A DNA stretch of 64,000 bases from NCBI GenBank assembly GCA_013368375.1, contig JAACJP010000057.1, positions 1-64,000 of the forward strand, in the 5' to 3' direction. Origin of the DNA: Tricholomella constricta (lineage: Eukaryota; Basidiomycota; Agaricomycetes; Agaricales; Lyophyllaceae). Made by a program: the position numbers and the translations under genes. The notes below the pieces were generated by a model. The model was not told the DNA's origin. It saw nothing but the letters and a program-made list of their open reading frames with translations, and ran no database searches. Positions 1 to 64,000 of this stretch are shown piece after piece; position 1 is the stretch's first letter; the number at the start of each line of letters is the position of its first letter.

Positions 1-1766
1 GCGCTCCCTTCACTGGAGTCGGACTCGCCCGCCGCCTCCTCGACCAACTCCGAGCGCCGCTCCCGAAGCAGCCTCAGCGCGTCCACGGTGCCTTCCACTT
101 GCTGGTAAATCTGTCGCAGCGACCAGCGCGTTATCTCCTGCTGGGACTCCAGAACCTGCGCTTGCTGAACCAAGGCCCGAAGAAAGGCGTTGCGCGAGAA
201 AAGCGCGCGGTCCACGTCGGCGAGGTCGAAGCTGTCGATAATCGCGGTCGAGGCCATGTACCCCAGACCGTCTAGGTCCTCGTTACGGAGCAGGGCCTCC
301 GCCTGAGGCAAAGCGCCCTGATGCAAGAAACCCGCGCCCATGCCCGCAGAGCCGGCGACCTGAATCATCGCAAGGTGGTGGGTGGCCGCCGCCAGCTCGC
401 GTTCGCGCTCCCGGGGATCCGCCAGGAAGGGCTGAGGGGACCGGCGCAGCGAGGGCGCGGGCGCAGTGGCGGGCTTCTCCTCCTCGACATCCTCGACGAT
501 AGGGCGCGATATGTTTCGGCGCCGCGATCGCGAACCAGAGGCCCTCGGAACGACAAGGGGGACGCCGTCGCGCGTCGTCTCACACTTCTTGGCGTGGATC
601 TTGCAGAGCGCACAAGGACTGACGCCAGGCTTCTGCAGGCAGTCGACGCCGGAGTCCACGCAACGATCGCACTAGAAAAGGGTCAGCGCCGACGACCGCA
701 CGAGCCCAGCCGATAACCTACCACTACATCGCGCACCAAGTGGTGAGGGCACTCCCTCTTGAAGTCCTCGAGGCGCCCGAGCCACTTGTCGGTCGTGCGC
801 CGCTTCCGTTTGCCTTTCCCCGACTCCGCCTCCGGGACCTCCACTAACGACCCTTCCCCATCATCCGCGACGTCGCGCTTGCGCTTCCGACTCGAAGCCG
901 TCACCTCGTCGGACCCAGTGGCAGCGGGCGTTGCACCTACCAAGCTAGTTAGGGGCAGACCACTCACAGCGCTAAAGATAGGCCCCGATCGGAAGGCGGA
1001 CTCACGCGTACGAAGCGATCGCGAAGCGGACGGGGCAGTCTGTCCAAAAAACATTAAGCAATCGACAGAAGACAAAATCGCGTGAGATACGCACGTCGGC
1101 CGCAGCGTCTTTACCAGCACGCGACCCGCCACCGACCGACATACGAGGCACAAAAACGGGCGGCCGCGAGGACTTGCCTTTCCCCTTGGGCGACGGCGCC
1201 GCAGGAACGCCGGACGATGCCCCCCCCGCGACCGGCGGCGGGATTGCGCCCACACTACCGCGCCCCTTCTCCGCCTCCACCGCCAACTCCGTGTCGCGCA
1301 CTTCGACGTCGCCAACATCCGGACGGGGACCCTGCTCGACTGGCGGTTCGCCAGATACGACCGGTGGCGCATTTCCGGCGCCTCGAGATGTGCCCGATTG
1401 AAGATGTCGTTCACGGCGCCGGCGGGTGTACTCGTCCTCAAGAACGCACAAGACCAAGTCGGTCACCTACATACCAAAAGTCAGAAACGGACGCACCTCG
1501 GGCTCCAGATCCGCGAATTTTTCCGACCACTCCCGGTCGTCCTTGATGCGTGCCCATATTTGGGACAACGCCTCCTGCTCCTCCCGCCATTCCAAACGCC
1601 CGGGGCCCGCCTCTTGTTTCCGAAGCGCGGTCACGCCGTCCCGTATGTCCTCGAGCGCCTCGAAGCGCTCTTCGCGAGTGGCGTCGTCGGGAAGTTGACA
1701 CCATCGAATGTAGTCGGTGGTCAGATACCGGAGGACGCGCTTGAAGTCAGACACGACGGTGGCCAT
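1..1766 (-). CDS. Zn2Cys6-type cysteine-cluster protein, copy A (partial, 4 exons)
   Basis: Predicted exons 1766-1497, 1436-1095, 1039-722 and 671 to the window edge; introns of 60, 55 and 50 bp, all phase 0. The start at 1766 aligns with the start of the neighbouring copy B. The protein has a helical N-terminal module (VLRYL...WSEKFADLEPE), a long Pro/Gly/Ser-rich linker with KGKGKSSR and SGKGKRKRR basic patches, then, opening exon 4 at about residue 311, six cysteines spaced C-x2-C-x6-C-x8-C-x2-C-x6-C. That spacing is the Zn(II)2Cys6 binuclear cluster of fungal DNA-binding regulators (family knowledge). After it comes an alpha-helical, probably coiled-coil region. The stop lies just beyond the window start. 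Unlike classical regulators the cluster is central and no fungal-specific transcription factor domain is visible. A DNA-binding role is inference; the family is paralogous to copy B. Confidence 0.7.
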
Positions 1767-1909
1767 GATGGTTGAAAAAAGGGAGGGAACCGAAAAAGGG
1801 ACAGTCACTCTAAACAAACCAGGACGCGCCGTCAAATTCTGTTACACCGCCACCACCATCTCACGCCACACACGCGCCAGTTCTAGAATTTTCTCGACCG
1901 GTCTCCGGA

Positions 1910-1927
1910 CCGACTGAGGGCAGTCGG
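1910..1927 (-). promoter_or_regulatory. Palindrome upstream of Zn2Cys6 gene copy A
   Basis: CCGACTG-AGGG-CAGTCGG is a perfect 7-bp inverted repeat 144 bp upstream of the predicted start. It is followed by a block (TTTCAAGTCAGGAGGAGA, 1930-1947) that recurs almost unchanged upstream of copy B. The outer CCG and CGG triplets are the half-sites Zn2Cys6 proteins generally bind, so an operator is possible; that is inference. Confidence 0.45.
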
Positions 1928-2163
1928 CATTTCAAGTCAGGAGGAGACACGACCTACAGGTTGAGCGGCGGCCGACGCCAGCAACCGACGCCACCAATAA
2001 AAGAACCGACCAAAACGATGAACCGACTTACGCCACCTAGAACGAATAGTTCGAATTATAACAGAACGACCCAATTTTAGGGCCCGCACAACAAAACAGG
2101 TATATACGGCATACGCGACCAATAATGAGCGCAACCCGACCACAAAACACGACAAACCTAGAG

Positions 2164-3418
2164 TCAAAACGACGAACCCTCGCCACCATCGTCGCATACG
2201 CCACCACCGACAACGCTTCCACTACCGCTACCCCCACCGCTCGGAGCACCCATTACAGACGCACCAACTAACTCGACGCGCCGGGCCTGAAGCAAGTCAA
2301 GGGCCGACGACGTAGACACGACCTGCTCGTAAAGCTGACGGGCCGACGAACGCATAATCTCTTGGCGCGATTCAAGGACTTGAATTTCCTGGACTAAAGT
2401 ACGCAAGAAAACGGTGCGCGCCGATAGCGCCCGATCTATATCCGCAAGACCGAACCGCGAAATACGGAGGAAGTCCTCAGGGCGAAACACCGGACCTTGA
2501 TAGAGGAGACCCGCGCCTCGGTCCACCGAACCCGCAGAACGAGTCACGACAAGGCGCTGAGCAGTTCTCGCCAGGTCGGGCGAACGGACCTCGACGAACA
2601 ACGGAGGTGGCGCGCACGCGTCGCAAGAGCGCCCCTCTACTAAGCATGGCACGAACTGGTGCGGAGCCGGCGGAAACGACCCCACCTCACTCGTCTCACA
2701 TTGCTTCGACTGAATCTCGCAAACCGCACAAGCGTCAATCCCGTTGCGCTGAACACAGTCCAAAGCGTAGCCCGCACAACGGTCGCACTAGCCAACAAAT
2801 GAGAGGAAGAACAAGATTGCACGAGAACCGATGACTTACCGCTTCGCTACGAGTGTAATGCTCCGGGTACTCCTCTTTAAACTCCTCAAGACGCTCCAGC
2901 CACAAATCGTGTCGCCTCCGCTGCGCCGCCAATACCGACTCCCCGGAGATCTCGACTACAGACTCTTCTTCGTCCCCGTCCCCAACCGAGGAAGCACACA
3001 TGCGATCCCGAACGACAGGCCCTGCCTGTTCTCCAGCAGAGGCGGCGCGAGCAGGCTCCCGAATGACCGCCCGTCGGTGAGGGTAGTCAGACTACCAGCT
3101 AGCGCGTTAATCCTCGGGAACGATCAAGCCAACGAAGAGCGAACTTACACTCGGCTGTAGCCCCGCGAACCGTCTGGACCATTCAGGGTCAGACGCGACC
3201 GAAGACCATACGTCGAGCAAAGCATATTCTTCGTCGCGCCACGCCCAGCGCCAGGGTTCAGCTGCTGGTGACCTAAGCACTTCGACGCCGTTTAACAAAT
3301 ATTGCAGCACGCGAGTACGCTCGTAACGAGGCGAGTCGTCCGACAGCGATTGCCATTCCTCCCAGTCTCGTCCCAAATTGCGGAGAATACGACGGAGATC
3401 GACAGGAGGTCCCGACAT
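2164..3418 (-). CDS. Zn2Cys6-type cysteine-cluster protein, copy B (complete, 3 exons)
   Basis: Exons 3418-3149 (90 codons), 3091-2840 (84) and 2787-2164 (208 with stop); introns 3092-3148 and 2788-2839 have GTAAGT donors and TAG acceptors, both phase 0. The product is 381 aa. Exon 3 opens with CDRCAGYALDC...CAVCEIQSKQC, giving C-x2-C-x6-C-x8-C-x2-C-x6-C from residue 175, the same Zn2Cys6 spacing as copy A and at the same exon boundary. Exon 1 is a Trp/Arg-rich helical module (DLRRILRNLGRDWEEW). The C-terminal part is helical (ALSARTVFLRTLVQEIQVLE) and ends in a Gly/Ser tail. Copy A has one extra intron and a longer linker. Head-to-tail order and a shared upstream palindrome point to tandem duplication including the promoter. 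Function unknown; transcription-factor-like by motif only. Confidence 0.75.
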
Positions 3419-3540
3419 AACGATGGGTAAAACAAACCAAGAACCAGGATATATATATGTCGCCAACGCGTCGGCACCGCCACTCGCTCCTATGTCCGCC
3501 CCTTTTTCCAAGGAGAACGCCCCCTGACCAACGCGCGGGA

Positions 3541-3558
3541 CCGACTGAGGACAGTCGG
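3541..3558 (-). promoter_or_regulatory. Palindrome upstream of Zn2Cys6 gene copy B
   Basis: CCGACTG-AGGA-CAGTCGG, identical to the copy A site apart from the last loop base, 123 bp upstream of the predicted start and followed by the same TTTCAAGT-AGGAGGAGA block with one change. Conservation of stem and spacing between paralogues suggests a promoter element. Confidence 0.45.
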
Positions 3559-3680
3559 TATTTCAAGTAAGGAGGAGATGATGAGCACCGTCCAACGCTG
3601 TACACGGAACCAACCCATTCTACGGATATCAACCGTTGCGCCACGACGAACACGGTCCCAAATGCGACCAAAGCGCTAAA

Positions 3681-3720
3681 CCGACCGACCGACAATACGA
3701 CCGACCGACCGACAATACGA
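3681..3720. repeat. Two tandem copies of a 20-bp CCGACC-rich unit
   Basis: Two identical 20-bp units (CCGACCGACCGACAATACGA) followed by degenerate GACCGAC copies to about 3745. Confidence 0.8.
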
Positions 3721-3745
3721 CCAAACGACCGACGCACCGACCAAG

Positions 3746-4697
3746 AGACAAAGTAACTTGGAACGCCAGTTCTCCTCTCTGGGCGCGCGGAGCACGGAAC
3801 GCCGTAGAACCTGTCAACGACCGCGCACGTTTGTATGCCAAGGTCTCAACCCGGCAACAACCAAACCCGATTTGAAATAATCCTAGGAAACGCCGTTGCC
3901 TAGCTAGCCGCAGGAAGGATCCGGCCGTACCACGGAGCTCCGCACCCAAGAGCCACTACCGATCGCAAAGCCATCACCGATCATACATCCGACCCGACGC
4001 CTCGAGCCGATCAAAAGCCCCTTTGCCGAGCCAAAGAGCGCCACACTCTCTAAAAAGCGTCGCGCGGTACCAAGCTTGGCGGCGCTTCCCCCAAATAAAC
4101 CAGTAAAACACCTGCCTCGCCGGCTCGCGCGAGGCAAGTCGGTCGTATTGTATAAAAACATACCCATGTATTACCTACTTGCCCCAGTGAATTACAGCCC
4201 GTATTTTCCCTCACTCTCAGAGTTAATAGCTCAAAACCGTCGTCTCTGTCGTCTCCGCATCGTTCTCATCGTATAACCCGTCGCCACCATCGTAAACCTC
4301 GTAACCGTCGTCTCTGTCGTCTCGTAAACCGTCGCCCGAACCCGTGAGTTCTCCGTATTCGTCTCGTTCGTCTCGTTGTCGCACAACCGACACAAAAGTC
4401 GTGTTACCGACCCGTTCCGCCTGGGAACGATCGTATTCTATCGCGTCGCCGTCGGCTCGACTAATTACGAGTCGGATCGTCTTTACTCTCATCCCACCAC
4501 CACTTTCAAACCCTGCACACTCGCGTGTTTGGGAACTTTTAACATTTCTCGCCCCCCATAGTTGTTAGTTGTTTTGTTATTGTGCACAGCACCTACAGGC
4601 CTTCTAGCACTATCAGCGGGATGACGAACATCGCCATACCGCCATTTTCGGCGAAAGCGAGCTGACGGATTTACCGGACTCGCGATCAACGAAGACA
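3746..4697. other. No gene recognised; left flank of Ty3-A
   Basis: No convincing coding region. It holds an 8-bp-stem hairpin at 4113-4136 (TGCCTCGC...GCGAGGCA) and a CGTCGTCTC-rich stretch at 4228-4380 that gives a spurious acidic minus-strand ORF. A counterpart of the Ty3-A 3' LTR (23611-23788) is expected within about 150 bp of 4698 and I could not find one. Confidence 0.6.
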
Positions 4698-6899
4698 ATG
4701 TCTACGGCCACCCGTCGAAAACGACGGGCGGACAAGAAACCGATGAAAGAGGAGACGAGAAGCACCAGAGTGCCCCCGTCTACTGCAGTAGACGATAAGG
4801 ATCTACTGATTGAAAGCATCGTACTAGGGGTACGAATGCTCAGTCGAGACGGACTGATGCCCGCTCGAGAGACACTGGTAGAATTAGTTAATGATGCATT
4901 CGTGAAATGCGTCGGGATGTCCGACAGCGAAACAGCTATTGGGCACTACCGGGAACTGGTAGTAGAGAACATTGTTCTCCAACTACGAACAGGGGGAAAG
5001 ACCGGGGTGACCCCACCCCGGGAAGAATTGGTCAAACGAGTAACGAGCGGCATTCGAGAATGCGCCTCGGGACTCGCTGATAGTGCCGTGAACGCGCCGC
5101 GACTGAGTAGTCGAGGAGAGCGAGGAACGGAACCACTGCCATTGTCCACCGACACGATGGAAGTGGTGAATCAGAGTTTGCGAAAGCCGCGTCAAGTAGA
5201 CGAGACAAGCTCGCAAGCAAGGACAAGGCATGCGGCATATGAGCGAGCCATGAACCCACCCCAGGCGGGGCAAACAACCACGTCCGCTAGCCGGACAATG
5301 GAGCTATCAGGAGCGGGACCCACGTCGTATCGACGAGGACCATCATGCGATGACGAAATAGTCACACATTGGGGAACGCCTGAGGGTACTAGGAACGAGC
5401 AGGCTCAATGGACGCGTAGAGGAAGTGCACAGATTAGTCTGGACACTACCAGGCCAAGGCAGGGGACGGGGAGCGTGAACAATCACGTACCCGACGAGGA
5501 CGAAGAGGTATCAGATTCCGAGGAAGAAGGGGAATCTAAGAGCGAAGTCGACGAGAGGAACGACTACGATCGGAGGTCTGCTCAAGGACGCCGATCAACG
5601 ACGAGGAGCGTGCAAGGAGGGATACCACGACCTGGGTCAGGGCGTGGTATACAAGCGGGAGCTACGGTCAGAGCACCGCAGAACCCAACACAGAGCTTAA
5701 CATCTCCACAGCCGCAGTACTACGGCAGTGTTCGACTTCCAAGTAGAACACCGGGCGCTGCGCCAGCAGAGACACAGAGGACGCGGGATGCCGCGTCCAG
5801 GCCGGTGAGGTCGTTTGGATCTGGCGGGTTGCAACGCCAAGGCGACTACCTGCGGAAGGTGCATGGGCGGTACCACGCAACTATTGATGAGAAGCTGGAA
5901 AGCCCCATCGCGCTACCGCAAGGTATTAAACCAGGCGGACTAAGAGTTCCAATGCCCGACTATTACGGGGGAACACCAAGTATGGAAGTATTCGATGCTT
6001 GGTTATATGGATTGCTCCGCTGGATGGAAATCAGCCAGTTGGGAGGGGACGAGCGTGAACGGGAAAGAATCTCGTACACAGGAATGTACCTCAAAGGACC
6101 CGCTGCGGTGTGGTTTACGGATAATGTCGATGGCATTAACCGACGACGCCGGGAATGGTCCCTCAAGGACGTGATAACGGGATTGTACGACCGTTTTATT
6201 CACGAGGCATCTTTACAGGATGCATACGTCGGATTTGAAGGTGCGACGTACAACAACGAGGGAGGAATTAGCGAATTCTTCCATCAATTAAAGAGGTATG
6301 CGGAGCGGATGGCGATGCAGCCTGACCCGTATACGTTCAAGAGGAGATTCCTGTTAGGAATTCCCCGGTATCTGCGAAAGGAGATACTGAGCAGAGGATT
6401 CACGGCGGAAACGTCGCGAATGAGCGAAATACTCGAGGCCGGCATGAAAGTCGAGCAAGCCAACAGAGTACTGCGAGGATACGATGAGTATGAATCGTCG
6501 ATCAAGAAGACGCAGATAAAGTGGGAGCCGCCCAGCCCGAAAACTACGGGTAAGCCCGACACTGGGGGTCGGGGAGCGTACAGAGCGACGCAGGGCGGCG
6601 GGCAGAAGGTCGAGCCCAGAATGGATAACAAGGAGAAGAAGCCGAGTGTAACGGCAGGAAAAGACACTGGAAGGGATACCAAGTCCCCAGCAGAAAAGCG
6701 GCTAGCTTGCTTTGAATGCGGCAGCCTGGAACACTTTGCGCGGAGTCGCAAGTGCCCCAAAAATAAAGCACACACCGCGCGATTGAACGCGGTGCGAGAT
6801 ATTGTGGACGATACGTCGGACACAGAAGAGGCTGAGGACAGCCATTGTGAAGGACATAGCTGTGACAGGCCATCCGGCAGGTCACTAGGAACGGTTTAG
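4698..6899 (+). CDS. gag: Ty3-A gag polyprotein
   Basis: 733 aa. The start is ATG 4698, preceded by a short leader. The N-terminal half is disordered and rich in Arg, Ser and acidic runs (EDEEVSDSEEEGESKSEVDE). A capsid-like retrotransposon gag domain spans about residues 415-600, with YGGTPSMEVFDAWLYGLLRW, DERERERISYTGMYLKGPA and the FHQLKRYAERM region. Near residue 675 is a zinc knuckle, CFECGSLEHFARSRKC, spaced C-x2-C-x4-H-x6-C; the related Ty3-B has the usual H-x4-C, so two extra residues are odd here. The ORF ends at TAG 6897-6899, but the same frame stays open through an acidic linker into the protease. Ty3-B has no stop at this point, so the TAG is probably a nonsense mutation, not a programmed stop. 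Role in the family: capsid formation and RNA packaging. Confidence 0.85.
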   Translation: MSTATRRKRRADKKPMKEETRSTRVPPSTAVDDKDLLIESIVLGVRMLSRDGLMPARETLVELVNDAFVKCVGMSDSETAIGHYRELVVENIVLQLRTGGKTGVTPPREELVKRVTSGIRECASGLADSAVNAPRLSSRGERGTEPLPLSTDTMEVVNQSLRKPRQVDETSSQARTRHAAYERAMNPPQAGQTTTSASRTMELSGAGPTSYRRGPSCDDEIVTHWGTPEGTRNEQAQWTRRGSAQISLDTTRPRQGTGSVNNHVPDEDEEVSDSEEEGESKSEVDERNDYDRRSAQGRRSTTRSVQGGIPRPGSGRGIQAGATVRAPQNPTQSLTSPQPQYYGSVRLPSRTPGAAPAETQRTRDAASRPVRSFGSGGLQRQGDYLRKVHGRYHATIDEKLESPIALPQGIKPGGLRVPMPDYYGGTPSMEVFDAWLYGLLRWMEISQLGGDERERERISYTGMYLKGPAAVWFTDNVDGINRRRREWSLKDVITGLYDRFIHEASLQDAYVGFEGATYNNEGGISEFFHQLKRYAERMAMQPDPYTFKRRFLLGIPRYLRKEILSRGFTAETSRMSEILEAGMKVEQANRVLRGYDEYESSIKKTQIKWEPPSPKTTGKPDTGGRGAYRATQGGGQKVEPRMDNKEKKPSVTAGKDTGRDTKSPAEKRLACFECGSLEHFARSRKCPKNKAHTARLNAVRDIVDDTSDTEEAEDSHCEGHSCDRPSGRSLGTV

Positions 6900-7670
6900 G
6901 AAGAACCGGAAGAGGAAGAGACGCCCCTCATCGGGGAACAGTACGAGTCCGAAGGCGAGGATTATGCCCTCGAACAGTACGAGGAGTATGATACGGAGGA
7001 CGGGGGATGCACGGTCGAACGACTGTGCTACGGTCGAGCCGTAATTGAAGAAGAGGAAGATGACGGACTCCCACTGCTAGTGGAAGTCAGTGACAGCGAG
7101 TCGGAAGACGAGGGAGAAAGTGCCCAGGTCTTCGCAGCGCGAACGGAGATGGGACCGGGGGCGGGCCTGCATCCTATTGTGGTTAAGAAGTCAACACGAC
7201 TACTTAAGCGACCGACACGCAAAGCAACGGAGCGTCAGTGCTTTACAGCGCTGGTGGAAATCAACGGGCTGAAAGCGTTTACGCTTTTTGATTTGGGCTG
7301 CACGGCGGAAGCGGTGTCGCCGGAATTCGCGAGAGTTGCGAATATGAAGGTGCATCAGCTCGAAGAGGTGGTGCCATTGCAACTTGGAACGAAAGGGAGC
7401 CGGTCCGTTATTAACTACGGGACGTCGGTGCCACTACGGTATGAGGCCGTGGATGTCCAAGTATACTTTGACATCGTGAACCTAGATAAGTACGACGCCA
7501 TTATCGGAGTCGCACTGATGAGGCAGCTGGATATCGAGCTCGATTTCAGGCATAACTGCGTAAGAGTAGCGGGGATACCAGCCCCGACGTTTACGGTCGA
7601 AGAAGAGACGCGGGAAATGGCGCGTCGCAGCGCATTGCGACACAGCGACGCGGGACACAGTCATGAATGA
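6900..7670 (+). CDS. Ty3-A protease region (gag-pro C-terminal part)
   Basis: Open in the gag frame from the TAG to TGA 7668-7670. An acidic linker (EEEEDDGLPLLVEVSDSESE) precedes a retropepsin-like domain at about 7230-7600. It has CFTALVEINGLKAFTLFDLG, the flap-side LGTKGSRSVINYG, and the C-terminal hydrophobic YDAIIGVALMRQL motif typical of Ty3 aspartic proteases. The catalytic triad DSG/DTG is DLG, which should weaken or abolish activity; the same site in Ty3-B is DSG. In an intact element this would be the C-terminal part of the gag-pro protein, with pol added by readthrough of the TGA. Confidence 0.8.
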   Translation, partial: EEPEEEETPLIGEQYESEGEDYALEQYEEYDTEDGGCTVERLCYGRAVIEEEEDDGLPLLVEVSDSESEDEGESAQVFAARTEMGPGAGLHPIVVKKSTRLLKRPTRKATERQCFTALVEINGLKAFTLFDLGCTAEAVSPEFARVANMKVHQLEEVVPLQLGTKGSRSVINYGTSVPLRYEAVDVQVYFDIVNLDKYDAIIGVALMRQLDIELDFRHNCVRVAGIPAPTFTVEEETREMARRSALRHSDAGHSHE

Positions 7671-7673
7671 CTA
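7668..7673 (+). promoter_or_regulatory. TGA-CTA stop-codon readthrough context between protease and pol, Ty3-A
   Basis: GAA-TGA-CTA. The frame continues open into RT. UGA-CUA is the established high-readthrough context in fungi and animals, including peroxisomal enzyme isoforms in Ustilago. The same GAA-TGA-CTA stands at the same place in Ty3-B (37706). Confidence 0.65.
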
Positions 7674-10067
7674 CCGTGGGAAGGACGAGTGCGAGTGGTC
7701 GAAGATGCTGATGAACGACCACCGCAACAGGGACTGGCATTGAGCGAGCCCCTGATGATATTGGAGAGTGATTATTCGGCGAATAACGGCCGAGAATCGG
7801 GGACAGCGCACCGGGTTAGGGAACCGGGAGAGCCGCAGACGGCTAAACGACGTCAGCAGGTGGTGATCGAGGAAGAGGTCGACATAGAAGCGTCGACAGC
7901 GGGAATGGGCCTGCCACGGTCGTTCCCAGTGATAATGGAAGACGATGACCTCTTGACAACGGAGGACATCGAGAGAATGGTGGATGAAGCACCCGACATT
8001 CTCAAGAGTGGCAGATCAAAGTATCACACTCTGAAGGACCTGCGGGAAATCGAGGAGATCGTGCAGGAATTCACGCGGTCGCGGTACCCCGACCGGGTAC
8101 AGCGGGAGGCGATACGTGCCACATTTCCGGTTATACCGGAAGACGAGGACCCGTTTACAAACCCGCAGCTAAGCGAAGCGCTGAGAGCGGTGATGGACCT
8201 ACATCAGGAGAGAGTGGCCGGGATGGGCACACTCACGGAAGAAGACATACCGAGGCTGCGCGCAGCCTGGATGGAGTCCTGTAAGGACATACTGCATGGG
8301 GTACCGGAGGAACTGCCGCCAGTACGAGGTGTGAATCATCACATCAATTTAATCGATGACGACAAGTTGTATCATTACCACTTGCCGCGGTGTCTGGATT
8401 CACTCCGGACGCAACTTATGGAGAAAATAGCACGGTATACGCGTGCCGGCTGGTGGGAATCAGTGCAGACGTCGCAGGCGGCGCCGATGCTGTGTATTCC
8501 GAAGAAGGACGGCCGACTGCGAACAGCAGTCGACGGTCGGAAAAGAAATGCGAACACGATCAAGGACGTGACGCCATTCCCGGACCAGGACCAGATTAGA
8601 CTGGACGTGGCGAGGGCGAAGATTCGATCAAAAATCGACTTTTCGGATGCGTACGAACAAGTACGCGTTCATCCACCAGACGTGCACAAGAGTGCATTCG
8701 CGACAGTGTTTGGCACGTTTGTGAGCCACACTATGCAAATTGGCGACTGCAACGCACCCGCGACGTTCCAGCGGGTGATGACAATGATATTCCAAGATTT
8801 TATCGGTATATTTTTACATGTATATTTGGATGATCTATTTGTATTTAGTTCATCGGTAGAGGAGCATGAGAAGCATCTCAAGCTTATATTCAATAAAATT
8901 AGGGAGAATAAGTTCTACCTAAAAGAGGAGAAGTGTGAGCTCTACTCGGATAGAGTAGACTGCTTGGGGCATGTAATCGACGACAGGGGATTACACGCAA
9001 CGGCGGACAAGATGGCGCGCATTCGAGAATGGCGCAGGCCGAGGAACTATGGAGATATCCAGAGGTTCCTGGGCCTTGTACAATATCTGGCACACTTTTT
9101 ACCAGATATATCGGCATACACGACGCCGCTGTCAGCGATGATGCAGAACGGACAGGCGTTCGCCTGGCGGCCATTACACGAGTCGTGTTTTCAGGCAATA
9201 AAGGACGCGTGCTGTAGGACACCGGTACTAGTACCGCTGGACCACAACAAAGATGAACCGATATGGGTTATCTGCGACGCGTCGGTGTCCGGAGTCGGAG
9301 CGATGTATGGACAGGGACCGACATGGCAGACATGTCGGCCGGCGGGATTCATGTCCCGCAAATTCACTGATGCGCAACGGCATTATCGTGTCTTCGAACA
9401 AGAAACGATAGCAATACTGGAGGCTCTCCTCAAATGGGAGGACAAGCTGATCGGGTACCGAATACATGTGGTAACCGATCATAAAGCGTTGGAATTTTTC
9501 CAGACGCAGAGGCGACTATCTAGTCGCCAGACGAGATGGATGGAATATCTATCTCGGTTCGACTTTGACATTAGATATGTCAAAGGCTCATTGAATAAGG
9601 TGGCAGACGCTCTGTCCAGATACCACGAAAGTGATGTCTGGGATGATAAGTTCACAATGAACGACTACGTCAATGCTGACGTCCGGCTGGATCCCAGGCA
9701 TGATGATCTGCCTTGGGATAGAGTGCGGGAGGTAGTGGATCAAGTCGTCGAGCGGCAGATCCAGATGAAGGAGATCAAGCAGGAGCACAGCAGCATAGCA
9801 GTGCTCCGGGACATGGTACAAGAAAGAGATGTGAGGGCGGCAGCGCTAGCAGCGGCCGCAGAGACGGGTGAGACGACGTTACCCAAGGAAGGCAGGGAAG
9901 ATGACCCCACCGTCTTTAAATCGAGGGACCGCGGGACGCATCTGCGGGTACAGGTCGAGAACGGGGCAGGGAATGAAACATTCCTGGCCGCGGTGATAGC
10001 GGGTTACGAGAGCGACCCGCTGTTCAAGAAGATAGTAGGTGCACCAGCACAGCATCCGTCCTTTTGA
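7671..10067 (+). CDS. pol: Ty3-A reverse transcriptase and RNase H
   Basis: Same frame as gag-pro. After a linker of about 170 codons comes RT: LCIPKKDGRLRT, KIRSKIDFSDAYEQV, the catalytic VYLDDLFVF at about 8818-8845, and the thumb/connection region CLGHVIDDRGLH. RNase H follows with IWVICDASVSGVGA (first Asp), FEQETIAILEALLKWE (Glu) and VVTDHKALEFF (Asp). All catalytic residues are present. The segment ends at TGA 10065-10067, after QHPSF. The frame stays open into integrase beyond it, and Ty3-B has no stop there, so it looks like a mutation. Role: copying the RNA genome to cDNA and removing the RNA strand. Expression would depend on readthrough at 7668, since no ATG lies at the RT start. 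Confidence 0.88.
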   Translation, partial: LPWEGRVRVVEDADERPPQQGLALSEPLMILESDYSANNGRESGTAHRVREPGEPQTAKRRQQVVIEEEVDIEASTAGMGLPRSFPVIMEDDDLLTTEDIERMVDEAPDILKSGRSKYHTLKDLREIEEIVQEFTRSRYPDRVQREAIRATFPVIPEDEDPFTNPQLSEALRAVMDLHQERVAGMGTLTEEDIPRLRAAWMESCKDILHGVPEELPPVRGVNHHINLIDDDKLYHYHLPRCLDSLRTQLMEKIARYTRAGWWESVQTSQAAPMLCIPKKDGRLRTAVDGRKRNANTIKDVTPFPDQDQIRLDVARAKIRSKIDFSDAYEQVRVHPPDVHKSAFATVFGTFVSHTMQIGDCNAPATFQRVMTMIFQDFIGIFLHVYLDDLFVFSSSVEEHEKHLKLIFNKIRENKFYLKEEKCELYSDRVDCLGHVIDDRGLHATADKMARIREWRRPRNYGDIQRFLGLVQYLAHFLPDISAYTTPLSAMMQNGQAFAWRPLHESCFQAIKDACCRTPVLVPLDHNKDEPIWVICDASVSGVGAMYGQGPTWQTCRPAGFMSRKFTDAQRHYRVFEQETIAILEALLKWEDKLIGYRIHVVTDHKALEFFQTQRRLSSRQTRWMEYLSRFDFDIRYVKGSLNKVADALSRYHESDVWDDKFTMNDYVNADVRLDPRHDDLPWDRVREVVDQVVERQIQMKEIKQEHSSIAVLRDMVQERDVRAAALAAAAETGETTLPKEGREDDPTVFKSRDRGTHLRVQVENGAGNETFLAAVIAGYESDPLFKKIVGAPAQHPSF

Positions 10068-11576
10068 GTAGCCGAGGGACTGGTGTGGGGGAAAAACAGG
10101 GGCGGAGAGGAGGTGCTATGCATCCCATCCGCGAAAAACGGAGAACAGTCGCTGCACGGGCAAGTTATTGACCGGGCACATAGAGTGGTTGGACATTTCG
10201 GTCCGCAACGCACCGCCGACTACGTGAGACGGTGGTACTGGTGGCCGCGACTTCAGAAGGAAGTCGAGATTTTTTGTGCGTCATGCCAAACGTGCATGAC
10301 GACGAAGGGAGAGTACCGAATGCCCGCGGGGCTGGTACACTCACTACCGATACCAACGACACCATGGGAGTCGATTGGGATGGACTTCGTGGGACCATTC
10401 CCGGAAGTAGACGGATACAACTATTTATGGGTAGTGGTATGCAGGATGACGTCCCAGGTACACCTGGTACCATTGAACACGAGAACGACAGCATCACAGT
10501 TGTCGTGGATATATATGAGGGAAGTGGTGCGTTTGCACGGTCTTCCCAGCTCGATCGTGTGCGATCGAGACCCCAAGTTTACGTCGAAGTGGTGGAAGGA
10601 ACTACATCGACTAATGGGATCGACATTGTTAATGTCGACAGCATTCCATCCGCAGACGGATGGAGCGACGGAGAGAGCAAATCGGTCGATCGCACAGATC
10701 ATCCGAGCATGTATTCGCCCGGACCAGAAGGACTGGGTGGTGGCGCTACCGATGGTCGAGTTCGCGATAAACTCGAGCATTAGTGCAGCGACGGGGCTCG
10801 CACTGTTCGAAGCAAACCATGGGTTTATACCGACGGTTATGACAAAAATAGACTCGGGGACGAAGGCGCCACCGGGAGTACAGGAATTCGCAGCCAATGC
10901 GCTGCGGAATATGGCAGCAGCACATGACACGATTATCGCGGCGCGTACGTTTCAGAGGCACCACGCGAATACGCGTCGACGCGCTGACCCAACGATAAGT
11001 AAAGACGACCTCGTCTACTTATCAACGGACAACTTATCTTTGCCCTCGGGAAGGGCAGGTAAGTTGTTGCCTAAATATGTGGGCCCGTATCGGGTCCTCG
11101 AGGCATTTCCGGAGACATCCAACTATGTATTGGAATTGCCGGAAGCACTGAAGAAACGACGGATACATCCGCGGTTTCATATATCAAGATTGCGTCCGCA
11201 TCAAGCGAACGATGATGCACTGTTTCCAAACAGAGCGACACCGGAGGCTTACGACTTCGGGGCCCCGGAGGAGGCGGAATACTGTGTCGACGAAATAGTC
11301 GGACATCAGTGGAATGGGAAGGAGGTGTCCTTCCTCGTTAAATGGACGATGGGCGACTCTACATGGGAGCCGCTCAGCACATGCGAGGAACTCGAGGCAC
11401 TGGACAGCTACCTCGAGCTTATTGGGGTCAAGGACTGGAAAGTCCTTCCCCGCAGGGCTACAATAACGGCGCGCGCCCGAACGGGAGCGCGGAGCGCAGC
11501 ACAAAAGCAGACAGGACGCGGGGGCGCCGTCACGGGATCGAGGAGATCACGGGACGGGAAGAAAAAACCGGCATAA
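10068..11576 (+). CDS. int: Ty3-A integrase with C-terminal chromodomain
   Basis: Same frame as pol. It shows the HHCC zinc-binding domain (HRVVGH...CASCQTC) and the DDE core, with Asp in WESIGMDFVGPF, Asp in SSIVCDRDPKF and Glu in HPQTDGATERANR. A GPY-like segment (GKLLPKYVGPYRVL) follows, then a chromodomain with EEAEYCVDEIVGHQW, VSFLVKWTMGDSTWEPL and LEALDSYLELI. The tail is basic. Chromodomains in chromovirus integrases direct insertion to chromatin marks (family knowledge). Pol ends at TAA 11574. The next ORF starts 61 bp later, after a pyrimidine-rich stretch ending TTCTTCAG that could act as a 3' splice site (inference). Confidence 0.88.
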   Translation, partial: VAEGLVWGKNRGGEEVLCIPSAKNGEQSLHGQVIDRAHRVVGHFGPQRTADYVRRWYWWPRLQKEVEIFCASCQTCMTTKGEYRMPAGLVHSLPIPTTPWESIGMDFVGPFPEVDGYNYLWVVVCRMTSQVHLVPLNTRTTASQLSWIYMREVVRLHGLPSSIVCDRDPKFTSKWWKELHRLMGSTLLMSTAFHPQTDGATERANRSIAQIIRACIRPDQKDWVVALPMVEFAINSSISAATGLALFEANHGFIPTVMTKIDSGTKAPPGVQEFAANALRNMAAAHDTIIAARTFQRHHANTRRRADPTISKDDLVYLSTDNLSLPSGRAGKLLPKYVGPYRVLEAFPETSNYVLELPEALKKRRIHPRFHISRLRPHQANDDALFPNRATPEAYDFGAPEEAEYCVDEIVGHQWNGKEVSFLVKWTMGDSTWEPLSTCEELEALDSYLELIGVKDWKVLPRRATITARARTGARSAAQKQTGRGGAVTGSRRSRDGKKKPA

Positions 11577-11637
11577 GCCGAGAAGTCACAAACACGAAAG
11601 TGTGACGTGTTGAATTTTCTTCAGCACCATCACCACG

Positions 11638-12066
11638 ATGGAGCGACCACCGCATGACGACCGACCAGATAGGCCGGATCACCCAATGGGTGGTCCAGAA
11701 AGCAATGAGAGCGCGCGGGGTGGAAGAGAATTCCGCCCCAGGGAAACAAGGAGGGAGGGGGAACGCGATCGGCATCGATCACGATCCCAGGCAAGAGGGC
11801 GTCCGCGGTCTCGAGACCGGGACAGCGGCGGCAGATACCTGTCACCGCAACGTGAAAGTGGCAGTGGCCGTGAACGAGAACGTTCACGGTCTAGGGAGCA
11901 AGCAGCGAGCGCCAGCGAGCTGAGGTGGACCTACAACGAGCAGGTCAACCTGGTCAGCCACCCGAGAGGGTGTGCGACGTGTACAGGGTACGCGGCGCAT
12001 ATGCTGATGGACTCGATTACGGAGGCGGAGGGTCTGCATAAGGCCCACCGCAAGCAGAAGGAATAT
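11638..12066 (+). CDS. Ty3-A ORF3, 5' part (interrupted by CACTA insertion)
   Basis: ATG 11638 opens an Arg/Pro/Ser-rich N-terminus (DRHRSRSQARGRPRSRDRD), then SASELRWTYNEQVNLVSHPR and CATCTGYAAHMLMDS. The reading frame is broken at codon 143 by the CACTA element at 12067. Removing the element and one copy of the TAT duplication joins this part in frame to 21567-23435, giving about 765 aa in all. ORF3 is not gag, pol or a recognisable envelope: no signal peptide or transmembrane segment is visible. Ty3-B carries a homologous ORF in the same place, so it belongs to this lineage. RS-like dipeptides suggest RNA or nuclear speckle association, which is inference only. Confidence 0.7.
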
Positions 12067-12141
12067 CACCGGAGGCATTTGCCACGGCATGTTGAACAAT
12101 ATGAATTCAGTTCACTTGACATGTACATCAAGTGGCATCAC
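12067..12141 (+). repeat. CACTA-1 left terminal inverted repeat
   Basis: Begins CACCGGAGGCATTTGCCAC; matches the reverse complement of 21489-21563 with four early single mismatches and loses similarity after about 75 bp. It contains a near-perfect internal palindrome at about 12113-12134 (CACTTGAC...ATCAAGTG). Confidence 0.88.
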
Positions 12142-12664
12142 GCAATTGATTACATAAAATTGACTTTTTGGTAGTCGGTAGTCGGAAATTCGGCAAATTT
12201 CGGCAAACTAGAATCCGAGTACCGGATTTTGGAATTTTGAAATCGAACTCAGAATCAAACTCGGAAATAGGCTGCACGCTCACAATCACTCATAATCAGA
12301 TTAGTTCTTTTCTCAACCTTCAGCCTTTACTCTCCCCTTGTCCCCACATTGTGAGTTCTTGTCATAACTTTCAATTCATTTATTTCATACTGATACTGAT
12401 GCAGTTTGCAACTTGTAAGGTGGTAGGTATACAATCAAATAACCCAGTATATCCGATCACTGATTATTTTTCTCTTATCTACAGATCTCAACAGCTGCAT
12501 CCAGATTCTCTGATTTCTGGCATCTCTATCTGGTCTTTGAGAGCCTGAGTTTTGATTTCTGGTGTCTGGTCTGGTCTTTGAGAGCTTGAGTTCCAGTCTT
12601 CTGGATATTTTTGGCATCTGCTCTGCTTGCTTGTCGCTCTGGTCTTTTCTGGGTATCTGAGAAA

Positions 12665-15600
12665 ATGAGAAAGGTCCTCTGCACTTGCAGCAAGTGTAAT
12701 CAGTATACTTGTACTGATCATGGACATCAAGTTTCTGCAAAAAGTCAGTACTCAAACACGTAGAAATCATGAGCTTCAAGATCTACGATTTCCAAGAAAT
12801 CGAGATAGTCAGAGAGCAAGAAATCAAGATAGTCAGAGAGTTAGATCATCGTCTCCGTCTATACATTCAGAAAGGATTGGATCCTCTTTTACATCAGCAA
12901 CGCTGTCATCTCAGACTGCACATGTACTAGATCTTGCTGAAGTTGCTGCACCTGTTCTTGATCTCTGCTGTATTGTAGTTGCTTGGCTATCCTTGCATGC
13001 TGGAGTTAGCAGAAACACAGCCAATACTATGCTAAAGGCTTTTAGTTTCATCATTACAACGATGCTCAGGCTTATTCAGATTGCACTCAGATCGACTGGA
13101 GTAAATGTCACCGTCACTCAGAAAAAACTCGACAATTTTCCCTTGGATATCCGAACAGTTTATTCTTATAGCCAGCTCAACCCAGTAATTGTACGAACTG
13201 TCTGTTGCCCTCAATGTTTCAAACAATATCCTATAGGTGTAATTCCTATACGGTGCACATGGAAACGCTCTCCACGATCTAAACCTTGTGGTACTGAGCT
13301 TTCTGTTGAACGGCAAACTCGAAATGGAACTCGCAGAGTTCCGAAATGTCTTTTCAATACTCAATCATTTGAATCCTGGCTTATCTTTTTACTTTCTCGG
13401 GCCAATATTGAAGAAAGTTTACAACAAACATTTGCAAAAACTCAGCACCTTGGCAACACCACTCGAATGCATGATATTCATGATAGTCCTATTTGGAATT
13501 CACTACGGCCCTATTTACAATCTTGTCATCATCTGGTATTTGCTATTTATATTGATTGGTTCAACCCATTTACCAACAAAATTGCTGGCAAGGTTGTATC
13601 ATGTGGTGCAATTATACTCTACTGTTTGAATCTGCCATTATCAATCAGATTTCTTCGAGAAAATACTTTTATCATTGGCATGACTCCAGTTCCTCATGCT
13701 CCAAATGTTTGGACAATTTCTCATATTCTTCATTCAATTCGAACTATGATAATGGAATTTGACCTCCCTGGAAAATTATTACCAACACATCAGCATCCTG
13801 ACGGTACTGCAGTTGCTGCTCGGATTATTCCTTTAATTGCAGATCTGGGAGGTATAAAAAAGGTGACTGGGTTCTTGTCTCATGGAGCTGGTCCTTTTTG
13901 CTCTTTTTGTAAATGCAAGAAAAAAGATATAGAAAATCTGAACTATCACGAATGGGAGATGAGACAAGGTGCAGAAGTTCGAGCTCAAGCTGAACAATGG
14001 CGAAACCTTGTTACAGTCAAAGATAAAGAAATTCTTGCCAAGCAAACTGGTGTTCGATGGACACCTTTACATGATATTCATTATTGGGATCCAGTCCGAT
14101 ATGTTCTTCTGGGTTATATGCATAATTTTCTAGAAGGAGTCCTTCAATATCAACTCCGTGTTCTCTGGGGTATTGGTCGTACAAAAGCAGCACTTAAAGC
14201 AATTGCAGATTCAGAAAAGGATGACAAAATATCTGATACCACTTCCATATCTGAAGAGCTAGATAATGAAAGTGATGTTGAAAATGCTGAAAATGCTAGT
14301 ACATCAGGGCTAACAGCTGATTTTGATATGATGGATATTGATGAAGAGTTTATCCAATGGAGTTTGGACAACAGTAATACTCCTACTCCCAGTGCTCCAA
14401 CTACCCCTGCTCTTGAAAATATTGTATTGATGTCACCTGAAGATGAAGATGAGGATATCGATAATCATGACTATGAAAATCTCACAGATGCATTTAAATT
14501 TACGGACCAGGAATTACATATAATTCGATCTTGTATATGTGAAGTTCAGCTTCCAACATGGGTTCAAAGGCCACCAGGAAACCTTGGAGAAGCTAGTCAT
14601 GGAAAACTCAAAGCGCATGAGCTACTAGTCCTTTTTTCTGTTATATTCCCTCTTGTCATGCCAAAACTTTGGTGGAATAGAAACAATCATAAAAAACAGC
14701 TACTCGAGAGTTTTTGTGATTTAGTTTGTTCTACAAATATCATTGCAGCATACTCTGTCACAAATGCTGAAGCAGATGCATATATGAATCATTACATCAA
14801 ATATCGTTCTTCAATGCAAAAGCTCTATCCTATTTTTCATTCAAGGCCTAATCACCATTATGCCATGCATAATGGTGAGATGTTGAAAGTTTGGGGACCT
14901 CTTTCTCTGTTAAGTGAATTTCCTGGTGAACGTGTAAATGGTGATATGGGAAGAATTAAGACTAATCGTCGTCTCTGTGAGTTTTTATACTAAAAATCAT
15001 TTAACATCTATTCATTTAAATCATAGATCAAATGGAGTTGACAATGCTTCAACAAACTGCACGTCGAGGACGTTTAGAAGCATTTCTCCATGATAACAAT
15101 TTTAAAACTACTGCAGAATCTGAACTAGCTAAAATTCTGGAACCTGACAACTTTCAGTCTAAACCTACAAGTGTTCTAAATGACATGGAAATTGCTAAGG
15201 CTCATGCCAGTGCAATTAGACTAGATGAAAGGCATTATCTCATGCTTCTCCAATATCTCAAATTGATTGTACGAAAAGATTATCATTCCGTATATGAAAC
15301 TATTCCTAAAGTCTTGGGAACACTTATTCTTCCACCTTCAGTTAAAAAACCACATCAGATTAACTTTGAAAATCGTACATACAGCCGAAACGATAGTCAT
15401 ACAGGAAACAGTCATATTCAATTTTATATTCCAGGAGCATCAGATGATGTAACAGAAACAGGATATATAGAAGCAATTTGGGAACTTCCACTCGAAGGAA
15501 TTTGGCAATCATTTCTTCTGATTCGACAACACCGAGCACTTTCTCCAACTCAATTAAAACAAAGCCCTTATACATATGAGCCATGCTCAAATTTGCAAAC

Positions 15601-15757
15601 TAAAATTGTAAACTCAGAACCATCTATTCAGGTTTTTATTATTGAACCTCGACACATTATATGTCATCTTGCGAGTATCAAAAATCCATCTGGTACATAT
15701 GGAATTATCGGAGAAACACTGACAATATGCTGGGGACTAAATCGAAGACGTAGATAG
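12665..15757 (+). CDS. CACTA transposase (Transposase_21/TNP2-like), one intron, probable N-terminal frameshift
   Basis: Main exon 12720-14976, intron 14977-15026 (GTGAGT...CATAG, phase 1), last exon 15027-15757. An upstream ATG at 12665 opens the expected N-terminal CTCSKCNQYTC zinc-like motif but is one frame off the main exon; the frames would need a single-base shift near the A5 run at about 12740, so the copy may be broken. Family motifs: CCPQCFKQYP, VFAIYIDWFNPFTNKIAGK (DWFNP holds a putative catalytic Asp), the CSFCKC zinc site, WTPLHDIHYWDPVRYVLLG with YMHNFLEGV, PPGNLGEASHGKLKAHEL, and GRIKTN...MELTMLQQ across the intron. Role in the family: cut-and-paste transposition at the CACTA termini. 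AT-rich codon use differs from the host-like genes. Confidence 0.82.
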
Positions 15758-15779
15758 ATACAAAAGAGATACTTTAGAA

Positions 15780-18373
15780 TTATTTTGATTGCTTCTTCTT
15801 TTCCTTTTTCCTCCTCTCCCTTTCCTTCTTTGCTTTCTCTTTTTTTAAAACCAATTTTGCTTTTAGCCAAGCATGATACCTTTTTTCTGCATGAAATTCC
15901 ATTTTTCGACCTCGATGGCCTTGCAGTAACAAAGCCTTTGCTGTGACCTTTGCTGCTCGAGGTTTTCCTTTACGCCCAGTTCTGATCTATCAAAAGAATA
16001 CGATCAGATACATAAATCAATAACCAATTGACAAATACCTTTGATGGACGTCCACGATAGATAATGCTCTTTATTTCCTTCATGTTGACTCTGTTTAACA
16101 CCGTCTCATGAAATTGAGCTGGACCAATTGTAGTTGAATATGAGAATGCTGAAATGTCTTTGGTAACTTCCTCCTAAATAGAAACAAATTAAATTGACCA
16201 GAATAATGAGGAAGAAATTGACCTCTTTGCCATCGAGCCATCCAGGAGGTCGCTGAGCTCGAATGATTGTATAGAAAGGTGAAAGTGCTTTGATACGGAC
16301 TACTTGCACTTTTTTTGTTGTGTGTTGGCATTTGCAAATCATTTCAGAAGGATATGGTTGGCCTGATATTTCATTTTCAATATTTAAATATAGTGAAAAA
16401 GCTTCTACACACGCACCTATAACATAATTAGGATCCAATAAACCTTCCGATGCATATTTGTCATATAATGCTCGAGGAACTATTACTGAAGCTCGTCGAA
16501 AAATGTCGACATATTTTGAAAGATATATGCGATTGGAATTTTCGTTGAATTCGTTTGGAACTGTAGTTTCATCTTTCAAAAATTCTTCAGAAGAAAAACG
16601 CGCCATAAAATCATGCAAAGCAGCTTTGAATGGGTAGTAATGCTTCTTCCGACAGATGAGACGTGCGGGCATGCCAGGATAGATGACTTGTTGATAAAGG
16701 AAGTCGTTAATGAGATGTTGTCCAAAACCTGCAAATGAATTGTTGCGATTTGAGGTCATTTCTTGAAAAATTGACTTGAAAAAAAAATAAGCTAGTTTGT
16801 AAGCAATATAGTCAACTCCACTCACCTGCTGGCGACCTTTTTTCATTTTTCCAAACTTTGTCAATCCTCCTCCAACTACTTCTTGTCGCCAGGAATCCAA
16901 TGCATCTCCGGCAGCAACTGGTTCACGAAACCAATCTGGTCCACCTTTGAATACTCTAAATGATGCAAGCCAACACTTATAAAATTTCTTCAGATGTATC
17001 TTGAAATAATAAAGGCTTTTACTTACTTCTGAACCAGTCTCAAAATCATTTTCCTGCCATATCTCATTTCGACTGATGACATGCATCCGCGATAAACGAG
17101 AGAAGTCCAGAAGTATCCAGGCCCATTCAGCAGATACAAAAGCCACAAAGATGGTGAGGGTACGTTGCGCAGGTGATGAATCTGCAGTTATGAATTCCTG
17201 TGGAAAGGGAAATGAACGAACTAAGTCTCCATGTTCTCCAGGCCCAGGTATGCTGGTATCCACAATTTTATTGTAGACAGAACGAGGTACACCAGTGATG
17301 TGGCCTTCGAGTGCAAGACTGATGGTTACAGCATGCTATATAAATTTAAATGTTCAATTTAAAAGCTGGACTTTGATAAATAAAATTTACGCACCTGTCC
17401 ACAAGCCAGAAGCATAAGCTTCCCTCTCCCCTTGCAAATCAATGGTCCACTTCTCTGAGGACCCAAAAGATATCTCCAATCTTGGTTTTCTGACCGTAGA
17501 ATATCAAATTTTGATGGCTGAACGTTGTCCAACGAAGATGACAGGATTTCGCCATGAATTCCAGAGTATTGGGCCTGGTCAACAGTCAAAACCTTGTAGG
17601 GTCGATTTTCAGAGCCAGTTGGATAATTTGATGGGTGGAATACAGCCTGAACTATCAATGAAATGCAAAGTTAGATGCAAAACACTGCTACAAAATTTGA
17701 AACACATACAGTCTGGAAAACATGTCTTTTTTGCATACGGAGTGCCCTTTCCAGTGCTGACCACATGGGCCATTGCATTTATTTCACCCCCTTCAGGCAT
17801 AGGATAAGCTAGGAAGAAGTTTGGAGAAGGAAGAGGCCAAGGTGTCAAGCTGAGGAATGAGAGTTGACAATGATAAGGTAATCATGGTCATGTGCTTAAA
17901 CCCTAACCCTAGACCAAAGTGCATGTGACTTGACCTCCATTCTGCAAACATTGATTAATACTCTTTGAAAGATGAGGGAAAATTGAAAGTCTGTATATGG
18001 TATTAGCATTGGACAATGCATGTGAAGCTCTTGAAAATATATGCAGCCTCAATGTTCCTATGAAATAATGAGTGGTGAAAAGTGCATGTATATTGTTTGA
18101 CAATAGACTACAATGTAAACAAACCTTCGCAACCACAAATCAAGGACACATTGCGGCACCTTCATTCCGCTCCGATCTGTGACTACCATCAGCCCTGACG
18201 CCACCTCCAGAAAGCTCACAATACTTGAAAAAAGGTAAACTACAATCGGCCAACAGAGTGTCCGTCTTTGTCCATGGTATGTCCTCTGCCTCATTTTGCA
18301 GGCCAGCGCTTTCGATCCAGCGTTCATCTATGCTCAGTGTTATACACAGTATGCTCTCTTCCAGACAATGCAA
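15780..18373 (-). CDS. CACTA-1 companion gene 1, unknown function, multi-exon (5' exons uncertain)
   Basis: Read on the minus strand, conserved-looking exons are spliced by short GT-AG introns. From the 3' end: 15780-15987 (very Lys-rich tail), 16038-16173, 16222-16730, 16826-16984, 17034-17335, 17395-17652 and 17711-17870, with one or more 5' exons up to about 18373 (SIDERWIESAGLQNEAEDI, then VVTDRSGMKVPQCVLD after a probable intron); the joins in 17.9-18.2 kb are not resolved. Recognisable text: VLTVDQAQYSGIHGEILSSS, LLGPQRSGPLICKGRGKL, LEGHITGVPRSVYNKIV, FVAFVSAEWAWILLDFSRLS and YPGMPARLICRKKHYYPFK. I know no domain for it. Its stop lies 22 bp from the transposase stop, tail to tail, so it belongs to the transposon. 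A TET/JBP dioxygenase was considered and not supported. Confidence 0.55.
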
Positions 18374-18869
18374 TCTGCGTTCATTGTGCTCGACACACCT
18401 TCATTGCGCTCATTTACAGGCTGCCGGTGCTCATCAGCCCTGACTAGATGTTCGAGCATGCATTTTTGCCCTGGCGGTACATCCTCTTCAATCCACCTTG
18501 CCTTCATTACGCTCATCTACAGGCTGCCGGCTCTCACAATCCCATGCGCTCATCAACCCCAACACTGCCTACACGACCAAGCTCAGATGCTTCTCCCCTC
18601 AATGCCTTTCACGAGGCGTTCCTGATGCTTGCAAATATGCAAGAATCTGCAGTGGTATCGACACAGTAGTAATCGGCGAACATTTGGAACATTTAGGATT
18701 CGAGCAGGACATTTAGAATTCGAGCGGTGCGTATTCGTCCAATTCAGAGCCTGGGATGAGCGTGGCCTCACGGCACCCCTACCATCAGTCACCACTGGAT
18801 CGTCGCCCTCACCAGCCTCTGCTATGGCCATGGCCCCTACCATGGCCCCACTTCCCTCATCTCCACCAT

Positions 18870-19135
18870 CTCCCGGCATCACCCCTCCCTACCTTTGTCG
18901 TCACCCCACACACCAACCTTTGTCGTCGCCCCCACACACCACCCCACACACCTACCTTCATCGTCACCCCACACACCATTGTCTCCGTTGCCTCACATAC
19001 CTACACACCATCGTCTCCGTCGCCCCACATACCTACCTTCATCACCGTCGCCCCACATACCTACCTTCATCACCTTTATCGTCATCCCACACATCATCTC
19101 TGTCACTACTGGTATCGTCTTGCCTTCCGTCATCA
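18870..19135. repeat. Degenerate CACCCCACACACC / TACCTTCATCACC minisatellite
   Basis: Repeated words of 20-35 bp such as GCCCCACATACCTACCTTCA occur at least four times with substitutions. They give open frames on both strands but no protein-like sequence. Confidence 0.7.
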
Positions 19136-19314
19136 GTTATCAGCCACCACTCCTTGGTCATCGCCACTCTTGGTCATCGCCACCACTCAGCAATGGATGC
19201 ATGGGATATGGGGGCAATGTTCGCGTCGGGGGGTTGATCCGGGCTTCAGGAGGCAGCACCGACGAGCGCGCTGCCGCTGGCCTGCGAATCACACTGGACT
19301 TCAGTGCTGGACGT

Positions 19315-19334
19315 CCTCGAGAACGTTCTCGAGG
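19315..19334. repeat. 20-bp perfect palindrome
   Basis: CCTCGAGAACGTTCTCGAGG equals its own reverse complement. It lies between two imperfect copies of a GGGTTGATCCGGGCTTCAGG block. Confidence 0.9.
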
Positions 19335-19742
19335 AGGTGGTGATTGGAGGGATGGGTGGGGTAGGGGCGATGTTTGTGTTGGGGGTTGATCCGGGCTTCA
19401 GGGAGGCAGCACTGATGAGCGCGACCCCAACCACTGTCGCTCCATCTTCTCATTGCTTCCACCACCTCTGCTATCATGACCATTTCTATCAGTGTTCTAT
19501 ATAGCATAGCATAATATCATATATTTTCATGTAGCATAGGTAAGATGGTTTGAATATATGAAGTAGGATGAATCATATTCGACATAAAACTTTTGCGAAG
19601 AAGGAGGAAGAGCATGAAGGAAAAAAAATGAAAAGAAAATGAAAACATCATAATCGAAATCTGTGAGTATATTAAGCTGGAGCATTCACAAGATATTTGG
19701 TCAGACGTACCATGCCATCAAGTCCATTTGACTTGTTCCAAT

Positions 19743-21245
19743 CTACAACATGTCCCCATCCTCATCCTCATTGTCCTTGTTATCCAAGTTCAACAGCTCT
19801 AATTCTTCCTCTGTCGGAAGGTTATAGAGTGCTTTGACTGAATTTCCATACTTTGTCATGAACTCGTCTTCGGGCATCTTCTTCCAGTCCGGAGTAGGAT
19901 TTGAGTCACATGCGTCTTTGAGAGGAAGAGCGATCGGAGCTTTGATATAGAGGGCACGGAAAGTAATATCCATGCTGTTGAAATAAGCAGGAGAGAACCA
20001 ATCCAAAGGACAGTTTTGAGGTAAACGTTCGGATATCCGGCTCGTCCGACCTTCAGGATGGGGAATTCGAGGCTCTTCACGCCGAGTGTTACGCTTTTGA
20101 CCACGAAACAAAGGGGTTCCAGTTTGTCGACGAGAATCGATTGTGTGAAGGAAATGGGTGATGTGGATGTTACGAGCAGGTTTGTTCATAATAAGAAATC
20201 CAGGTCCAGTGGGATTGTCTTCCTGATCCGAGGTACATTCTGGGTCAACAGCAAGGAGCCGAACACGATCATTCCAACCATTATCATGGAGGTACTTGTG
20301 GCGGCGATTTGTTAGCTGTCAAAAAATAATAAGAATAGAATTATTGTAGAAATAAGCAATCTCATACCTCCAGACGATGTTTATAAGCCTTGTTCTCCTG
20401 TTTGGCTCGAACAAGGCTTCCAGGTTCCTTCTGTTCCTTCAGAACCAAATCCTTCATATATGACCACAGAAAGTTACGATACAGCTTCTGTATCATGATC
20501 GTATCCTTGAGGTAGCGAAGATTTGGTGAGAGATGTTGGTAAGCAAAAATGGACGCAGATTGCTCGAAAGTCCATATAGCAATGGATTCGAGAGCACCGT
20601 TATAGGAAGATGTTGGGGTACCACCGATGAGGTCAGGACACCATGAAGAAAGACCAAAGGAATGAATCGTGCCAAACATCATGCGAAGAGCATTTTCTGG
20701 AACTCGACCAATAGCAAGAACGATTAAAGAAGTGGGATCAGTGGCGCACTTGATTCGAAGCTCTCTGATAGCATTCAGTGCCAATTGGTCGACAGATTGG
20801 AAGCTCGTGTGATTGCCTTTCAGCAACCGATCAACCTCGCTAGCAATGGTGAACCGCTGCTCAAAAGTCCGGATGGCATGCACATCAGGTTGCTCTGGGA
20901 CTGAAACATTGGTAACAGCACCCAGAAGTATACGAAGGTGTGTCTCTAAAGCAGTCTGCAACATAATATAATATTAGTTCAAGACAAAGACAAAGACAAC
21001 GACAAAGACAAAGGTAAAGGCAAAAGCAAAGGCAAAAATGCAAGAAATTAAGAATTTACCTTGAAGCCTCTAGCATCATCTGGGATATCCCCTTTTTTCA
21101 GATGATAGACGTTTTGCCTAAACCTTGAAGAATCAGTATCAGGGGGTATGACGCCTCGTTTCTTCCGCGGTGAATCTGGAGAATTCTTGAAAGAAGAAGT
21201 TGTTCTCTTTCGCTTGGGTGTAGACGGTCCTGCAGGGGAAGACAT
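19743..21245 (-). CDS. CACTA-1 companion gene 2, unknown function, 3 exons
   Basis: Exons 21245-21060, 20955-20368 and 20315-19743; introns of 104 and 52 bp, both phase 0; total 448 aa. The start MSSPAGPSTPKRKRTTSS is chosen because it begins a typical nuclear-type N-terminus with two basic patches (PKRKR, PRKKRG). Next come SSRFRQNVYHLKKGDI and a helical middle domain (AIRTFEQRFTIASEVDRLLK, FGLSSWCPDLIGGTPTSSYN). Exon 3 begins LTNRRHKYLHDNGWNDRVRL and includes ITHFLHTIDSRRQ, PLDWFSPAYFNS and an acidic tail (NLDNKDNEDEDGDML). I do not recognise a domain. The type seems common in Agaricomycete genomes, and its place inside the CACTA termini makes it an accessory transposition gene or a captured host gene (inference). 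Confidence 0.72.
20981..21040. repeat. GACAAA/GGCAAA hexanucleotide repeat in intron 1 of companion gene 2
   Basis: About ten tandem purine-rich hexamers (GACAAA drifting to GGTAAA, GGCAAA, AGCAAA) within the predicted 104-bp intron. Confidence 0.8.
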
Positions 21246-21488
21246 TGAAGAAGAGAAGATGTAACAAAGGAAATATAGGAAGGACAGGACAAAGGTGCAC
21301 AAAGGTGCGCGTCGACAAGGAACAAATGAGGTCACATGCATTTCACATGACCGTCATATTTCACATGACCATAATTTCATGTGACCATTCCCAATTCCAA
21401 ATCCGATATCTCGCCGTTCCGATTTCCAACTACCGAAAAGGTAGAATTGCACTAGACTTTTCATTATGTAATTGATTGACTTTTCCTC

Positions 21489-21563
21489 ATGATGGCACTT
21501 GATGTACATGTCAAGTGAAGTGAATTCATATTGTACAACATGCCGTGGGAAATGCCTCCGGTG
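21489..21563 (-). repeat. CACTA-1 right terminal inverted repeat
   Basis: The reverse complement begins CACCGGAGGCATTTCCCAC, matching the left repeat; the outer end is followed directly by the TAT duplication. Confidence 0.88.
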
Positions 21564-21566
21564 TAT

Positions 21567-23435
21567 CTTAAGGGCGCTGACTTAGCGGCTCTTAAGCTTG
21601 AGAGGGACGACCTGCGGAACAGGTTGCGATCCCTCGACATCGACTATCGGCGCTTGTGCGGCGATTACGATGAGCTGCGTGATCAGTACAATGATCGCGT
21701 GGACGAGTTAAAAGATGTGCGCGGGCAGCTGGAGGCCCGCGACAAGGAAGAGGAGGGCGGGAAGCGAAAGCGCTCCCGCAACGACGACGGTGGAACTACC
21801 GCGCCGTATGAGGCAGGACCGACATCGTCGAGGCTGTCTCCAGCGAGCCAACTGCCGGCGATGAGGCCGGTAGAAGACGACGAGTATGACTCGAGTCAGG
21901 GCGACTATATGGATATCGACAGGGGATCGTTCCCGACCCCAGTCGAAGCGTATGGAGTGTCAGCGCCCGTTGGGGCGCAGACAACGATGCCGGCCATTCG
22001 TAGGGCGGCACCGGTTAACTATCAGACCCCGTTGGGGTCGGTAGACCATGTTCGACTCCCCGGCGGGGCTCACCTGAGCGCCGTCGACCACACGCTCCGA
22101 TTCGGTCGGAAAGCGCAACGCGCCGCCGAGAACGAGCGGATGGGACTGCCGCCTCCGAGGATGGGGATGCCTGCGGGAGGCACGGGGATGCCCGTATCAG
22201 CAGGAGAGCTGGAGGCTTGGATAGCCGCAGCTAATGTCCCCGGCAATGAGTTTGCATTGCAACGAATGAAGACATTCGTTGCAGTCTGCCAGCAGATTGC
22301 AGACGCCAACTGCACGGATGTGATGCGGTCGGCAATGACACAATGGCGACTCCCTACTTGGGCGAAGGCAAAACAGGCTGCCGTGACGGCGAAGTACGCC
22401 GTAGGCAAAGGGCCGAAACCTGTGAAGGTTCCGAACCCAAATTACGGAGACCCAGCAGTGAACTGGGCAGCATGGTTGTACCGAAATCGGGCGACCATAG
22501 TAAACAACGGCCGACCCCAGTATCCGGGAACAGTGGTAGTACCCGGAGGAGTGTCTTTGACGCATATCCGGGGAATGAATATTGTCATGCCGCGCGCACC
22601 GAAGCGCGTGACTGACGTCTCATCATCGAGGAATCGACATCGATTCCTCCAACTAGCATGCGAGTTGATGGGTACCATCAACTTGTACCGCAACATGCTG
22701 CAATCGCTCGGCAGGAGCGTTGCAGAGGTAGAGACGGTCGAGCGGTTTTCGCAACCACTTGACAATGTGACGATGGAGGACATCGCCACATTTTTTGCTG
22801 AGCAAGGAGTGAGCGTCGAACAATTCGTTGACGCTCAGCCATTCGGAGTGGAGTGGCTTCAGGATTACCGGGGCGCCCACACCGAAGACCCCGAGGCCAG
22901 TGCCGTGTTTACACGGATGACCACCTACGCTGCGACCCAGAATGACTGGACGCAGGCGACGCTGCCGGGAGAGCCGACGTGGTGGTATCCACCACCACGT
23001 CACTACAACAACGGGCCAGTAGCTGGCCCGAGCGGAGCATCGACAATGTCGACGCCCGCAATAGCAGGACCATCGACCGGAGGGCCGGTGGTCACGACGA
23101 GAACGCCACTAACGGTGGAACACCAGCTGACGGCAGGTGTACGGGCGGCCCTGGACTATGGGTCGTCCGGAGCAGGACCTTCGGGGTCCGGCGCAGGACC
23201 GTCGGGATCAGCAACGATTCCCGCGGCATCAGCAACGGCGGCGGCAACGGCGCCCATACCAGGTCTCGGGGCTGGGGTGGGCAGTACGAGTATGGGACCA
23301 CCCGTAGAGGCGGGGGGACCCAGTGACCAGACACCGGGGGGCGATGGCGACATGCCTGACGATCCCATGGACGGCTCGGCTTCAGGGCGAGCAGCGTCGG
23401 GATTGGAGGACGGCGAGGTGGAGGGCGCGGCGTGA
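21567..23435 (+). CDS. Ty3-A ORF3, 3' part
   Basis: Resumes in frame after the CACTA element: LKGADLAALKLERDDLRNRL and the next 60 residues are a clear coiled coil (heptads through YNDRVDELKDVRGQLEARD). A KRKRSR nuclear-type basic patch, a disordered region and a folded C-terminal domain follow (VSAGELEAWIAAANVPGNEF, NRHRFLQLACELMGTINLYR, FFAEQGVSVEQFVDAQPFGV, WLQDYR, TWWYPPP), with a Gly/Ala/Pro tail to TGA 23433. The block from VTMEDIATFF to LQDYR aligns without gaps to LTEQGVLQHL to LDHNY of Ty3-B ORF3, so the two ORFs are homologous. Function unknown. No transmembrane segment, so not an obvious envelope. The frame is intact although pol is broken. Confidence 0.75.
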   Translation, partial: LKGADLAALKLERDDLRNRLRSLDIDYRRLCGDYDELRDQYNDRVDELKDVRGQLEARDKEEEGGKRKRSRNDDGGTTAPYEAGPTSSRLSPASQLPAMRPVEDDEYDSSQGDYMDIDRGSFPTPVEAYGVSAPVGAQTTMPAIRRAAPVNYQTPLGSVDHVRLPGGAHLSAVDHTLRFGRKAQRAAENERMGLPPPRMGMPAGGTGMPVSAGELEAWIAAANVPGNEFALQRMKTFVAVCQQIADANCTDVMRSAMTQWRLPTWAKAKQAAVTAKYAVGKGPKPVKVPNPNYGDPAVNWAAWLYRNRATIVNNGRPQYPGTVVVPGGVSLTHIRGMNIVMPRAPKRVTDVSSSRNRHRFLQLACELMGTINLYRNMLQSLGRSVAEVETVERFSQPLDNVTMEDIATFFAEQGVSVEQFVDAQPFGVEWLQDYRGAHTEDPEASAVFTRMTTYAATQNDWTQATLPGEPTWWYPPPRHYNNGPVAGPSGASTMSTPAIAGPSTGGPVVTTRTPLTVEHQLTAGVRAALDYGSSGAGPSGSGAGPSGSATIPAASATAAATAPIPGLGAGVGSTSMGPPVEAGGPSDQTPGGDGDMPDDPMDGSASGRAASGLEDGEVEGAA

Positions 23436-23442
23436 GCAGCGC

Positions 23443-23606
23443 CGCGGGCGGTACTATCGTACCGCCCGCGAAAAAAAAAAAAAAGTTAGATATATAAAAA
23501 GTATATGTCTATAACTATCGAATGCACGATAGTGGACTTCAACAAGTCTACTATCCAAACAACGGAATTGGGAATAGATTGAGCCCGGGGCTCAATCTAA
23601 AGGGGG
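23443..23606 (+). other. Stem-loop cluster and polypurine tract, Ty3-A 3' UTR
   Basis: Three hairpins in 160 bp: a 12-bp perfect stem with TATC loop (23443-23470) followed by a run of A; GATAGTGGACTT/AAGTCTACTATC with one G-T pair (about 23531-23558); and GATTGAGC/GCTCAATC (about 23577-23597). Then AAAGGGGGAGAG, the likely polypurine tract, directly before the LTR. Ty3-B has the same order. Confidence 0.7.
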
Positions 23607-23610
23607 AGAG

Positions 23611-23788
23611 TGTAACGGGCGTTACCGAATAAGGTAGCGATCGTTGTTTGTCTTTGTTTATTTCTAAAGGCGCTGGCTCTATATAGACAGCGCCTCTGTA
23701 TTATATAATCTTCAGACTTATATACACCACTACTACACACAATCCAATACGCGGTCGTGTTTAGTCCGGTGTGAACCTTAAGTCTACA
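23611..23788 (+). repeat. Ty3-A 3' LTR
   Basis: 178 bp, TGTAACGGGCGTTACCG to CTTAAGTCTACA. It starts like the Ty3-B LTR (TGTAAGGGCGCTTAC). A TATATA box (23681-23686) lies in the loop of an 8-bp inverted repeat (AGGCGCTG/CAGCGCCT). No second copy is found in the window. Confidence 0.8.
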
Positions 23789-23796
23789 ACCCACCC

Positions 23797-24888
23797 TTAC
23801 AAGCGGAGCCAAAGAGCTTCTTTGGAAGCGTGAGTCGCGGCGACGTACTCGGCCTCGGTGGTGGATAGCGCGATGATCTCCTGGCGTTTGGCGCTCCAGG
23901 AAACGGCGCCGCTGTGAAGAATGAAAGTGTACCCTGTGATAGCATGCCGATCCTCGGCCATGCTACCATCTGCGTCCGCAAATCCTACAAGATCCCTCTG
24001 AGTCCCGCCGAAAGTCAACCAGAGGTCCTTCGTGCCCTTCAGGTATCGAAAAACTTTCTTGACGGCTTCCCAGTGGATAGGGCCGGGTTTCTTGGAGAAA
24101 CGAGAGACGGTTTGGACGGCGAACACGATGTCGGGGCGCGTTCCGAGTGCGGCGTACATTAGAGAGCCGACTGCTTCAAGGTAGGGGATGTCGCGCATTT
24201 GGGCGAATTCAGCCGTGGTGGATGGGGATTGAGCGGAGGAGAGTCGAATGCTCGTGTCCATGGGAATGGAGACAGGTTTGAGGTCTTGAAGACCATAGCG
24301 TCGGAGGATTGAATCCAGGTAAGAGCGTTGGGAGAGGAGGATGGTGCGGCGCTCGCGGTCGCGCTTGATCTCGATGCCAAGAAGCCAGTGGAGCTCACCC
24401 AAATCGGTAATCTCCACGTGTTCGGAGATCTGACGTTTGAAATCCGAGATCAGGGCCATCGAAGTGGCTGCAATTGTGCAATCGTCCACATGAACAAGTA
24501 CAATTATCAGCAGCCGCCCTTGACACTTGAAGAAAACGGACTGGTCCACGTCACAGCGCGAGAAACCCAGGCGCTGCATCATAATTTCGACTAGGCGTTG
24601 GTACCAGCGACGACCTGATTGCTTCAGGCCGTAAAGGGTTTTGCGCAGTCGACAAACTTGGCGCAAGGAGTTCGGGATGCAGTACCCGGGAGGTTGTTGC
24701 ATGTATATGACTTCGCGATCAGTGAGTACTCCGTTGAGGTAAGCGCCTTTGATATCTATTTGATGCAGCTCCATATCGGTGACGGCGGCCATGGCGAGGG
24801 CAACACGAATCGATGCAAGCTTTGCAACAGGCGTGAAGGTATCAAAATAGTCGACGCCAGGCACTTGGGAGAATCCCTGCGCAATGAG
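23797..24888 (-). CDS. pol: Copia-1 reverse transcriptase and RNase H fragment
   Basis: Continues the integrase frame after the TGA at 24889. RT: GVDYFDTFTPVAKLASIR, LHQIDIKGAYLNGVL, the YGLKQSGRRWYQ region and the catalytic IVLVHVDDCTIAAT, in which HVDD replaces the commoner YVDD. RNase H starts with LVGFADADGSMAEDRHAITG and ALSTTEAEYVAATHASKEA and stops at LWLRL, where the DNQ motif and C-terminus should follow. The stop codon at 23797 is formed at the truncation point. A fragment, not functional. Confidence 0.85.
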   Translation of the reverse strand, partial: LIAQGFSQVPGVDYFDTFTPVAKLASIRVALAMAAVTDMELHQIDIKGAYLNGVLTDREVIYMQQPPGYCIPNSLRQVCRLRKTLYGLKQSGRRWYQRLVEIMMQRLGFSRCDVDQSVFFKCQGRLLIIVLVHVDDCTIAATSMALISDFKRQISEHVEITDLGELHWLLGIEIKRDRERRTILLSQRSYLDSILRRYGLQDLKPVSIPMDTSIRLSSAQSPSTTAEFAQMRDIPYLEAVGSLMYAALGTRPDIVFAVQTVSRFSKKPGPIHWEAVKKVFRYLKGTKDLWLTFGGTQRDLVGFADADGSMAEDRHAITGYTFILHSGAVSWSAKRQEIIALSTTEAEYVAATHASKEALWLRL

Positions 24889-26721
24889 TCACGCCTTGTA
24901 GCGCACGACGTTCCCGGAGGCATCTTTCTTTGCCTGGAAAACCCACTTTGAACCGACAATGTTCGCGCCATCAGGCGCATCGGTGAGTTCCCATGTGCCA
25001 GCATCCTGTAGCAGCGCTAATTCTTCCAGTATTGCCTTTTCCCAAAGCGGCCAGTCTGGACGGTTCTTCGCTTCTGCCAGGGAGCGTGGCTCGAGTGCTT
25101 CGGCTTCGCTGATCTCTGCCGCCATGGCATATTCCTCAACAAAGTCGGCTGGCATTATCCAGTCCGCCAATCCCTCCCCCTCAAGTACACGCTCCTCCGC
25201 AATATCGATGATGGGTGGGAGTTGAACACCGCGAGTAACGGTGGGGTCAGAGGGGCGCGCGGATGTGGCGCCATGCCCTTCTAAGAGATCGCGAACGCGT
25301 TGGCTCGGCTTGCGCACGCGCTTCTTTGGAGCTTCTTCTTCACGCTCTGGTTCGGCCTCGGAGGTGTCGTGCTCGTCAGCAGGGGGTGGAACGGTGGGGG
25401 CAACGGAGTTTGTTGGGGGTGCGATCGTCGACGGCGCGTTTGTGGACGGCTCGACAAAATGCCAGTTCTCCCCCTCGAGGCGTTCCGCAGACGCTTTTGT
25501 TTCGTCGTAGTAGACGTTTCGCTCCGTGGTGACGGTCCGCTTATCGGGCCAGTAAACCCGGATGCCATTGCTTCGTTCCTCAAAACCAAGCCAACGGCCT
25601 TCGCGCACCCGTCCACCGAGCTTATCGCCGGCCTCAACGCGCACCCAGACCTTCTCGCCCCATTCGCGCACATCCTTCAGATCGGGCTTCTTTCCGAATA
25701 CGGCCTCATATGGCGTCATGCCATCGACAGCTTTCGTTACGGTCCGGTTCATCAACCAGACGACATGCAGTGCGGCCTCGCCCCAAAGCATTCTTGGGAG
25801 GCCACTTGCATGGAGTAGCGCGCGAATGCGCTCGACGATGGTGCGGTTTCGGCGTTCTGCAACGCCGTTATGCTGGGGGGTGTCGTGCACGGTGAGTTTC
25901 TGTGCAGTTCCTCGAGACTTCAGATGGACGACGAATTCTTTCCCCAAATATTCGCCGCCCCGGTCCGAATGCAAGATTTTGATTCGGGCGCTAAGCTGGG
26001 TCTCGACCCACGCTTCAAACTCCTTATAGGATTTGAAAGTCTTGTCTTTAGTGTGCTGGAGTCGGAGGTAAGTGAAGCGCGTCTTGTCATCGGTGAAGGT
26101 AACGTAGTAGCGCCTTCCCCCCTTTGTAGCGACGGGTGCAGGTCCCCAGAGGTCAGTATGGACCTCTCCACCGAACTCTGTGGCGCGCTCACCCCCTCGC
26201 ACCTTTGCGATGGGTTTCCTGGTTGACTTTGCGTAGATGCACGATTCACAGAAGAACAGATCGCCGGACTTGCTGGCCTCAAGCCTGACACCTGTTACGA
26301 AGCCTTCCTTTACGAGGCGCTTCGCGACTGCGGGGGAGATGTGGCCCATGCGGCGATGGAACTGATCTAAGGTGAGCGCTTCCACCGCGGCATTTGCAGC
26401 TTCGGGCTCGTGGACCACGCGGTAGAGTCCCTTTCCAGCTTTCGGGACAACGCCCACCTTTGCCCCCTCAGGATTGCTTATCGTGCATTGTCCGCCGGCG
26501 AAGGTTATACTGAAACCTAGCTCGTCGAGCCGCCCCACGGATACGAGGGTGTACCCAACCTCCGGAGAGTACAAGACCTCCGTGAGTTGGAGCTGCGAGA
26601 TATCGGCGCCATTAGGTACGTCGATCGTCATCTCGCCCTTTCCTACTGCACTAAAGCTCTGCTTATTCGCAGCACGGAAAGACTTGGGGGGGATCTCGAT
26701 GTAGTTGTCGAGGTCCTCGCG
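24889..26721 (-). CDS. pol: Copia-1 protease C-terminal part and integrase
   Basis: In frame with the gag half across Ty3-B. It starts with the rest of the protease (VSVGRLDELGFSITFAGG). The pre-integrase zinc domain (HRRMGHISPAVAKRL...CESCIYAKS) and the integrase core follow: first Asp in GEVHTDLWGPAP, second in ILHSDRGGEYLGKEF, Glu in QHNGVAERRNRT. Next is a disordered linker (TNAPSTIAPPTNSVAPTVPP), and at the C-terminal end the beginning of RT (DWPLWEKAILEELALLQDAG, GSKWVFQAKKDASGN). The stop is TGA 24889-24891, where RYKA-R-LIAQG is expected, so CGA to TGA is the likely change. Confidence 0.85.
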   Translation of the reverse strand, partial: REDLDNYIEIPPKSFRAANKQSFSAVGKGEMTIDVPNGADISQLQLTEVLYSPEVGYTLVSVGRLDELGFSITFAGGQCTISNPEGAKVGVVPKAGKGLYRVVHEPEAANAAVEALTLDQFHRRMGHISPAVAKRLVKEGFVTGVRLEASKSGDLFFCESCIYAKSTRKPIAKVRGGERATEFGGEVHTDLWGPAPVATKGGRRYYVTFTDDKTRFTYLRLQHTKDKTFKSYKEFEAWVETQLSARIKILHSDRGGEYLGKEFVVHLKSRGTAQKLTVHDTPQHNGVAERRNRTIVERIRALLHASGLPRMLWGEAALHVVWLMNRTVTKAVDGMTPYEAVFGKKPDLKDVREWGEKVWVRVEAGDKLGGRVREGRWLGFEERSNGIRVYWPDKRTVTTERNVYYDETKASAERLEGENWHFVEPSTNAPSTIAPPTNSVAPTVPPPADEHDTSEAEPEREEEAPKKRVRKPSQRVRDLLEGHGATSARPSDPTVTRGVQLPPIIDIAEERVLEGEGLADWIMPADFVEEYAMAAEISEAEALEPRSLAEAKNRPDWPLWEKAILEELALLQDAGTWELTDAPDGANIVGSKWVFQAKKDASGNVVRYKA

Positions 26722-26943
26722 TGTAAGGGCGCTTACTATCTTATCGACTAATCTGATCTAATCGTATCTTATCGACACGATTATGCTATTGTTTGGCAAC
26801 ACCTTCCGGTGTTGCCTATTTAATCCTTTACATTACATAATTAAATAGTAGACCTTGTACACCTATACGTAGCAATCGACAGACTTGTCAAGCTTACGTC
26901 TAGCGTGCACAGCAAGGTCCCCAAATTCTGTAACCCCGTTACA
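26722..26943 (+). repeat. Ty3-B 5' LTR
   Basis: TGTAAGGGCGCTTAC to CCCCGTTACA. A 9-bp-stem hairpin (GGCAACACC/GGTGTTGCC) stands just before a TATTTAA box. Preceded by TCGCG. Confidence 0.93.
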
Positions 26944-27050
26944 TTTTTTTAAGCTACCTTGCTTTCTATTGCTGCGTACCCACGACATACGCAGAACCAC
27001 ATTCCATTTAGAACAACCATCATCAAAAGAACCCACGAGACCCAGACCCG

Positions 27051-28806
27051 ATGACACCAACTCCCACATCCGGAAAGAGCCGAACTCCGGTCTTCGAGGA
27101 TGCGCTCGCAGCGCATCCTCCATCACAACTTCCACTGCAACCAGTGGAAGTCGGATCAGTCGCTGGTGGACAAAGTCCACCAGCGCAGAATACACTAGGA
27201 TTAGAATCGGAGGAACCTTGGCCGATAGCAAGCACCAATGTGCCGGGGAGCTTGGCCGACGAATTGGCCAGGTCATATCGACCTGGCCCCACGGCAGGAA
27301 GCAGATGGCCAGACAGCCGTCTGTCAAGTAGAGCATTCGGGGCGTCCACCTTGAGCATAGTCAAGATGGAGTCGGACGAAGACGACTTGTCCGACCCCGA
27401 GGCCAATGAAGAAGAAGCCAGCGATAGGGAATTGCTTGCGCTAAAAGTGAAGCAATTCTGGGACACCACCGATGTTGTTAGCGAACATCGACGAAGACGA
27501 CTAGAGGAACGAGCGGATAGGCTCGTTCTACGATCAACCGGAGCACAGTCCGTTGCAGAAATGGTCGTACAGGAGTATGCCGACCGATACTTGGAAGCGC
27601 TGTCCGTAGTAGTTACGGAATACAGGAAGAAGTACCCTAAGGGAACTTCGAATTCAGCAGTCAGCTCGATCGCTGGGACTCCTATACCTAAGAAAGCTCC
27701 GCTCAACAAAGGAAAAGGTCGTTGGGATGACCTTTTCACCCCGCAAGCAGTGGCCTCGGGATCGAACCAGCCTCTTGATGAGGCTGCTATGGCAGTATCT
27801 GCGCTGCACCAAGCACGCCAGTTAGGAGAATCTGACGAAGATTATCGTCGTCGGGCCGCGGCAGCGAAACGCGAAAGAATGACTCGCGAAGAGCACCTTG
27901 CGCAACCACAAGGTCCCCGATGGGCCCCTGTTAGTGAGTCTACATTAGACCCACCCACTGAGCGTAAGGACACGAATTCGCAACTAGCTGGCACTGAAAG
28001 CGTGCCAGCTATTCAAGTACCTCCGGAGGCTAAGGATGGCCGTGTTCCATTAGCGAAAGAGTGGAACAACCGGATCGCTTACCAGCGTCTGAGAAATGCT
28101 GATCTATCACGGAGCAAGTTTACGAATTATGACGACCAAGGAGTCGTCTTTGAAGGACATATGCCTGTGGATGAGATGGCGAGGCAATGGGCCTCGCAAA
28201 CTCAAGGTTCGGATGGTGGGTTAGTAACTGGATTGGAAGCCGTCGAAAAGAATAATTCGACGGCGATAGCTAACGGTCGTCGAGACATGCGGGTTCGAAT
28301 AAGTGAACCCGCGGAATATGCGCAGCCTCGAGCTCAGACTCGAGGCTATTCAATGCCTGCTCCGATCCGCCGGAGTCAATCAATTGCGGACGGAATACAT
28401 GCTGCCGGAGAGCAGCATAAAACTAAGATGCATGAGCGATTGCATCAATTAATGCACGAGCGTTTGTCGGTACGACTGTCGCTTCCGGACGGGATGAAAT
28501 CTCGGCGTGCGGACTCAAAGTCCGTAGGCACTTATAGTGGAAGTGCAAAGTTCGGCGACCTTGAAGAATGGCTGTCGAGCCTCGTCGTGATGCTGGCAGT
28601 GAGCCAGTTTGGAGGAGAAGAACGCGACCAAGAGCGCGTTCTGATAACATCCGAGTTTCTCGATGGTGAAGCTCGAAAGTGGTACAATCGCCACGTTATA
28701 CATGTAAACCGCGAGAAGCAGTTCTGGACGTTTGAAGACGTCGTACTTGGATTGTATGACCGGTTCGTGCTACCCTCAACCATGCAAGATGCTCGTAACG
28801 ACTTTA
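27051..28806 (+). CDS. gag: Ty3-B gag, N-terminal part (interrupted by FB-1)
   Basis: ATG 27051, 107 bp after the LTR. A long disordered N-terminal region is followed by the capsid-like domain from about residue 480: SAKFGDLEEWLSSLVVMLAV, FGGEERDQERVLITSEFLDG, WTFEDVVLGLYDRFVLPS. It matches Ty3-A gag (DERERERISYTGMYLKG, LKDVITGLYDRFIHEASLQD). The frame breaks at 28807 where FB-1 begins; taking out FB-1 and one TTA gives an uninterrupted join to 30020. The DNA contains at least twelve perfect hairpins with stems of 8-11 bp in 1.75 kb, for example 27096-27120, 27128-27151, 27161-27185 and 28324-28347. Confidence 0.88.
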
Positions 28807-30019
28807 CACTGCTGGCGGCGGTCTATGTTTCCGTGGGAAACATGGAAAGGAAAGATGTTTTTCAACTTCCAAAGAAACATGGATAAGAAACGGGTAATAT
28901 TTTTCTCAGGAAACACTTAATTAAAATATTTTGTTTATCCCAGATTTTTCTTTGGAAAAATATATCATTTTTCTTTGACTGTTTCTCCAGAACCATGACA
29001 GGTGTTTCCCAAGTGTTATGTGGGAAAAATGATGAGTTTTTCTTTCACTGTTTGTGAAGAAACATGAAAGATGTTTCCCATATGTTTCCTAGGAACCACA
29101 AAGGGTGTTCTTTCACATGTTTCTCTGGTAACACAAAGGATTTTTCTCAGATATTTCCTGAGAACCACAAAGGGTGTTTTTTCACATGTTTCTCTGGTAA
29201 CACAAAGGATTTTTCTCAGATGTTTCCCCCGGTCCACAAAAGATGTTTCCAATCAATGTTTCCGGGGATAAATGTTTAGTGTTTCCTGAGAGAAAATAAA
29301 ATTAAGAAATATATTTTATGTTTCCAGTGAGTGGCACACTCACCGCGCACTCATGGCTTGTGACCTTGATCGCAGAAAATGCCGCTTTGCGGGAGCGGAT
29401 GTCAGGCCTGGAGGTCAGCATCCAATTGGTGCTGAAGCGGGACAGGAGGCGGACAGGAGGCAGTCAACACGATGAGTGCGCAGTGAGTGTGCCACTCACT
29501 GGAAACATAAAATATATTTCTTAATTTTATTTTCTCTCAGGAAACAATAAACATTTATCCCCGGAAACATTGATTGGAAACATCTTTTGTGGACCGGGGG
29601 AAACATCTGAGAAAAATCCTTTGTGTTACCAGAGAAACATGTGAAAAAACACCCTTTGTGGTTCTCAGGAAACATCTGAGAAAAATCCTTTGTGTTACCA
29701 GAGAAACATGTGAAAGAACACCCTTTGTGGTTCCTAGGAAACATATGGGAAACATCTTTCATGTTTCTTTGCAAACAGTGAAAGAAAAACTCATCATTTT
29801 TCCCACATAACACTTGGGAAACACCTGTCATGGTTCTGAAGAAACAGTCAAAGAAAAATGATATATTTTTCCAAAGAAAAATCTGGGATAAATAAAATAT
29901 TTTAATTAAGTGTTTCCTGAGAAAAATATTACCCGTTTCTTATTCATGTTTCTTTGGAAGTTGAAAAACATCTTTCCTTTCCATGTTTCCCACGGAAACA
30001 TAGACCGCCGCCAGCAGTG
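28807..30019. mobile_element. FB-1: foldback element with 547-bp inverted arms
   Basis: 1,213 bp, flanked by TTA on both sides (28804-28806, 30020-30022). Arms of about 547 bp (28807-29353 and 29470-30019) differ at only a handful of positions and enclose about 117 bp of unique sequence. The ends are CACTGCTGGCGG...CCGCCAGCAGTG; a 3-bp duplication and CACTG ends fit a non-autonomous CACTA-type element (inference). The arms are crowded with TGTTTC/GAAACA words and hold a tandem duplication of about 66 bp. The small ORFs it contains are by-products. A transcript through it would fold into one long hairpin. Confidence 0.85.
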
Positions 30020-30752
30020 TTAATGCCGTTACTTACTCGGCGAGCAAAGGAATACAAGGTTTATATGATGACCTTGTGGACCATGCCATGAATATGGCAG
30101 CAAGAACGGACGATTGGACGTTCCTGGAGAAATTCCTCAAGACACTTCCGCGTGAGATGCGGAAGGCATTATTCGATGACGGGCTATCACCCGAAATCAA
30201 CACGGTCCAAGAGTTCCTAGCGGTGGGCTTAGCACACCAAGCCACCCAGAAGACGGCTGATTACTTTGAGCGGAACATAACCGCTCAGCGAAATCAACCG
30301 AGTCAACCGCGGAAACCAGATGGGGGGCGAGTGAACACCCCACAAAACAATTTCAACAGGACTCGACGTGTGTTTGGCGCACTTAATGAAAAACCATACG
30401 CCAAGCTAGCGTATCAGGATCAACCGGGACGTGGAGAGCAAAAGCTCCACGTCGAGAAACCAGCGATGAAGACAGGAGATCGTCCGCGTTACGATCAACC
30501 TAAAAACCACGATCATCACAACCACCCTCCGGGGGAAGTGTGCTTTAATTGTGGAAAACTAGGGCATTTTGCAAAAGATTGCAAACAGCCCAAGAAACAG
30601 CGAGCGTTCCTAAGGGCCGCACGTACAGCGGCACCTGACGCGGCAAGTGAAGCGGACGATGAAGACACGTCTCCCGAGGACCCGGACGGACGAGACAATG
30701 GACGCCCTGATACAGAGGCGGACAATGAAGACGAAGGCGATGAGTTCGTAGA
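30020..30752 (+). CDS. gag: Ty3-B gag, C-terminal part with zinc knuckle
   Basis: Resumes gag after FB-1: VDHAMNMAARTDDWTFLEKF, LPREMRKALFDDGLSPEI, then a basic/polar linker and a canonical knuckle CFNCGKLGHFAKDC (C-x2-C-x4-H-x4-C) at about 30541-30582. An acidic stretch (EADDEDTSPEDPDGRDNGRP) follows up to the Ty3-C insertion at 30753. The split is in frame: removal of Ty3-C and one GTAGA copy joins it to 37103 without a stop. Unlike Ty3-A there is no stop between knuckle and protease, so gag and protease are one protein. Confidence 0.85.
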
Positions 30753-31226
30753 TGTTAGGGCGACCTTTAGAGCAGAGCTCAGTCGTACTGGCAAAGGGGA
30801 ATCCAAAGTTATATTGATGTACTGTAACGAGGTAAATAAGGCTTACCTGGCAAAGGGGAATCCAAAGAGAATAGTGTAAAGGATTCCCAGATGCCAGGGG
30901 GCCGGCTATATACAAGTGTGATACATGAGGGCAGGCTCTCCATAGTGTACTGTACATGTGATAATAATGACATGTGATAACCATGACAGGTGATAATGAT
31001 GAGCGGGTTCCGGATGCTGTCTGATGGTAACCGTCGTCGGGATGTCAGGTGATCGGGAATATGAACAGGGAAACAAGGGGAATGACAGGAAGTGAGTAAG
31101 GTAAATATGTACACCGACGCTTGGGTCAGAGCGTCGGGGTCGGGATCGCGATCGGTCAGGAGCAAGCGCACGTGTCGGGGAACAGTTGGTGAGCGTCGGA
31201 GGTCGTGAACGGGTGTTCCCCTAACA
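30753..31226 (-). repeat. Ty3-C 3' LTR (left copy)
   Basis: 474 bp; on the minus strand it runs TGTTAGGGGAACACC to GGTCGCCCTAACA. Same as the right copy as far as I can read. Confidence 0.93.
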
Positions 31227-34200
31227 TCACCCCCCCTTTTGAATCGCAACGACTCGGTGCGGGGTAGCGGTGGCGAAGATGGCCGGGGATAATGTGAACA
31301 TGCCACGAATGTGGCGGGCAGCGTCGGGGTTGTCGCGGTGGAACTTGCGTACCAGATCGGGGGCGGTGACATTTTCGCGAGGTTCCCATGAAGCTTCTTC
31401 GTAACCATAGCCTTTCCACAGGACCTTGTACTGTAGTTTTTTGCGGAAGGTTCGGCTATCGAGGATCTTTTCAACTTCGTAATGGGGTTCGTCGTCGATT
31501 ATGTCGGGGGGAGGAGGAGGATTGGACCGACGACCTTCGATCGGATCAGCGACGGCGGGGATGAGTTTCACGACGTGGAAGACTGGGTGGATGCGCTTCA
31601 TGGACTGAGGCAGCAGGAGGCGGTATGCGAGCGGGCCGACTCGCCTTTGCACGACAAAAGGGCCAAGGTAGCGATGCGACAATTTCTTAGATGGTCGGGT
31701 CGTAGAAATGTCGGTCGCGTCCAAGTACACCTTGTCGCCAGGCTGGTAGTCGGGCGTTGGGGCGTGTCGCTGGTTGTAGTACCGCTCCATGTCGTCTTTG
31801 GCCTTTGAGAGCGCTGCCTTGGCTTCTTCCTGTGCTTCCTTCATGCGCTCCACAAACTCGTCGGCCGACTCGTTCTTGGAAGCGCCCCGACGTGGCTCAA
31901 AGCCCATGCGTGGATGCCGACCAGTGTCGAGCAGGAAGGGGGTCTGCTGCGTCGCCGAATGTACATGGTTGTTGTAACTGAATTCGGCGTCGGGCAAGAG
32001 GTCCTCCCAGTCGTTCTGACGCTCATTGCAGAAGACCCGCAAAAACTGTTCCAGCTCCTGGTTGACGCGTTCGGTCTGTCCGTCGGTCTGCGGGTGGTAC
32101 GCCGTCGAAGCCGACAGCTTGATACCCAGGAGTCGGTACAGTTCGCGCGTGAATTCGGCGACGAACTGTGGACCTCGATCGGAGACAAAGGCATCTGGGA
32201 GACCGTGGAGCTTCCAGACGTGGCGCCGGTAGAGGTTCGCAGCCCCCAAAGCCGAACAAGTCGTGTGCGACGCAATGAAGTGCGCGCGTTTTCCGACCGA
32301 ATCCACGACGTTCATGATCGCGTCGTGGCCATTGGACTCGGGGAGTTCGGTGATGAAGTCGACCGACACGACATTCCATCGACCTTCGGGAATGGGGAGC
32401 GGCTGCAGCTGTCCGACAGGGAGTTGGCGGCGGGGTTTCGTGCGCAAGCACATGTCGCAGGTGCTGGTGTAGGAACCGATGAAGCGCGACATCTGGGGCC
32501 ACCAGTAGTTGCGCGACACCAGCTCTAACGTCTTCCAGCGACCTGGGTGACCGGCGACCTTGGAGTCGTGGTGGTGCTCCACGATGCGTCGGCGGAGGTC
32601 AGGAACGTTCGGGACATAGATCCGTCCACGGAACGTGAGCAGACCGCCTTCCTCTCCCCACTCGCCAAAGCGAAGGGAGCGACCGGCGATCTTAGATGCC
32701 CTGACCAGTTGCGCCGCTTTCGCGACCGCATCCTCCTGTGCGCCATCGCGGTTGCCCTTGCGAATTGCCTTCAGCACGTCATCCTCTTCTCCGACCAATA
32801 CAAGACCTTCCGTCGCACGAACCGCGAAGAACTCGGGTTTGAGCAGTACGATGTCGGCGTTGTCAGCACTTCCGTCGCCATGGTCGGAGCGGCGCGATAA
32901 CGCGTCGGGCTTGCCCATGCTACGGCCAGGACGGTGGTGGAGGGCGAAGTCGAAGTTAGCGAGGTAGAGCGACCATCGGGCTTGACGCCGATTGAGTTTC
33001 TTCGCGGTGAGGAAGTACTCAAGGTTCTTGTGGTCGGTCCAGATCTCCACCTTGTGCTTTGCGCCTTCTACGAAGTGTCGCCACTCCTCCAGAGACCGGA
33101 TGATCGCTAGCATCTCCTTGTCATGGATCTCGTAGTTCCGCTCGACGGCGTTCAAGCTCTTTGAGTAGAACGCGACGGGGTGCCATTTACCGTCGGACGG
33201 CGACTCTTGCGACAGGACCGCGCCCGTTGCGAAGTCAGATGAATCGGCTTCGATGCGGTACGGTCGGTCGTCGTCAGGGAACATGAGAACGGGCCCCGAT
33301 GTGATCGCCGACTTCAGAAGGCCAAAGGCCGACTGCTCCGACTCTCCCCATCGCCAGGCGACGTCCTTGCCCGTCAGATCGAACAGGGGTCGGGCGTGAT
33401 GCGAGAAGTCCTGGATGAACCGTCGGTAGAAGTTAGTGAAGCCTAGGAATGCTTGCACTTCCTTCTTGTTCTTCGGCGCTGGCCATTCCAACACTCCAGC
33501 GACCTTAACAGGGTCCATCTCCGCTTGCCCTTGCGAAATGATCAGCCCCAGATACTCGATCTTGGTCTGTTCGAATTCGCATTTCTCGGGCTTTAAGAAC
33601 AACTGATGTTCGCGGAGTCGGTCCAGTACTAATCGCGCGACCCGACGGTGTTCCTCTAGAGTCTTGGTATAAATCAAGATGTCGTCGAGGTACACGCAAA
33701 CAACACCTTCGGCGATCAGATCGCGGAAAATATCATTCATCATGGTCTGAAATGTGGCGGGGCTGTTCGTGAGGCCGAAGAACATGACGAGCGGCTCGAA
33801 GAGACCGCGGTTCGTCCGAAACGCTGCCTTCCACTCGTCGCCTTCCTTGATCCGAACATTGTTGTACCCCCATCGGACGTCCAGCTTGGTGAAGTACCGC
33901 GCGCCGCGAAGGTTATTCACCAGTTCGCTAATGAGGGGCAGCGGGTATCGGTTCTTCACCGTGAGCGCATTGAGCGTCCGATAGTCCTGTACCAGGCGGA
34001 GCGACCCGTCCTTCTTCTTGATGAAGAAGACCGGTGATGCCATGGGCGACTTGGACGGTCGGATACGACCCGTCTCGAGATTCTCTTTGAGGAACGCGTC
34101 GAGTTCAACCTGTTCCGCCGGTGACAGCGGGTAGACCTTCGTGCCGGTTGGTGACGCGCCCGGCTCCAGTTCGATCGCATGGTCCCATTGCTTGCGCTCT

Positions 34201-35261
34201 GGGAGCTCATCGAACGCAACTTTGGAGAAGACATCTTCAAAGTCGTGGAGGTGGGTGGGTACGGCGTCGCGGAACGTTTTGGGCACGGAGTTAGCAGCGT
34301 GCGCTTCCGCAAGTCGCTGCGATGTCGTTTGGCTGGCCCGAATATGTTCGGCGGTCGGGGTCGGATGGATTGCGGTCGCGAATATGCGATCGCCATTCAG
34401 GAAGGTCTCCGTCAGGAAGTCGTCGGACTCTGGGTCGGGTTCCTCCAGGATCGGAGTGTAGGGGAGGAACTCGTCGTCATCAGAGTCGTCCTCCACGTAC
34501 GGATTGGTCGGGGTCCGCAGGTCAGGCTCAATCGTCGGGATGCCATCGGCTCGACAGGCACGGATTGCTGCGCGCACTTTGGTACGTGCGCGCCGATCGG
34601 CTTTGACCTCATCCTTGCAGGTGTCGCACTGCATCGGGCAGCGACTCATCTTCACCTCTTTGGTCTCCCAGTCGATCTCAGGGTTGTGGTTTTTAAGCCA
34701 GTTGAACCCGAGGATCATGTCGTGCTTGCCTAACTGGGTGACCCCGAAGACGGCTCGTTCGGTATGACCATTGTATCGCAAGACAGCTTCTACGATGCAA
34801 GAGACCGAACCGCCTTCGTTGAGGGTGCCGTCTACGTTGTAAACTGGGGATGGCCGACTAAGCACCTTGGTCGTGAGTTTGTGTTTCTCGACGAAAGCGA
34901 TATTGAGAAAGCTGCCGGTTGCTCCGCTGTCCACTAGCGCAGTGACGGTGTGCGACTCCTGGGTGTCGGTGGTCTCCAGTTCAACGTTGAGCCACAGGGA
35001 TCTGGGGCAGGGGGAGGCAGCGGCGATGAAGCGACTAGGGAGTCGCTTTTCCCAGCGGGGTAGGCCACGACGCGACGGGGCGATCGGCTTTGCGACTGCG
35101 ATCGGTGTCGTCGGGTCGGAGGGGCTTTGTACGTCTTTGTCGGTCGGTTCACTCGTAGGAATAGCAGCAATAATAGGTGTATTGGCATATTCTACGGACA
35201 GTGGAGCGAACCGATTACGACTAGACAACGGGGGCGTACGTTCCACCCGTTGTGCGATTAA
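31227..35261 (-). CDS. pol: Ty3-C pol: protease, RT, RNase H, integrase, chromodomain
   Basis: About 1,339 aa from the GTG at 35246, but pol has no ATG near its start; the frame is open back into the end of gag, so it is most likely made by -1 frameshifting at 35267-35261. Domains in order: protease (ALVDSGATGSFLNIAFVEKH, active-site DSG), RT (KKDGSLRLVQDYRTLN, catalytic VCVYLDDILIY), RNase H (IEADSSDFATGAVLS, NYEIHDKEMLAII, WTDHKNLEYF), integrase zinc domain (HHDSKVAGHPG...CDMCLRTKP), core (VSVDFITELPES, AFVSDRGPQF, HPQTDGQTERVNQ) and a C-terminal chromodomain (EVEKILDSRTFRKKLQYKVL, EASWEPRENV). Every catalytic residue I can check is present. The stop TGA 31229-31227 directly abuts the LTR and the polypurine tract is inside the last codons. 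Confidence 0.92.
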   Translation of the reverse strand, partial: LIAQRVERTPPLSSRNRFAPLSVEYANTPIIAAIPTSEPTDKDVQSPSDPTTPIAVAKPIAPSRRGLPRWEKRLPSRFIAAASPCPRSLWLNVELETTDTQESHTVTALVDSGATGSFLNIAFVEKHKLTTKVLSRPSPVYNVDGTLNEGGSVSCIVEAVLRYNGHTERAVFGVTQLGKHDMILGFNWLKNHNPEIDWETKEVKMSRCPMQCDTCKDEVKADRRARTKVRAAIRACRADGIPTIEPDLRTPTNPYVEDDSDDDEFLPYTPILEEPDPESDDFLTETFLNGDRIFATAIHPTPTAEHIRASQTTSQRLAEAHAANSVPKTFRDAVPTHLHDFEDVFSKVAFDELPERKQWDHAIELEPGASPTGTKVYPLSPAEQVELDAFLKENLETGRIRPSKSPMASPVFFIKKKDGSLRLVQDYRTLNALTVKNRYPLPLISELVNNLRGARYFTKLDVRWGYNNVRIKEGDEWKAAFRTNRGLFEPLVMFFGLTNSPATFQTMMNDIFRDLIAEGVVCVYLDDILIYTKTLEEHRRVARLVLDRLREHQLFLKPEKCEFEQTKIEYLGLIISQGQAEMDPVKVAGVLEWPAPKNKKEVQAFLGFTNFYRRFIQDFSHHARPLFDLTGKDVAWRWGESEQSAFGLLKSAITSGPVLMFPDDDRPYRIEADSSDFATGAVLSQESPSDGKWHPVAFYSKSLNAVERNYEIHDKEMLAIIRSLEEWRHFVEGAKHKVEIWTDHKNLEYFLTAKKLNRRQARWSLYLANFDFALHHRPGRSMGKPDALSRRSDHGDGSADNADIVLLKPEFFAVRATEGLVLVGEEDDVLKAIRKGNRDGAQEDAVAKAAQLVRASKIAGRSLRFGEWGEEGGLLTFRGRIYVPNVPDLRRRIVEHHHDSKVAGHPGRWKTLELVSRNYWWPQMSRFIGSYTSTCDMCLRTKPRRQLPVGQLQPLPIPEGRWNVVSVDFITELPESNGHDAIMNVVDSVGKRAHFIASHTTCSALGAANLYRRHVWKLHGLPDAFVSDRGPQFVAEFTRELYRLLGIKLSASTAYHPQTDGQTERVNQELEQFLRVFCNERQNDWEDLLPDAEFSYNNHVHSATQQTPFLLDTGRHPRMGFEPRRGASKNESADEFVERMKEAQEEAKAALSKAKDDMERYYNQRHAPTPDYQPGDKVYLDATDISTTRPSKKLSHRYLGPFVVQRRVGPLAYRLLLPQSMKRIHPVFHVVKLIPAVADPIEGRRSNPPPPPDIIDDEPHYEVEKILDSRTFRKKLQYKVLWKGYGYEEASWEPRENVTAPDLVRKFHRDNPDAARHIRGMFTLSPAIFATATPHRVVAIQKGG

Positions 35262-36502
35262 AAACCCTCCTCAGCGTCGGAGGTGCCCGCGTCGGCCGAT
35301 GATGGAGTCTGGTCGGCGGGAACTGCGTCTTTGCGGGCTAGACGCTCCATGATGAGCGCCTCCAGCTCATCGTCGAGCATGTGGCGCACGTCCCAGCGCA
35401 AGGGACAGTCACGCGAGTAGTGACCCTTCTTCTTGCACCGGAAGCAGTGGTCGTCGGCAGGTGCGACCCGGTCGCGCATCCGATCGACATCCATCGGGAC
35501 GCCCTGGGGGAGCGGCCTAGGGGCTGGTGCGATGGGAGCGCGAGGGGCGGGAGGGGCAGAAGCGGGAGTGGGAATGGGAGTGGGGGCAGTAGCGAACGCC
35601 CATCGTGCGGCTACGGCGGTGGTTGGGCGGCCGTCCGGCGCCTTTGTCGGGACCATCCGACGGTGGAAGTCGTCCTCCGACCTCATGATGAAATCTTGAG
35701 AACGAGCGATCCTCAGCCACTCCTCAATCTTCTCGTCGTGCGGGCGACCCGTGGTGATGCTTCCAAGTCGCCTCGAAAGCTTTGGGTCCATGCCCCGACG
35801 GAATTTGAGGACCAGGTGGCGCCCATCGGGGTAGCCTGCCTTGACCCACAGGGATCGGAACGAGTCGATGTACTCGTCGATCGACCGACCGTTCTGGAAG
35901 TACGCCGTCGACTCCAAGATGAGCGCGGCGTCAGCGACTTCGTCGAAGAGGAAGAACTCGCCGCGGAAGGTGTCTTCGAAGTCCTTCCAGGCGGGAAAGA
36001 CGTCCTTGGCAGTTCCGAACTGGAACACCCGACTGACGAAGTCGGCGGCTCGTCCGTGCTGCATGTACGACAGCACCCATACGATTCGGGCGTGGTCGTC
36101 GGCGAAACTTCCCCCGCACAAGGAGAAGTAGAGGTTGCAGGCGTTCCAGAACGCGCGACCGCCTGACCGGGCGCCATCGTAAATGGGAGGGGGCGACGGT
36201 CGGAGGTGGTGCGATCCTGATTGCGGAGCGCCTGGCAGCAGAGGGGTCATCGCAGGCGACGGAGGGATCGTCTCAGGCGGCGGAGGGGTCGTGTCTGCTT
36301 CGGGAGCAGCGGGGGTGGGATTGGGGGGTGTCCCCGACATGAGTTTTTCGAAAAGAGCGGAGAGGCGGTCCATAGAGGCCGAGTTGGATGTGTTAGAGGC
36401 GGAGAGAGCCGAAATCGTGGCTTCCATATTCGCCAACCGCTCCTCCGTCGTGAGGAAGGGAGAGAACGGTCGTTCGAGCGGCATGTCACCAAATTCGGAC
36501 AT
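35258..36502 (-). CDS. gag: Ty3-C gag with CCHC knuckle
   Basis: 414 aa. N-terminal helical coiled-coil stretch (LTTEERLANMEATISALSAS), Pro-rich linker, capsid domain at about residues 115-280 (AFWNACNLYFSLCGGSFADD, WVLSYMQHGRAADFVSRVFQ, FRGEFFLFDEVADA, DEYIDSFRSLWVKAGYPDG), then a Pro/Ala linker and one zinc knuckle CFRCKKKGHYSRDC near residue 366. The stop is TAA at 35260-35258. The last bases before it, G-GGT-TTT, form a -1 slippery heptamer. The start MSEFGDMPLERPFSPF lies 115-125 bp downstream of the LTR, a normal leader length. Confidence 0.92.
   Translation of the reverse strand: MSEFGDMPLERPFSPFLTTEERLANMEATISALSASNTSNSASMDRLSALFEKLMSGTPPNPTPAAPEADTTPPPPETIPPSPAMTPLLPGAPQSGSHHLRPSPPPIYDGARSGGRAFWNACNLYFSLCGGSFADDHARIVWVLSYMQHGRAADFVSRVFQFGTAKDVFPAWKDFEDTFRGEFFLFDEVADAALILESTAYFQNGRSIDEYIDSFRSLWVKAGYPDGRHLVLKFRRGMDPKLSRRLGSITTGRPHDEKIEEWLRIARSQDFIMRSEDDFHRRMVPTKAPDGRPTTAVAARWAFATAPTPIPTPASAPPAPRAPIAPAPRPLPQGVPMDVDRMRDRVAPADDHCFRCKKKGHYSRDCPLRWDVRHMLDDELEALIMERLARKDAVPADQTPSSADAGTSDAEEGF
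35261..35267 (-). promoter_or_regulatory. -1 ribosomal frameshift heptamer at the gag stop, Ty3-C
   Basis: On the minus strand, G-GGT-TTT followed at once by the gag stop TAA. It has the X-XXY-YYZ form. Slipping back one base gives GGG-TTT-TTA-ATC and enters the pol frame, which lacks an ATG. Confidence 0.7.
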
Positions 36503-36616
36503 CTCGAAACGGGACTGGGCGGGCGATCAGAGCGAGCGCGCGTTGGACGGTCGCGTGTAGCAGACGCGTGTTTCGGCGCGGAAGCTGGTCGGTCGGCTTC
36601 GTCGGGTTTCTAAGAG

Positions 36617-36628
36617 ACACTATTCTGC
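36617..36628 (-). promoter_or_regulatory. Self-priming primer-binding site, Ty3-C
   Basis: Two bases after the 5' LTR, AGAATAGTGT on the minus strand is the exact complement of ACACTATTCT in the LTR (36753-36744). That LTR site lies 35 bp downstream of TATATA (36788-36783), where transcription should start. This is the Tf1/sushi type of self-priming; no tRNA-type site is seen. Confidence 0.65.
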
Positions 36629-37102
36629 TGTTAGGGCGACCTTTAGAGCAGAGCTCAGTCGTACTGGCAAAGGGGAATCCAAAGTTATATTGATGTACTG
36701 TAACGAGGTAAATAAGGCTTACCTGGCAAAGGGGAATCCAAAGAGAATAGTGTAAAGGATTCCCAGATGCCAGGGGGCCGGCTATATACAAGTGTGATAC
36801 ATGAGGGCAGGCTCTCCATAGTGTACTGTACATGTGATAATAATGACATGTGATAACCATGACAGGTGATAATGATGAGCGGGTTCCGGATGCTGTCTGA
36901 TGGTAACCGTCGTCGGGATGTCAGGTGATCGGGAATATGAACAGGGAAACAAGGGGAATGACAGGAAGTGAGTAAGGTAAATATGTACACCGACGCTTGG
37001 GTCAGAGCGTCGGGGTCGGGATCGCGATCGGTCAGGAGCAAGCGCACGTGTCGGGGAACAGTTGGTGAGCGTCGGAGGTCGTGAACGGGTGTTCCCCTAA
37101 CA
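36629..37102 (-). repeat. Ty3-C 5' LTR (right copy)
   Basis: 474 bp, with TATATA at 36788-36783 on the minus strand. Followed on the plus strand by GTAGA, the target duplication. Confidence 0.93.
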
Positions 37103-37708
37103 GTAGACATGGAGGTCTACGAAAATGAATACTATGCTCGGGACGATGAGACCGAGCGTATGTTTGCAATGACAGAAGTAATTGCGTCAGAAGAACGCAA
37201 TGATAAACCACCAGTTCGCAAAGTTAAAGTGCGGACGGGGAGGGACAAAATTGCTCGTCCCGTAGTTCCGATAAAGGACAAGGAGTGCCTTGTCACCTAC
37301 ATTAACGTAGGTGGACATGAGGCTTGGACCCTCTGGGATTCCGGGAGTACGACTACCGGACTTACGCCGTCATTCGCTCAAGTGGCCGATATTCGAGTGT
37401 TTCCGTTGGAGGATCCATTAATCCTCCAGCTCGGAACTAAAGGAAGTCGGGCCACAGTAAATTTTGGCACGACGGTGGAAGCCGTTCTTCCAGGGTTTAA
37501 AGGCAAGGTTTACATGGACCTTGCTAACTTTGATCGATACGACGTGATTATAGGCACGCCGTTTATGCGCGCAAACAACGTCGTGCTGGACTTTAACCGT
37601 GACGAAGTTGTCGTCAATGGAGTCGCTACACCAGCGACTAAAGTAAAAATGGAGGATACCGATGGCCGAGTTAGACGCCATCGGTCATTGGAGAAACGAA
37701 GAGAATGA
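37103..37708 (+). CDS. Ty3-B protease region (end of gag-pro)
   Basis: Continues the gag frame after Ty3-C. Retropepsin-like domain: CLVTYINVGGHEAWTLWDSG with intact DSG, LILQLGTKGSRATVNFGTTV, and RYDVIIGTPFMRANNVVLDF, where the IIG hydrophobic motif closes the domain. The domain fold and surrounding text match Ty3-A's protease closely. A linker of about 35 residues leads to TGA 37706-37708. As in Ty3-A the stop is read GAA-TGA-CTA and the same frame is open beyond it. Confidence 0.88.
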   Translation, partial: VDMEVYENEYYARDDETERMFAMTEVIASEERNDKPPVRKVKVRTGRDKIARPVVPIKDKECLVTYINVGGHEAWTLWDSGSTTTGLTPSFAQVADIRVFPLEDPLILQLGTKGSRATVNFGTTVEAVLPGFKGKVYMDLANFDRYDVIIGTPFMRANNVVLDFNRDEVVVNGVATPATKVKMEDTDGRVRRHRSLEKRRE

Positions 37709-37711
37709 CTA
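37706..37711 (+). promoter_or_regulatory. TGA-CTA readthrough context between protease and pol, Ty3-B
   Basis: GAA-TGA-CTA, identical to Ty3-A at the same position although the flanking codons differ. The frame is open for 1,299 codons afterwards. This fits programmed readthrough for making gag-pro-pol. Confidence 0.72.
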
Positions 37712-40700
37712 AAAGTCACAGTAGAAGATGATGATGATCCTGATAACGAGGGTAGGCCGATAAACAGCCTACCAAAGGATCACCCAGCACTTCTATTATC
37801 CGATGAAGAGTTTCAAGAAACTCTTAAGGAGGGGGATAAGCCACCTCCGAAGAAGAGAAAACCCCAACGACAACAGCAGAAGGCACAACACGAGCCTTCG
37901 AACGAACGAGCACGGACTCACGAGCCATGCGAAGAACGCCAGCGCGATAATGAAGCGCGTAAGACGAGCGGGGCCGAGAAGGATACGGAATCAGAGCCGT
38001 ATACGAATGCGAGTAATCGATCATTATGGGATAGACCAAACCCACATCCACAATATGAGTGGATGTTCGACCCACGGATGCCGCAAGAATGGAACGCAGT
38101 AATAGCGTCAATGCGGGCTCACGAAGGAAGAAATGTAGGCACGCGAGGACAAGCGTACCGAAATCCACGGCCTGAGGAAGTATCGGAGCCAACGGAAATG
38201 AATTTCCCGGTGAATATACAACGGGCTAAACGGCCGTTGTATCGGTTACCAGTGAAGGATGAGAGTGACTTTGCTCTCGTAAAACTACGAGCTAGGTTTG
38301 ATGTTAAACCCAGCAATAAAGACACAGCGCACATTCGCGCTGCAAGAACGGTGAACGGAAAAGGTAAGGCACCCAATGGAGGCCTTACCGCGGAAGATTA
38401 TCCACGACTTCGACAGCAATGGCATGACGAATTCGAAGATATGGTGGGTGGTACGAAACAACAGCTACCACCCTGGCGGGAAGTCAATCACGAGATTACT
38501 CTCGTCGACGATGAGAAACAGTACCAGTACCACGCGCCGAGGTGCCCAATGTCCCTTCGCGAGGAATTCTACGCGAAGGTCAATCGGTATACAGATTCTA
38601 AATGGTGGGAGCCTCGTTCGGTAAAGCAAGCAGCGGCGCTGCTATGCATCCCGAAAAAAGACGGCTCCCTGAGAACACCCTTGGACGCACGGCAGCGTAA
38701 CGACAATACGATCAAGGACGTTACGCCCTTGCCAGACCAAGAAATCATTCGCGAGGATGTTGCCAGAGGGAAGATACGATCAAAGATTGACTTAACGGAT
38801 GCGTACGAACAAGTACGCATCCTCGAGAAGGACGTACACAAGACCGCCTTTGCAACGATAGCGGGAACGTACGTTAGCAACATAATGCAGATCGGGGACT
38901 GTAACGCCCCCGCAACATTTCAACGATTAATGACGTCAATTTTTCGGGACGTCATTGGGAAATTTATGCATGTATACTTGGACGACATATTCATATTTTC
39001 GAACTCCATCGAAGAACATGAAGATCATCTTCGAGTAGTGTTCGAACGATTACGCGAACAGTCCCTTTATTTGAAGTGGAAGAAATGCGAACTATATTCG
39101 GATCGCGTCGATTGCCTTGGTCATATAATCGACGACCAAGGAATTCACCCTGACGCCGATAAATTGGCACGGATTCGCGATTGGAGGGTTCCACGGAATT
39201 ACAACGATATACAGCGATTCGTTGGACTGGTTAATTATCTGGGTCAATTCCTCCCAGATATATCCGCGTACACTGGGCCACTAATGGCGATGACCGAGAA
39301 TGGGTCGCCATTCTATTGGAGACCAATTCATCAACGATGCTTTGAAATGATAAAGCATATATGTTGCACGACGCCAATTATTCGGCCTATTCAACCGAAG
39401 ACAGACGAACCAATTTGGATTATATGTGACGCCTCCAAGTCAGGCGTCGGTGCGATGTATGGACAAGGACCTACATGGATCCAAGCCCAGCCGGCTGGAT
39501 TCATGTCCAAAAAATTCACTAATGCACAGCAGAATTATGCTGTGCATGAACTCGAGACCTTAGCTATTCTCGAAGCGTTACTTAAGTGGGAGGATAAACT
39601 TGTGGGCTATAAAATCCACATCATTACCGACCATAAAGCCCTCGAATTCTTTAAGACCCAGGTGAATTTATCACCTAGGCAGCGTCGATGGATGGAATAC
39701 ATGTCGCGATTTAACTTCGACATAACCTATGTGAAAGGCGAACTGAACAAAGTCGCCGACTGTCTATCGCGATACTTCGAGAGCGATAACCATCAAGATC
39801 GTTACGACGTCCACGACTTCGTAGCTGCTGATGCTAGAATCGATCCTACTGGTGAAGATCTACCAGTACCACGATACCATGAAATCGTGGAAAAAGTAGT
39901 TGAGATTCGAGCGATGAAAGACGTAGAAATACGTCGAAGCAAGCGTCTTCAAGAACGCCAGGAGGATCGAGATGTCGAGGCTCAGATAATGGAAGCTGCG
40001 GCACCAAGTACCGCCTCCGGAACATCGTCACACCCTCAGAAAAGCATGAGTCCAACCGAACGGGAACGTACGGTCGGAGATATTGTTCTCGGGAGGGACA
40101 CAGTTTCTCCTCCCCCAGACAAAACGGATGAAAAGATCCGTCACGACGTTATCCTTGGATACCCAAAGGATAAACTATTTTCAGTTATTCTCGCTAACCC
40201 CATGGACTTTCGTACGTTCACCACGAAAGACAATCTCATTTGGACCACGAACGCTATAAATGATAGCGTTCTATGTATACCGCGAGAACCCGAGCTCATC
40301 ACCACAATTATTGAGCAAGCCCATAAAACTATGGGCCATTTCGGTGCCGAACGGACTACTGAATATATTCGACGATGGTATTGGTGGCCATCACTAGCCA
40401 CGACCGTGCGTACGTTTTGTAAAACGTGCGAGTACTGCCAGCAGATCAAGACGTCGAATCAAAAACCGTCAGGGAAACTACACTCCCTGCCAGTACCAAC
40501 TAAGCCTTGGGATTCTATCGGAATGGACTTTATCGGTCCATTTCCAGAATCAAAGGGATATAATTACCTATGGGTAGTAATTTGTCGTATGACGAGTATG
40601 GTGCATATGATACCCATACATACGACGATGACAGCCGCCCAATTATCATGGGTATACTTACGGGAGATCGTCAGGCTCCATGGCCTGCCAAGCTCGATCG

Positions 40701-41608
40701 TAAGCGATCGAGACTCTAAGTTTACGTCACGCTGGTGGCGCGAACTACATAAGTTATTAGGAGCTAAGCTCCTAATGTCGACATCGTTCCATCCTCAGAC
40801 GGATAGACAAACGGAGCGAGCCAATCGTAGTATTGGCCAGATATTTCGTGCCGTTGTGAGGCATGACCAAAAGGATTGGGTAGATTGTATACACATGGCT
40901 GAGTTCGCGATAAATGCGAGCGTATCGGCTACTACCAAGTTCGCTCCATTTGAGCTGAATAATGGATACATGCCGTCCATGTTGAAAGAGATACGCTCAG
41001 ACAGCGTAATACCGAAGGGAATTCGAGAGTATGCGGAACGCGCATTGCAGAATATAGCGGAGGCGCATGACGCTATAATCGAAGCGCGCGTATTTCAAAC
41101 GCGCGAGGCAAACAGGCGCCGATCCGCTGGTCCAGAAATAAAGGGGGGAGACTTGGTGTATTTATCCACCAAGAACTTGAACCTCCCCAAGGGACGCGCC
41201 CGTAAATTGTGCCCGAAATTCGTCGGGCCCTACAAAGTGCTGAAGGCCATGCCAGACACGTCGAACTATACGTTGGAATTACCTACGGCACTCATGGAGC
41301 GCCGGATACATCCAACATTTCATATATCGATGTTGCGCCCATACTACGCAACGAATGATACAATGTTCCCTAATAGAACTCATCCAGAGCCCTACGATTT
41401 TGGGGCGCCGGATAATCACGAATGGTTTGTAGAAGACATTTTGGGCCATAGATGGACCCAAAATAATACTGTGGAATATCAGGTTAGGTGGAGCCTGGGA
41501 GACACCACCTGGGAACCGCACACCAATTGTAACAAGTTAGCGGCACTGGATCGCTACTTGGAACTACAAGGGGTGAAGAGCGCGTCGAGATTACCGCGAC
41601 GAACCTAG
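37709..41608 (+). CDS. pol: Ty3-B pol: RT, RNase H, integrase, chromodomain
   Basis: 1,299 codons in the gag-pro frame. The first ATG with good length is 38063, but the open frame starts right after the TGA, as expected for readthrough. Linker rich in Lys/Glu, then RT (LCIPKKDGSLRTPLDARQR, KIRSKIDLTDAYEQV, HVYLDDIFIFSN), RNase H (IWIICDASKSGVGAMYGQG, ELETLAILEALLKWE, IITDHKALEFF), integrase HHCC (HKTMGH...CKTCEYC), DDE core (SIGMDFIGPFPES, SSIVSDRDSKF, HPQTDRQTERANR), GPY-like (LCPKFVGPYKVL) and chromodomain (EWFVEDILGHRWTQNNTVEY, GDTTWEP). All catalytic residues are present. The sequence continues to show hairpins with 7-9-bp stems, for example 38554-38579. Confidence 0.92.
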   Translation, partial: LKVTVEDDDDPDNEGRPINSLPKDHPALLLSDEEFQETLKEGDKPPPKKRKPQRQQQKAQHEPSNERARTHEPCEERQRDNEARKTSGAEKDTESEPYTNASNRSLWDRPNPHPQYEWMFDPRMPQEWNAVIASMRAHEGRNVGTRGQAYRNPRPEEVSEPTEMNFPVNIQRAKRPLYRLPVKDESDFALVKLRARFDVKPSNKDTAHIRAARTVNGKGKAPNGGLTAEDYPRLRQQWHDEFEDMVGGTKQQLPPWREVNHEITLVDDEKQYQYHAPRCPMSLREEFYAKVNRYTDSKWWEPRSVKQAAALLCIPKKDGSLRTPLDARQRNDNTIKDVTPLPDQEIIREDVARGKIRSKIDLTDAYEQVRILEKDVHKTAFATIAGTYVSNIMQIGDCNAPATFQRLMTSIFRDVIGKFMHVYLDDIFIFSNSIEEHEDHLRVVFERLREQSLYLKWKKCELYSDRVDCLGHIIDDQGIHPDADKLARIRDWRVPRNYNDIQRFVGLVNYLGQFLPDISAYTGPLMAMTENGSPFYWRPIHQRCFEMIKHICCTTPIIRPIQPKTDEPIWIICDASKSGVGAMYGQGPTWIQAQPAGFMSKKFTNAQQNYAVHELETLAILEALLKWEDKLVGYKIHIITDHKALEFFKTQVNLSPRQRRWMEYMSRFNFDITYVKGELNKVADCLSRYFESDNHQDRYDVHDFVAADARIDPTGEDLPVPRYHEIVEKVVEIRAMKDVEIRRSKRLQERQEDRDVEAQIMEAAAPSTASGTSSHPQKSMSPTERERTVGDIVLGRDTVSPPPDKTDEKIRHDVILGYPKDKLFSVILANPMDFRTFTTKDNLIWTTNAINDSVLCIPREPELITTIIEQAHKTMGHFGAERTTEYIRRWYWWPSLATTVRTFCKTCEYCQQIKTSNQKPSGKLHSLPVPTKPWDSIGMDFIGPFPESKGYNYLWVVICRMTSMVHMIPIHTTMTAAQLSWVYLREIVRLHGLPSSIVSDRDSKFTSRWWRELHKLLGAKLLMSTSFHPQTDRQTERANRSIGQIFRAVVRHDQKDWVDCIHMAEFAINASVSATTKFAPFELNNGYMPSMLKEIRSDSVIPKGIREYAERALQNIAEAHDAIIEARVFQTREANRRRSAGPEIKGGDLVYLSTKNLNLPKGRARKLCPKFVGPYKVLKAMPDTSNYTLELPTALMERRIHPTFHISMLRPYYATNDTMFPNRTHPEPYDFGAPDNHEWFVEDILGHRWTQNNTVEYQVRWSLGDTTWEPHTNCNKLAALDRYLELQGVKSASRLPRRT

Positions 41609-41735
41609 AATGTGGCGCGGTCATGTGACCACGGCGATCAGGAAAATTACATAACCATCAAAAGTTATGACAGAAGGTTAAATATGTTTGGCGCTAGACG
41701 CGCAACCGATTTTCAACCCTCTCAACAACCACAAC

Positions 41736-44708
41736 ATGTACCCAACCGCAGGAGCAAATTCAAGCAACGACGCGACTCGGGGCGGCGACAGCCGCACCGA
41801 CTATCAAAATATGGCCTCGGGATCGAGTCCAAAAGGGGAGGAGGTGCAGGGACGCGCGGAAAGCGCGCCCCCGCCCCCAACCTATATGGGCGTGCAGCCC
41901 CAAACATTTCAATACCCATCGGTTGGCCACATGAGCCAACTGCCCCACCAGGGGCAACCGCCCCATCAGGGGCAACAACTATACCCTATGGTTGGCCACA
42001 TGAGCCAACCGCCCCAGCAGGGGCAACAACCACAGACGGGTGGGTTCTACCCACCGTCGATGGCATATCAACATATGCCATCAATGCAGAGCTTCATGGG
42101 GTACCCACCACCGACGTGGTACCCCCAAATGCCCGCCCCAATCGTACCGCAAAATACGCGGTACAACGAGTCAGAGAAAATGGAGGTGGACGACCAAAGT
42201 CGTCAAAAAACACCTACTCCACCGGCGCAAGTGGCGCGCAGCGAACCGGCGCGGCAATATGCCGCGCCATATGCAGACGAACAAAGAGGTTCGTTTGCGT
42301 CGAGTTCGCGGAGGCCGGCAGACGATCGCGCAGCGTCGTCTGCGTCAAGTTCGAGGAGACCATTCGCAGATGATGGTCTCCTTTCGTCTATCTTGGACCG
42401 ATTGGAAGACGCGGGTATTCACCGCGAGTTTTGTGATTTCTTGGACGATGGGATGGCGCAGCTGGTTGTAACCCAGCTGCTTGATGCGTACGATGGAGTT
42501 CGCGCGGACTTGAGACGCGTGAAGGCGAGAGAGTCGGCCATGGCTGAGCAACTCAGCCTGGCAAAAAAGCGACCGGCAGTGGCGTCGCCAGATCGCGGGG
42601 AGGGACCATCGTCCCGACCCATGAAAAGACAGCAGACCGAGGTGCGGCGAGAAGAACGCACCTTATATGAACCCAGGCGTCAGGAACGACGCCCGGAACA
42701 AGAGTATCGGCGGTTCGACCGCCATCCCGACCAAGAAGTGTGGCGTGATGAGCGCCCACTTGATTATGGTCCTCAACGAGAGGAGCGTCGCGAGGACCGA
42801 GGGACGCGCGAAGTGCGTCCCTTACCGGCTCGAGAAGTCGAGCGAAGGGCGTCGACATCGTCGACATCCGCGGTGCAGGCACCGCAACAGCAACAGATAG
42901 CGGGAGCATTACTCCCACTACCGACACCGGGAGAAAGCCGGGTACGGAACCCGGAGAGAGGTTCCCAAAAGAAGGAACCTGTTGGCAAGTATACCTTGCC
43001 GGCACCATCGCCTGCACCACCCACTACGATGGTGCAGCCCCCATCGCCTCCGCCAAAGGGCAAAGGCAAACAAAAGGCGTCTGACCCGTACGCCGAATTT
43101 ATGGACGAGTCGGACTACGGCGAGTCCTCCGACGACGAGAAACCCGTCAGCAAGAAGAAGGCTGCCGGGCAAAAGCAGCATCGCGAGAATATGGCTCGCA
43201 AAGCTGAGAAGGAGGCGCCGGGACGGATCCCTGAAGAGCTTGGGGTGGTCTTTATCAACGGCCGCCACGAGCGGGACAACCGCTTCTGGGATATGGTGTC
43301 GCGGACGGTATATGTGTCGTCCGCCCAGAATCGTGCCTTTGCGCTAGGCACAGCAGCTCGCGTCTCAGAGAGCGAGCTAGGGACGGGACAAAACTCCCGT
43401 CCCTCAGATGGACGGCTGTATGCCGTCGCACCACGTGGGTTCCCAATGAACCCCCATGAAGTTGATCAGCTCTATGAGCTGATCAATAACCGACGCCATG
43501 GGGTGAGGGATGAAGAGCGGGCCGAGGCCTTTATGCTCTTCAGAGAATTCCGTCGGATCACCCTATCGGTCGCGCCTCACTTGCGCGACCGAGCCATGGC
43601 TCGTGCAGCCATGGACGAATTCCGCAGCGTCTCACGACCGTTCAGTGAACGGTCACCCATCTGGAATGCCCCGGTCATTAGACGGCCGGGTAAAGCATTC
43701 GAATATCGGCATGACAAGCCGACACGAGGAGCTGGTCTCCCCCAACCCGGCCCAGCTCATGCATTGGATGTCGAACATTGGTGTCGACATATGATTCACC
43801 ATGGGCGTATTGGTTCTAAGAACCAATATGGAGGTATCGTAATGGACTACCGGTTCCGCGTTCATCGTCGCGGGACCTGGGGCTACTTACTGGCGAACGT
43901 ATTGTCGCCAGTAACTCATAGTATGCGGGCATGGTTTATGCGAATTTTCGCAACCATCACCGCACGGCCATACTTCTATGCAGAAGCGGTGGCGGCCCAT
44001 AACGAGGCCAACCCTGATCGGCCGTTCACGCCGATTACCGGACCCGAGGTTATTATCCCTCCGATCCAACCTACCGCTCCCGAAGGGCGGTTGACGGAAC
44101 AAGGTGTCCTACAACACCTTATTAACAGTGGTATTCCAATTAGTTGGATAAACCACAGCTATACTTATGGTCTACACTATTTAGACCATAACTACTCTAC
44201 TGCAGGTCCTCATAAGGACCTGTTCCACAATGTTGACGACGATCGCGTTCGTCGACTCGATCAATTGGGCGTGCCACCCGCCATTCCGGAATGGGACGGG
44301 TGGTACCATCCCACCACCGACGACATCACGCGCATTCAAACGTTAATGCGCTTGGAGTTTCAGAACGAGGGGCTGGATTGTTTATCCAGCGTGGAATGGA
44401 TGTTTGTGGGTGAAGACCCACATTTCCGAGAACTCCGTGTTCGGAGAGGGGAGTTTCCCCCTCCGGACCTGCACACTCCCGCTCCATCGGGATCGACGTC
44501 TACCAACGTCGAAATGGCGGACCCGGCGGCACTCACACCTGCCCCCGCGACACCCTCCACAGTCGTGGCAGCTCCAATAGGAGCTACCGAAACCCAAGTG
44601 GACCCCGTGTCGGCCCTCACAGGGCCTCTATCACTGGCAGTGATTACCACTAGCCAGGGTCCGGTGGAATCCAACCCCACCGACCCCGACACAGTGATGG
44701 AGTCATAG
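41736..44708 (+). CDS. Ty3-B ORF3, large extra protein
   Basis: Open from about 41688; the first in-frame ATG is 41736, giving about 990 aa to TAG 44706. N-terminus: Pro/Gln/Tyr-rich repeats (two near-identical VGHMSQ-P-QGQ blocks at about 41930 and 41990). Then a helical region (SSILDRLEDAGIHREFCDFL, DAYDGVRADLRRVKARESAM), basic linkers with KKRP, and RREERTLYEPRRQERRPEQE, extremely Arg/Glu-rich. The C-terminal third is a folded domain (IPEELGVVFINGRHERDNRF, GGIVMDYRFRVHRRGTWGYL, GVLQHLINSGIPISWINHSY). That domain aligns with the end of Ty3-A ORF3. No signal peptide or transmembrane helix, no known domain. 127 bp separate it from the pol stop, so a spliced or internal start is needed. Confidence 0.75.
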   Translation: MYPTAGANSSNDATRGGDSRTDYQNMASGSSPKGEEVQGRAESAPPPPTYMGVQPQTFQYPSVGHMSQLPHQGQPPHQGQQLYPMVGHMSQPPQQGQQPQTGGFYPPSMAYQHMPSMQSFMGYPPPTWYPQMPAPIVPQNTRYNESEKMEVDDQSRQKTPTPPAQVARSEPARQYAAPYADEQRGSFASSSRRPADDRAASSASSSRRPFADDGLLSSILDRLEDAGIHREFCDFLDDGMAQLVVTQLLDAYDGVRADLRRVKARESAMAEQLSLAKKRPAVASPDRGEGPSSRPMKRQQTEVRREERTLYEPRRQERRPEQEYRRFDRHPDQEVWRDERPLDYGPQREERREDRGTREVRPLPAREVERRASTSSTSAVQAPQQQQIAGALLPLPTPGESRVRNPERGSQKKEPVGKYTLPAPSPAPPTTMVQPPSPPPKGKGKQKASDPYAEFMDESDYGESSDDEKPVSKKKAAGQKQHRENMARKAEKEAPGRIPEELGVVFINGRHERDNRFWDMVSRTVYVSSAQNRAFALGTAARVSESELGTGQNSRPSDGRLYAVAPRGFPMNPHEVDQLYELINNRRHGVRDEERAEAFMLFREFRRITLSVAPHLRDRAMARAAMDEFRSVSRPFSERSPIWNAPVIRRPGKAFEYRHDKPTRGAGLPQPGPAHALDVEHWCRHMIHHGRIGSKNQYGGIVMDYRFRVHRRGTWGYLLANVLSPVTHSMRAWFMRIFATITARPYFYAEAVAAHNEANPDRPFTPITGPEVIIPPIQPTAPEGRLTEQGVLQHLINSGIPISWINHSYTYGLHYLDHNYSTAGPHKDLFHNVDDDRVRRLDQLGVPPAIPEWDGWYHPTTDDITRIQTLMRLEFQNEGLDCLSSVEWMFVGEDPHFRELRVRRGEFPPPDLHTPAPSGSTSTNVEMADPAALTPAPATPSTVVAAPIGATETQVDPVSALTGPLSLAVITTSQGPVESNPTDPDTVMES

Positions 44709-45083
44709 GTCGGGGAGACAACTTAATCCCCCCGTCAACGAACCGACCTCGACACGCAGGAGGTATCGTCGGGACGACCGCCATTGTCAGGTGTAGACCA
44801 CCTTACTCCCGAGGAGCAAACCGCAGGTCGCGTACTCAAATATACGCAACACCGGATGTCCTCAATCCCAGGCCACCTCGAGCGGCACTTGGAGGCCGTG
44901 TAGTGGAACTATTGTCTCCACTATGTATTCGGTTATGAATACGTACCAGTAATACGTATTTCTGTGCAGGCGATATTGGGTGTAGGTCGCCGGGACCTAC
45001 ACCCTCCCTCTTGCCTTAATTTATTATTACTTATTGCATTACTCCCTGGTGAAGATCGCTACTAGCGATCTTAAAGGGGGGTA
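44709..45083 (+). other. Ty3-B 3' UTR with stem-loops and polypurine tract
   Basis: 375 bp with several perfect hairpins: AATACGTA/TACGTATT (about 44938-44960), GGTGTAGGTC/GACCTACACC (44979-45003), AAGATCGCT/AGCGATCTT (about 45053-45072). Then AAAGGGGGG, the likely polypurine tract, directly before the LTR. Confidence 0.7.
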
Positions 45084-45305
45084 TGTAAGGGCGCTTACTA
45101 TCTTATCGACTAATCTGATCTAATCGTATCTTATCGACACGATTATGCTATTGTTTGGCAACACCTTCCGGTGTTGCCTATTTAATCCTTTACATTACAT
45201 AATTAAATAGTAGACCTTGTACACCTATACGTAGCAATCGACAGACTTGTCAAGCTTACGTCTAGCGTGCACAGCAAGGTCCCCAAATTCTGTAACCCCG
45301 TTACA
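45084..45305 (+). repeat. Ty3-B 3' LTR
   Basis: 222 bp, reads identical to 26722-26943; followed by TCGCG. Confidence 0.93.
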
Positions 45306-46595
45306 TCGCGGTACGGGGAGATGTGGCGAGTGCACCCGGAGTCATAGACTTCGGTGCGAGGTGAGTGGCTGGCTTCATTGTGTGTATTGACGTGCGCCGC
45401 AGCTTCGGGACCTACGACTTCGGCCGCGAAATCGTCGCCCTCATTTGAACTCGCGACGTCCAAGCCTTCTTTCGAGGAGAACAAGCTGACATCGCTCGCG
45501 CCACTCCCCGCAGCTTCGTCAAAGTCCCAGGCACTATCCAGCAGGTCGTCGCAGTCGCTGCCAACCTCAGAAAACCACTCATCGTTACTACTATCACTCC
45601 CAATACCGAAACTACTGAGTGAGTCGGACACAGTTTGAAGGGTGGGGATGCTGACGTCCGAGGCGCTCTCCGCGTCCGAGGCGCTCTCCTCGATATCAGC
45701 TGCAAAAGCCTCGTCCTCGGAGTCGGACTTGGCGGCATTTGCAGTGCCGCTGTTCTTCGACGACTTCTCTGACTTCTCCTTCGGGGGGTCCGGGCACTTG
45801 TCCTTGAAGTGCCCGATCTTGCCACAGTTCCAGCATGTGCCGCGGGGCTTGCTAGACTTGCCCTTTCCTTTCCCATAGCTGCTAGATGTCGCAGCCATCG
45901 CCTCATCGCGATCCTCCTCCTTCGACTTTGAAAACCCGCCGCGACGAGACCTTTGGTTGCGCTGGCGGTCCGCCTCTTCGGAGATCATGAAGATCAGCGT
46001 GCTAGGGTCGATAGTCTTCGTGGGGGCCCACATCTTCGCGGCGGCAAGCTGGACAGAGGCAAAATTGGAGAGGGAATTAGGGAGGGAAGAGATGATCGTC
46101 GAGCGGTAGTCCTTATCGTCGATTATGACGCCGTATGTCGCTAACTCCTCCTTCTTGACTCGCAGAGCCTGCAGGAAGTCGCGAACATTGCCTTTCTCCG
46201 GGGACTTCGACTCCATGAAACGCGAACGCAGATCGGCCCGCGCGTACGTGCCTTTCTCGGTGAATTCGGCGACGATCGCGTCCCAGCGCTCCATTACGGT
46301 CGGCTTCGCACGAATCTGGATTAACGCAGAGTCGGGGATCTTCTGTGTTAAGAGGGACTTCGCCGCGCGCTCACTCTTCTCCCACTGGAGGATTTCGGCC
46401 GCTTCAGCCGTGTTTGGACTCGTAAGGGACTGCGCCGTAGGCTTCGGCGACGAGCCATCGAAATGGCCCCAGAAACCTTTGGCTTTGATGGCGTCCTGGA
46501 AGCGAATCGAGAAAATCGGCCAGTTCATTCCGGGCGTCGAGCTTCGGGATAGAGGACGGCAGAGTGTCAGACAGGGATGTAGTAGCGGAGGACAT
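45306..46595 (-). CDS. gag: Copia-1 gag and start of protease (frameshifted near the N-terminus)
   Basis: Probable start ATG at 46595 (MSSATTSLSDTLPSSIPKLD); after about 22 codons the frame shifts by one base and continues as MNWPIFSIRFQDAIKAKG from 46528, so the copy has an indel near 46530. Gag of the UBN2/copia type: ILQWEKSERAAKSLLTQKIP, RADLRSRFMESKSPEKGN, TIISSLPNSLSNFASVQLAA. The zinc knuckle CWNCGKIGHFKDKC is at about 45796-45837. An acidic linker of about 120 residues follows, then the protease site VYDSGCTRHISPYRD, broken exactly there by Ty3-B. The reading frame continues at 26721 on the other side of the insert. Confidence 0.85.
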
Positions 46596-46632
46596 AGCAG
46601 CAGCAGCAGTACGGGGTTAACGCAGCGGTAGC

Positions 46633-46648
46633 GCGGGGCCCAATAACC
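46633..46648 (-). promoter_or_regulatory. Copia-1 primer-binding site, half-tRNA type
   Basis: On the minus strand GGTTATTGGGCCCCGC. It resembles the Copia-2 site (GGTTATGGGCCC) with one extra T and would pair with the anticodon arm of initiator tRNA-Met. The LTR of Copia-1 lies at higher coordinates. Confidence 0.5.
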
Positions 46649-46990
46649 TATTAGATTTAGTACAATCCGAGAACACTAGATAATATATCTCAGTGTTTGC
46701 GCGCGAGAGCGGGAGCAACAGCTATGATGTATTCACCTAGATAATATATCTAGGTATTCGGTTAGCGAAAAGAAAGGCATAATATGTAAGATATATTCAC
46801 CTCAGTGTTTGCGCGCGAGAGCGGGAGCAACAGCTGAGGTGAAACGGCGTACGATGATCCGTATAAGTAAGTAGTACAGTAATAGAGCTAAACTACAAAA
46901 GGGTGAACAAAAGAGATGGTTCTCGAGGAGAACATTCAGTAAACAGGATAGTACGAAGTATGTAAGGAAAAGATACCGTACATACTAGTG
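46649..46990 (-). repeat. Probable Copia-1 5' LTR region with a duplicated 35-bp block
   Basis: Region upstream of the primer-binding site. A 35-bp block (start CTCAGTGTTTGCGCGCGAGA) occurs exactly twice, 46689-46723 and 46801-46835. The outer LTR end is not determined, since the other LTR is lost. Confidence 0.5.
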
Positions 46991-47027
46991 GCGAGAAAAG
47001 TACCGCGCGCCACGATTCGGCGCGCGT

Positions 47028-47144
47028 GAGCGATGCGCGTGAGCGGTGCGCGTCAGCGGTGCGCGTCAGCGGTGCGCGTCAGCGGTGCGCGTCAGCGGTG
47101 CGCGTCAGCGGTGCGCGTCAGCGGTGCGCGTCAGCGGTGCGCGT
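47028..47144. repeat. 13-bp minisatellite, nine units
   Basis: Nine tandem copies of CAGCGGTGCGCGT; the first two begin with G and the first has one further change. It creates an artificial ORF with a 13-residue repeat (RVSGARQRCASAV). Confidence 0.92.
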
Positions 47145-47724
47145 CAGGGATGTGTCAGGGTCGTGAGGGCTCGGGCCGATTGTTATTCCAACACTCCCGA
47201 TGTTGAACATGAACAGGAGCCTCAAATTCTTCTTAGTTCTAATGAGAACCATCACAGCAGGTGTACGTGGAGGAGGGATTGCGGTGCAAAGTGGCCTATC
47301 GTGATCATGAGCAGGGGCTTTGCATCAGTCGTCACGACATCATCACAGTCAGTCACTGCAGCGTCACATCCTGAGTTGCGTGGTGGGACAGTAACTGCGC
47401 GACTCAGACGGTACTTCCGAAGTAGGCTACTTTGGCCCAAACTATAGTTCTGCGTTCCCGAACACGGCAGTTAGGATGCCGGCTACTCCCGACGCCCCCA
47501 CAAAGACTTACATCTAATTAGCCGGTCGTTTCTCGCTTCGCAATAAATAACAACCAAAGGCGGCGGCTCGATTATTCGGTGGTCACCACGCCGCAGGGGA
47601 ATTTGATAAGAATCAGAATAGTCCTAAGATTTCTTACATAGCGTACAAGTGCGAGTTATAGATTCCAAATTGGGCAGATCCTCCTCCCTACCCTTCCAAT
47701 TATCTACCCGTAAATATCTGATTC
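47145..47724. other. No gene recognised
   Basis: Between the minisatellite and the next gene. Short open frames only; no repeat or RNA gene seen. Confidence 0.5.
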
Positions 47725-48563
47725 TTATACAAGTTCCCAGCTCTCCCCCTTTCCGGGGTTGCGAGCGACGGCGGCCAGGCTGCTGCTGGGGTCAAAGAAT
47801 ATGATATGGAAGTCACTGTTGAAGGACGAGAATCTGAGGGGGAATGGGTTGGCACTATGGCCGAGAATATCCTGTTGATTGGAGATGCCGATATTGGTAC
47901 CATCGACAGTAGTGATGTAAACATCATCGCCACCGATGATGACAGTACCCGGCGCTCTATTCTTATCGGCGATGGTGATGGTGAACCTTGTGCGGTGCTC
48001 GCGGGATGCAACGACAAAGCTCCGAGGCTTGGACGTGTCGATGTACCAGTAGGTGTCGGGCTGGGCGACCGAGCGAATATAGAAGCTGTGTGCGAAAGCC
48101 CAGACGCCTTGAGCACACCAGGTGGTTTGACTCACTTCGACACTGGATATAACTCACCTAGCCCCACTGATGTGATCAGAGTAATTGAGCACAGGTATGA
48201 CGCTGAGAATGCGCGCATCCCTGTCATGAATGAGGGTGAAGAACATCTGGCCGCGAAGCGCAAGCGCCACTTTCGGGTCGGTAATGGTGTCGGGAATGTT
48301 CCCTGCAGGATCGTGGGTGTAGAATTGAAGCGAAACACGCTTGACGGCGGCGAAACGCTGGTATCCACTTGCAACGGAGTCAGTGACCGCCCGGTACCAA
48401 GTATCAGCAACGTCGCGTGTGGCGAAGGTGATCAGGTAGCGGTAGCTCCAGTCATCATTGATCTACTCAGGTGTGAACGAAAATAGCCTTGACGTTTAGA
48501 GCGACGGAGGCTACACACATTCTTGGCGTAAGCATAGAACAGGCCTTTGCTCGAGTTATACAT
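47725..48563 (-). CDS. Hypothetical protein, 3 exons, 236 aa
   Basis: Exons 48563-48519, 48462-48158 and 48085-47725; introns of 56 bp (GTGTGT donor, TAG acceptor, phase 0) and 72 bp (GTGAGT donor, CAG acceptor, phase 2). The joined length is a multiple of three with no internal stop, which supports the model. Start MYNSSKGLFYAYAKN. Exon 2 has DDWSYRYLITFATRDVADTW and VASGYQRFAAVKRVSLQFYT; exon 3 has SVAQPDTYWYIDTSKPRSFV, TRFTITIADKNRAPGTVIIG and DFHIIFFDPSSSLAAVARN. Probably beta-rich; no signal peptide, no transmembrane helix, no domain I know. No transposon around it directly, so a host gene of a lineage-specific fungal family is the best guess. Confidence 0.68.
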
Positions 48564-49744
48564 GGTTTAGTCGATGCTGTATAACTGTTCTGTTCAATGC
48601 TTCGTGGCGAAGGAAAAGTGGGAAAGTAGATACCTGGAAGTTGCCTTGAGCTGAACAAGTAGAGCTGGACTGAAAAACGAAGGTGGTGCGCGCTCACTTT
48701 ATAGCGCCATAATTCTCTGTTGCCCAAATAAAGGTGTTAGATCTGAGATAGCTGAACTTCATCTTTAACGTTCTGGTTAGAAGGCAAGGCGACATGTAAC
48801 CTCTTTCAGATGACATGCCTGCTGCTTGAAGCAGGGACGCAACGACATTCGGTCATTGATGGAATGGAAGGGCGAGCAGGCCTCCGGAGATTCAATCTCT
48901 CCATAGTCAACCGTGACGAACATCGGATTTGCCCATCTTACTTTTTCCGCTGACCAGACTCGCACGATGATGATTAATGATGCCTTATGGCCTTTGTTCG
49001 ATTCCCCAAAAGCGTAGCCTGGTTTCTTTCCGGAAAACCTTCTAGTATCGGAAAACAGCGAAGCGAGGAAGAACAAAGTGGCCCCAGAGTTAATGAGTTC
49101 CAGTTCCAGCAAAGGTATGAAATAACTTGAGGGAGAACATCGCCAAAGTTATAGAGACACTCATCAGTCACCAACATAAAGAGAGAACAGAAAGCTTCCT
49201 CCACGAGCCCTTATCGACCTGAAGAAGAAATATTTTCGATCCATACAAGATCACGTTTACCTCGGGCGGCTTGATGATGCGAATACAGAACACTAAGAGG
49301 AGCAAAAGGCAGCTGTCAATAGCAGGTAAGAATAAGCACAAGTTGGCATGGGACTCGCAAGTTGGAGTCTGCCTGACAAGCAGATCACAACAAATTATGG
49401 CATTGCCCTAACACGTTGCGTGATAGATGCTGAAGCGCTCAAATTTATCCATGGGCCGATAGCTATTGGTATCGATACATTAAGTAACGATCGCAATGCT
49501 TATACAGCAGTTTCAAGTGTCACGTCTACGAGAGTCGATAAGGTCAACGTGCCCTTGACACGAGTAAGCGATAGGTCGAACACCGAGTCTGGGCCCCGAG
49601 AGATGCGAACTCGTCTAAACGCATGATGCCCTCGAATTTGGGAAGCGGGTGTCTGAAGGGGAATTTTGTTTTGATGGCCCTCAAAGAGCATGTTGTTGTT
49701 GTTGCTGGTTAGAGCACCGCCGAGTATTACGAGCGGAACCGACC
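48564..49744. other. No gene recognised
   Basis: Only short, frame-hopping ORFs on both strands (for example 48777-49112 minus); could be a degenerate gene. No tRNA or repeat seen. Confidence 0.45.
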
Positions 49745-49749
49745 TATCT

Positions 49750-50010
49750 TGTTGAAACTTACCATATTCATGTGACCCATCACATGATAGATTCTTATCA
49801 ATGGTCTGTGCACTACATCTTATCCCCTAACTCCGATGGTCTGTGCGCCATCCCAGTAGTATAAATAGCACACCAATATGTCGTATATCGGTGTGGAATT
49901 ACATTCCTAGTACTTAGTATCACTCACAGCCTCAACCTTAGCTACAAGCTAAACACTCTAGGTAAGCTAATAGCCTTTCCGCTGTGCACAATGTGCTGGC
50001 CCTTTCAATA
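49750..50010 (+). repeat. Copia-2 5' LTR
   Basis: 261 bp; TATAAATA box at about 49861-49868, giving a transcript start near 49895 and an R-U5 part of about 115 bp. Confidence 0.95.
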
Positions 50011-50025
50011 GGTTATGGGCCCCGG
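50011..50025 (+). promoter_or_regulatory. Copia-2 primer-binding site, half-tRNA type
   Basis: GGTTATGGGCCCCGG directly follows the LTR. GGTTATGGGCCC pairs with GGGCUCAUAACC, the anticodon arm of initiator tRNA-Met, with one G-U pair. Drosophila copia is known to prime with a 5' half of this tRNA. Confidence 0.6.
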
Positions 50026-50248
50026 TAGCCGTCGTCAGCGCCCTCTGTGGCTGCAGACTTGACAGGCTTGCCGGCTTACCACTAGAGCAAAATCTCTGAA
50101 TGCTCTCGCCCTATGGCTGAGAAAATTCTTAGATATTCTCTACGTTGTGTTGCTCGACATGCATGAGCTATCTGCTCAACGTCTCACTTCTATTGGATGG
50201 ACATGATGCTGATTGCGCTTCCTTGCAGCACTCCAAACCGCATCAAAC

Positions 50249-53200
50249 ATGTCTGCCAACTTCGCCACCCTCGTCCCCGTTTTCAACGGCACAAACTGGG
50301 CTGAATGGTCATCTGCTATGCAGGACTACCTTCGCTCCCAAGCCCTTTGGCAACTTGTCAAAGGTGGCAACCCACGTCCTGAAGTACAAGTAGGGTCTGA
50401 CGGCGAAAGCCTCCCCGAAACTAAGGAACATCGTGAATGGGACAACAGGGATGACCAGGCCCTTGGCATTATCCGCCTCAGGGTATCTCCAGAGATAAAG
50501 AACCAGATCAGTGGTAATTCCTCTGAGGAGTTCTGGCAAGCTCTTGAAAATGCGTATTCGAAGCCTGGTGCTTCGTTACTCTTTGGAGACTTCCAGAAGG
50601 CCATCTCGTTCAGACTCTCAGGGTCTTCCAACCCTGAACCGGAGATAGGCAAGCTCAACCTTTTGTTGGAGCGCCTTAGGGCCAATGAGGTCGATCTCCC
50701 TGAGTTTGTGAAGGCAATGATCCTCATGTCCGCTATTCCCCAGAAATGGGACACCATTTCTGCCACTCTTCTCCAAACCACGGAGAAGGACAAACTCACG
50801 TTCAGCGCCGTAAAGGCTGCTATCATGACGGAGTTTAACCGGCGCAACTCTGCCCCGGGTAATTCCCAGACGGCTAACAAAATGTCAGCTGTCAAACATA
50901 AAGGGAAGAACCCTGCCTGGAAAGGTCAAACTTCTGGTGGTAACACCGAGAATAAAGACAAGAAGGGCAAACGAGGCAAGCGCAGTGGCAAATCGGTTAA
51001 GGAAAAGCAGGACAAACAGGATCTCTCCAGCCATGGCCACTCCCATACCGCCTCCTCGATTGAAATCGATGGAGACACTCCAACCGTCGCTGCGCTCCTA
51101 CAGCGCCTGCACAACCCCCCTCCCTCTCCCTTTGCTGCCCAGCGCTTTACTGGCGCTAGCACCTCATCTTCAGGGGTCTATCAGACCTATGAGAAGGCAC
51201 GCGCTCTAGCGGAACGTCTCGATATTCCAAGGACCGCCCGCAACCTCAAACCACTTGAGGAAATCTATGAAAGACGCGAGCCCACCCCTGAACGCGCCCC
51301 CAAGCGGCCGCGGATCGAGGAAGTAGAGGAGGAAGCTTTAGACTGGGGTTCTGACGATGGCATGGACATGGACCCTGTCACTGGACACCGCGAAGACAGG
51401 CAAGTACCTTCTTTGCTCCACATATCGCCGATTACTGATGCAAGTACACAGCGCGCTCTTCGAAATTTAGCGGCGGACTGTAAACTACGTACTTTAATAT
51501 CTGCATCTGTATCACATGTATCTCTCGGCGTTATACGCCAAATTGACGAACATTATGCGAATTGTGCGAAATGCAAAGGAAAAGGGAAAGAAATAGAAGT
51601 AGACACTGCAAACTGGATCATGGATTCAGGCGCATCTCTTCACTGCACGAGCAGAATTGAAGACTTTGCTGATTACACACCTGCGAAGAATCCTATCGCG
51701 GTCAAAACAGCAAGTGCCGATGCTGCACCTATTATGGTAAAAGGCTCTGGCACAGTCTTCATAACACACAAAGTAGAGAACGAAGATGGTACGGCTCGAG
51801 ATATTACATCTCGCCTACACCCCGTCTTCTACATCCCTGCATTAGATACGCGTCTCCTTTCCATGGGAGAATTCCTGAACAATGGACTTTCCGTTACTGG
51901 AAAAGCCAATAAATTAACGTTCAAGAAACATGGAAAACCTGTCCTAACGTGTACACCACACTTGCCAGGGCAAAATCTCTATTGGGTAGATTCTCGCACA
52001 AAGCTTGCTGAGAATGGCAATTATGCCAACACTACTATCCACAATGTATCTTATGACACATGGCATAAACGCCTAGGACATCCGTCCAAAGACGTGATCC
52101 GAAATGCTCCGGACAATGTCACTGGAATACCGCGGAATCTCCAGATTCCTGCGAAATCACCCACGTGTCCTGGATGTGCTCTTGGGAAGATGCCTTCAAA
52201 ATCTTACCCACAATCCCAATCGCGTGCATCGAAGCCGTTCGAATTAATCCATTCGGACTTAAAAAGCTTCCCTGTCACTTCGTACCACAAGTACAAGTAC
52301 ATCATGACATTCCTTGATGACTATAATTCTCATGCCTGGACAATGAGCCTACGCGCAAAGTCTGATGCTATCAAAGCATTGAGACAATTTGTTGCGATGG
52401 TGAAAAACCAGTATGGAGCCAATATTGAACGATGGCGCTCCGATGCAGGGGGAGAATTCAAATCGGAAGAGTTCCTTGATGAATTGCGCAATTTGGGAAT
52501 CAAAATTGAGCAGAGCGCTCCTTACACACCACAACAAAATGGGCGTGCTGAACGCCTAAATCGGACCTTGATGGACAAGGCACAGGCTATTCGCTTCACT
52601 GCCTGTCTACCCGATTCGTGGTGGGAATTTTGCATTGAACACGCGGTTCACCTTTACAACCGTACTCCTATGCGTCGGTTAGGGTGGAAAACTCCGGTTG
52701 AATCTCTAACAAAGAAGAAACCTTCTGTCGAGCATCTCCGAGTATTCGGATGTGGAGCTTATGTTTACCTCCCTGAGGAAAGACGTGCAAATAAACTTGC
52801 GCCGAAATCTGAGCTAATGATATACATTGGCATTCCTGATGGGATAAAGGGACATCGCTTTATGCGACTCCACAACAACACAGTCTTTGTTGCCACTACG
52901 GCAATCTTTGATGAGACGATGTTTCCAAAGTGTCCTGACACAAAACAAAAGGGATATACCCCTCTAGGACAAGATCCCGATGTGGATCAACCATCAAATA
53001 ATGGAGATGAACACACTCCTTCGGAAGCAGATAACGATGATGATTACCCCATCAATCGACCTGACTCTCCTGAGACATCTGATGCGCATGACGATGCTGC
53101 AGAAGATGCTCCTCAAGCGCCTCCGGAACACGAAGGACCTGTACGCGAAGACTTTGAACCTCGCCGTGAGGACCAACGTGAATGGGCTGAACTACCTAGA

Positions 53201-55078
53201 CGCCCAGTGCGCATGAGGAACCCTACCAATCGTCCTGGAAATGTCTATGGTGACAAACCAGCACCGTCGGATATAATCCGACAACAAGCGAGTCAGCGGT
53301 ATTGGAAACGACTAGTTGGTGAAAGGGACAAAGTTCCTTACAAACGACCAGTTCGTGTGCAACTTCCGGTTCCCGGACCGAGTACAGCACCACCACCACC
53401 ACCCAATACGTCGAGTGACGCGACTCCTATGGAAGGCATAGACGATGTGGGCTATATAATAAAAATGGCCCGGGAAGGGGGAGTAGATTTCGTGAACTTC
53501 TTGCTTTCTCAAGCAGTTTCACCTCACGATGAACTTCCAACAAACTTTCGAGATATTGCGCGAATGCCCGCTGCATTACAGAAGGAGTGGAAAGCCGCTT
53601 GCAAACAGGAACTTGAGGCCCTGAAAAAGCGCGGCGTGTTTGACCTTGTGGACTTACCACCTGGTCATAAAACCATTAAAAACCGATGGGTATTTGCGAT
53701 CAAATCTGATGGTCGTAAAAAGGCTAGACTTGTCGCCAAAGGGTTTACCCAAGTAGAAGGCATTGACTTCGATGAGATCTTCTCACCTGTTGTCCGGTAC
53801 GAAACTGTACGCCTTATGCTTGCATTAGCTTCTCTCGAGAACTGGTGCTGTTTAGCGCTTGACGTTGTTAGCGCTTTCCTATATGGCAAACTCCAAGTTG
53901 TCATATACATGGAACAACCCGAAGGCTTCAAAGTCAAAGGCCAAGAGCGCAAAGTGCTGCGCTTAAATCGAGCACTCTATGGATTAAAACAGGCAGCTCT
54001 TTCCTGGTGGAAGGAACTTGTTGCATCCATGCTTGAATTGGGCTTTCACCGCACCCAGTCGGATGCTGGTATCTTTGTCTACAGACATCACGATGGCACA
54101 CTTGTTATTGCTATCATCTATGTTGATGACGGGATCTTCATGGGACCTAACAGGGCTCTCACAATGAAGAAGAAAGCTGAATTCATGCAGCGTTGGGAAT
54201 GTCACGATCTTGGTGACGCGAAGGAATTCCTGGGAATGCGCATTAGACGCAATGGTCGCAAAATCATGCTTGACCAAATTCCCTACCTCAAAAGGGTAGT
54301 AGAGCGCTTTGGTATGACAAATGCTAGAGTTGCCACCACACCTTTGCCTGCAGGGTATATACCTGATGAGAACAGAACACCTGCAACTCCCACACTGCGA
54401 TCTAAATTTCAGCAGGTCATAGGATCTCTAATGTATCTGATGATCGGGACTCGTCCGGACATCGCTTATGCAGTCATTAAACTGTCACAGTTTGCTGCAA
54501 ACCCTTCACAAGAGCACCTTGACAAAGCGCTGTATATCTGCCGCTATCTTGTCGGAACTCCCAATTACGCTCTCACTTATGATGGAGACAATGGAGAAGG
54601 ACTCTTGGCATACACAGATTCCGATTGGGCTGCTGACCCTATCAAACGAAGATCCCAAACGGGGTTCTTCATGACATTAGCTGCTGGAACAGTTGCTTGG
54701 GTCTCACGACGCCAAAAGACTGTAGCGCTGTCATCCACTGAAGCCGAATATATGGCTATGTCCGACGCTAGTCGACAAATCATGTGGATTAAGAATGTGA
54801 TGTTTGAACTTGGATATGACATTGGCGCAATTCCTATATATGCCGACAATCAAGGATCGATCTTTATTGGATCAAACCCTGTCCAAGAACGACGCACAAA
54901 ACACATTGATATTCGCTACCACTTTGTACGCGAATGCATTGAAGATGGACATGTACAAGTCTACTTCATCGAAGGAAGCAAGAATCCTGCTGATATGTTC
55001 ACAAAGAACTTAGCTAAGGAAAAATTCTTGACTTTCCGAGAACATCTCGGGCTTGAATTCTATTCGCCATCCGCCTAG
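50249..55078 (+). CDS. Copia-2 gag-pol polyprotein
   Basis: 1,609 aa from MSANFATLVPVFNGTNWAEW (50249), chosen because copia gags start just before this FNGTNW motif; the frame is open to 50213. Gag of the UBN2 type to about residue 240, then a Lys-rich region (KHKGKNPAWKGQ, KGKRGKRSGKS) in place of a CCHC knuckle. Protease site WIMDSGASLHCT near 460. Integrase zinc part HKRLGHPSKDVI...CPGCALGKM; core Asp in ELIHSDLKSF (about 667), Asp in RWRSDAGGEF (730), Glu in QNGRAERLNR (763). RT: DIARMPAALQKEWKAACKQE, ARLVAKGFTQVEGIDFDEIF, catalytic IIYVDDGIF near 1290. RNase H: AYTDSDWAAD, SSTEAEYMAM, YADNQGSI, TKHIDIRYHF. No frameshift or stop: gag and pol are one frame, so the gag:pol ratio must be set another way. 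Confidence 0.95.
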   Translation: MSANFATLVPVFNGTNWAEWSSAMQDYLRSQALWQLVKGGNPRPEVQVGSDGESLPETKEHREWDNRDDQALGIIRLRVSPEIKNQISGNSSEEFWQALENAYSKPGASLLFGDFQKAISFRLSGSSNPEPEIGKLNLLLERLRANEVDLPEFVKAMILMSAIPQKWDTISATLLQTTEKDKLTFSAVKAAIMTEFNRRNSAPGNSQTANKMSAVKHKGKNPAWKGQTSGGNTENKDKKGKRGKRSGKSVKEKQDKQDLSSHGHSHTASSIEIDGDTPTVAALLQRLHNPPPSPFAAQRFTGASTSSSGVYQTYEKARALAERLDIPRTARNLKPLEEIYERREPTPERAPKRPRIEEVEEEALDWGSDDGMDMDPVTGHREDRQVPSLLHISPITDASTQRALRNLAADCKLRTLISASVSHVSLGVIRQIDEHYANCAKCKGKGKEIEVDTANWIMDSGASLHCTSRIEDFADYTPAKNPIAVKTASADAAPIMVKGSGTVFITHKVENEDGTARDITSRLHPVFYIPALDTRLLSMGEFLNNGLSVTGKANKLTFKKHGKPVLTCTPHLPGQNLYWVDSRTKLAENGNYANTTIHNVSYDTWHKRLGHPSKDVIRNAPDNVTGIPRNLQIPAKSPTCPGCALGKMPSKSYPQSQSRASKPFELIHSDLKSFPVTSYHKYKYIMTFLDDYNSHAWTMSLRAKSDAIKALRQFVAMVKNQYGANIERWRSDAGGEFKSEEFLDELRNLGIKIEQSAPYTPQQNGRAERLNRTLMDKAQAIRFTACLPDSWWEFCIEHAVHLYNRTPMRRLGWKTPVESLTKKKPSVEHLRVFGCGAYVYLPEERRANKLAPKSELMIYIGIPDGIKGHRFMRLHNNTVFVATTAIFDETMFPKCPDTKQKGYTPLGQDPDVDQPSNNGDEHTPSEADNDDDYPINRPDSPETSDAHDDAAEDAPQAPPEHEGPVREDFEPRREDQREWAELPRRPVRMRNPTNRPGNVYGDKPAPSDIIRQQASQRYWKRLVGERDKVPYKRPVRVQLPVPGPSTAPPPPPNTSSDATPMEGIDDVGYIIKMAREGGVDFVNFLLSQAVSPHDELPTNFRDIARMPAALQKEWKAACKQELEALKKRGVFDLVDLPPGHKTIKNRWVFAIKSDGRKKARLVAKGFTQVEGIDFDEIFSPVVRYETVRLMLALASLENWCCLALDVVSAFLYGKLQVVIYMEQPEGFKVKGQERKVLRLNRALYGLKQAALSWWKELVASMLELGFHRTQSDAGIFVYRHHDGTLVIAIIYVDDGIFMGPNRALTMKKKAEFMQRWECHDLGDAKEFLGMRIRRNGRKIMLDQIPYLKRVVERFGMTNARVATTPLPAGYIPDENRTPATPTLRSKFQQVIGSLMYLMIGTRPDIAYAVIKLSQFAANPSQEHLDKALYICRYLVGTPNYALTYDGDNGEGLLAYTDSDWAADPIKRRSQTGFFMTLAAGTVAWVSRRQKTVALSSTEAEYMAMSDASRQIMWIKNVMFELGYDIGAIPIYADNQGSIFIGSNPVQERRTKHIDIRYHFVRECIEDGHVQVYFIEGSKNPADMFTKNLAKEKFLTFREHLGLEFYSPSA

Positions 55079-55112
55079 ATGCGCTATTAGAGCTGCACTA
55101 AGCGAGGGGGAG

Positions 55113-55373
55113 TGTTGAAACTTACCATATTCATGTGACCCATCACATGATAGATTCTTATCAATGGTCTGTGCACTACATCTTATCCCCTAACTCCGAT
55201 GGTCTGTGCGCCATCCCAGTAGTATAAATAGCACACCAATATGTCGTATATCGGTGTGGAATTACATTCCTAGTACTTAGTATCACTCACAGCCTCAACC
55301 TTAGCTACAAGCTAAACACTCTAGGTAAGCTAATAGCCTTTCCGCTGTGCACAATGTGCTGGCCCTTTCAATA
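55113..55373 (+). repeat. Copia-2 3' LTR
   Basis: 261 bp, reads identical to the 5' LTR; followed by TATCT. Confidence 0.95.
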
Positions 55374-55406
55374 TATCTAAGGGTGTGGGACAGGAAGGCA
55401 GACATT

Positions 55407-55514
55407 ACAAGGAGGCCTCTAGAACAGATCGCAGGGTGCGTGGCAGGAAGACAGGCATCTACAAGGAGGCCGCTAGAACAGATCGCAGGGTGCGTGGCAG
55501 GGCGACCAGGTACA
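55407..55514. repeat. Two tandem copies of a 54-bp unit
   Basis: Units start at 55407 and 55461 (ACAAGGAGGCC-CTAGAACAG...GGTGCGTGGCAGG) and differ at several positions. The length is a multiple of three, but no convincing protein is encoded. Confidence 0.7.
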
Positions 55515-57947
55515 ACGCAAACGATAATAGACGCCGCAGCATAATCGGCGCCATGAGGAGGAAGATGCGTCGGCCACGGTAGTCGGCCAGCGTGTTGATA
55601 AGATGATTTCGAAGGAAGGACAGCGGGCCATACATCAACCAGAGGAACCCCCCAGGGTCCAATACGAAGTCCATAGGTTGTGTATAAGGCTCAACGGTGA
55701 CGCAACGAGCTTATCGCAGCGCCTACTTGCGCCCGCGCCGTCCGTCGGTCCCAGAAAGCAAAAAGGCATGCACATGAACGTTGGTTGACTGGTCAGCTGC
55801 AGTCGATGCGGGGCGGGGGGAGCAGCCATCTTCAGGAGTTGTCGTAAGCGTACGCACTGTGGTATGTACTGTATATAATTACTGAGAACACGGGACAAGA
55901 TGGGAAGAAGAAAGGCGAACATGTACACGTACTTGGGGAGCGATCCTAGCCTGATCTAGAGTATCCCAATCCCGGATTCCGGCGGCGGTGAAGATTGAGG
56001 TATCTAAGCAATAAGTACCATTGCGTGTGTGTGTGTAAATGCTACTCATACCGCCCGGGTGAAGGCTGCCACTAACGGAAATGTGCCCTCCGCGCCTAAG
56101 TAGCGGTGTTGACGATGCAGAAAGAAGAAGATCCAGCTTGGCAGTCTGCTAATCTCAAAATGCGATTGCAATATGGCGCCATTCTCGAGCTCGAGAAGAC
56201 TCGGCGGCACACGTCCGGAGTAAGAAGGCCCAAGGAGTCATGCACCACAATTGACAGTATGTGTCCCGGGCCTGCGTCCGCCGCGTGGCGGGGCGTCACA
56301 ATAGCTTTTGCGTTTTGTGGATAGGCTTCAAGTTTGTACTGGCGTGTGGTGGGACTCGGACGTAGACACAGCGCAAGAGGTGGTAGGGTTGCAAGGCTGT
56401 CAGAGAAGGTATGCTGGGTGGGTTTAGACTCGAGATGTCGTGATGATCGTATCGACGGATGCTCGTGCTTCGGGGCACGAGGGGCGTCGAGCTGCAATGA
56501 TATTACATATGTAGTCAGTTGAATACAGGTGGCGATAGATGTAGATAGAATATTCGTCAGGCTAGCCGTCTCGGGGTGTCTTGGATGTGCGAGGCATGTG
56601 CGTGGGCTGTGAGGTATAAACGCTGAGGATGGCGGTTTCGGTTTCGGGATGTGCTTTAGGATGGCGCATCAACATCGATAGCAGGCGTCGAACCTCGCAG
56701 TGGCGGCATCTTTCGAAGAGCGTGCATGTGGTACGCGTGTTCTGCGGACGGAGATCAAGGCCCGGGATGGCGAGATAGATGCAGATCGCAGTGAGCTTAT
56801 CGCGGCCCTCGAAGCCTGAGCATAGCAGTACAGCACGGTACGCGTCCAGTGAGAAACGATAAAGACATTATCCTGTTGTCCTTTCCCGCGCAAGTAGGCA
56901 GCGTCGATCAGGCGTGGAACGTGAATCGAGGGAGCGGAACGTGCAGCCCTCCGACGGCACGGGTACGAATGACATACGAACCTTGGTGAATCTGGCTAAG
57001 AATTCGAAGAGCGGAGATTTTTTATTAGACAGCAGAGAGCTCGGTCAAAGGATGATGTTAACAGAATCGGAGGGCGCGTAGCCTGTGGCGATCCCGCCCC
57101 GGTAGTTCAAGTTCCGTCCCCGAACCCGGAATGTAATTTTAGAGCTCTGATGCTAGCGTTGTGCTCGGGATTGACCTGGAATGCTCTGTGCATGGTCGAG
57201 TCGGCGTTCGTGGAGCTCGGTGCACGGTGGGTACGCGTGGTAGATCGCAAACTTGTGTGGATGCACTGGGTCGACGGCAGTCTACGGCAGCTGCGCTGTG
57301 ATTCTGTGACAGAAAGGTGAAGAGCTATCAGTATCCTGTGTACACTCGCACCGATCTGACGGGCAATCTGGGCCGTGCAGCCTCGAGGAGAGAAGCCTGA
57401 AGCCTTGTGGAGCTAATCTGGCTAAAAACGTGTTCTCTGAAGATCGTTTGGCTACAATCGAGAGGATGTTTGAAGGCCCATTGGTTGGAGCGGTGGCCGT
57501 TTGGGTCCAGTTCGGCATTGGCGGGACTGAAGATGTGCTGGTAAAGGACAGTAACTTGCCTTGCTTGCGTTCCGGGACCACGAGGATTGGCTTCAAGGTT
57601 AGCGAAAGCAGCGGAAACGAAGACCTTGCAGCTGCGATATTAATTGGCGTTCAAGAAGAAGAAAAGATACGATTATTCACCGCTCGGTGCGAAGTTTGAT
57701 CATTGTGACATGCACACAGGAAGGTGTTTCGACTCTTGACCAAAAATCGGCTGTGACTTGCCTGAAACCATCATGTCAGTGTCCGTTCTAGTCCGTATCT
57801 CCGCCAGGGGAAGATGGAGGCGGTTATCGGTATTTAAGACCTGAGACATGTGCCAATTATCGCAAGTCATTCCCACTGACCGTTCTCTCATCCTTCATCT
57901 ACATATAAGACCACCTGCCCTCCAACTAACCCTTCTTTACTGACACG
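55515..57947. other. No gene recognised
   Basis: Scattered ORFs under 135 codons in all frames without conserved text. A short GT run lies at about 56025-56034. The minus-strand ORF 55459-55674 is hydrophobic but lacks protein-family features I know. Confidence 0.45.
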
Positions 57948-58500
57948 ATGATGACCTCCTTTACTACGACCCTCCTCTTCGCCATCATCACCTTCCTGGC
58001 GCTTGTCTCATCTGCGCCCATCGACACACGAGATGTCTACGTGCCTCCAGTCCTCTACCCCAACCACAGAACGGTCTGGAGAGCAGGATCCACTCACAAC
58101 GTTACTTGGTATGTTATCCATGTGAGTTTTCTCCTGCAGCTGATTGACTTTTGGCGCTAGGGACACCTCCAGCCCGCCTGCCCAAATCACCAACAAGCGC
58201 GGAACGATTGTTCTTGCGAAAGGGGATTACCTCGTCGGTCTTGGTATGAGCAATCTTTTTAAGGAGCATCATTCACTTCTAACACCGTCACCGAAACAGA
58301 GAGCCCATTGGCAAAAGGATTTGACATCTTGAACGGCAGGCAAGAGGTTACCATTCCCACCGACACCAAGCCAGGCAACGATTATTCCATCGTTTGTGAG
58401 TCACTTATTATGCCTGCATGCTGCGGACGGCCAACTAACTCCTCTTGCAGTGTTCGGAGACTCCGGAAACAACGGGGAGCGCTTCACGATCACCAACTGA
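57948..58500 (+). CDS. Kre9/Knh1-like secreted protein, short form (4 exons)
   Basis: Exons 57948-58108, 58161-58243, 58300-58395 and 58451-58500; introns of 52, 56 and 55 bp, phases 2, 1, 1. Product 129 aa. Signal peptide MMTSFTTTLLFAIITFLALVSS-A. Then the Kre9/Knh1 N-terminal-type beta-sandwich domain: VYVPPVLYPNHRTVWRAGST with HNVTW, SPPAQITNKRGTIVLAKGD, PLAKGFDILNGRQEVTIPTD, LFGDSGNNGERFTITN. The protein stops right after the domain; there is no Ser/Thr-rich stalk and no GPI signal. The family acts in the cell wall, linked to beta-glucan, and members are often GPI-anchored. The neighbour at 58955 has the same intron phases plus stalk and anchor, so the two are tandem duplicates and this one is the secreted, unanchored form. 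Confidence 0.85.
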
Positions 58501-58954
58501 GGAGCTGCCCATGCGTCAGTTGTGCTACATGATACAGAAAAAGGCCTACGCACCTGCCAATGACTGCCACGATATTGATACTTGCATTCACATACTCACA
58601 CACGGACTAGACAAAATCATTGAACCTTCACGGACATGACAATGTATATCATACGGACCCTTCACTGTTCGCCTTCGAGGATGTATACTTACTTACTTAC
58701 CTTATGTCAATATAATGCTCCTGAGGTTTGCGCCTACTGCCAGATCAAGTCCGCCGATATATGTTGGAATTCAGATTCGAAGCCTGTAGAAGGTGATGAA
58801 GAACAGCATGTCACGCGTGCACCATCAAATGTCAGGATAATGTGATGCGCTCAGCCGACGACTTATAAACATGCTTGGTACTGAACATGAACTCTCTGTG
58901 GTTGCTCCCCATCCTCCATCACAGTCGACGTCGACATCCCTGTAGACGGCCTTT

Positions 58955-59874
58955 ATGATGTTCGCATTCACGATCTTATGTGTTTCCTTCTTCGTTTCTC
59001 TCGTCCATGCCATCCCCCTGAGCACCCGCGATGTGTTTTCGCCTCACATCACAAGCCCAGATGAAAACACGATATGGCCCGTTGGAACGAAGCAAATGGT
59101 TACCTGGTATGAGAGCGCCCTTTGCCTCATATAAGCGCTGGTCATTGACAACACTCTCCTAGGGAAACGAAGGACATCCCTCCCGACTCGCAACTCACGA
59201 ATCCAAACGGAAAGGTCGTCTTAGGACATCTCGGTCCCACAGGTGGATTGAACCTCCAACTTGGTGAGCGTGTGCCACACTGCTTCCCGGAAGCGCCGAA
59301 GACTTCATGAAATTAAACCCCGCTGTTCGACAGATAACCCGCTTGCGCAGAACTTTAAGCTCCGGGTTGGGAAGGTTGAGATTACGGTTCCATCCGTCGC
59401 CCCAAGGGACGACTACATCATCGTCCGTGAGTGCCCACACGACATTCATGCCCTACCCCTCGCTAAATGTGACATCCAGTCTTCGGAGACTCCGGTAACG
59501 CCAGCCCTGCGTTTATTATCACAGGAATCACAGGTGGCTCCAATTCCACCACTTCCTCAGAACCTACAACAACAACACAACACTCCGCCACCAGCATAAC
59601 TTCGTCCATCTCTGCTGCACCTGGCGAATCAACTGCAACTACACCAACGCCGTCAAATGCCCCCACGACCTCCGTCGATCTGGTCTCGTCAGATAGCACC
59701 GCCTCGCCGCTGTCCACCGAAACTGTGCCCTCTTCGACGTCGCAGGCGGTCACAGGCACCGCTGCCGCGGCTTTGACGACGGCGAGCAATGCAGCCTGGG
59801 CGTCTCGCGTCCTTGGCCCACGGACCACTGCCGGCATAACGGCATTCGTTCTCACGTATCTCATCTGCATGTAA
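58955..59874 (+). CDS. Kre9/Knh1-like GPI-anchored wall protein (4 exons)
   Basis: Exons 58955-59106, 59163-59263, 59334-59426 and 59480-59874; introns of 56, 70 and 53 bp with phases 2, 1, 1 as in the neighbour. Product 246 aa. Signal peptide MMFAFTILCVSFFVSLVHA. Domain: VFSPHITSPDENTIWPVGTK with QMVTW, DSQLTNPNGKVVLGHLG, PLAQNFKLRVGKVEITVPSV, YIIVLFGDSGNASPAFIITG. It is followed by about 110 residues rich in Ser and Thr (for example TTSSEPTTTTQHSATSITS), expected to be heavily O-glycosylated. The C-terminus is hydrophobic (TTAGITAFVLTYLICM) with Ala/Ser small residues before it, fitting a GPI attachment signal. The role is likely in cell-wall structure or beta-glucan assembly, by family; substrate unknown. 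Confidence 0.87.
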
Positions 59875-60836
59875 GCGCTTATGTAGCGCAGCCCCATCTA
59901 TCCTGGATCGTTTGGCCGGGCACATGGACGACCAGAGCGAAGGGATTTCCTCCACTCGGGGTTGGCATTCATGATCAGGACACTGTTCTCTCCCCATTGC
60001 ACTCCTACTGTACCACCATTACTTACGCACACCACGTTTCTCACGAACTTTTTTGTACCACGATTTTGAGCTCACATTCGTATGATACACACATATCTTC
60101 AGGAGTTATATCCACAAGGTCAGTTGCATATAAATACTTTGTATTGATATCGAGAGAAAGAGAGATGCACCGCAGCGGCGGCCTTGGGGCCCGGCCAGAC
60201 TTGCTGGGGGCTCCGGCAAGGGCGCGGCTGTGGTTCTATATTGCGGGGGGTACATCGAGCACCCCTCTTCCGCTCCGGGCAGTAGTAATCAACCAAGAAC
60301 GTAAGGGTATGTAAACGGATCCAGAGCATCGGCGCCAGGCGAACGTCGAACGTCTAGGGTTCGATTGGGTCGTGAATGGGTGGGTGGGTGACGAGGACGG
60401 GTGCGAGTATGAGAACCAGATAGCAAACAGAGGCAAGAAGACCGTGACAAAGAGGGGGGGACGGGGTGGGAGGGGACCAGGACCAAAGGAGCTGCCAGAG
60501 CCCGCCCGCCTGGCCTTCTCCCGTGCGGGGTCGTGGGGCATAGGATGTGTATGGGTGGGGGAGTGTGTACAAGTATGTTATAAGACAACAAGTTTAGATT
60601 TTACTGATACAAAGCGAGGAGACGGAATCTTCTATCGTTGATGGTGATGGCGGCGGCTGTCGCTGCGTCGACGAGCTTCTAAATAGACCGGCGTGATGTC
60701 GTGATGCCCAAGAGAGGGATGGAAATGGAAATGGGAGGGTCGCGCGGGAGAGGGGCGATAATGATGACGATGATGATGGCGCTGTCTAGTGTGGTCTAGG
60801 AGGGCGGATGATGTGTTGCGTCATGATGAGAACCGT
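59875..60836. other. No gene recognised
   Basis: Intergenic region between convergent genes, with a G-rich stretch (GGGTGGGTGGGTGACG at about 60379) and CACGAT/GATGATG words. The ORFs on both strands here are low-complexity Pro/Arg/Ser products. Confidence 0.5.
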
Positions 60837-61521
60837 CTAAGGGCTCCAGCCCTTGGCCTTGAAGTGCCAGGAGACTTTAATTTGACCTGTGCTTAGGCTG
60901 TCGAGCTTCTGGAAAAGCGAGGGAGACATGTCTGGTGGTGAAAAGGAGTACGATGCGTGAGCGATGGACGATCGGGCTTGCAAAGCGGAAAGAAGCATAC
61001 CGAGATCTTCAGTTCCGCAGGATTGGCAACTGTCTCTAGTTTTGCCGTAAGCCTTCTTGCCATTCTTGACGTTAATGATTTCGACCCACTGAGAGGCACG
61101 ATGAGTACGGGAGAAAGAAATCATTGTATACGTCCATGGACTCACTTGATCGCAGTTGGCACCGCCGTTGGCGTCATATCGTTGCTTGGAGATGGCTACA
61201 ATAGCATCACTGTCTTTGTTCCACTTTCCACAGTTACCTAGGCCTATCAAAGAACGTTGCTCGATGTTAGTGACGGGTTGGCACAGCAGCGACAATGGTT
61301 GAACTGACCAACGTGAAACCAGGTACCCTTGAAAAGAATTACGATGAATTAGTACGAAGAGCGATTGCAAAGACGCTGGAGAGGCTCACTCTGCCTACGT
61401 GCGTCACTCGTTTCTCGAGATCGACCAACGTAACGTTAGCATTGGGGGAAGGCACAGGGGACGCGATCGCGACAAAGGCAGACGCGAAAAGAGCAAAGAG
61501 GAAGACCGCGATACGATACAT
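60837..61521 (-). CDS. Secreted RlpA-like double-psi beta-barrel (barwin-like) protein, 5 exons
   Basis: Exons 61521-61390, 61327-61309, about 61244-61147, 61088-61001 and 60931-60837; one exon is only 19 bp. Product 143 aa. Signal peptide MYRIAVFLFALFASAFVAIA-S, then a short pro-region with a dibasic LEKR site near residue 37 that fits Kex2 cleavage. Domain: GTWF, LGNCGKWNKDSDAIVAISK, GGANCDQ, WVEIINVKNGKKAYGKTRDS, CQSCGTEDLDMSP, LSTGQIKVSWHF. The conserved cysteines, the D of the CGTEDLDMSP segment and the V-W ending are hallmarks of the RlpA-like/DPBB fold of expansin-like and barwin-like proteins. Small secreted members are abundant in basidiomycetes; roles are in cell-wall contact or loosening, with catalysis unproven. 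Confidence 0.85.
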
Positions 61522-64000
61522 GGTGGGGGTAGTTCGAGGAGGATAAAGTGACGTTAAGTAAGGTGTCGGCGACGAGGGGACGGTGAGTGGGCAAAAGGGG
61601 AGCTGTGGGGGTGAATCGACAACGGCATAATGGGCCGGATCGCTAGGGCTTTTATACTTTGAGGGAGGCGAGGGAGTTACACACCCAAAGCGTGTTTGGC
61701 CGCTCTGCAGAAAAACAACGCAAAACAGGGCCTGGCAGGTACGATGGGCACCTCGCAGCGGCAATGGCAGGTAGCTTATCACCCCAAATCCGGAGAAAAG
61801 CAGGCGATGCCGTCGCGACTAGGGTCAGTGACCTGGGCAGCGGGTTAAAAAAACATTTAAAGGAAACCATGACAAATGGCGTGGGTTCGTCCCGCTGAGC
61901 GTCCTTTTGGGATAATTTGGTTTTTCACGAGCCCTGTCTTCGAACGGGGAAGAGTGACTCTAGAGCACGCGCTCGTGGAATCCGCCGGAGTCTTCGTTCG
62001 GACGACCTTCGGACCGCGGTGATCCACGCTTCGAGGGCGTGGACGAGCGGCGATGTCTCAACTTTGACAGCTATGAAAACACGTTGTTATGTTCATCCTG
62101 ACCAAGATACCTGATATATAACAGCTGTGATGCAGCGAGGCGGAGTAATGAAATTGAAGCTCGGTCGTCAGGCCTTCATGGAACAGCGAGCGCAGTGGTG
62201 ACAAGAACAAGTCGACAAGGACGACTGAGATCAACACGGTGATTACACCGTTACAAACAAAGCTGAAAGATTGGTTTTTTTTTTTTTGATGGATCCCCAA
62301 CTGGACATGGACCTCGAGGATGAGGAGTGCGTCGAGCAGGTTCGATATTCTTCCTTTGTCTTTTTCTTTAGGTTTGCGTAATATCTGCATAATGCTCCGA
62401 CCGAACTGCAATATGAGGGTCGTTTTATCGCCTTGGCGCGGCTCACTCCTGATGCGCACTCGTAGCCGTTTTGTTTTTCCCCGTGCCTCTCGTCCACGAG
62501 GACGTCAGAGTCTTCGGTAATTCACAAAAAACATTCGAGACCATGGGAGAATGAAAAGCTTCGCCTTGTACGTACCACTACTGTTCTTCAGTTTCTGCGT
62601 CGATTTCCATTCTCCAGAAAGCCCTAGGCGCGAAGGCGAGGTGCGCGGCACCAAGTACGAAGCTTACCTTGGGTCCATGACTTGCTGAGAGCATACTAAA
62701 AAGCTGGGCGCTTTGCGCAGGTTCTGGTCGCGCTTTGCGCAAATTCCTGGCTGGTCCGTCAGTCGCGCATTCCGTCTTATATCCGCTGCGAAGTACTGCC
62801 GCACTAGCACTTCCGGTCTCGCCGACGGCAGTGTCATTGACAAAGCTTACGAGAAATGGACTCACGAGACCCACGACTTTGAAGAACTCATGCCACGCAG
62901 TTTTGTTTTATGCGAGCGAATGCCTCCGAACGTGACGATTCCGACCCCGTTTCAAATCATGTTTCCATCGATAACCTCCGTATTTTTAATTGACTGACCG
63001 CTGGTGCTTTTCATACTCCAGTAAGAAGTGTGCACGTATGCCCATCGCCCACGGCACATGGGAAATGACACTCGGTTACACCCGATTGGCTCCATCGGCT
63101 GGAGATGAATATATCCATGAACAAAAACGCGTGTATCATTTTTCATCATGAACCTGCATATTCGACACGTTTTGATCCAATTTCTACCAGACTCTTGAGC
63201 AACGCAAGCTGCAAAGTCTGGGCTCTGACATTAGCTTAGCATACGCCGCACAGGACTGTCTGGAGGCATCCGTGTGCGCTTTGCTTCAGGGCTTGTCATT
63301 TACTCTGTCAGAGCCTGCATCAAGGCGCGTTCATGTCGATGCGCACTAGCCCTCGTTGGATAAATTGGACATGTCTGTAATGAACGAGGTGCTTGTCAAT
63401 GGCTACTCAGGAAACGATTCTTGAAATCGCGGCGCAGACGTTGGCGACAGCCAGAAGGGAACTTGCCTTTATGGGACCAAAGTCTGATAACCTCGAGGCA
63501 TCGAACGCCACCACTAAACCAAAATGTCAATTGATGAACTCATCTCTGCAATAAATGCATTCATTTATGAGAATTTTTTCTCATCTTAATATTCTTCAAT
63601 TTAGCATTGTTGGATCGCTTTCATCGATGGGCACGCCGGGAGGGCACGGGTTACGCAGTGCCGTTGTCCCTCGACGGCGGTGTCCAAGGCGACTTCGTCA
63701 AACGTGGTAAGTATCACAAGTTCGAGCCAGCTCCCGCCCAATCAGCGATGCTCCCATCCATCCTCGTTCCTAGCCCGGCAGGCAGAAAGTCAGCACTCGT
63801 CATGACTTCAACTGTCTTGAATTACTTTGGCAGAAAACTTCGCTGTATGACGAGATAAGGCTCAGTCACATGAACCCAAGAGCCTCATTTCGTCATTGAA
63901 CGGGGACAATGTAAATCACAGACTTCATCCGCGATACCCAGTCGCCTCGCAACTCCTGGGGTCCTATATTCACCCTTGCTGGGCGGCTACTCCGGACTGC
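61522..64000. other. No gene recognised
   Basis: Right end of the window. Short ORFs only (up to about 130 codons), no conserved text; a T-run at about 62273-62287. A 51-codon ORF at 63399-63554 (MATQETILEIAAQTLATARR) is amphipathic but unsupported. Confidence 0.45.

Follow-up and report, generated by a model that had tools for sequence, protein, structure and literature searches.

Short Local Hairpins under Purifying Selection Fill a Ty3/Gypsy Retrotransposon Lineage in Tricholomella constricta

Introduction

One Ty3/Gypsy lineage in the genome of Tricholomella constricta is densely filled with short hairpins whose stems are protected in evolution, and its genomic RNA has probably been selected to fold along its full length into these local structures. 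The lineage under selection comprises Ty3-A, an 85% sister family, Ty3-B with its subfamilies and, more weakly, a third family. Genome-wide folding is known in RNA viruses and RNA phages. Our starting point was a window of 64,000 nucleotides (contig JAACJP010000057.1, positions 1 to 64,000), the whole stretch of DNA analysed. The original prediction, made from its letters, was that Ty3-B coding sequence is saturated with perfect hairpins, kept either by selection for RNA structure or by template switching of reverse transcriptase. That evolution protects the hairpins is a sign that the element depends on its folded shape. Folded and unfolded families share one cell, with dozens of near-identical copies per family, so the purpose of the folding is testable.

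Results

Anatomy of the elements. Ty3-B is a single insertion with identical 223-bp LTRs and CGCG on both outer flanks. It lies in three pieces (26722-28806, about 30020-30752 and about 37103-45306; Table 1). The span 27051-44708 had been taken as Ty3-B throughout, which does not hold, as a palindromic insert and the nested element Ty3-C lie within it. The palindrome inside gag is about 1.24 kb long (28795-30032); it has arms that are 93% identical and contains 69-bp tandem repeats. Another tandem repeat, of 13 bp in ten copies with 96% matches, occupies 47018-47147. The domains of Ty3-B pol are RVT_1 (196-356), RT_RNaseH (448-550) and rve (814-911), with reverse transcriptase and RNase H before integrase; a chromodomain match is weak (PF00385, E=0.00095, 19.5 bits, below the cut-off of 25.1). 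By this domain order, its paired LTRs and its target-site duplication, Ty3-B is a Ty3/Gypsy LTR retrotransposon.

Table 1. Positions of the elements, their parts and their insertions in the window (hairpin counts by the wider finder unless perfect stems are named)
Feature	Position	Strand	Remarks
Ty3-A gag and pol ORFs	4698..11576	+	hairpin-rich; small internal loop often about 4 bp from the apical loop
Element splitting Ty3-A before ORF3	12067-21563		about 9.5 kb; 74-bp terminal inverted repeats
Ty3-A ORF3, split from pol by the nested terminal-inverted-repeat element	21531..23435	+	17 hairpins vs 5.8 in codon shuffles
Ty3-B 5' LTR	26722..26944	+	223 bp, identical to 3' LTR; 3 hairpins; by self-comparison
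Ty3-B gag, first part, broken by the palindromic insert	27051..28806	+	21 hairpins, 12 of them perfect with at least 8 bp
Three consecutive perfect hairpins (example)	27096..27185	+	stems of 11, 10 and 11 bp
Palindromic insert in Ty3-B gag	about 28807-30019		
Ty3-B gag, C-terminal part	30020..30752	+	CCHC zinc knuckle (by eye)
Ty3-C nested in Ty3-B	30753-37102		LTRs 30753-31226 and 36629-37102; GTAGA on both sides
Ty3-B protease region (by eye) up to the pol ORF	37103..38062	+	11 hairpins vs 1.55 in shuffles
Ty3-B pol ORF	38063..41608	+	36 hairpins vs 7.6 in codon shuffles
Ty3-B ORF3	41688..44708	+	45 hairpins vs 8.3 in codon shuffles
Ty3-B 3' untranslated part	44709..45083	+	4 hairpins
Ty3-B 3' LTR	45084..45306	+	by self-comparison

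The product of Ty3-B ORF3 (about 1000 amino acids) has no Pfam match, and Ty3-A ORF3 gives no BLASTP match to it at E 0.001. At least three relatives of ORF3, two of them in Lyophyllum, occur among 7985 scored candidates, and the best 120 of 1336 pol relatives include Phanerochaete, Trametes, Phlebia, Agrocybe and Mycena. Both sets of relatives indicate a mushroom-forming basidiomycete. A scan found no relatives among viral contigs. For Ty3-B gag, 39 further copies were retrieved. Gag and ORF3 of the window copy are closest to one subfamily (best copies 99-100%), its pol (99%) is closest to copies with ORF3 only 83-84% identical, and the copies sharing its gag have pol at 97%. This mosaic pattern of nearest copies suggests that Ty3-B may be a product of recombination between co-packaged RNAs.

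Hairpin density in Ty3-B. Hairpins were counted by two procedures. The simple count took maximal perfect stems that measure 8 bp or more and enclose a loop of 2-12 nt. The wider finder took a perfect stem of at least 7 bp, or two segments that add up to at least 8 across a small internal loop; its counts depend on the chosen thresholds and on a greedy non-overlapping choice, whereas the stem-of-8 count is independent of both. All 16 hairpins named in the original prediction were recovered at their positions, three of them longer by 1 bp at each end. The recount of gag (27051-28806) likewise returned the twelve stems claimed, or 6.8 per kb, against a mean of 0.55 and a maximum of 3 in 200 codon shuffles. 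Pol contains 14 such stems (4.0 per kb; shuffle means 0.49 dinucleotide, 0.70 codon) and ORF3 contains 17 (5.6 per kb; 0.47 and 0.82); with 200 shuffles of each kind, neither region ever gave more than 4. The density in gag, pol and ORF3 is therefore above both dinucleotide and codon shuffles rather than within their range. A predicted density of 7 per kb fits gag and overstates pol and ORF3, and the predicted chance level of 0.15 per kb was about right, the dinucleotide or synonymous-codon shuffles of Ty3-B giving 0.1-0.3 per kb.

By the wider finder, the Ty3-B ORFs contain 10-15 hairpins per kb, and the C-terminal part of gag (30033-30752) contains 8 against 0.97 in shuffles. The interval of 30-80 bp first proposed is corrected by this finder to a mean of 81 nt and a median of 65, centre to centre, and the spacing histogram shows no obvious preferred distance. 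The excess is restricted to loops of up to about 16 nt and is therefore local. Hairpins also occur in the noncoding parts, where counts against 100 mononucleotide shuffles are 3 versus a mean of 0.39 in the LTR, 1 versus 0.08 in the leader and 4 versus 0.59 (maximum 4) in the 3' untranslated part; each only equals the highest shuffle and is weak singly. Past the right end of Ty3-B, counts by the wider finder are 0-2 per 300 nt. They are less uniformly low on the left flank, where four 300-nt bins from 25500 contain 0, 3, 2 and 1 hairpins.

These left-flank hairpins are what might be cited if the excess were put down to base composition, codon usage or a mutation bias of the host. That explanation is already refuted, and we give it practically no weight: the excess survives codon and dinucleotide shuffles, perfect stems of at least 8 bp reach only 0.26-0.42 per kb in 1-3800, 12067-21563 and 46600-64000, and host frames are normal in both hairpins and folding. 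Two RNA-polymerase loci served as host controls, together with the right part of the window, a hairpin-poor region of putative host sequence. Three long open frames from the two loci (3.1 kb) contain one perfect stem of at least 8 bp and, by the wider finder, 0.8-3.3 hairpins per kb.

Other families and elements. The hairpin excess, which the original prediction had placed in Ty3-B and overlooked elsewhere, is common to Ty3-A, the 85% sister family and, weakly, the third family. In Ty3-A, perfect stems that reach 8 bp or more number 12 between 4698 and 12066 and 9 between 21564 and 23796, and stems broken by small internal loops are in excess as well. Wider-finder densities are 9-13 per kb in Ty3-A and 10-12 in the sister family; the third family has 5.6 per kb (18 hairpins versus 6.7 in codon shuffles). 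Beyond the analysed ORFs, Ty3-A has 5 hairpins versus 0.91 and 6 versus 0.55 in two parts, and its 5' region is not clearly enriched (4 versus 1.26, maximum 5; 100 mononucleotide shuffles). Of the 21 single internal mismatches in Ty3-A, 16 are purine-purine and two pyrimidine-pyrimidine on the sense strand; they often lie about 4 bp from the loop. We considered the purine-purine mismatch as a protein-binding shape and set the idea aside; it was noticed post hoc, and the sister family has 3 of 12 in place of 16 of 21.

The claim that Ty3-C and the copia elements do not look like Ty3-B is borne out for perfect stems of at least 8 bp, but the copia element has a mild excess by the wider finder. 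Ty3-C has 3 such stems (0.75 per kb), within the shuffled range (means 0.7-0.9), and shows no excess by the wider finder (3.0 per kb; 12 hairpins versus 10.7 in codon shuffles). The copia-like element at 50213-55078 has one stem (0.21 per kb), also within the shuffled range, but 19 hairpins versus 9.3 in codon shuffles (3.9 per kb) by the wider finder. Stem counts in 24889-26631 (0) and in the ORF at 12720-14993 (1) fall within the shuffled range, and the latter has a mild wider-finder excess (5.3 per kb; 12 versus 6.7).

Purifying selection on stems. Stems were defined in one sequence only and homologous positions were read in a second. The comparisons cover one genome and one lineage, with one copy per sister family, and several share sequences. 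When the window gag of Ty3-B is compared with copy L041, third positions differ at 4 of 120 stem sites, 7 of 45 loop sites and 100 of 417 sites outside (p=1.7e-8). The reverse direction, with stems taken from L041, gives 7/126 in stems versus 94/410 outside. For Ty3-A and the sister family (pol and ORF3), the corresponding counts are 101/376 in stems and 576/1375 outside, and 114/376 and 579/1395 in reverse. Codon-stratified z values for these B gag and Ty3-A/sister stems range from -4.6 to -5.6. The ORF3 subfamilies differ at 0.213 of stem versus 0.294 of outside third positions in one direction and at 0.181 versus 0.307 in the other (codon-stratified z -2.7 and -4.0). Stems are also slower than the flanking 45 nt on each side in all six directions, with z from -2.8 to -6.0.

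Low divergence could reflect a low mutation rate in stems, and polymorphism among copies bears on this point. Within two gag subfamilies (24 and 6 copies), 364 stem sites carry 32 singletons and 1257 sites outside carry 104. The fixed differences that separate the subfamilies are divided 11 in stems and 106 outside (Fisher p=0.004 versus singletons). At third positions only, the stem:outside ratios are 12:48 for singletons and 4:78 for fixed differences (p=0.007). In the full set of 40 gag copies, stems have if anything the higher rate of singletons (74:162). Because singletons are not lower in stems and fixed differences are, selection is separated from mutational coldness, and the stems are under purifying selection.

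Distant pairs behave differently. With third-position divergence of 0.57-0.63, neither B pol versus the third family nor Ty3-A gag versus sister gag shows stems slower than outside. Among their pairs with both partners at third positions, there is no clear shortage of single changes (observed/expected 15/14.0, 7/5.2, 9/12.2 and 12/12.7). We read this as turnover of stem positions between distant families, a result that is negative for site-specific function. Distant stems evolve like their surroundings while the families keep the excess (the third more weakly), so selection seems to act on a general property and not on particular sites. The 10 of 46 mapped Ty3-A pol hairpins that coincide with a Ty3-B hairpin, versus about 4.3 expected (7 versus 2.8 and 3 versus 1.5), are suggestive only of shared positions.

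Compensatory changes and G-U pairs. Base pairs were followed in six directions over 309 hairpins. Both directions over the same pairs were pooled, and the intervals given here are therefore too narrow. Over all sets, single changes occur at 0.51-0.55 of expectation, alike for changes to G-U, A-C and other mismatches, and double changes restoring a Watson-Crick pair number 43 versus 34.4 expected. Results are much alike when each comparison is taken in one direction, with singles at 0.46-0.63 and restoring doubles at 1.16 of expectation. The proposed check for compensatory changes in related copies succeeds in part. In ORF3, restoring doubles number 20 versus 10.1 expected (1.99, 1.22-2.92, both directions pooled) and one-sided changes fall to 0.47-0.71 of expectation, but restoring doubles are not above expectation in the A family (20 versus 21.9) or B gag (3 versus 2.4).

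Pairs with both partners at third positions show the shortage of single changes directly. From Ty3-A to the sister family, 6 of 51 pairs carry a single change (about 25 expected) and 5 a restoring double; from the sister family to Ty3-A, the numbers are 10 of 47 (about 23) and 5. B gag has 1 of 23 (about 8) and 0 of 18 (about 6), with no restoring double in either direction. Expected singles for these two comparisons are arithmetic from the outside rates. ORF3 has 7 of 39 (16.2 expected) and 15 of 53 (22.6), with 5 and 3 restoring doubles.

G-U pairs are not favoured over A-C mismatches across all sets (ratio 1.05, 0.83-1.34, both directions pooled); the ratio is 1.50 (0.96-2.39) in ORF3 and 0.93 in the A family. 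The same pipeline was calibrated on the phage pairs Qbeta/BR12, MS2/fr and Qbeta/SP. Here the G-U/A-C ratio is 1.36 (0.95-1.97), and restoring doubles occur 2.1 times as often as expected. In five of six directions the phage stems evolve no more slowly than the sequence around them (local z -1.4 to 0.8), the sixth being SP to Qbeta (-2.6). A weak G-U preference is therefore normal for this test, and strong stem conservation is peculiar to the fungal elements.

Folding strength and strand. Folding energies of 300-nt pieces were compared with 10 dinucleotide shuffles each. The sense-strand excess in Ty3-B is 24.2% for gag, 22.6% for pol and 28.4% for ORF3, with 29.6% for the second ORF3 subfamily. 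It is 20.0%, 21.5% and 20.7% for gag, pol and ORF3 of Ty3-A, 23.3% for pol and 25.2% for gag of the sister family, and 23.9% for pol of the third family. Controls are far lower: Ty3-C 6.6%, the ORF at 12720 2.8%, host loci 3.0 and 3.2%, and window positions 56-64 kb -2.8%. MS2 and Qbeta, used as yardsticks with the same method, give 29.7% and 31.1%. The copia element at 50213-55078 has few perfect hairpins, yet its excess is 14.3% in sense versus 6.6% in antisense, so sense-strand structure may extend more widely than the Ty3-A/B lineage.

The sense strand exceeds the antisense strand by about 5 points in pol and ORF3 of Ty3-B and in the second ORF3 subfamily (standard errors 2.2-2.7), by 8.4 in the third family, by 7.7 in the copia element and by 3.9 in Ty3-A gag (standard error 3.8). 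The difference is about zero in B gag, Ty3-A pol and ORF3, the sister family, Ty3-C and host loci. The phages differ in this respect, with +6.2 for MS2 and -3.1 for Qbeta. As Qbeta, a real RNA genome, is strand-symmetric too, symmetry does not exclude RNA.

Discussion

Origin and function of the hairpins. Of the two explanations first offered, selection for structure is favoured by the conservation of stems at third positions, an undiminished mutation input and restoring doubles that are frequent relative to singles. The other would have reverse transcriptase, or a DNA polymerase, perfect imperfect palindromes by template switching, leaving the hairpins as a functionless by-product. Template switching is able to create and maintain RNA hairpins, according to the part of PMC8794818 drawn on here. 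Stems of perfect Watson-Crick pairs, loops no longer than about 16 nt and the lack of G-U preference would suit it, as would a stem at 22663-22683 whose five changes all lie in one arm. Such one-arm clusters (at least three changes in one arm, none in the other; six directions pooled) occur in only 1 of 137 perfect stems, however, and are rarer than in controls of the same geometry (4.7-6.8%), so a purely mutational origin is not supported. Template switching is not supported as the maintaining process by the restoring doubles either. About 62 single changes are missing against 18 restoring doubles, short of the half expected from arm correction; this figure is arithmetic on pairs with both partners at third positions, and some restoring doubles are expected by chance. 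In addition, stems are avoided by fixed differences and not by singletons, and Ty3-C and copia in the same genome are without an excess of perfect stems. We consider this origin quite improbable, although template switching may have created some stems earlier.

The molecule under selection is most likely the genomic RNA. The element would gain an RNA that is compact and hard to reach, fits into particles and withstands nucleases and the RNA interference proteins of the host; we rate compaction for packaging about as likely as protection from nucleases or RNA interference. Piwi-domain and RNA-dependent RNA polymerase matches occur in the host genome. Translation pacing, which had also been proposed, is unlikely to act alone, given the hairpins in the LTR, the leader and the 3' untranslated part, although these regions are short and their counts weak, each only equalling the highest shuffle. 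The main rival is a strand-symmetric or DNA-level role, in which selection would act on hairpins in minus-strand cDNA, on cruciforms or on both RNA strands to prevent their annealing. It holds this place because Ty3-A and B gag are without a strand or G-U preference: G-U, A-C and other mismatches are lost equally, and sense and antisense fold alike in Ty3-A pol and ORF3, the sister family and B gag. The Piwi and polymerase matches also count in its favour. Yet the sense strand is the better folded one in B pol, B ORF3 and the third family, the single mismatches of Ty3-A are mostly purine-purine on the sense strand (those of the sister family are not), and the RNA genome of Qbeta is itself strand-symmetric. 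On balance, we regard this role as possible but unlikely.

Slightly less probable again are dispersed packaging signals, many hairpins with a common shape or loop bound by Gag. Signals of this type have been proposed for RNA phages and picornaviruses, as outlined in part of a review (PMC6281560). The zinc knuckle seen by eye in B gag and the recurrent Ty3-A shape (about 4 bp, a purine-purine mismatch, then 5-6 bp) are consistent with such signals, but that shape is not the commonest single mismatch in the sister family, and hairpin positions turn over. Loop trimers, the only loop feature compared, are A/T-rich (about twofold) and G/C-poor, with nothing sharper. Selection for full-length folding of the genomic RNA remains our preferred reading. 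We hold far more tentatively that the lineage combines folding of RNA-phage grade in an LTR retrotransposon with conserved hairpins working on both strands, which would escape annealing, Dicer and small-RNA targeting.

Comparison with known systems. Searches of open-access listings returned no earlier report of such folding in LTR retrotransposons. The excess in Ty3-A/B resembles GORS in being genome-wide, coding parts included. The GORS threshold is a folding energy difference of 3% (PMC3950689, in part), and the measured pieces of B, A and the sister family lie at 20-30%. The six structured viruses shown in that source have 6.3-16%, obtained with another folding program. Ty3-A/B differ from them in their higher values, in their short perfect stems and in being LTR retrotransposons; GORS concerns RNA virus genomes and is linked to persistence, a link that we do not carry over to a retrotransposon. 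Yeast Ty3, also Ty3/Gypsy, has stable, highly structured regions making up to 30% of its RNA, but is described in the part of PMC11381356 used here as an A-rich mosaic of folded and dynamic parts, with no mention there of saturation by perfect hairpins; the two are compared by description only.

Nematomorph mitochondrial genes likewise contain perfect inverted repeats in coding sequence that come and go between species, but those repeats reach 284 bp and their arms may be identical by conversion (PMC6649704, in part). The arms in Ty3-A/B measure at most about 12 bp and fit selection rather than conversion. In maize transposable elements, local secondary structure is common and includes miRNA-like structures, as reported in part of PMC10760457; there structure is tied to small RNA mapping and methylation, whereas in Ty3-A/B the evidence is selection on stems. 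MS2 and Qbeta, measured in the same way, show a comparable folding excess, fold strongly on both strands and have restoring doubles in excess. Their densities of perfect stems that reach 8 bp or more are lower, at 0.31 and 1.49 per kb versus 4.0-6.8 in Ty3-B and 2.1 in Ty3-A. Since their stems are no slower than the surroundings in five of six directions, the strong stem conservation of Ty3-A/B is not simply phage-like. Ty3-A/B present an LTR retrotransposon lineage whose folding comes close to that of phages, in a genome that also contains elements lacking it.
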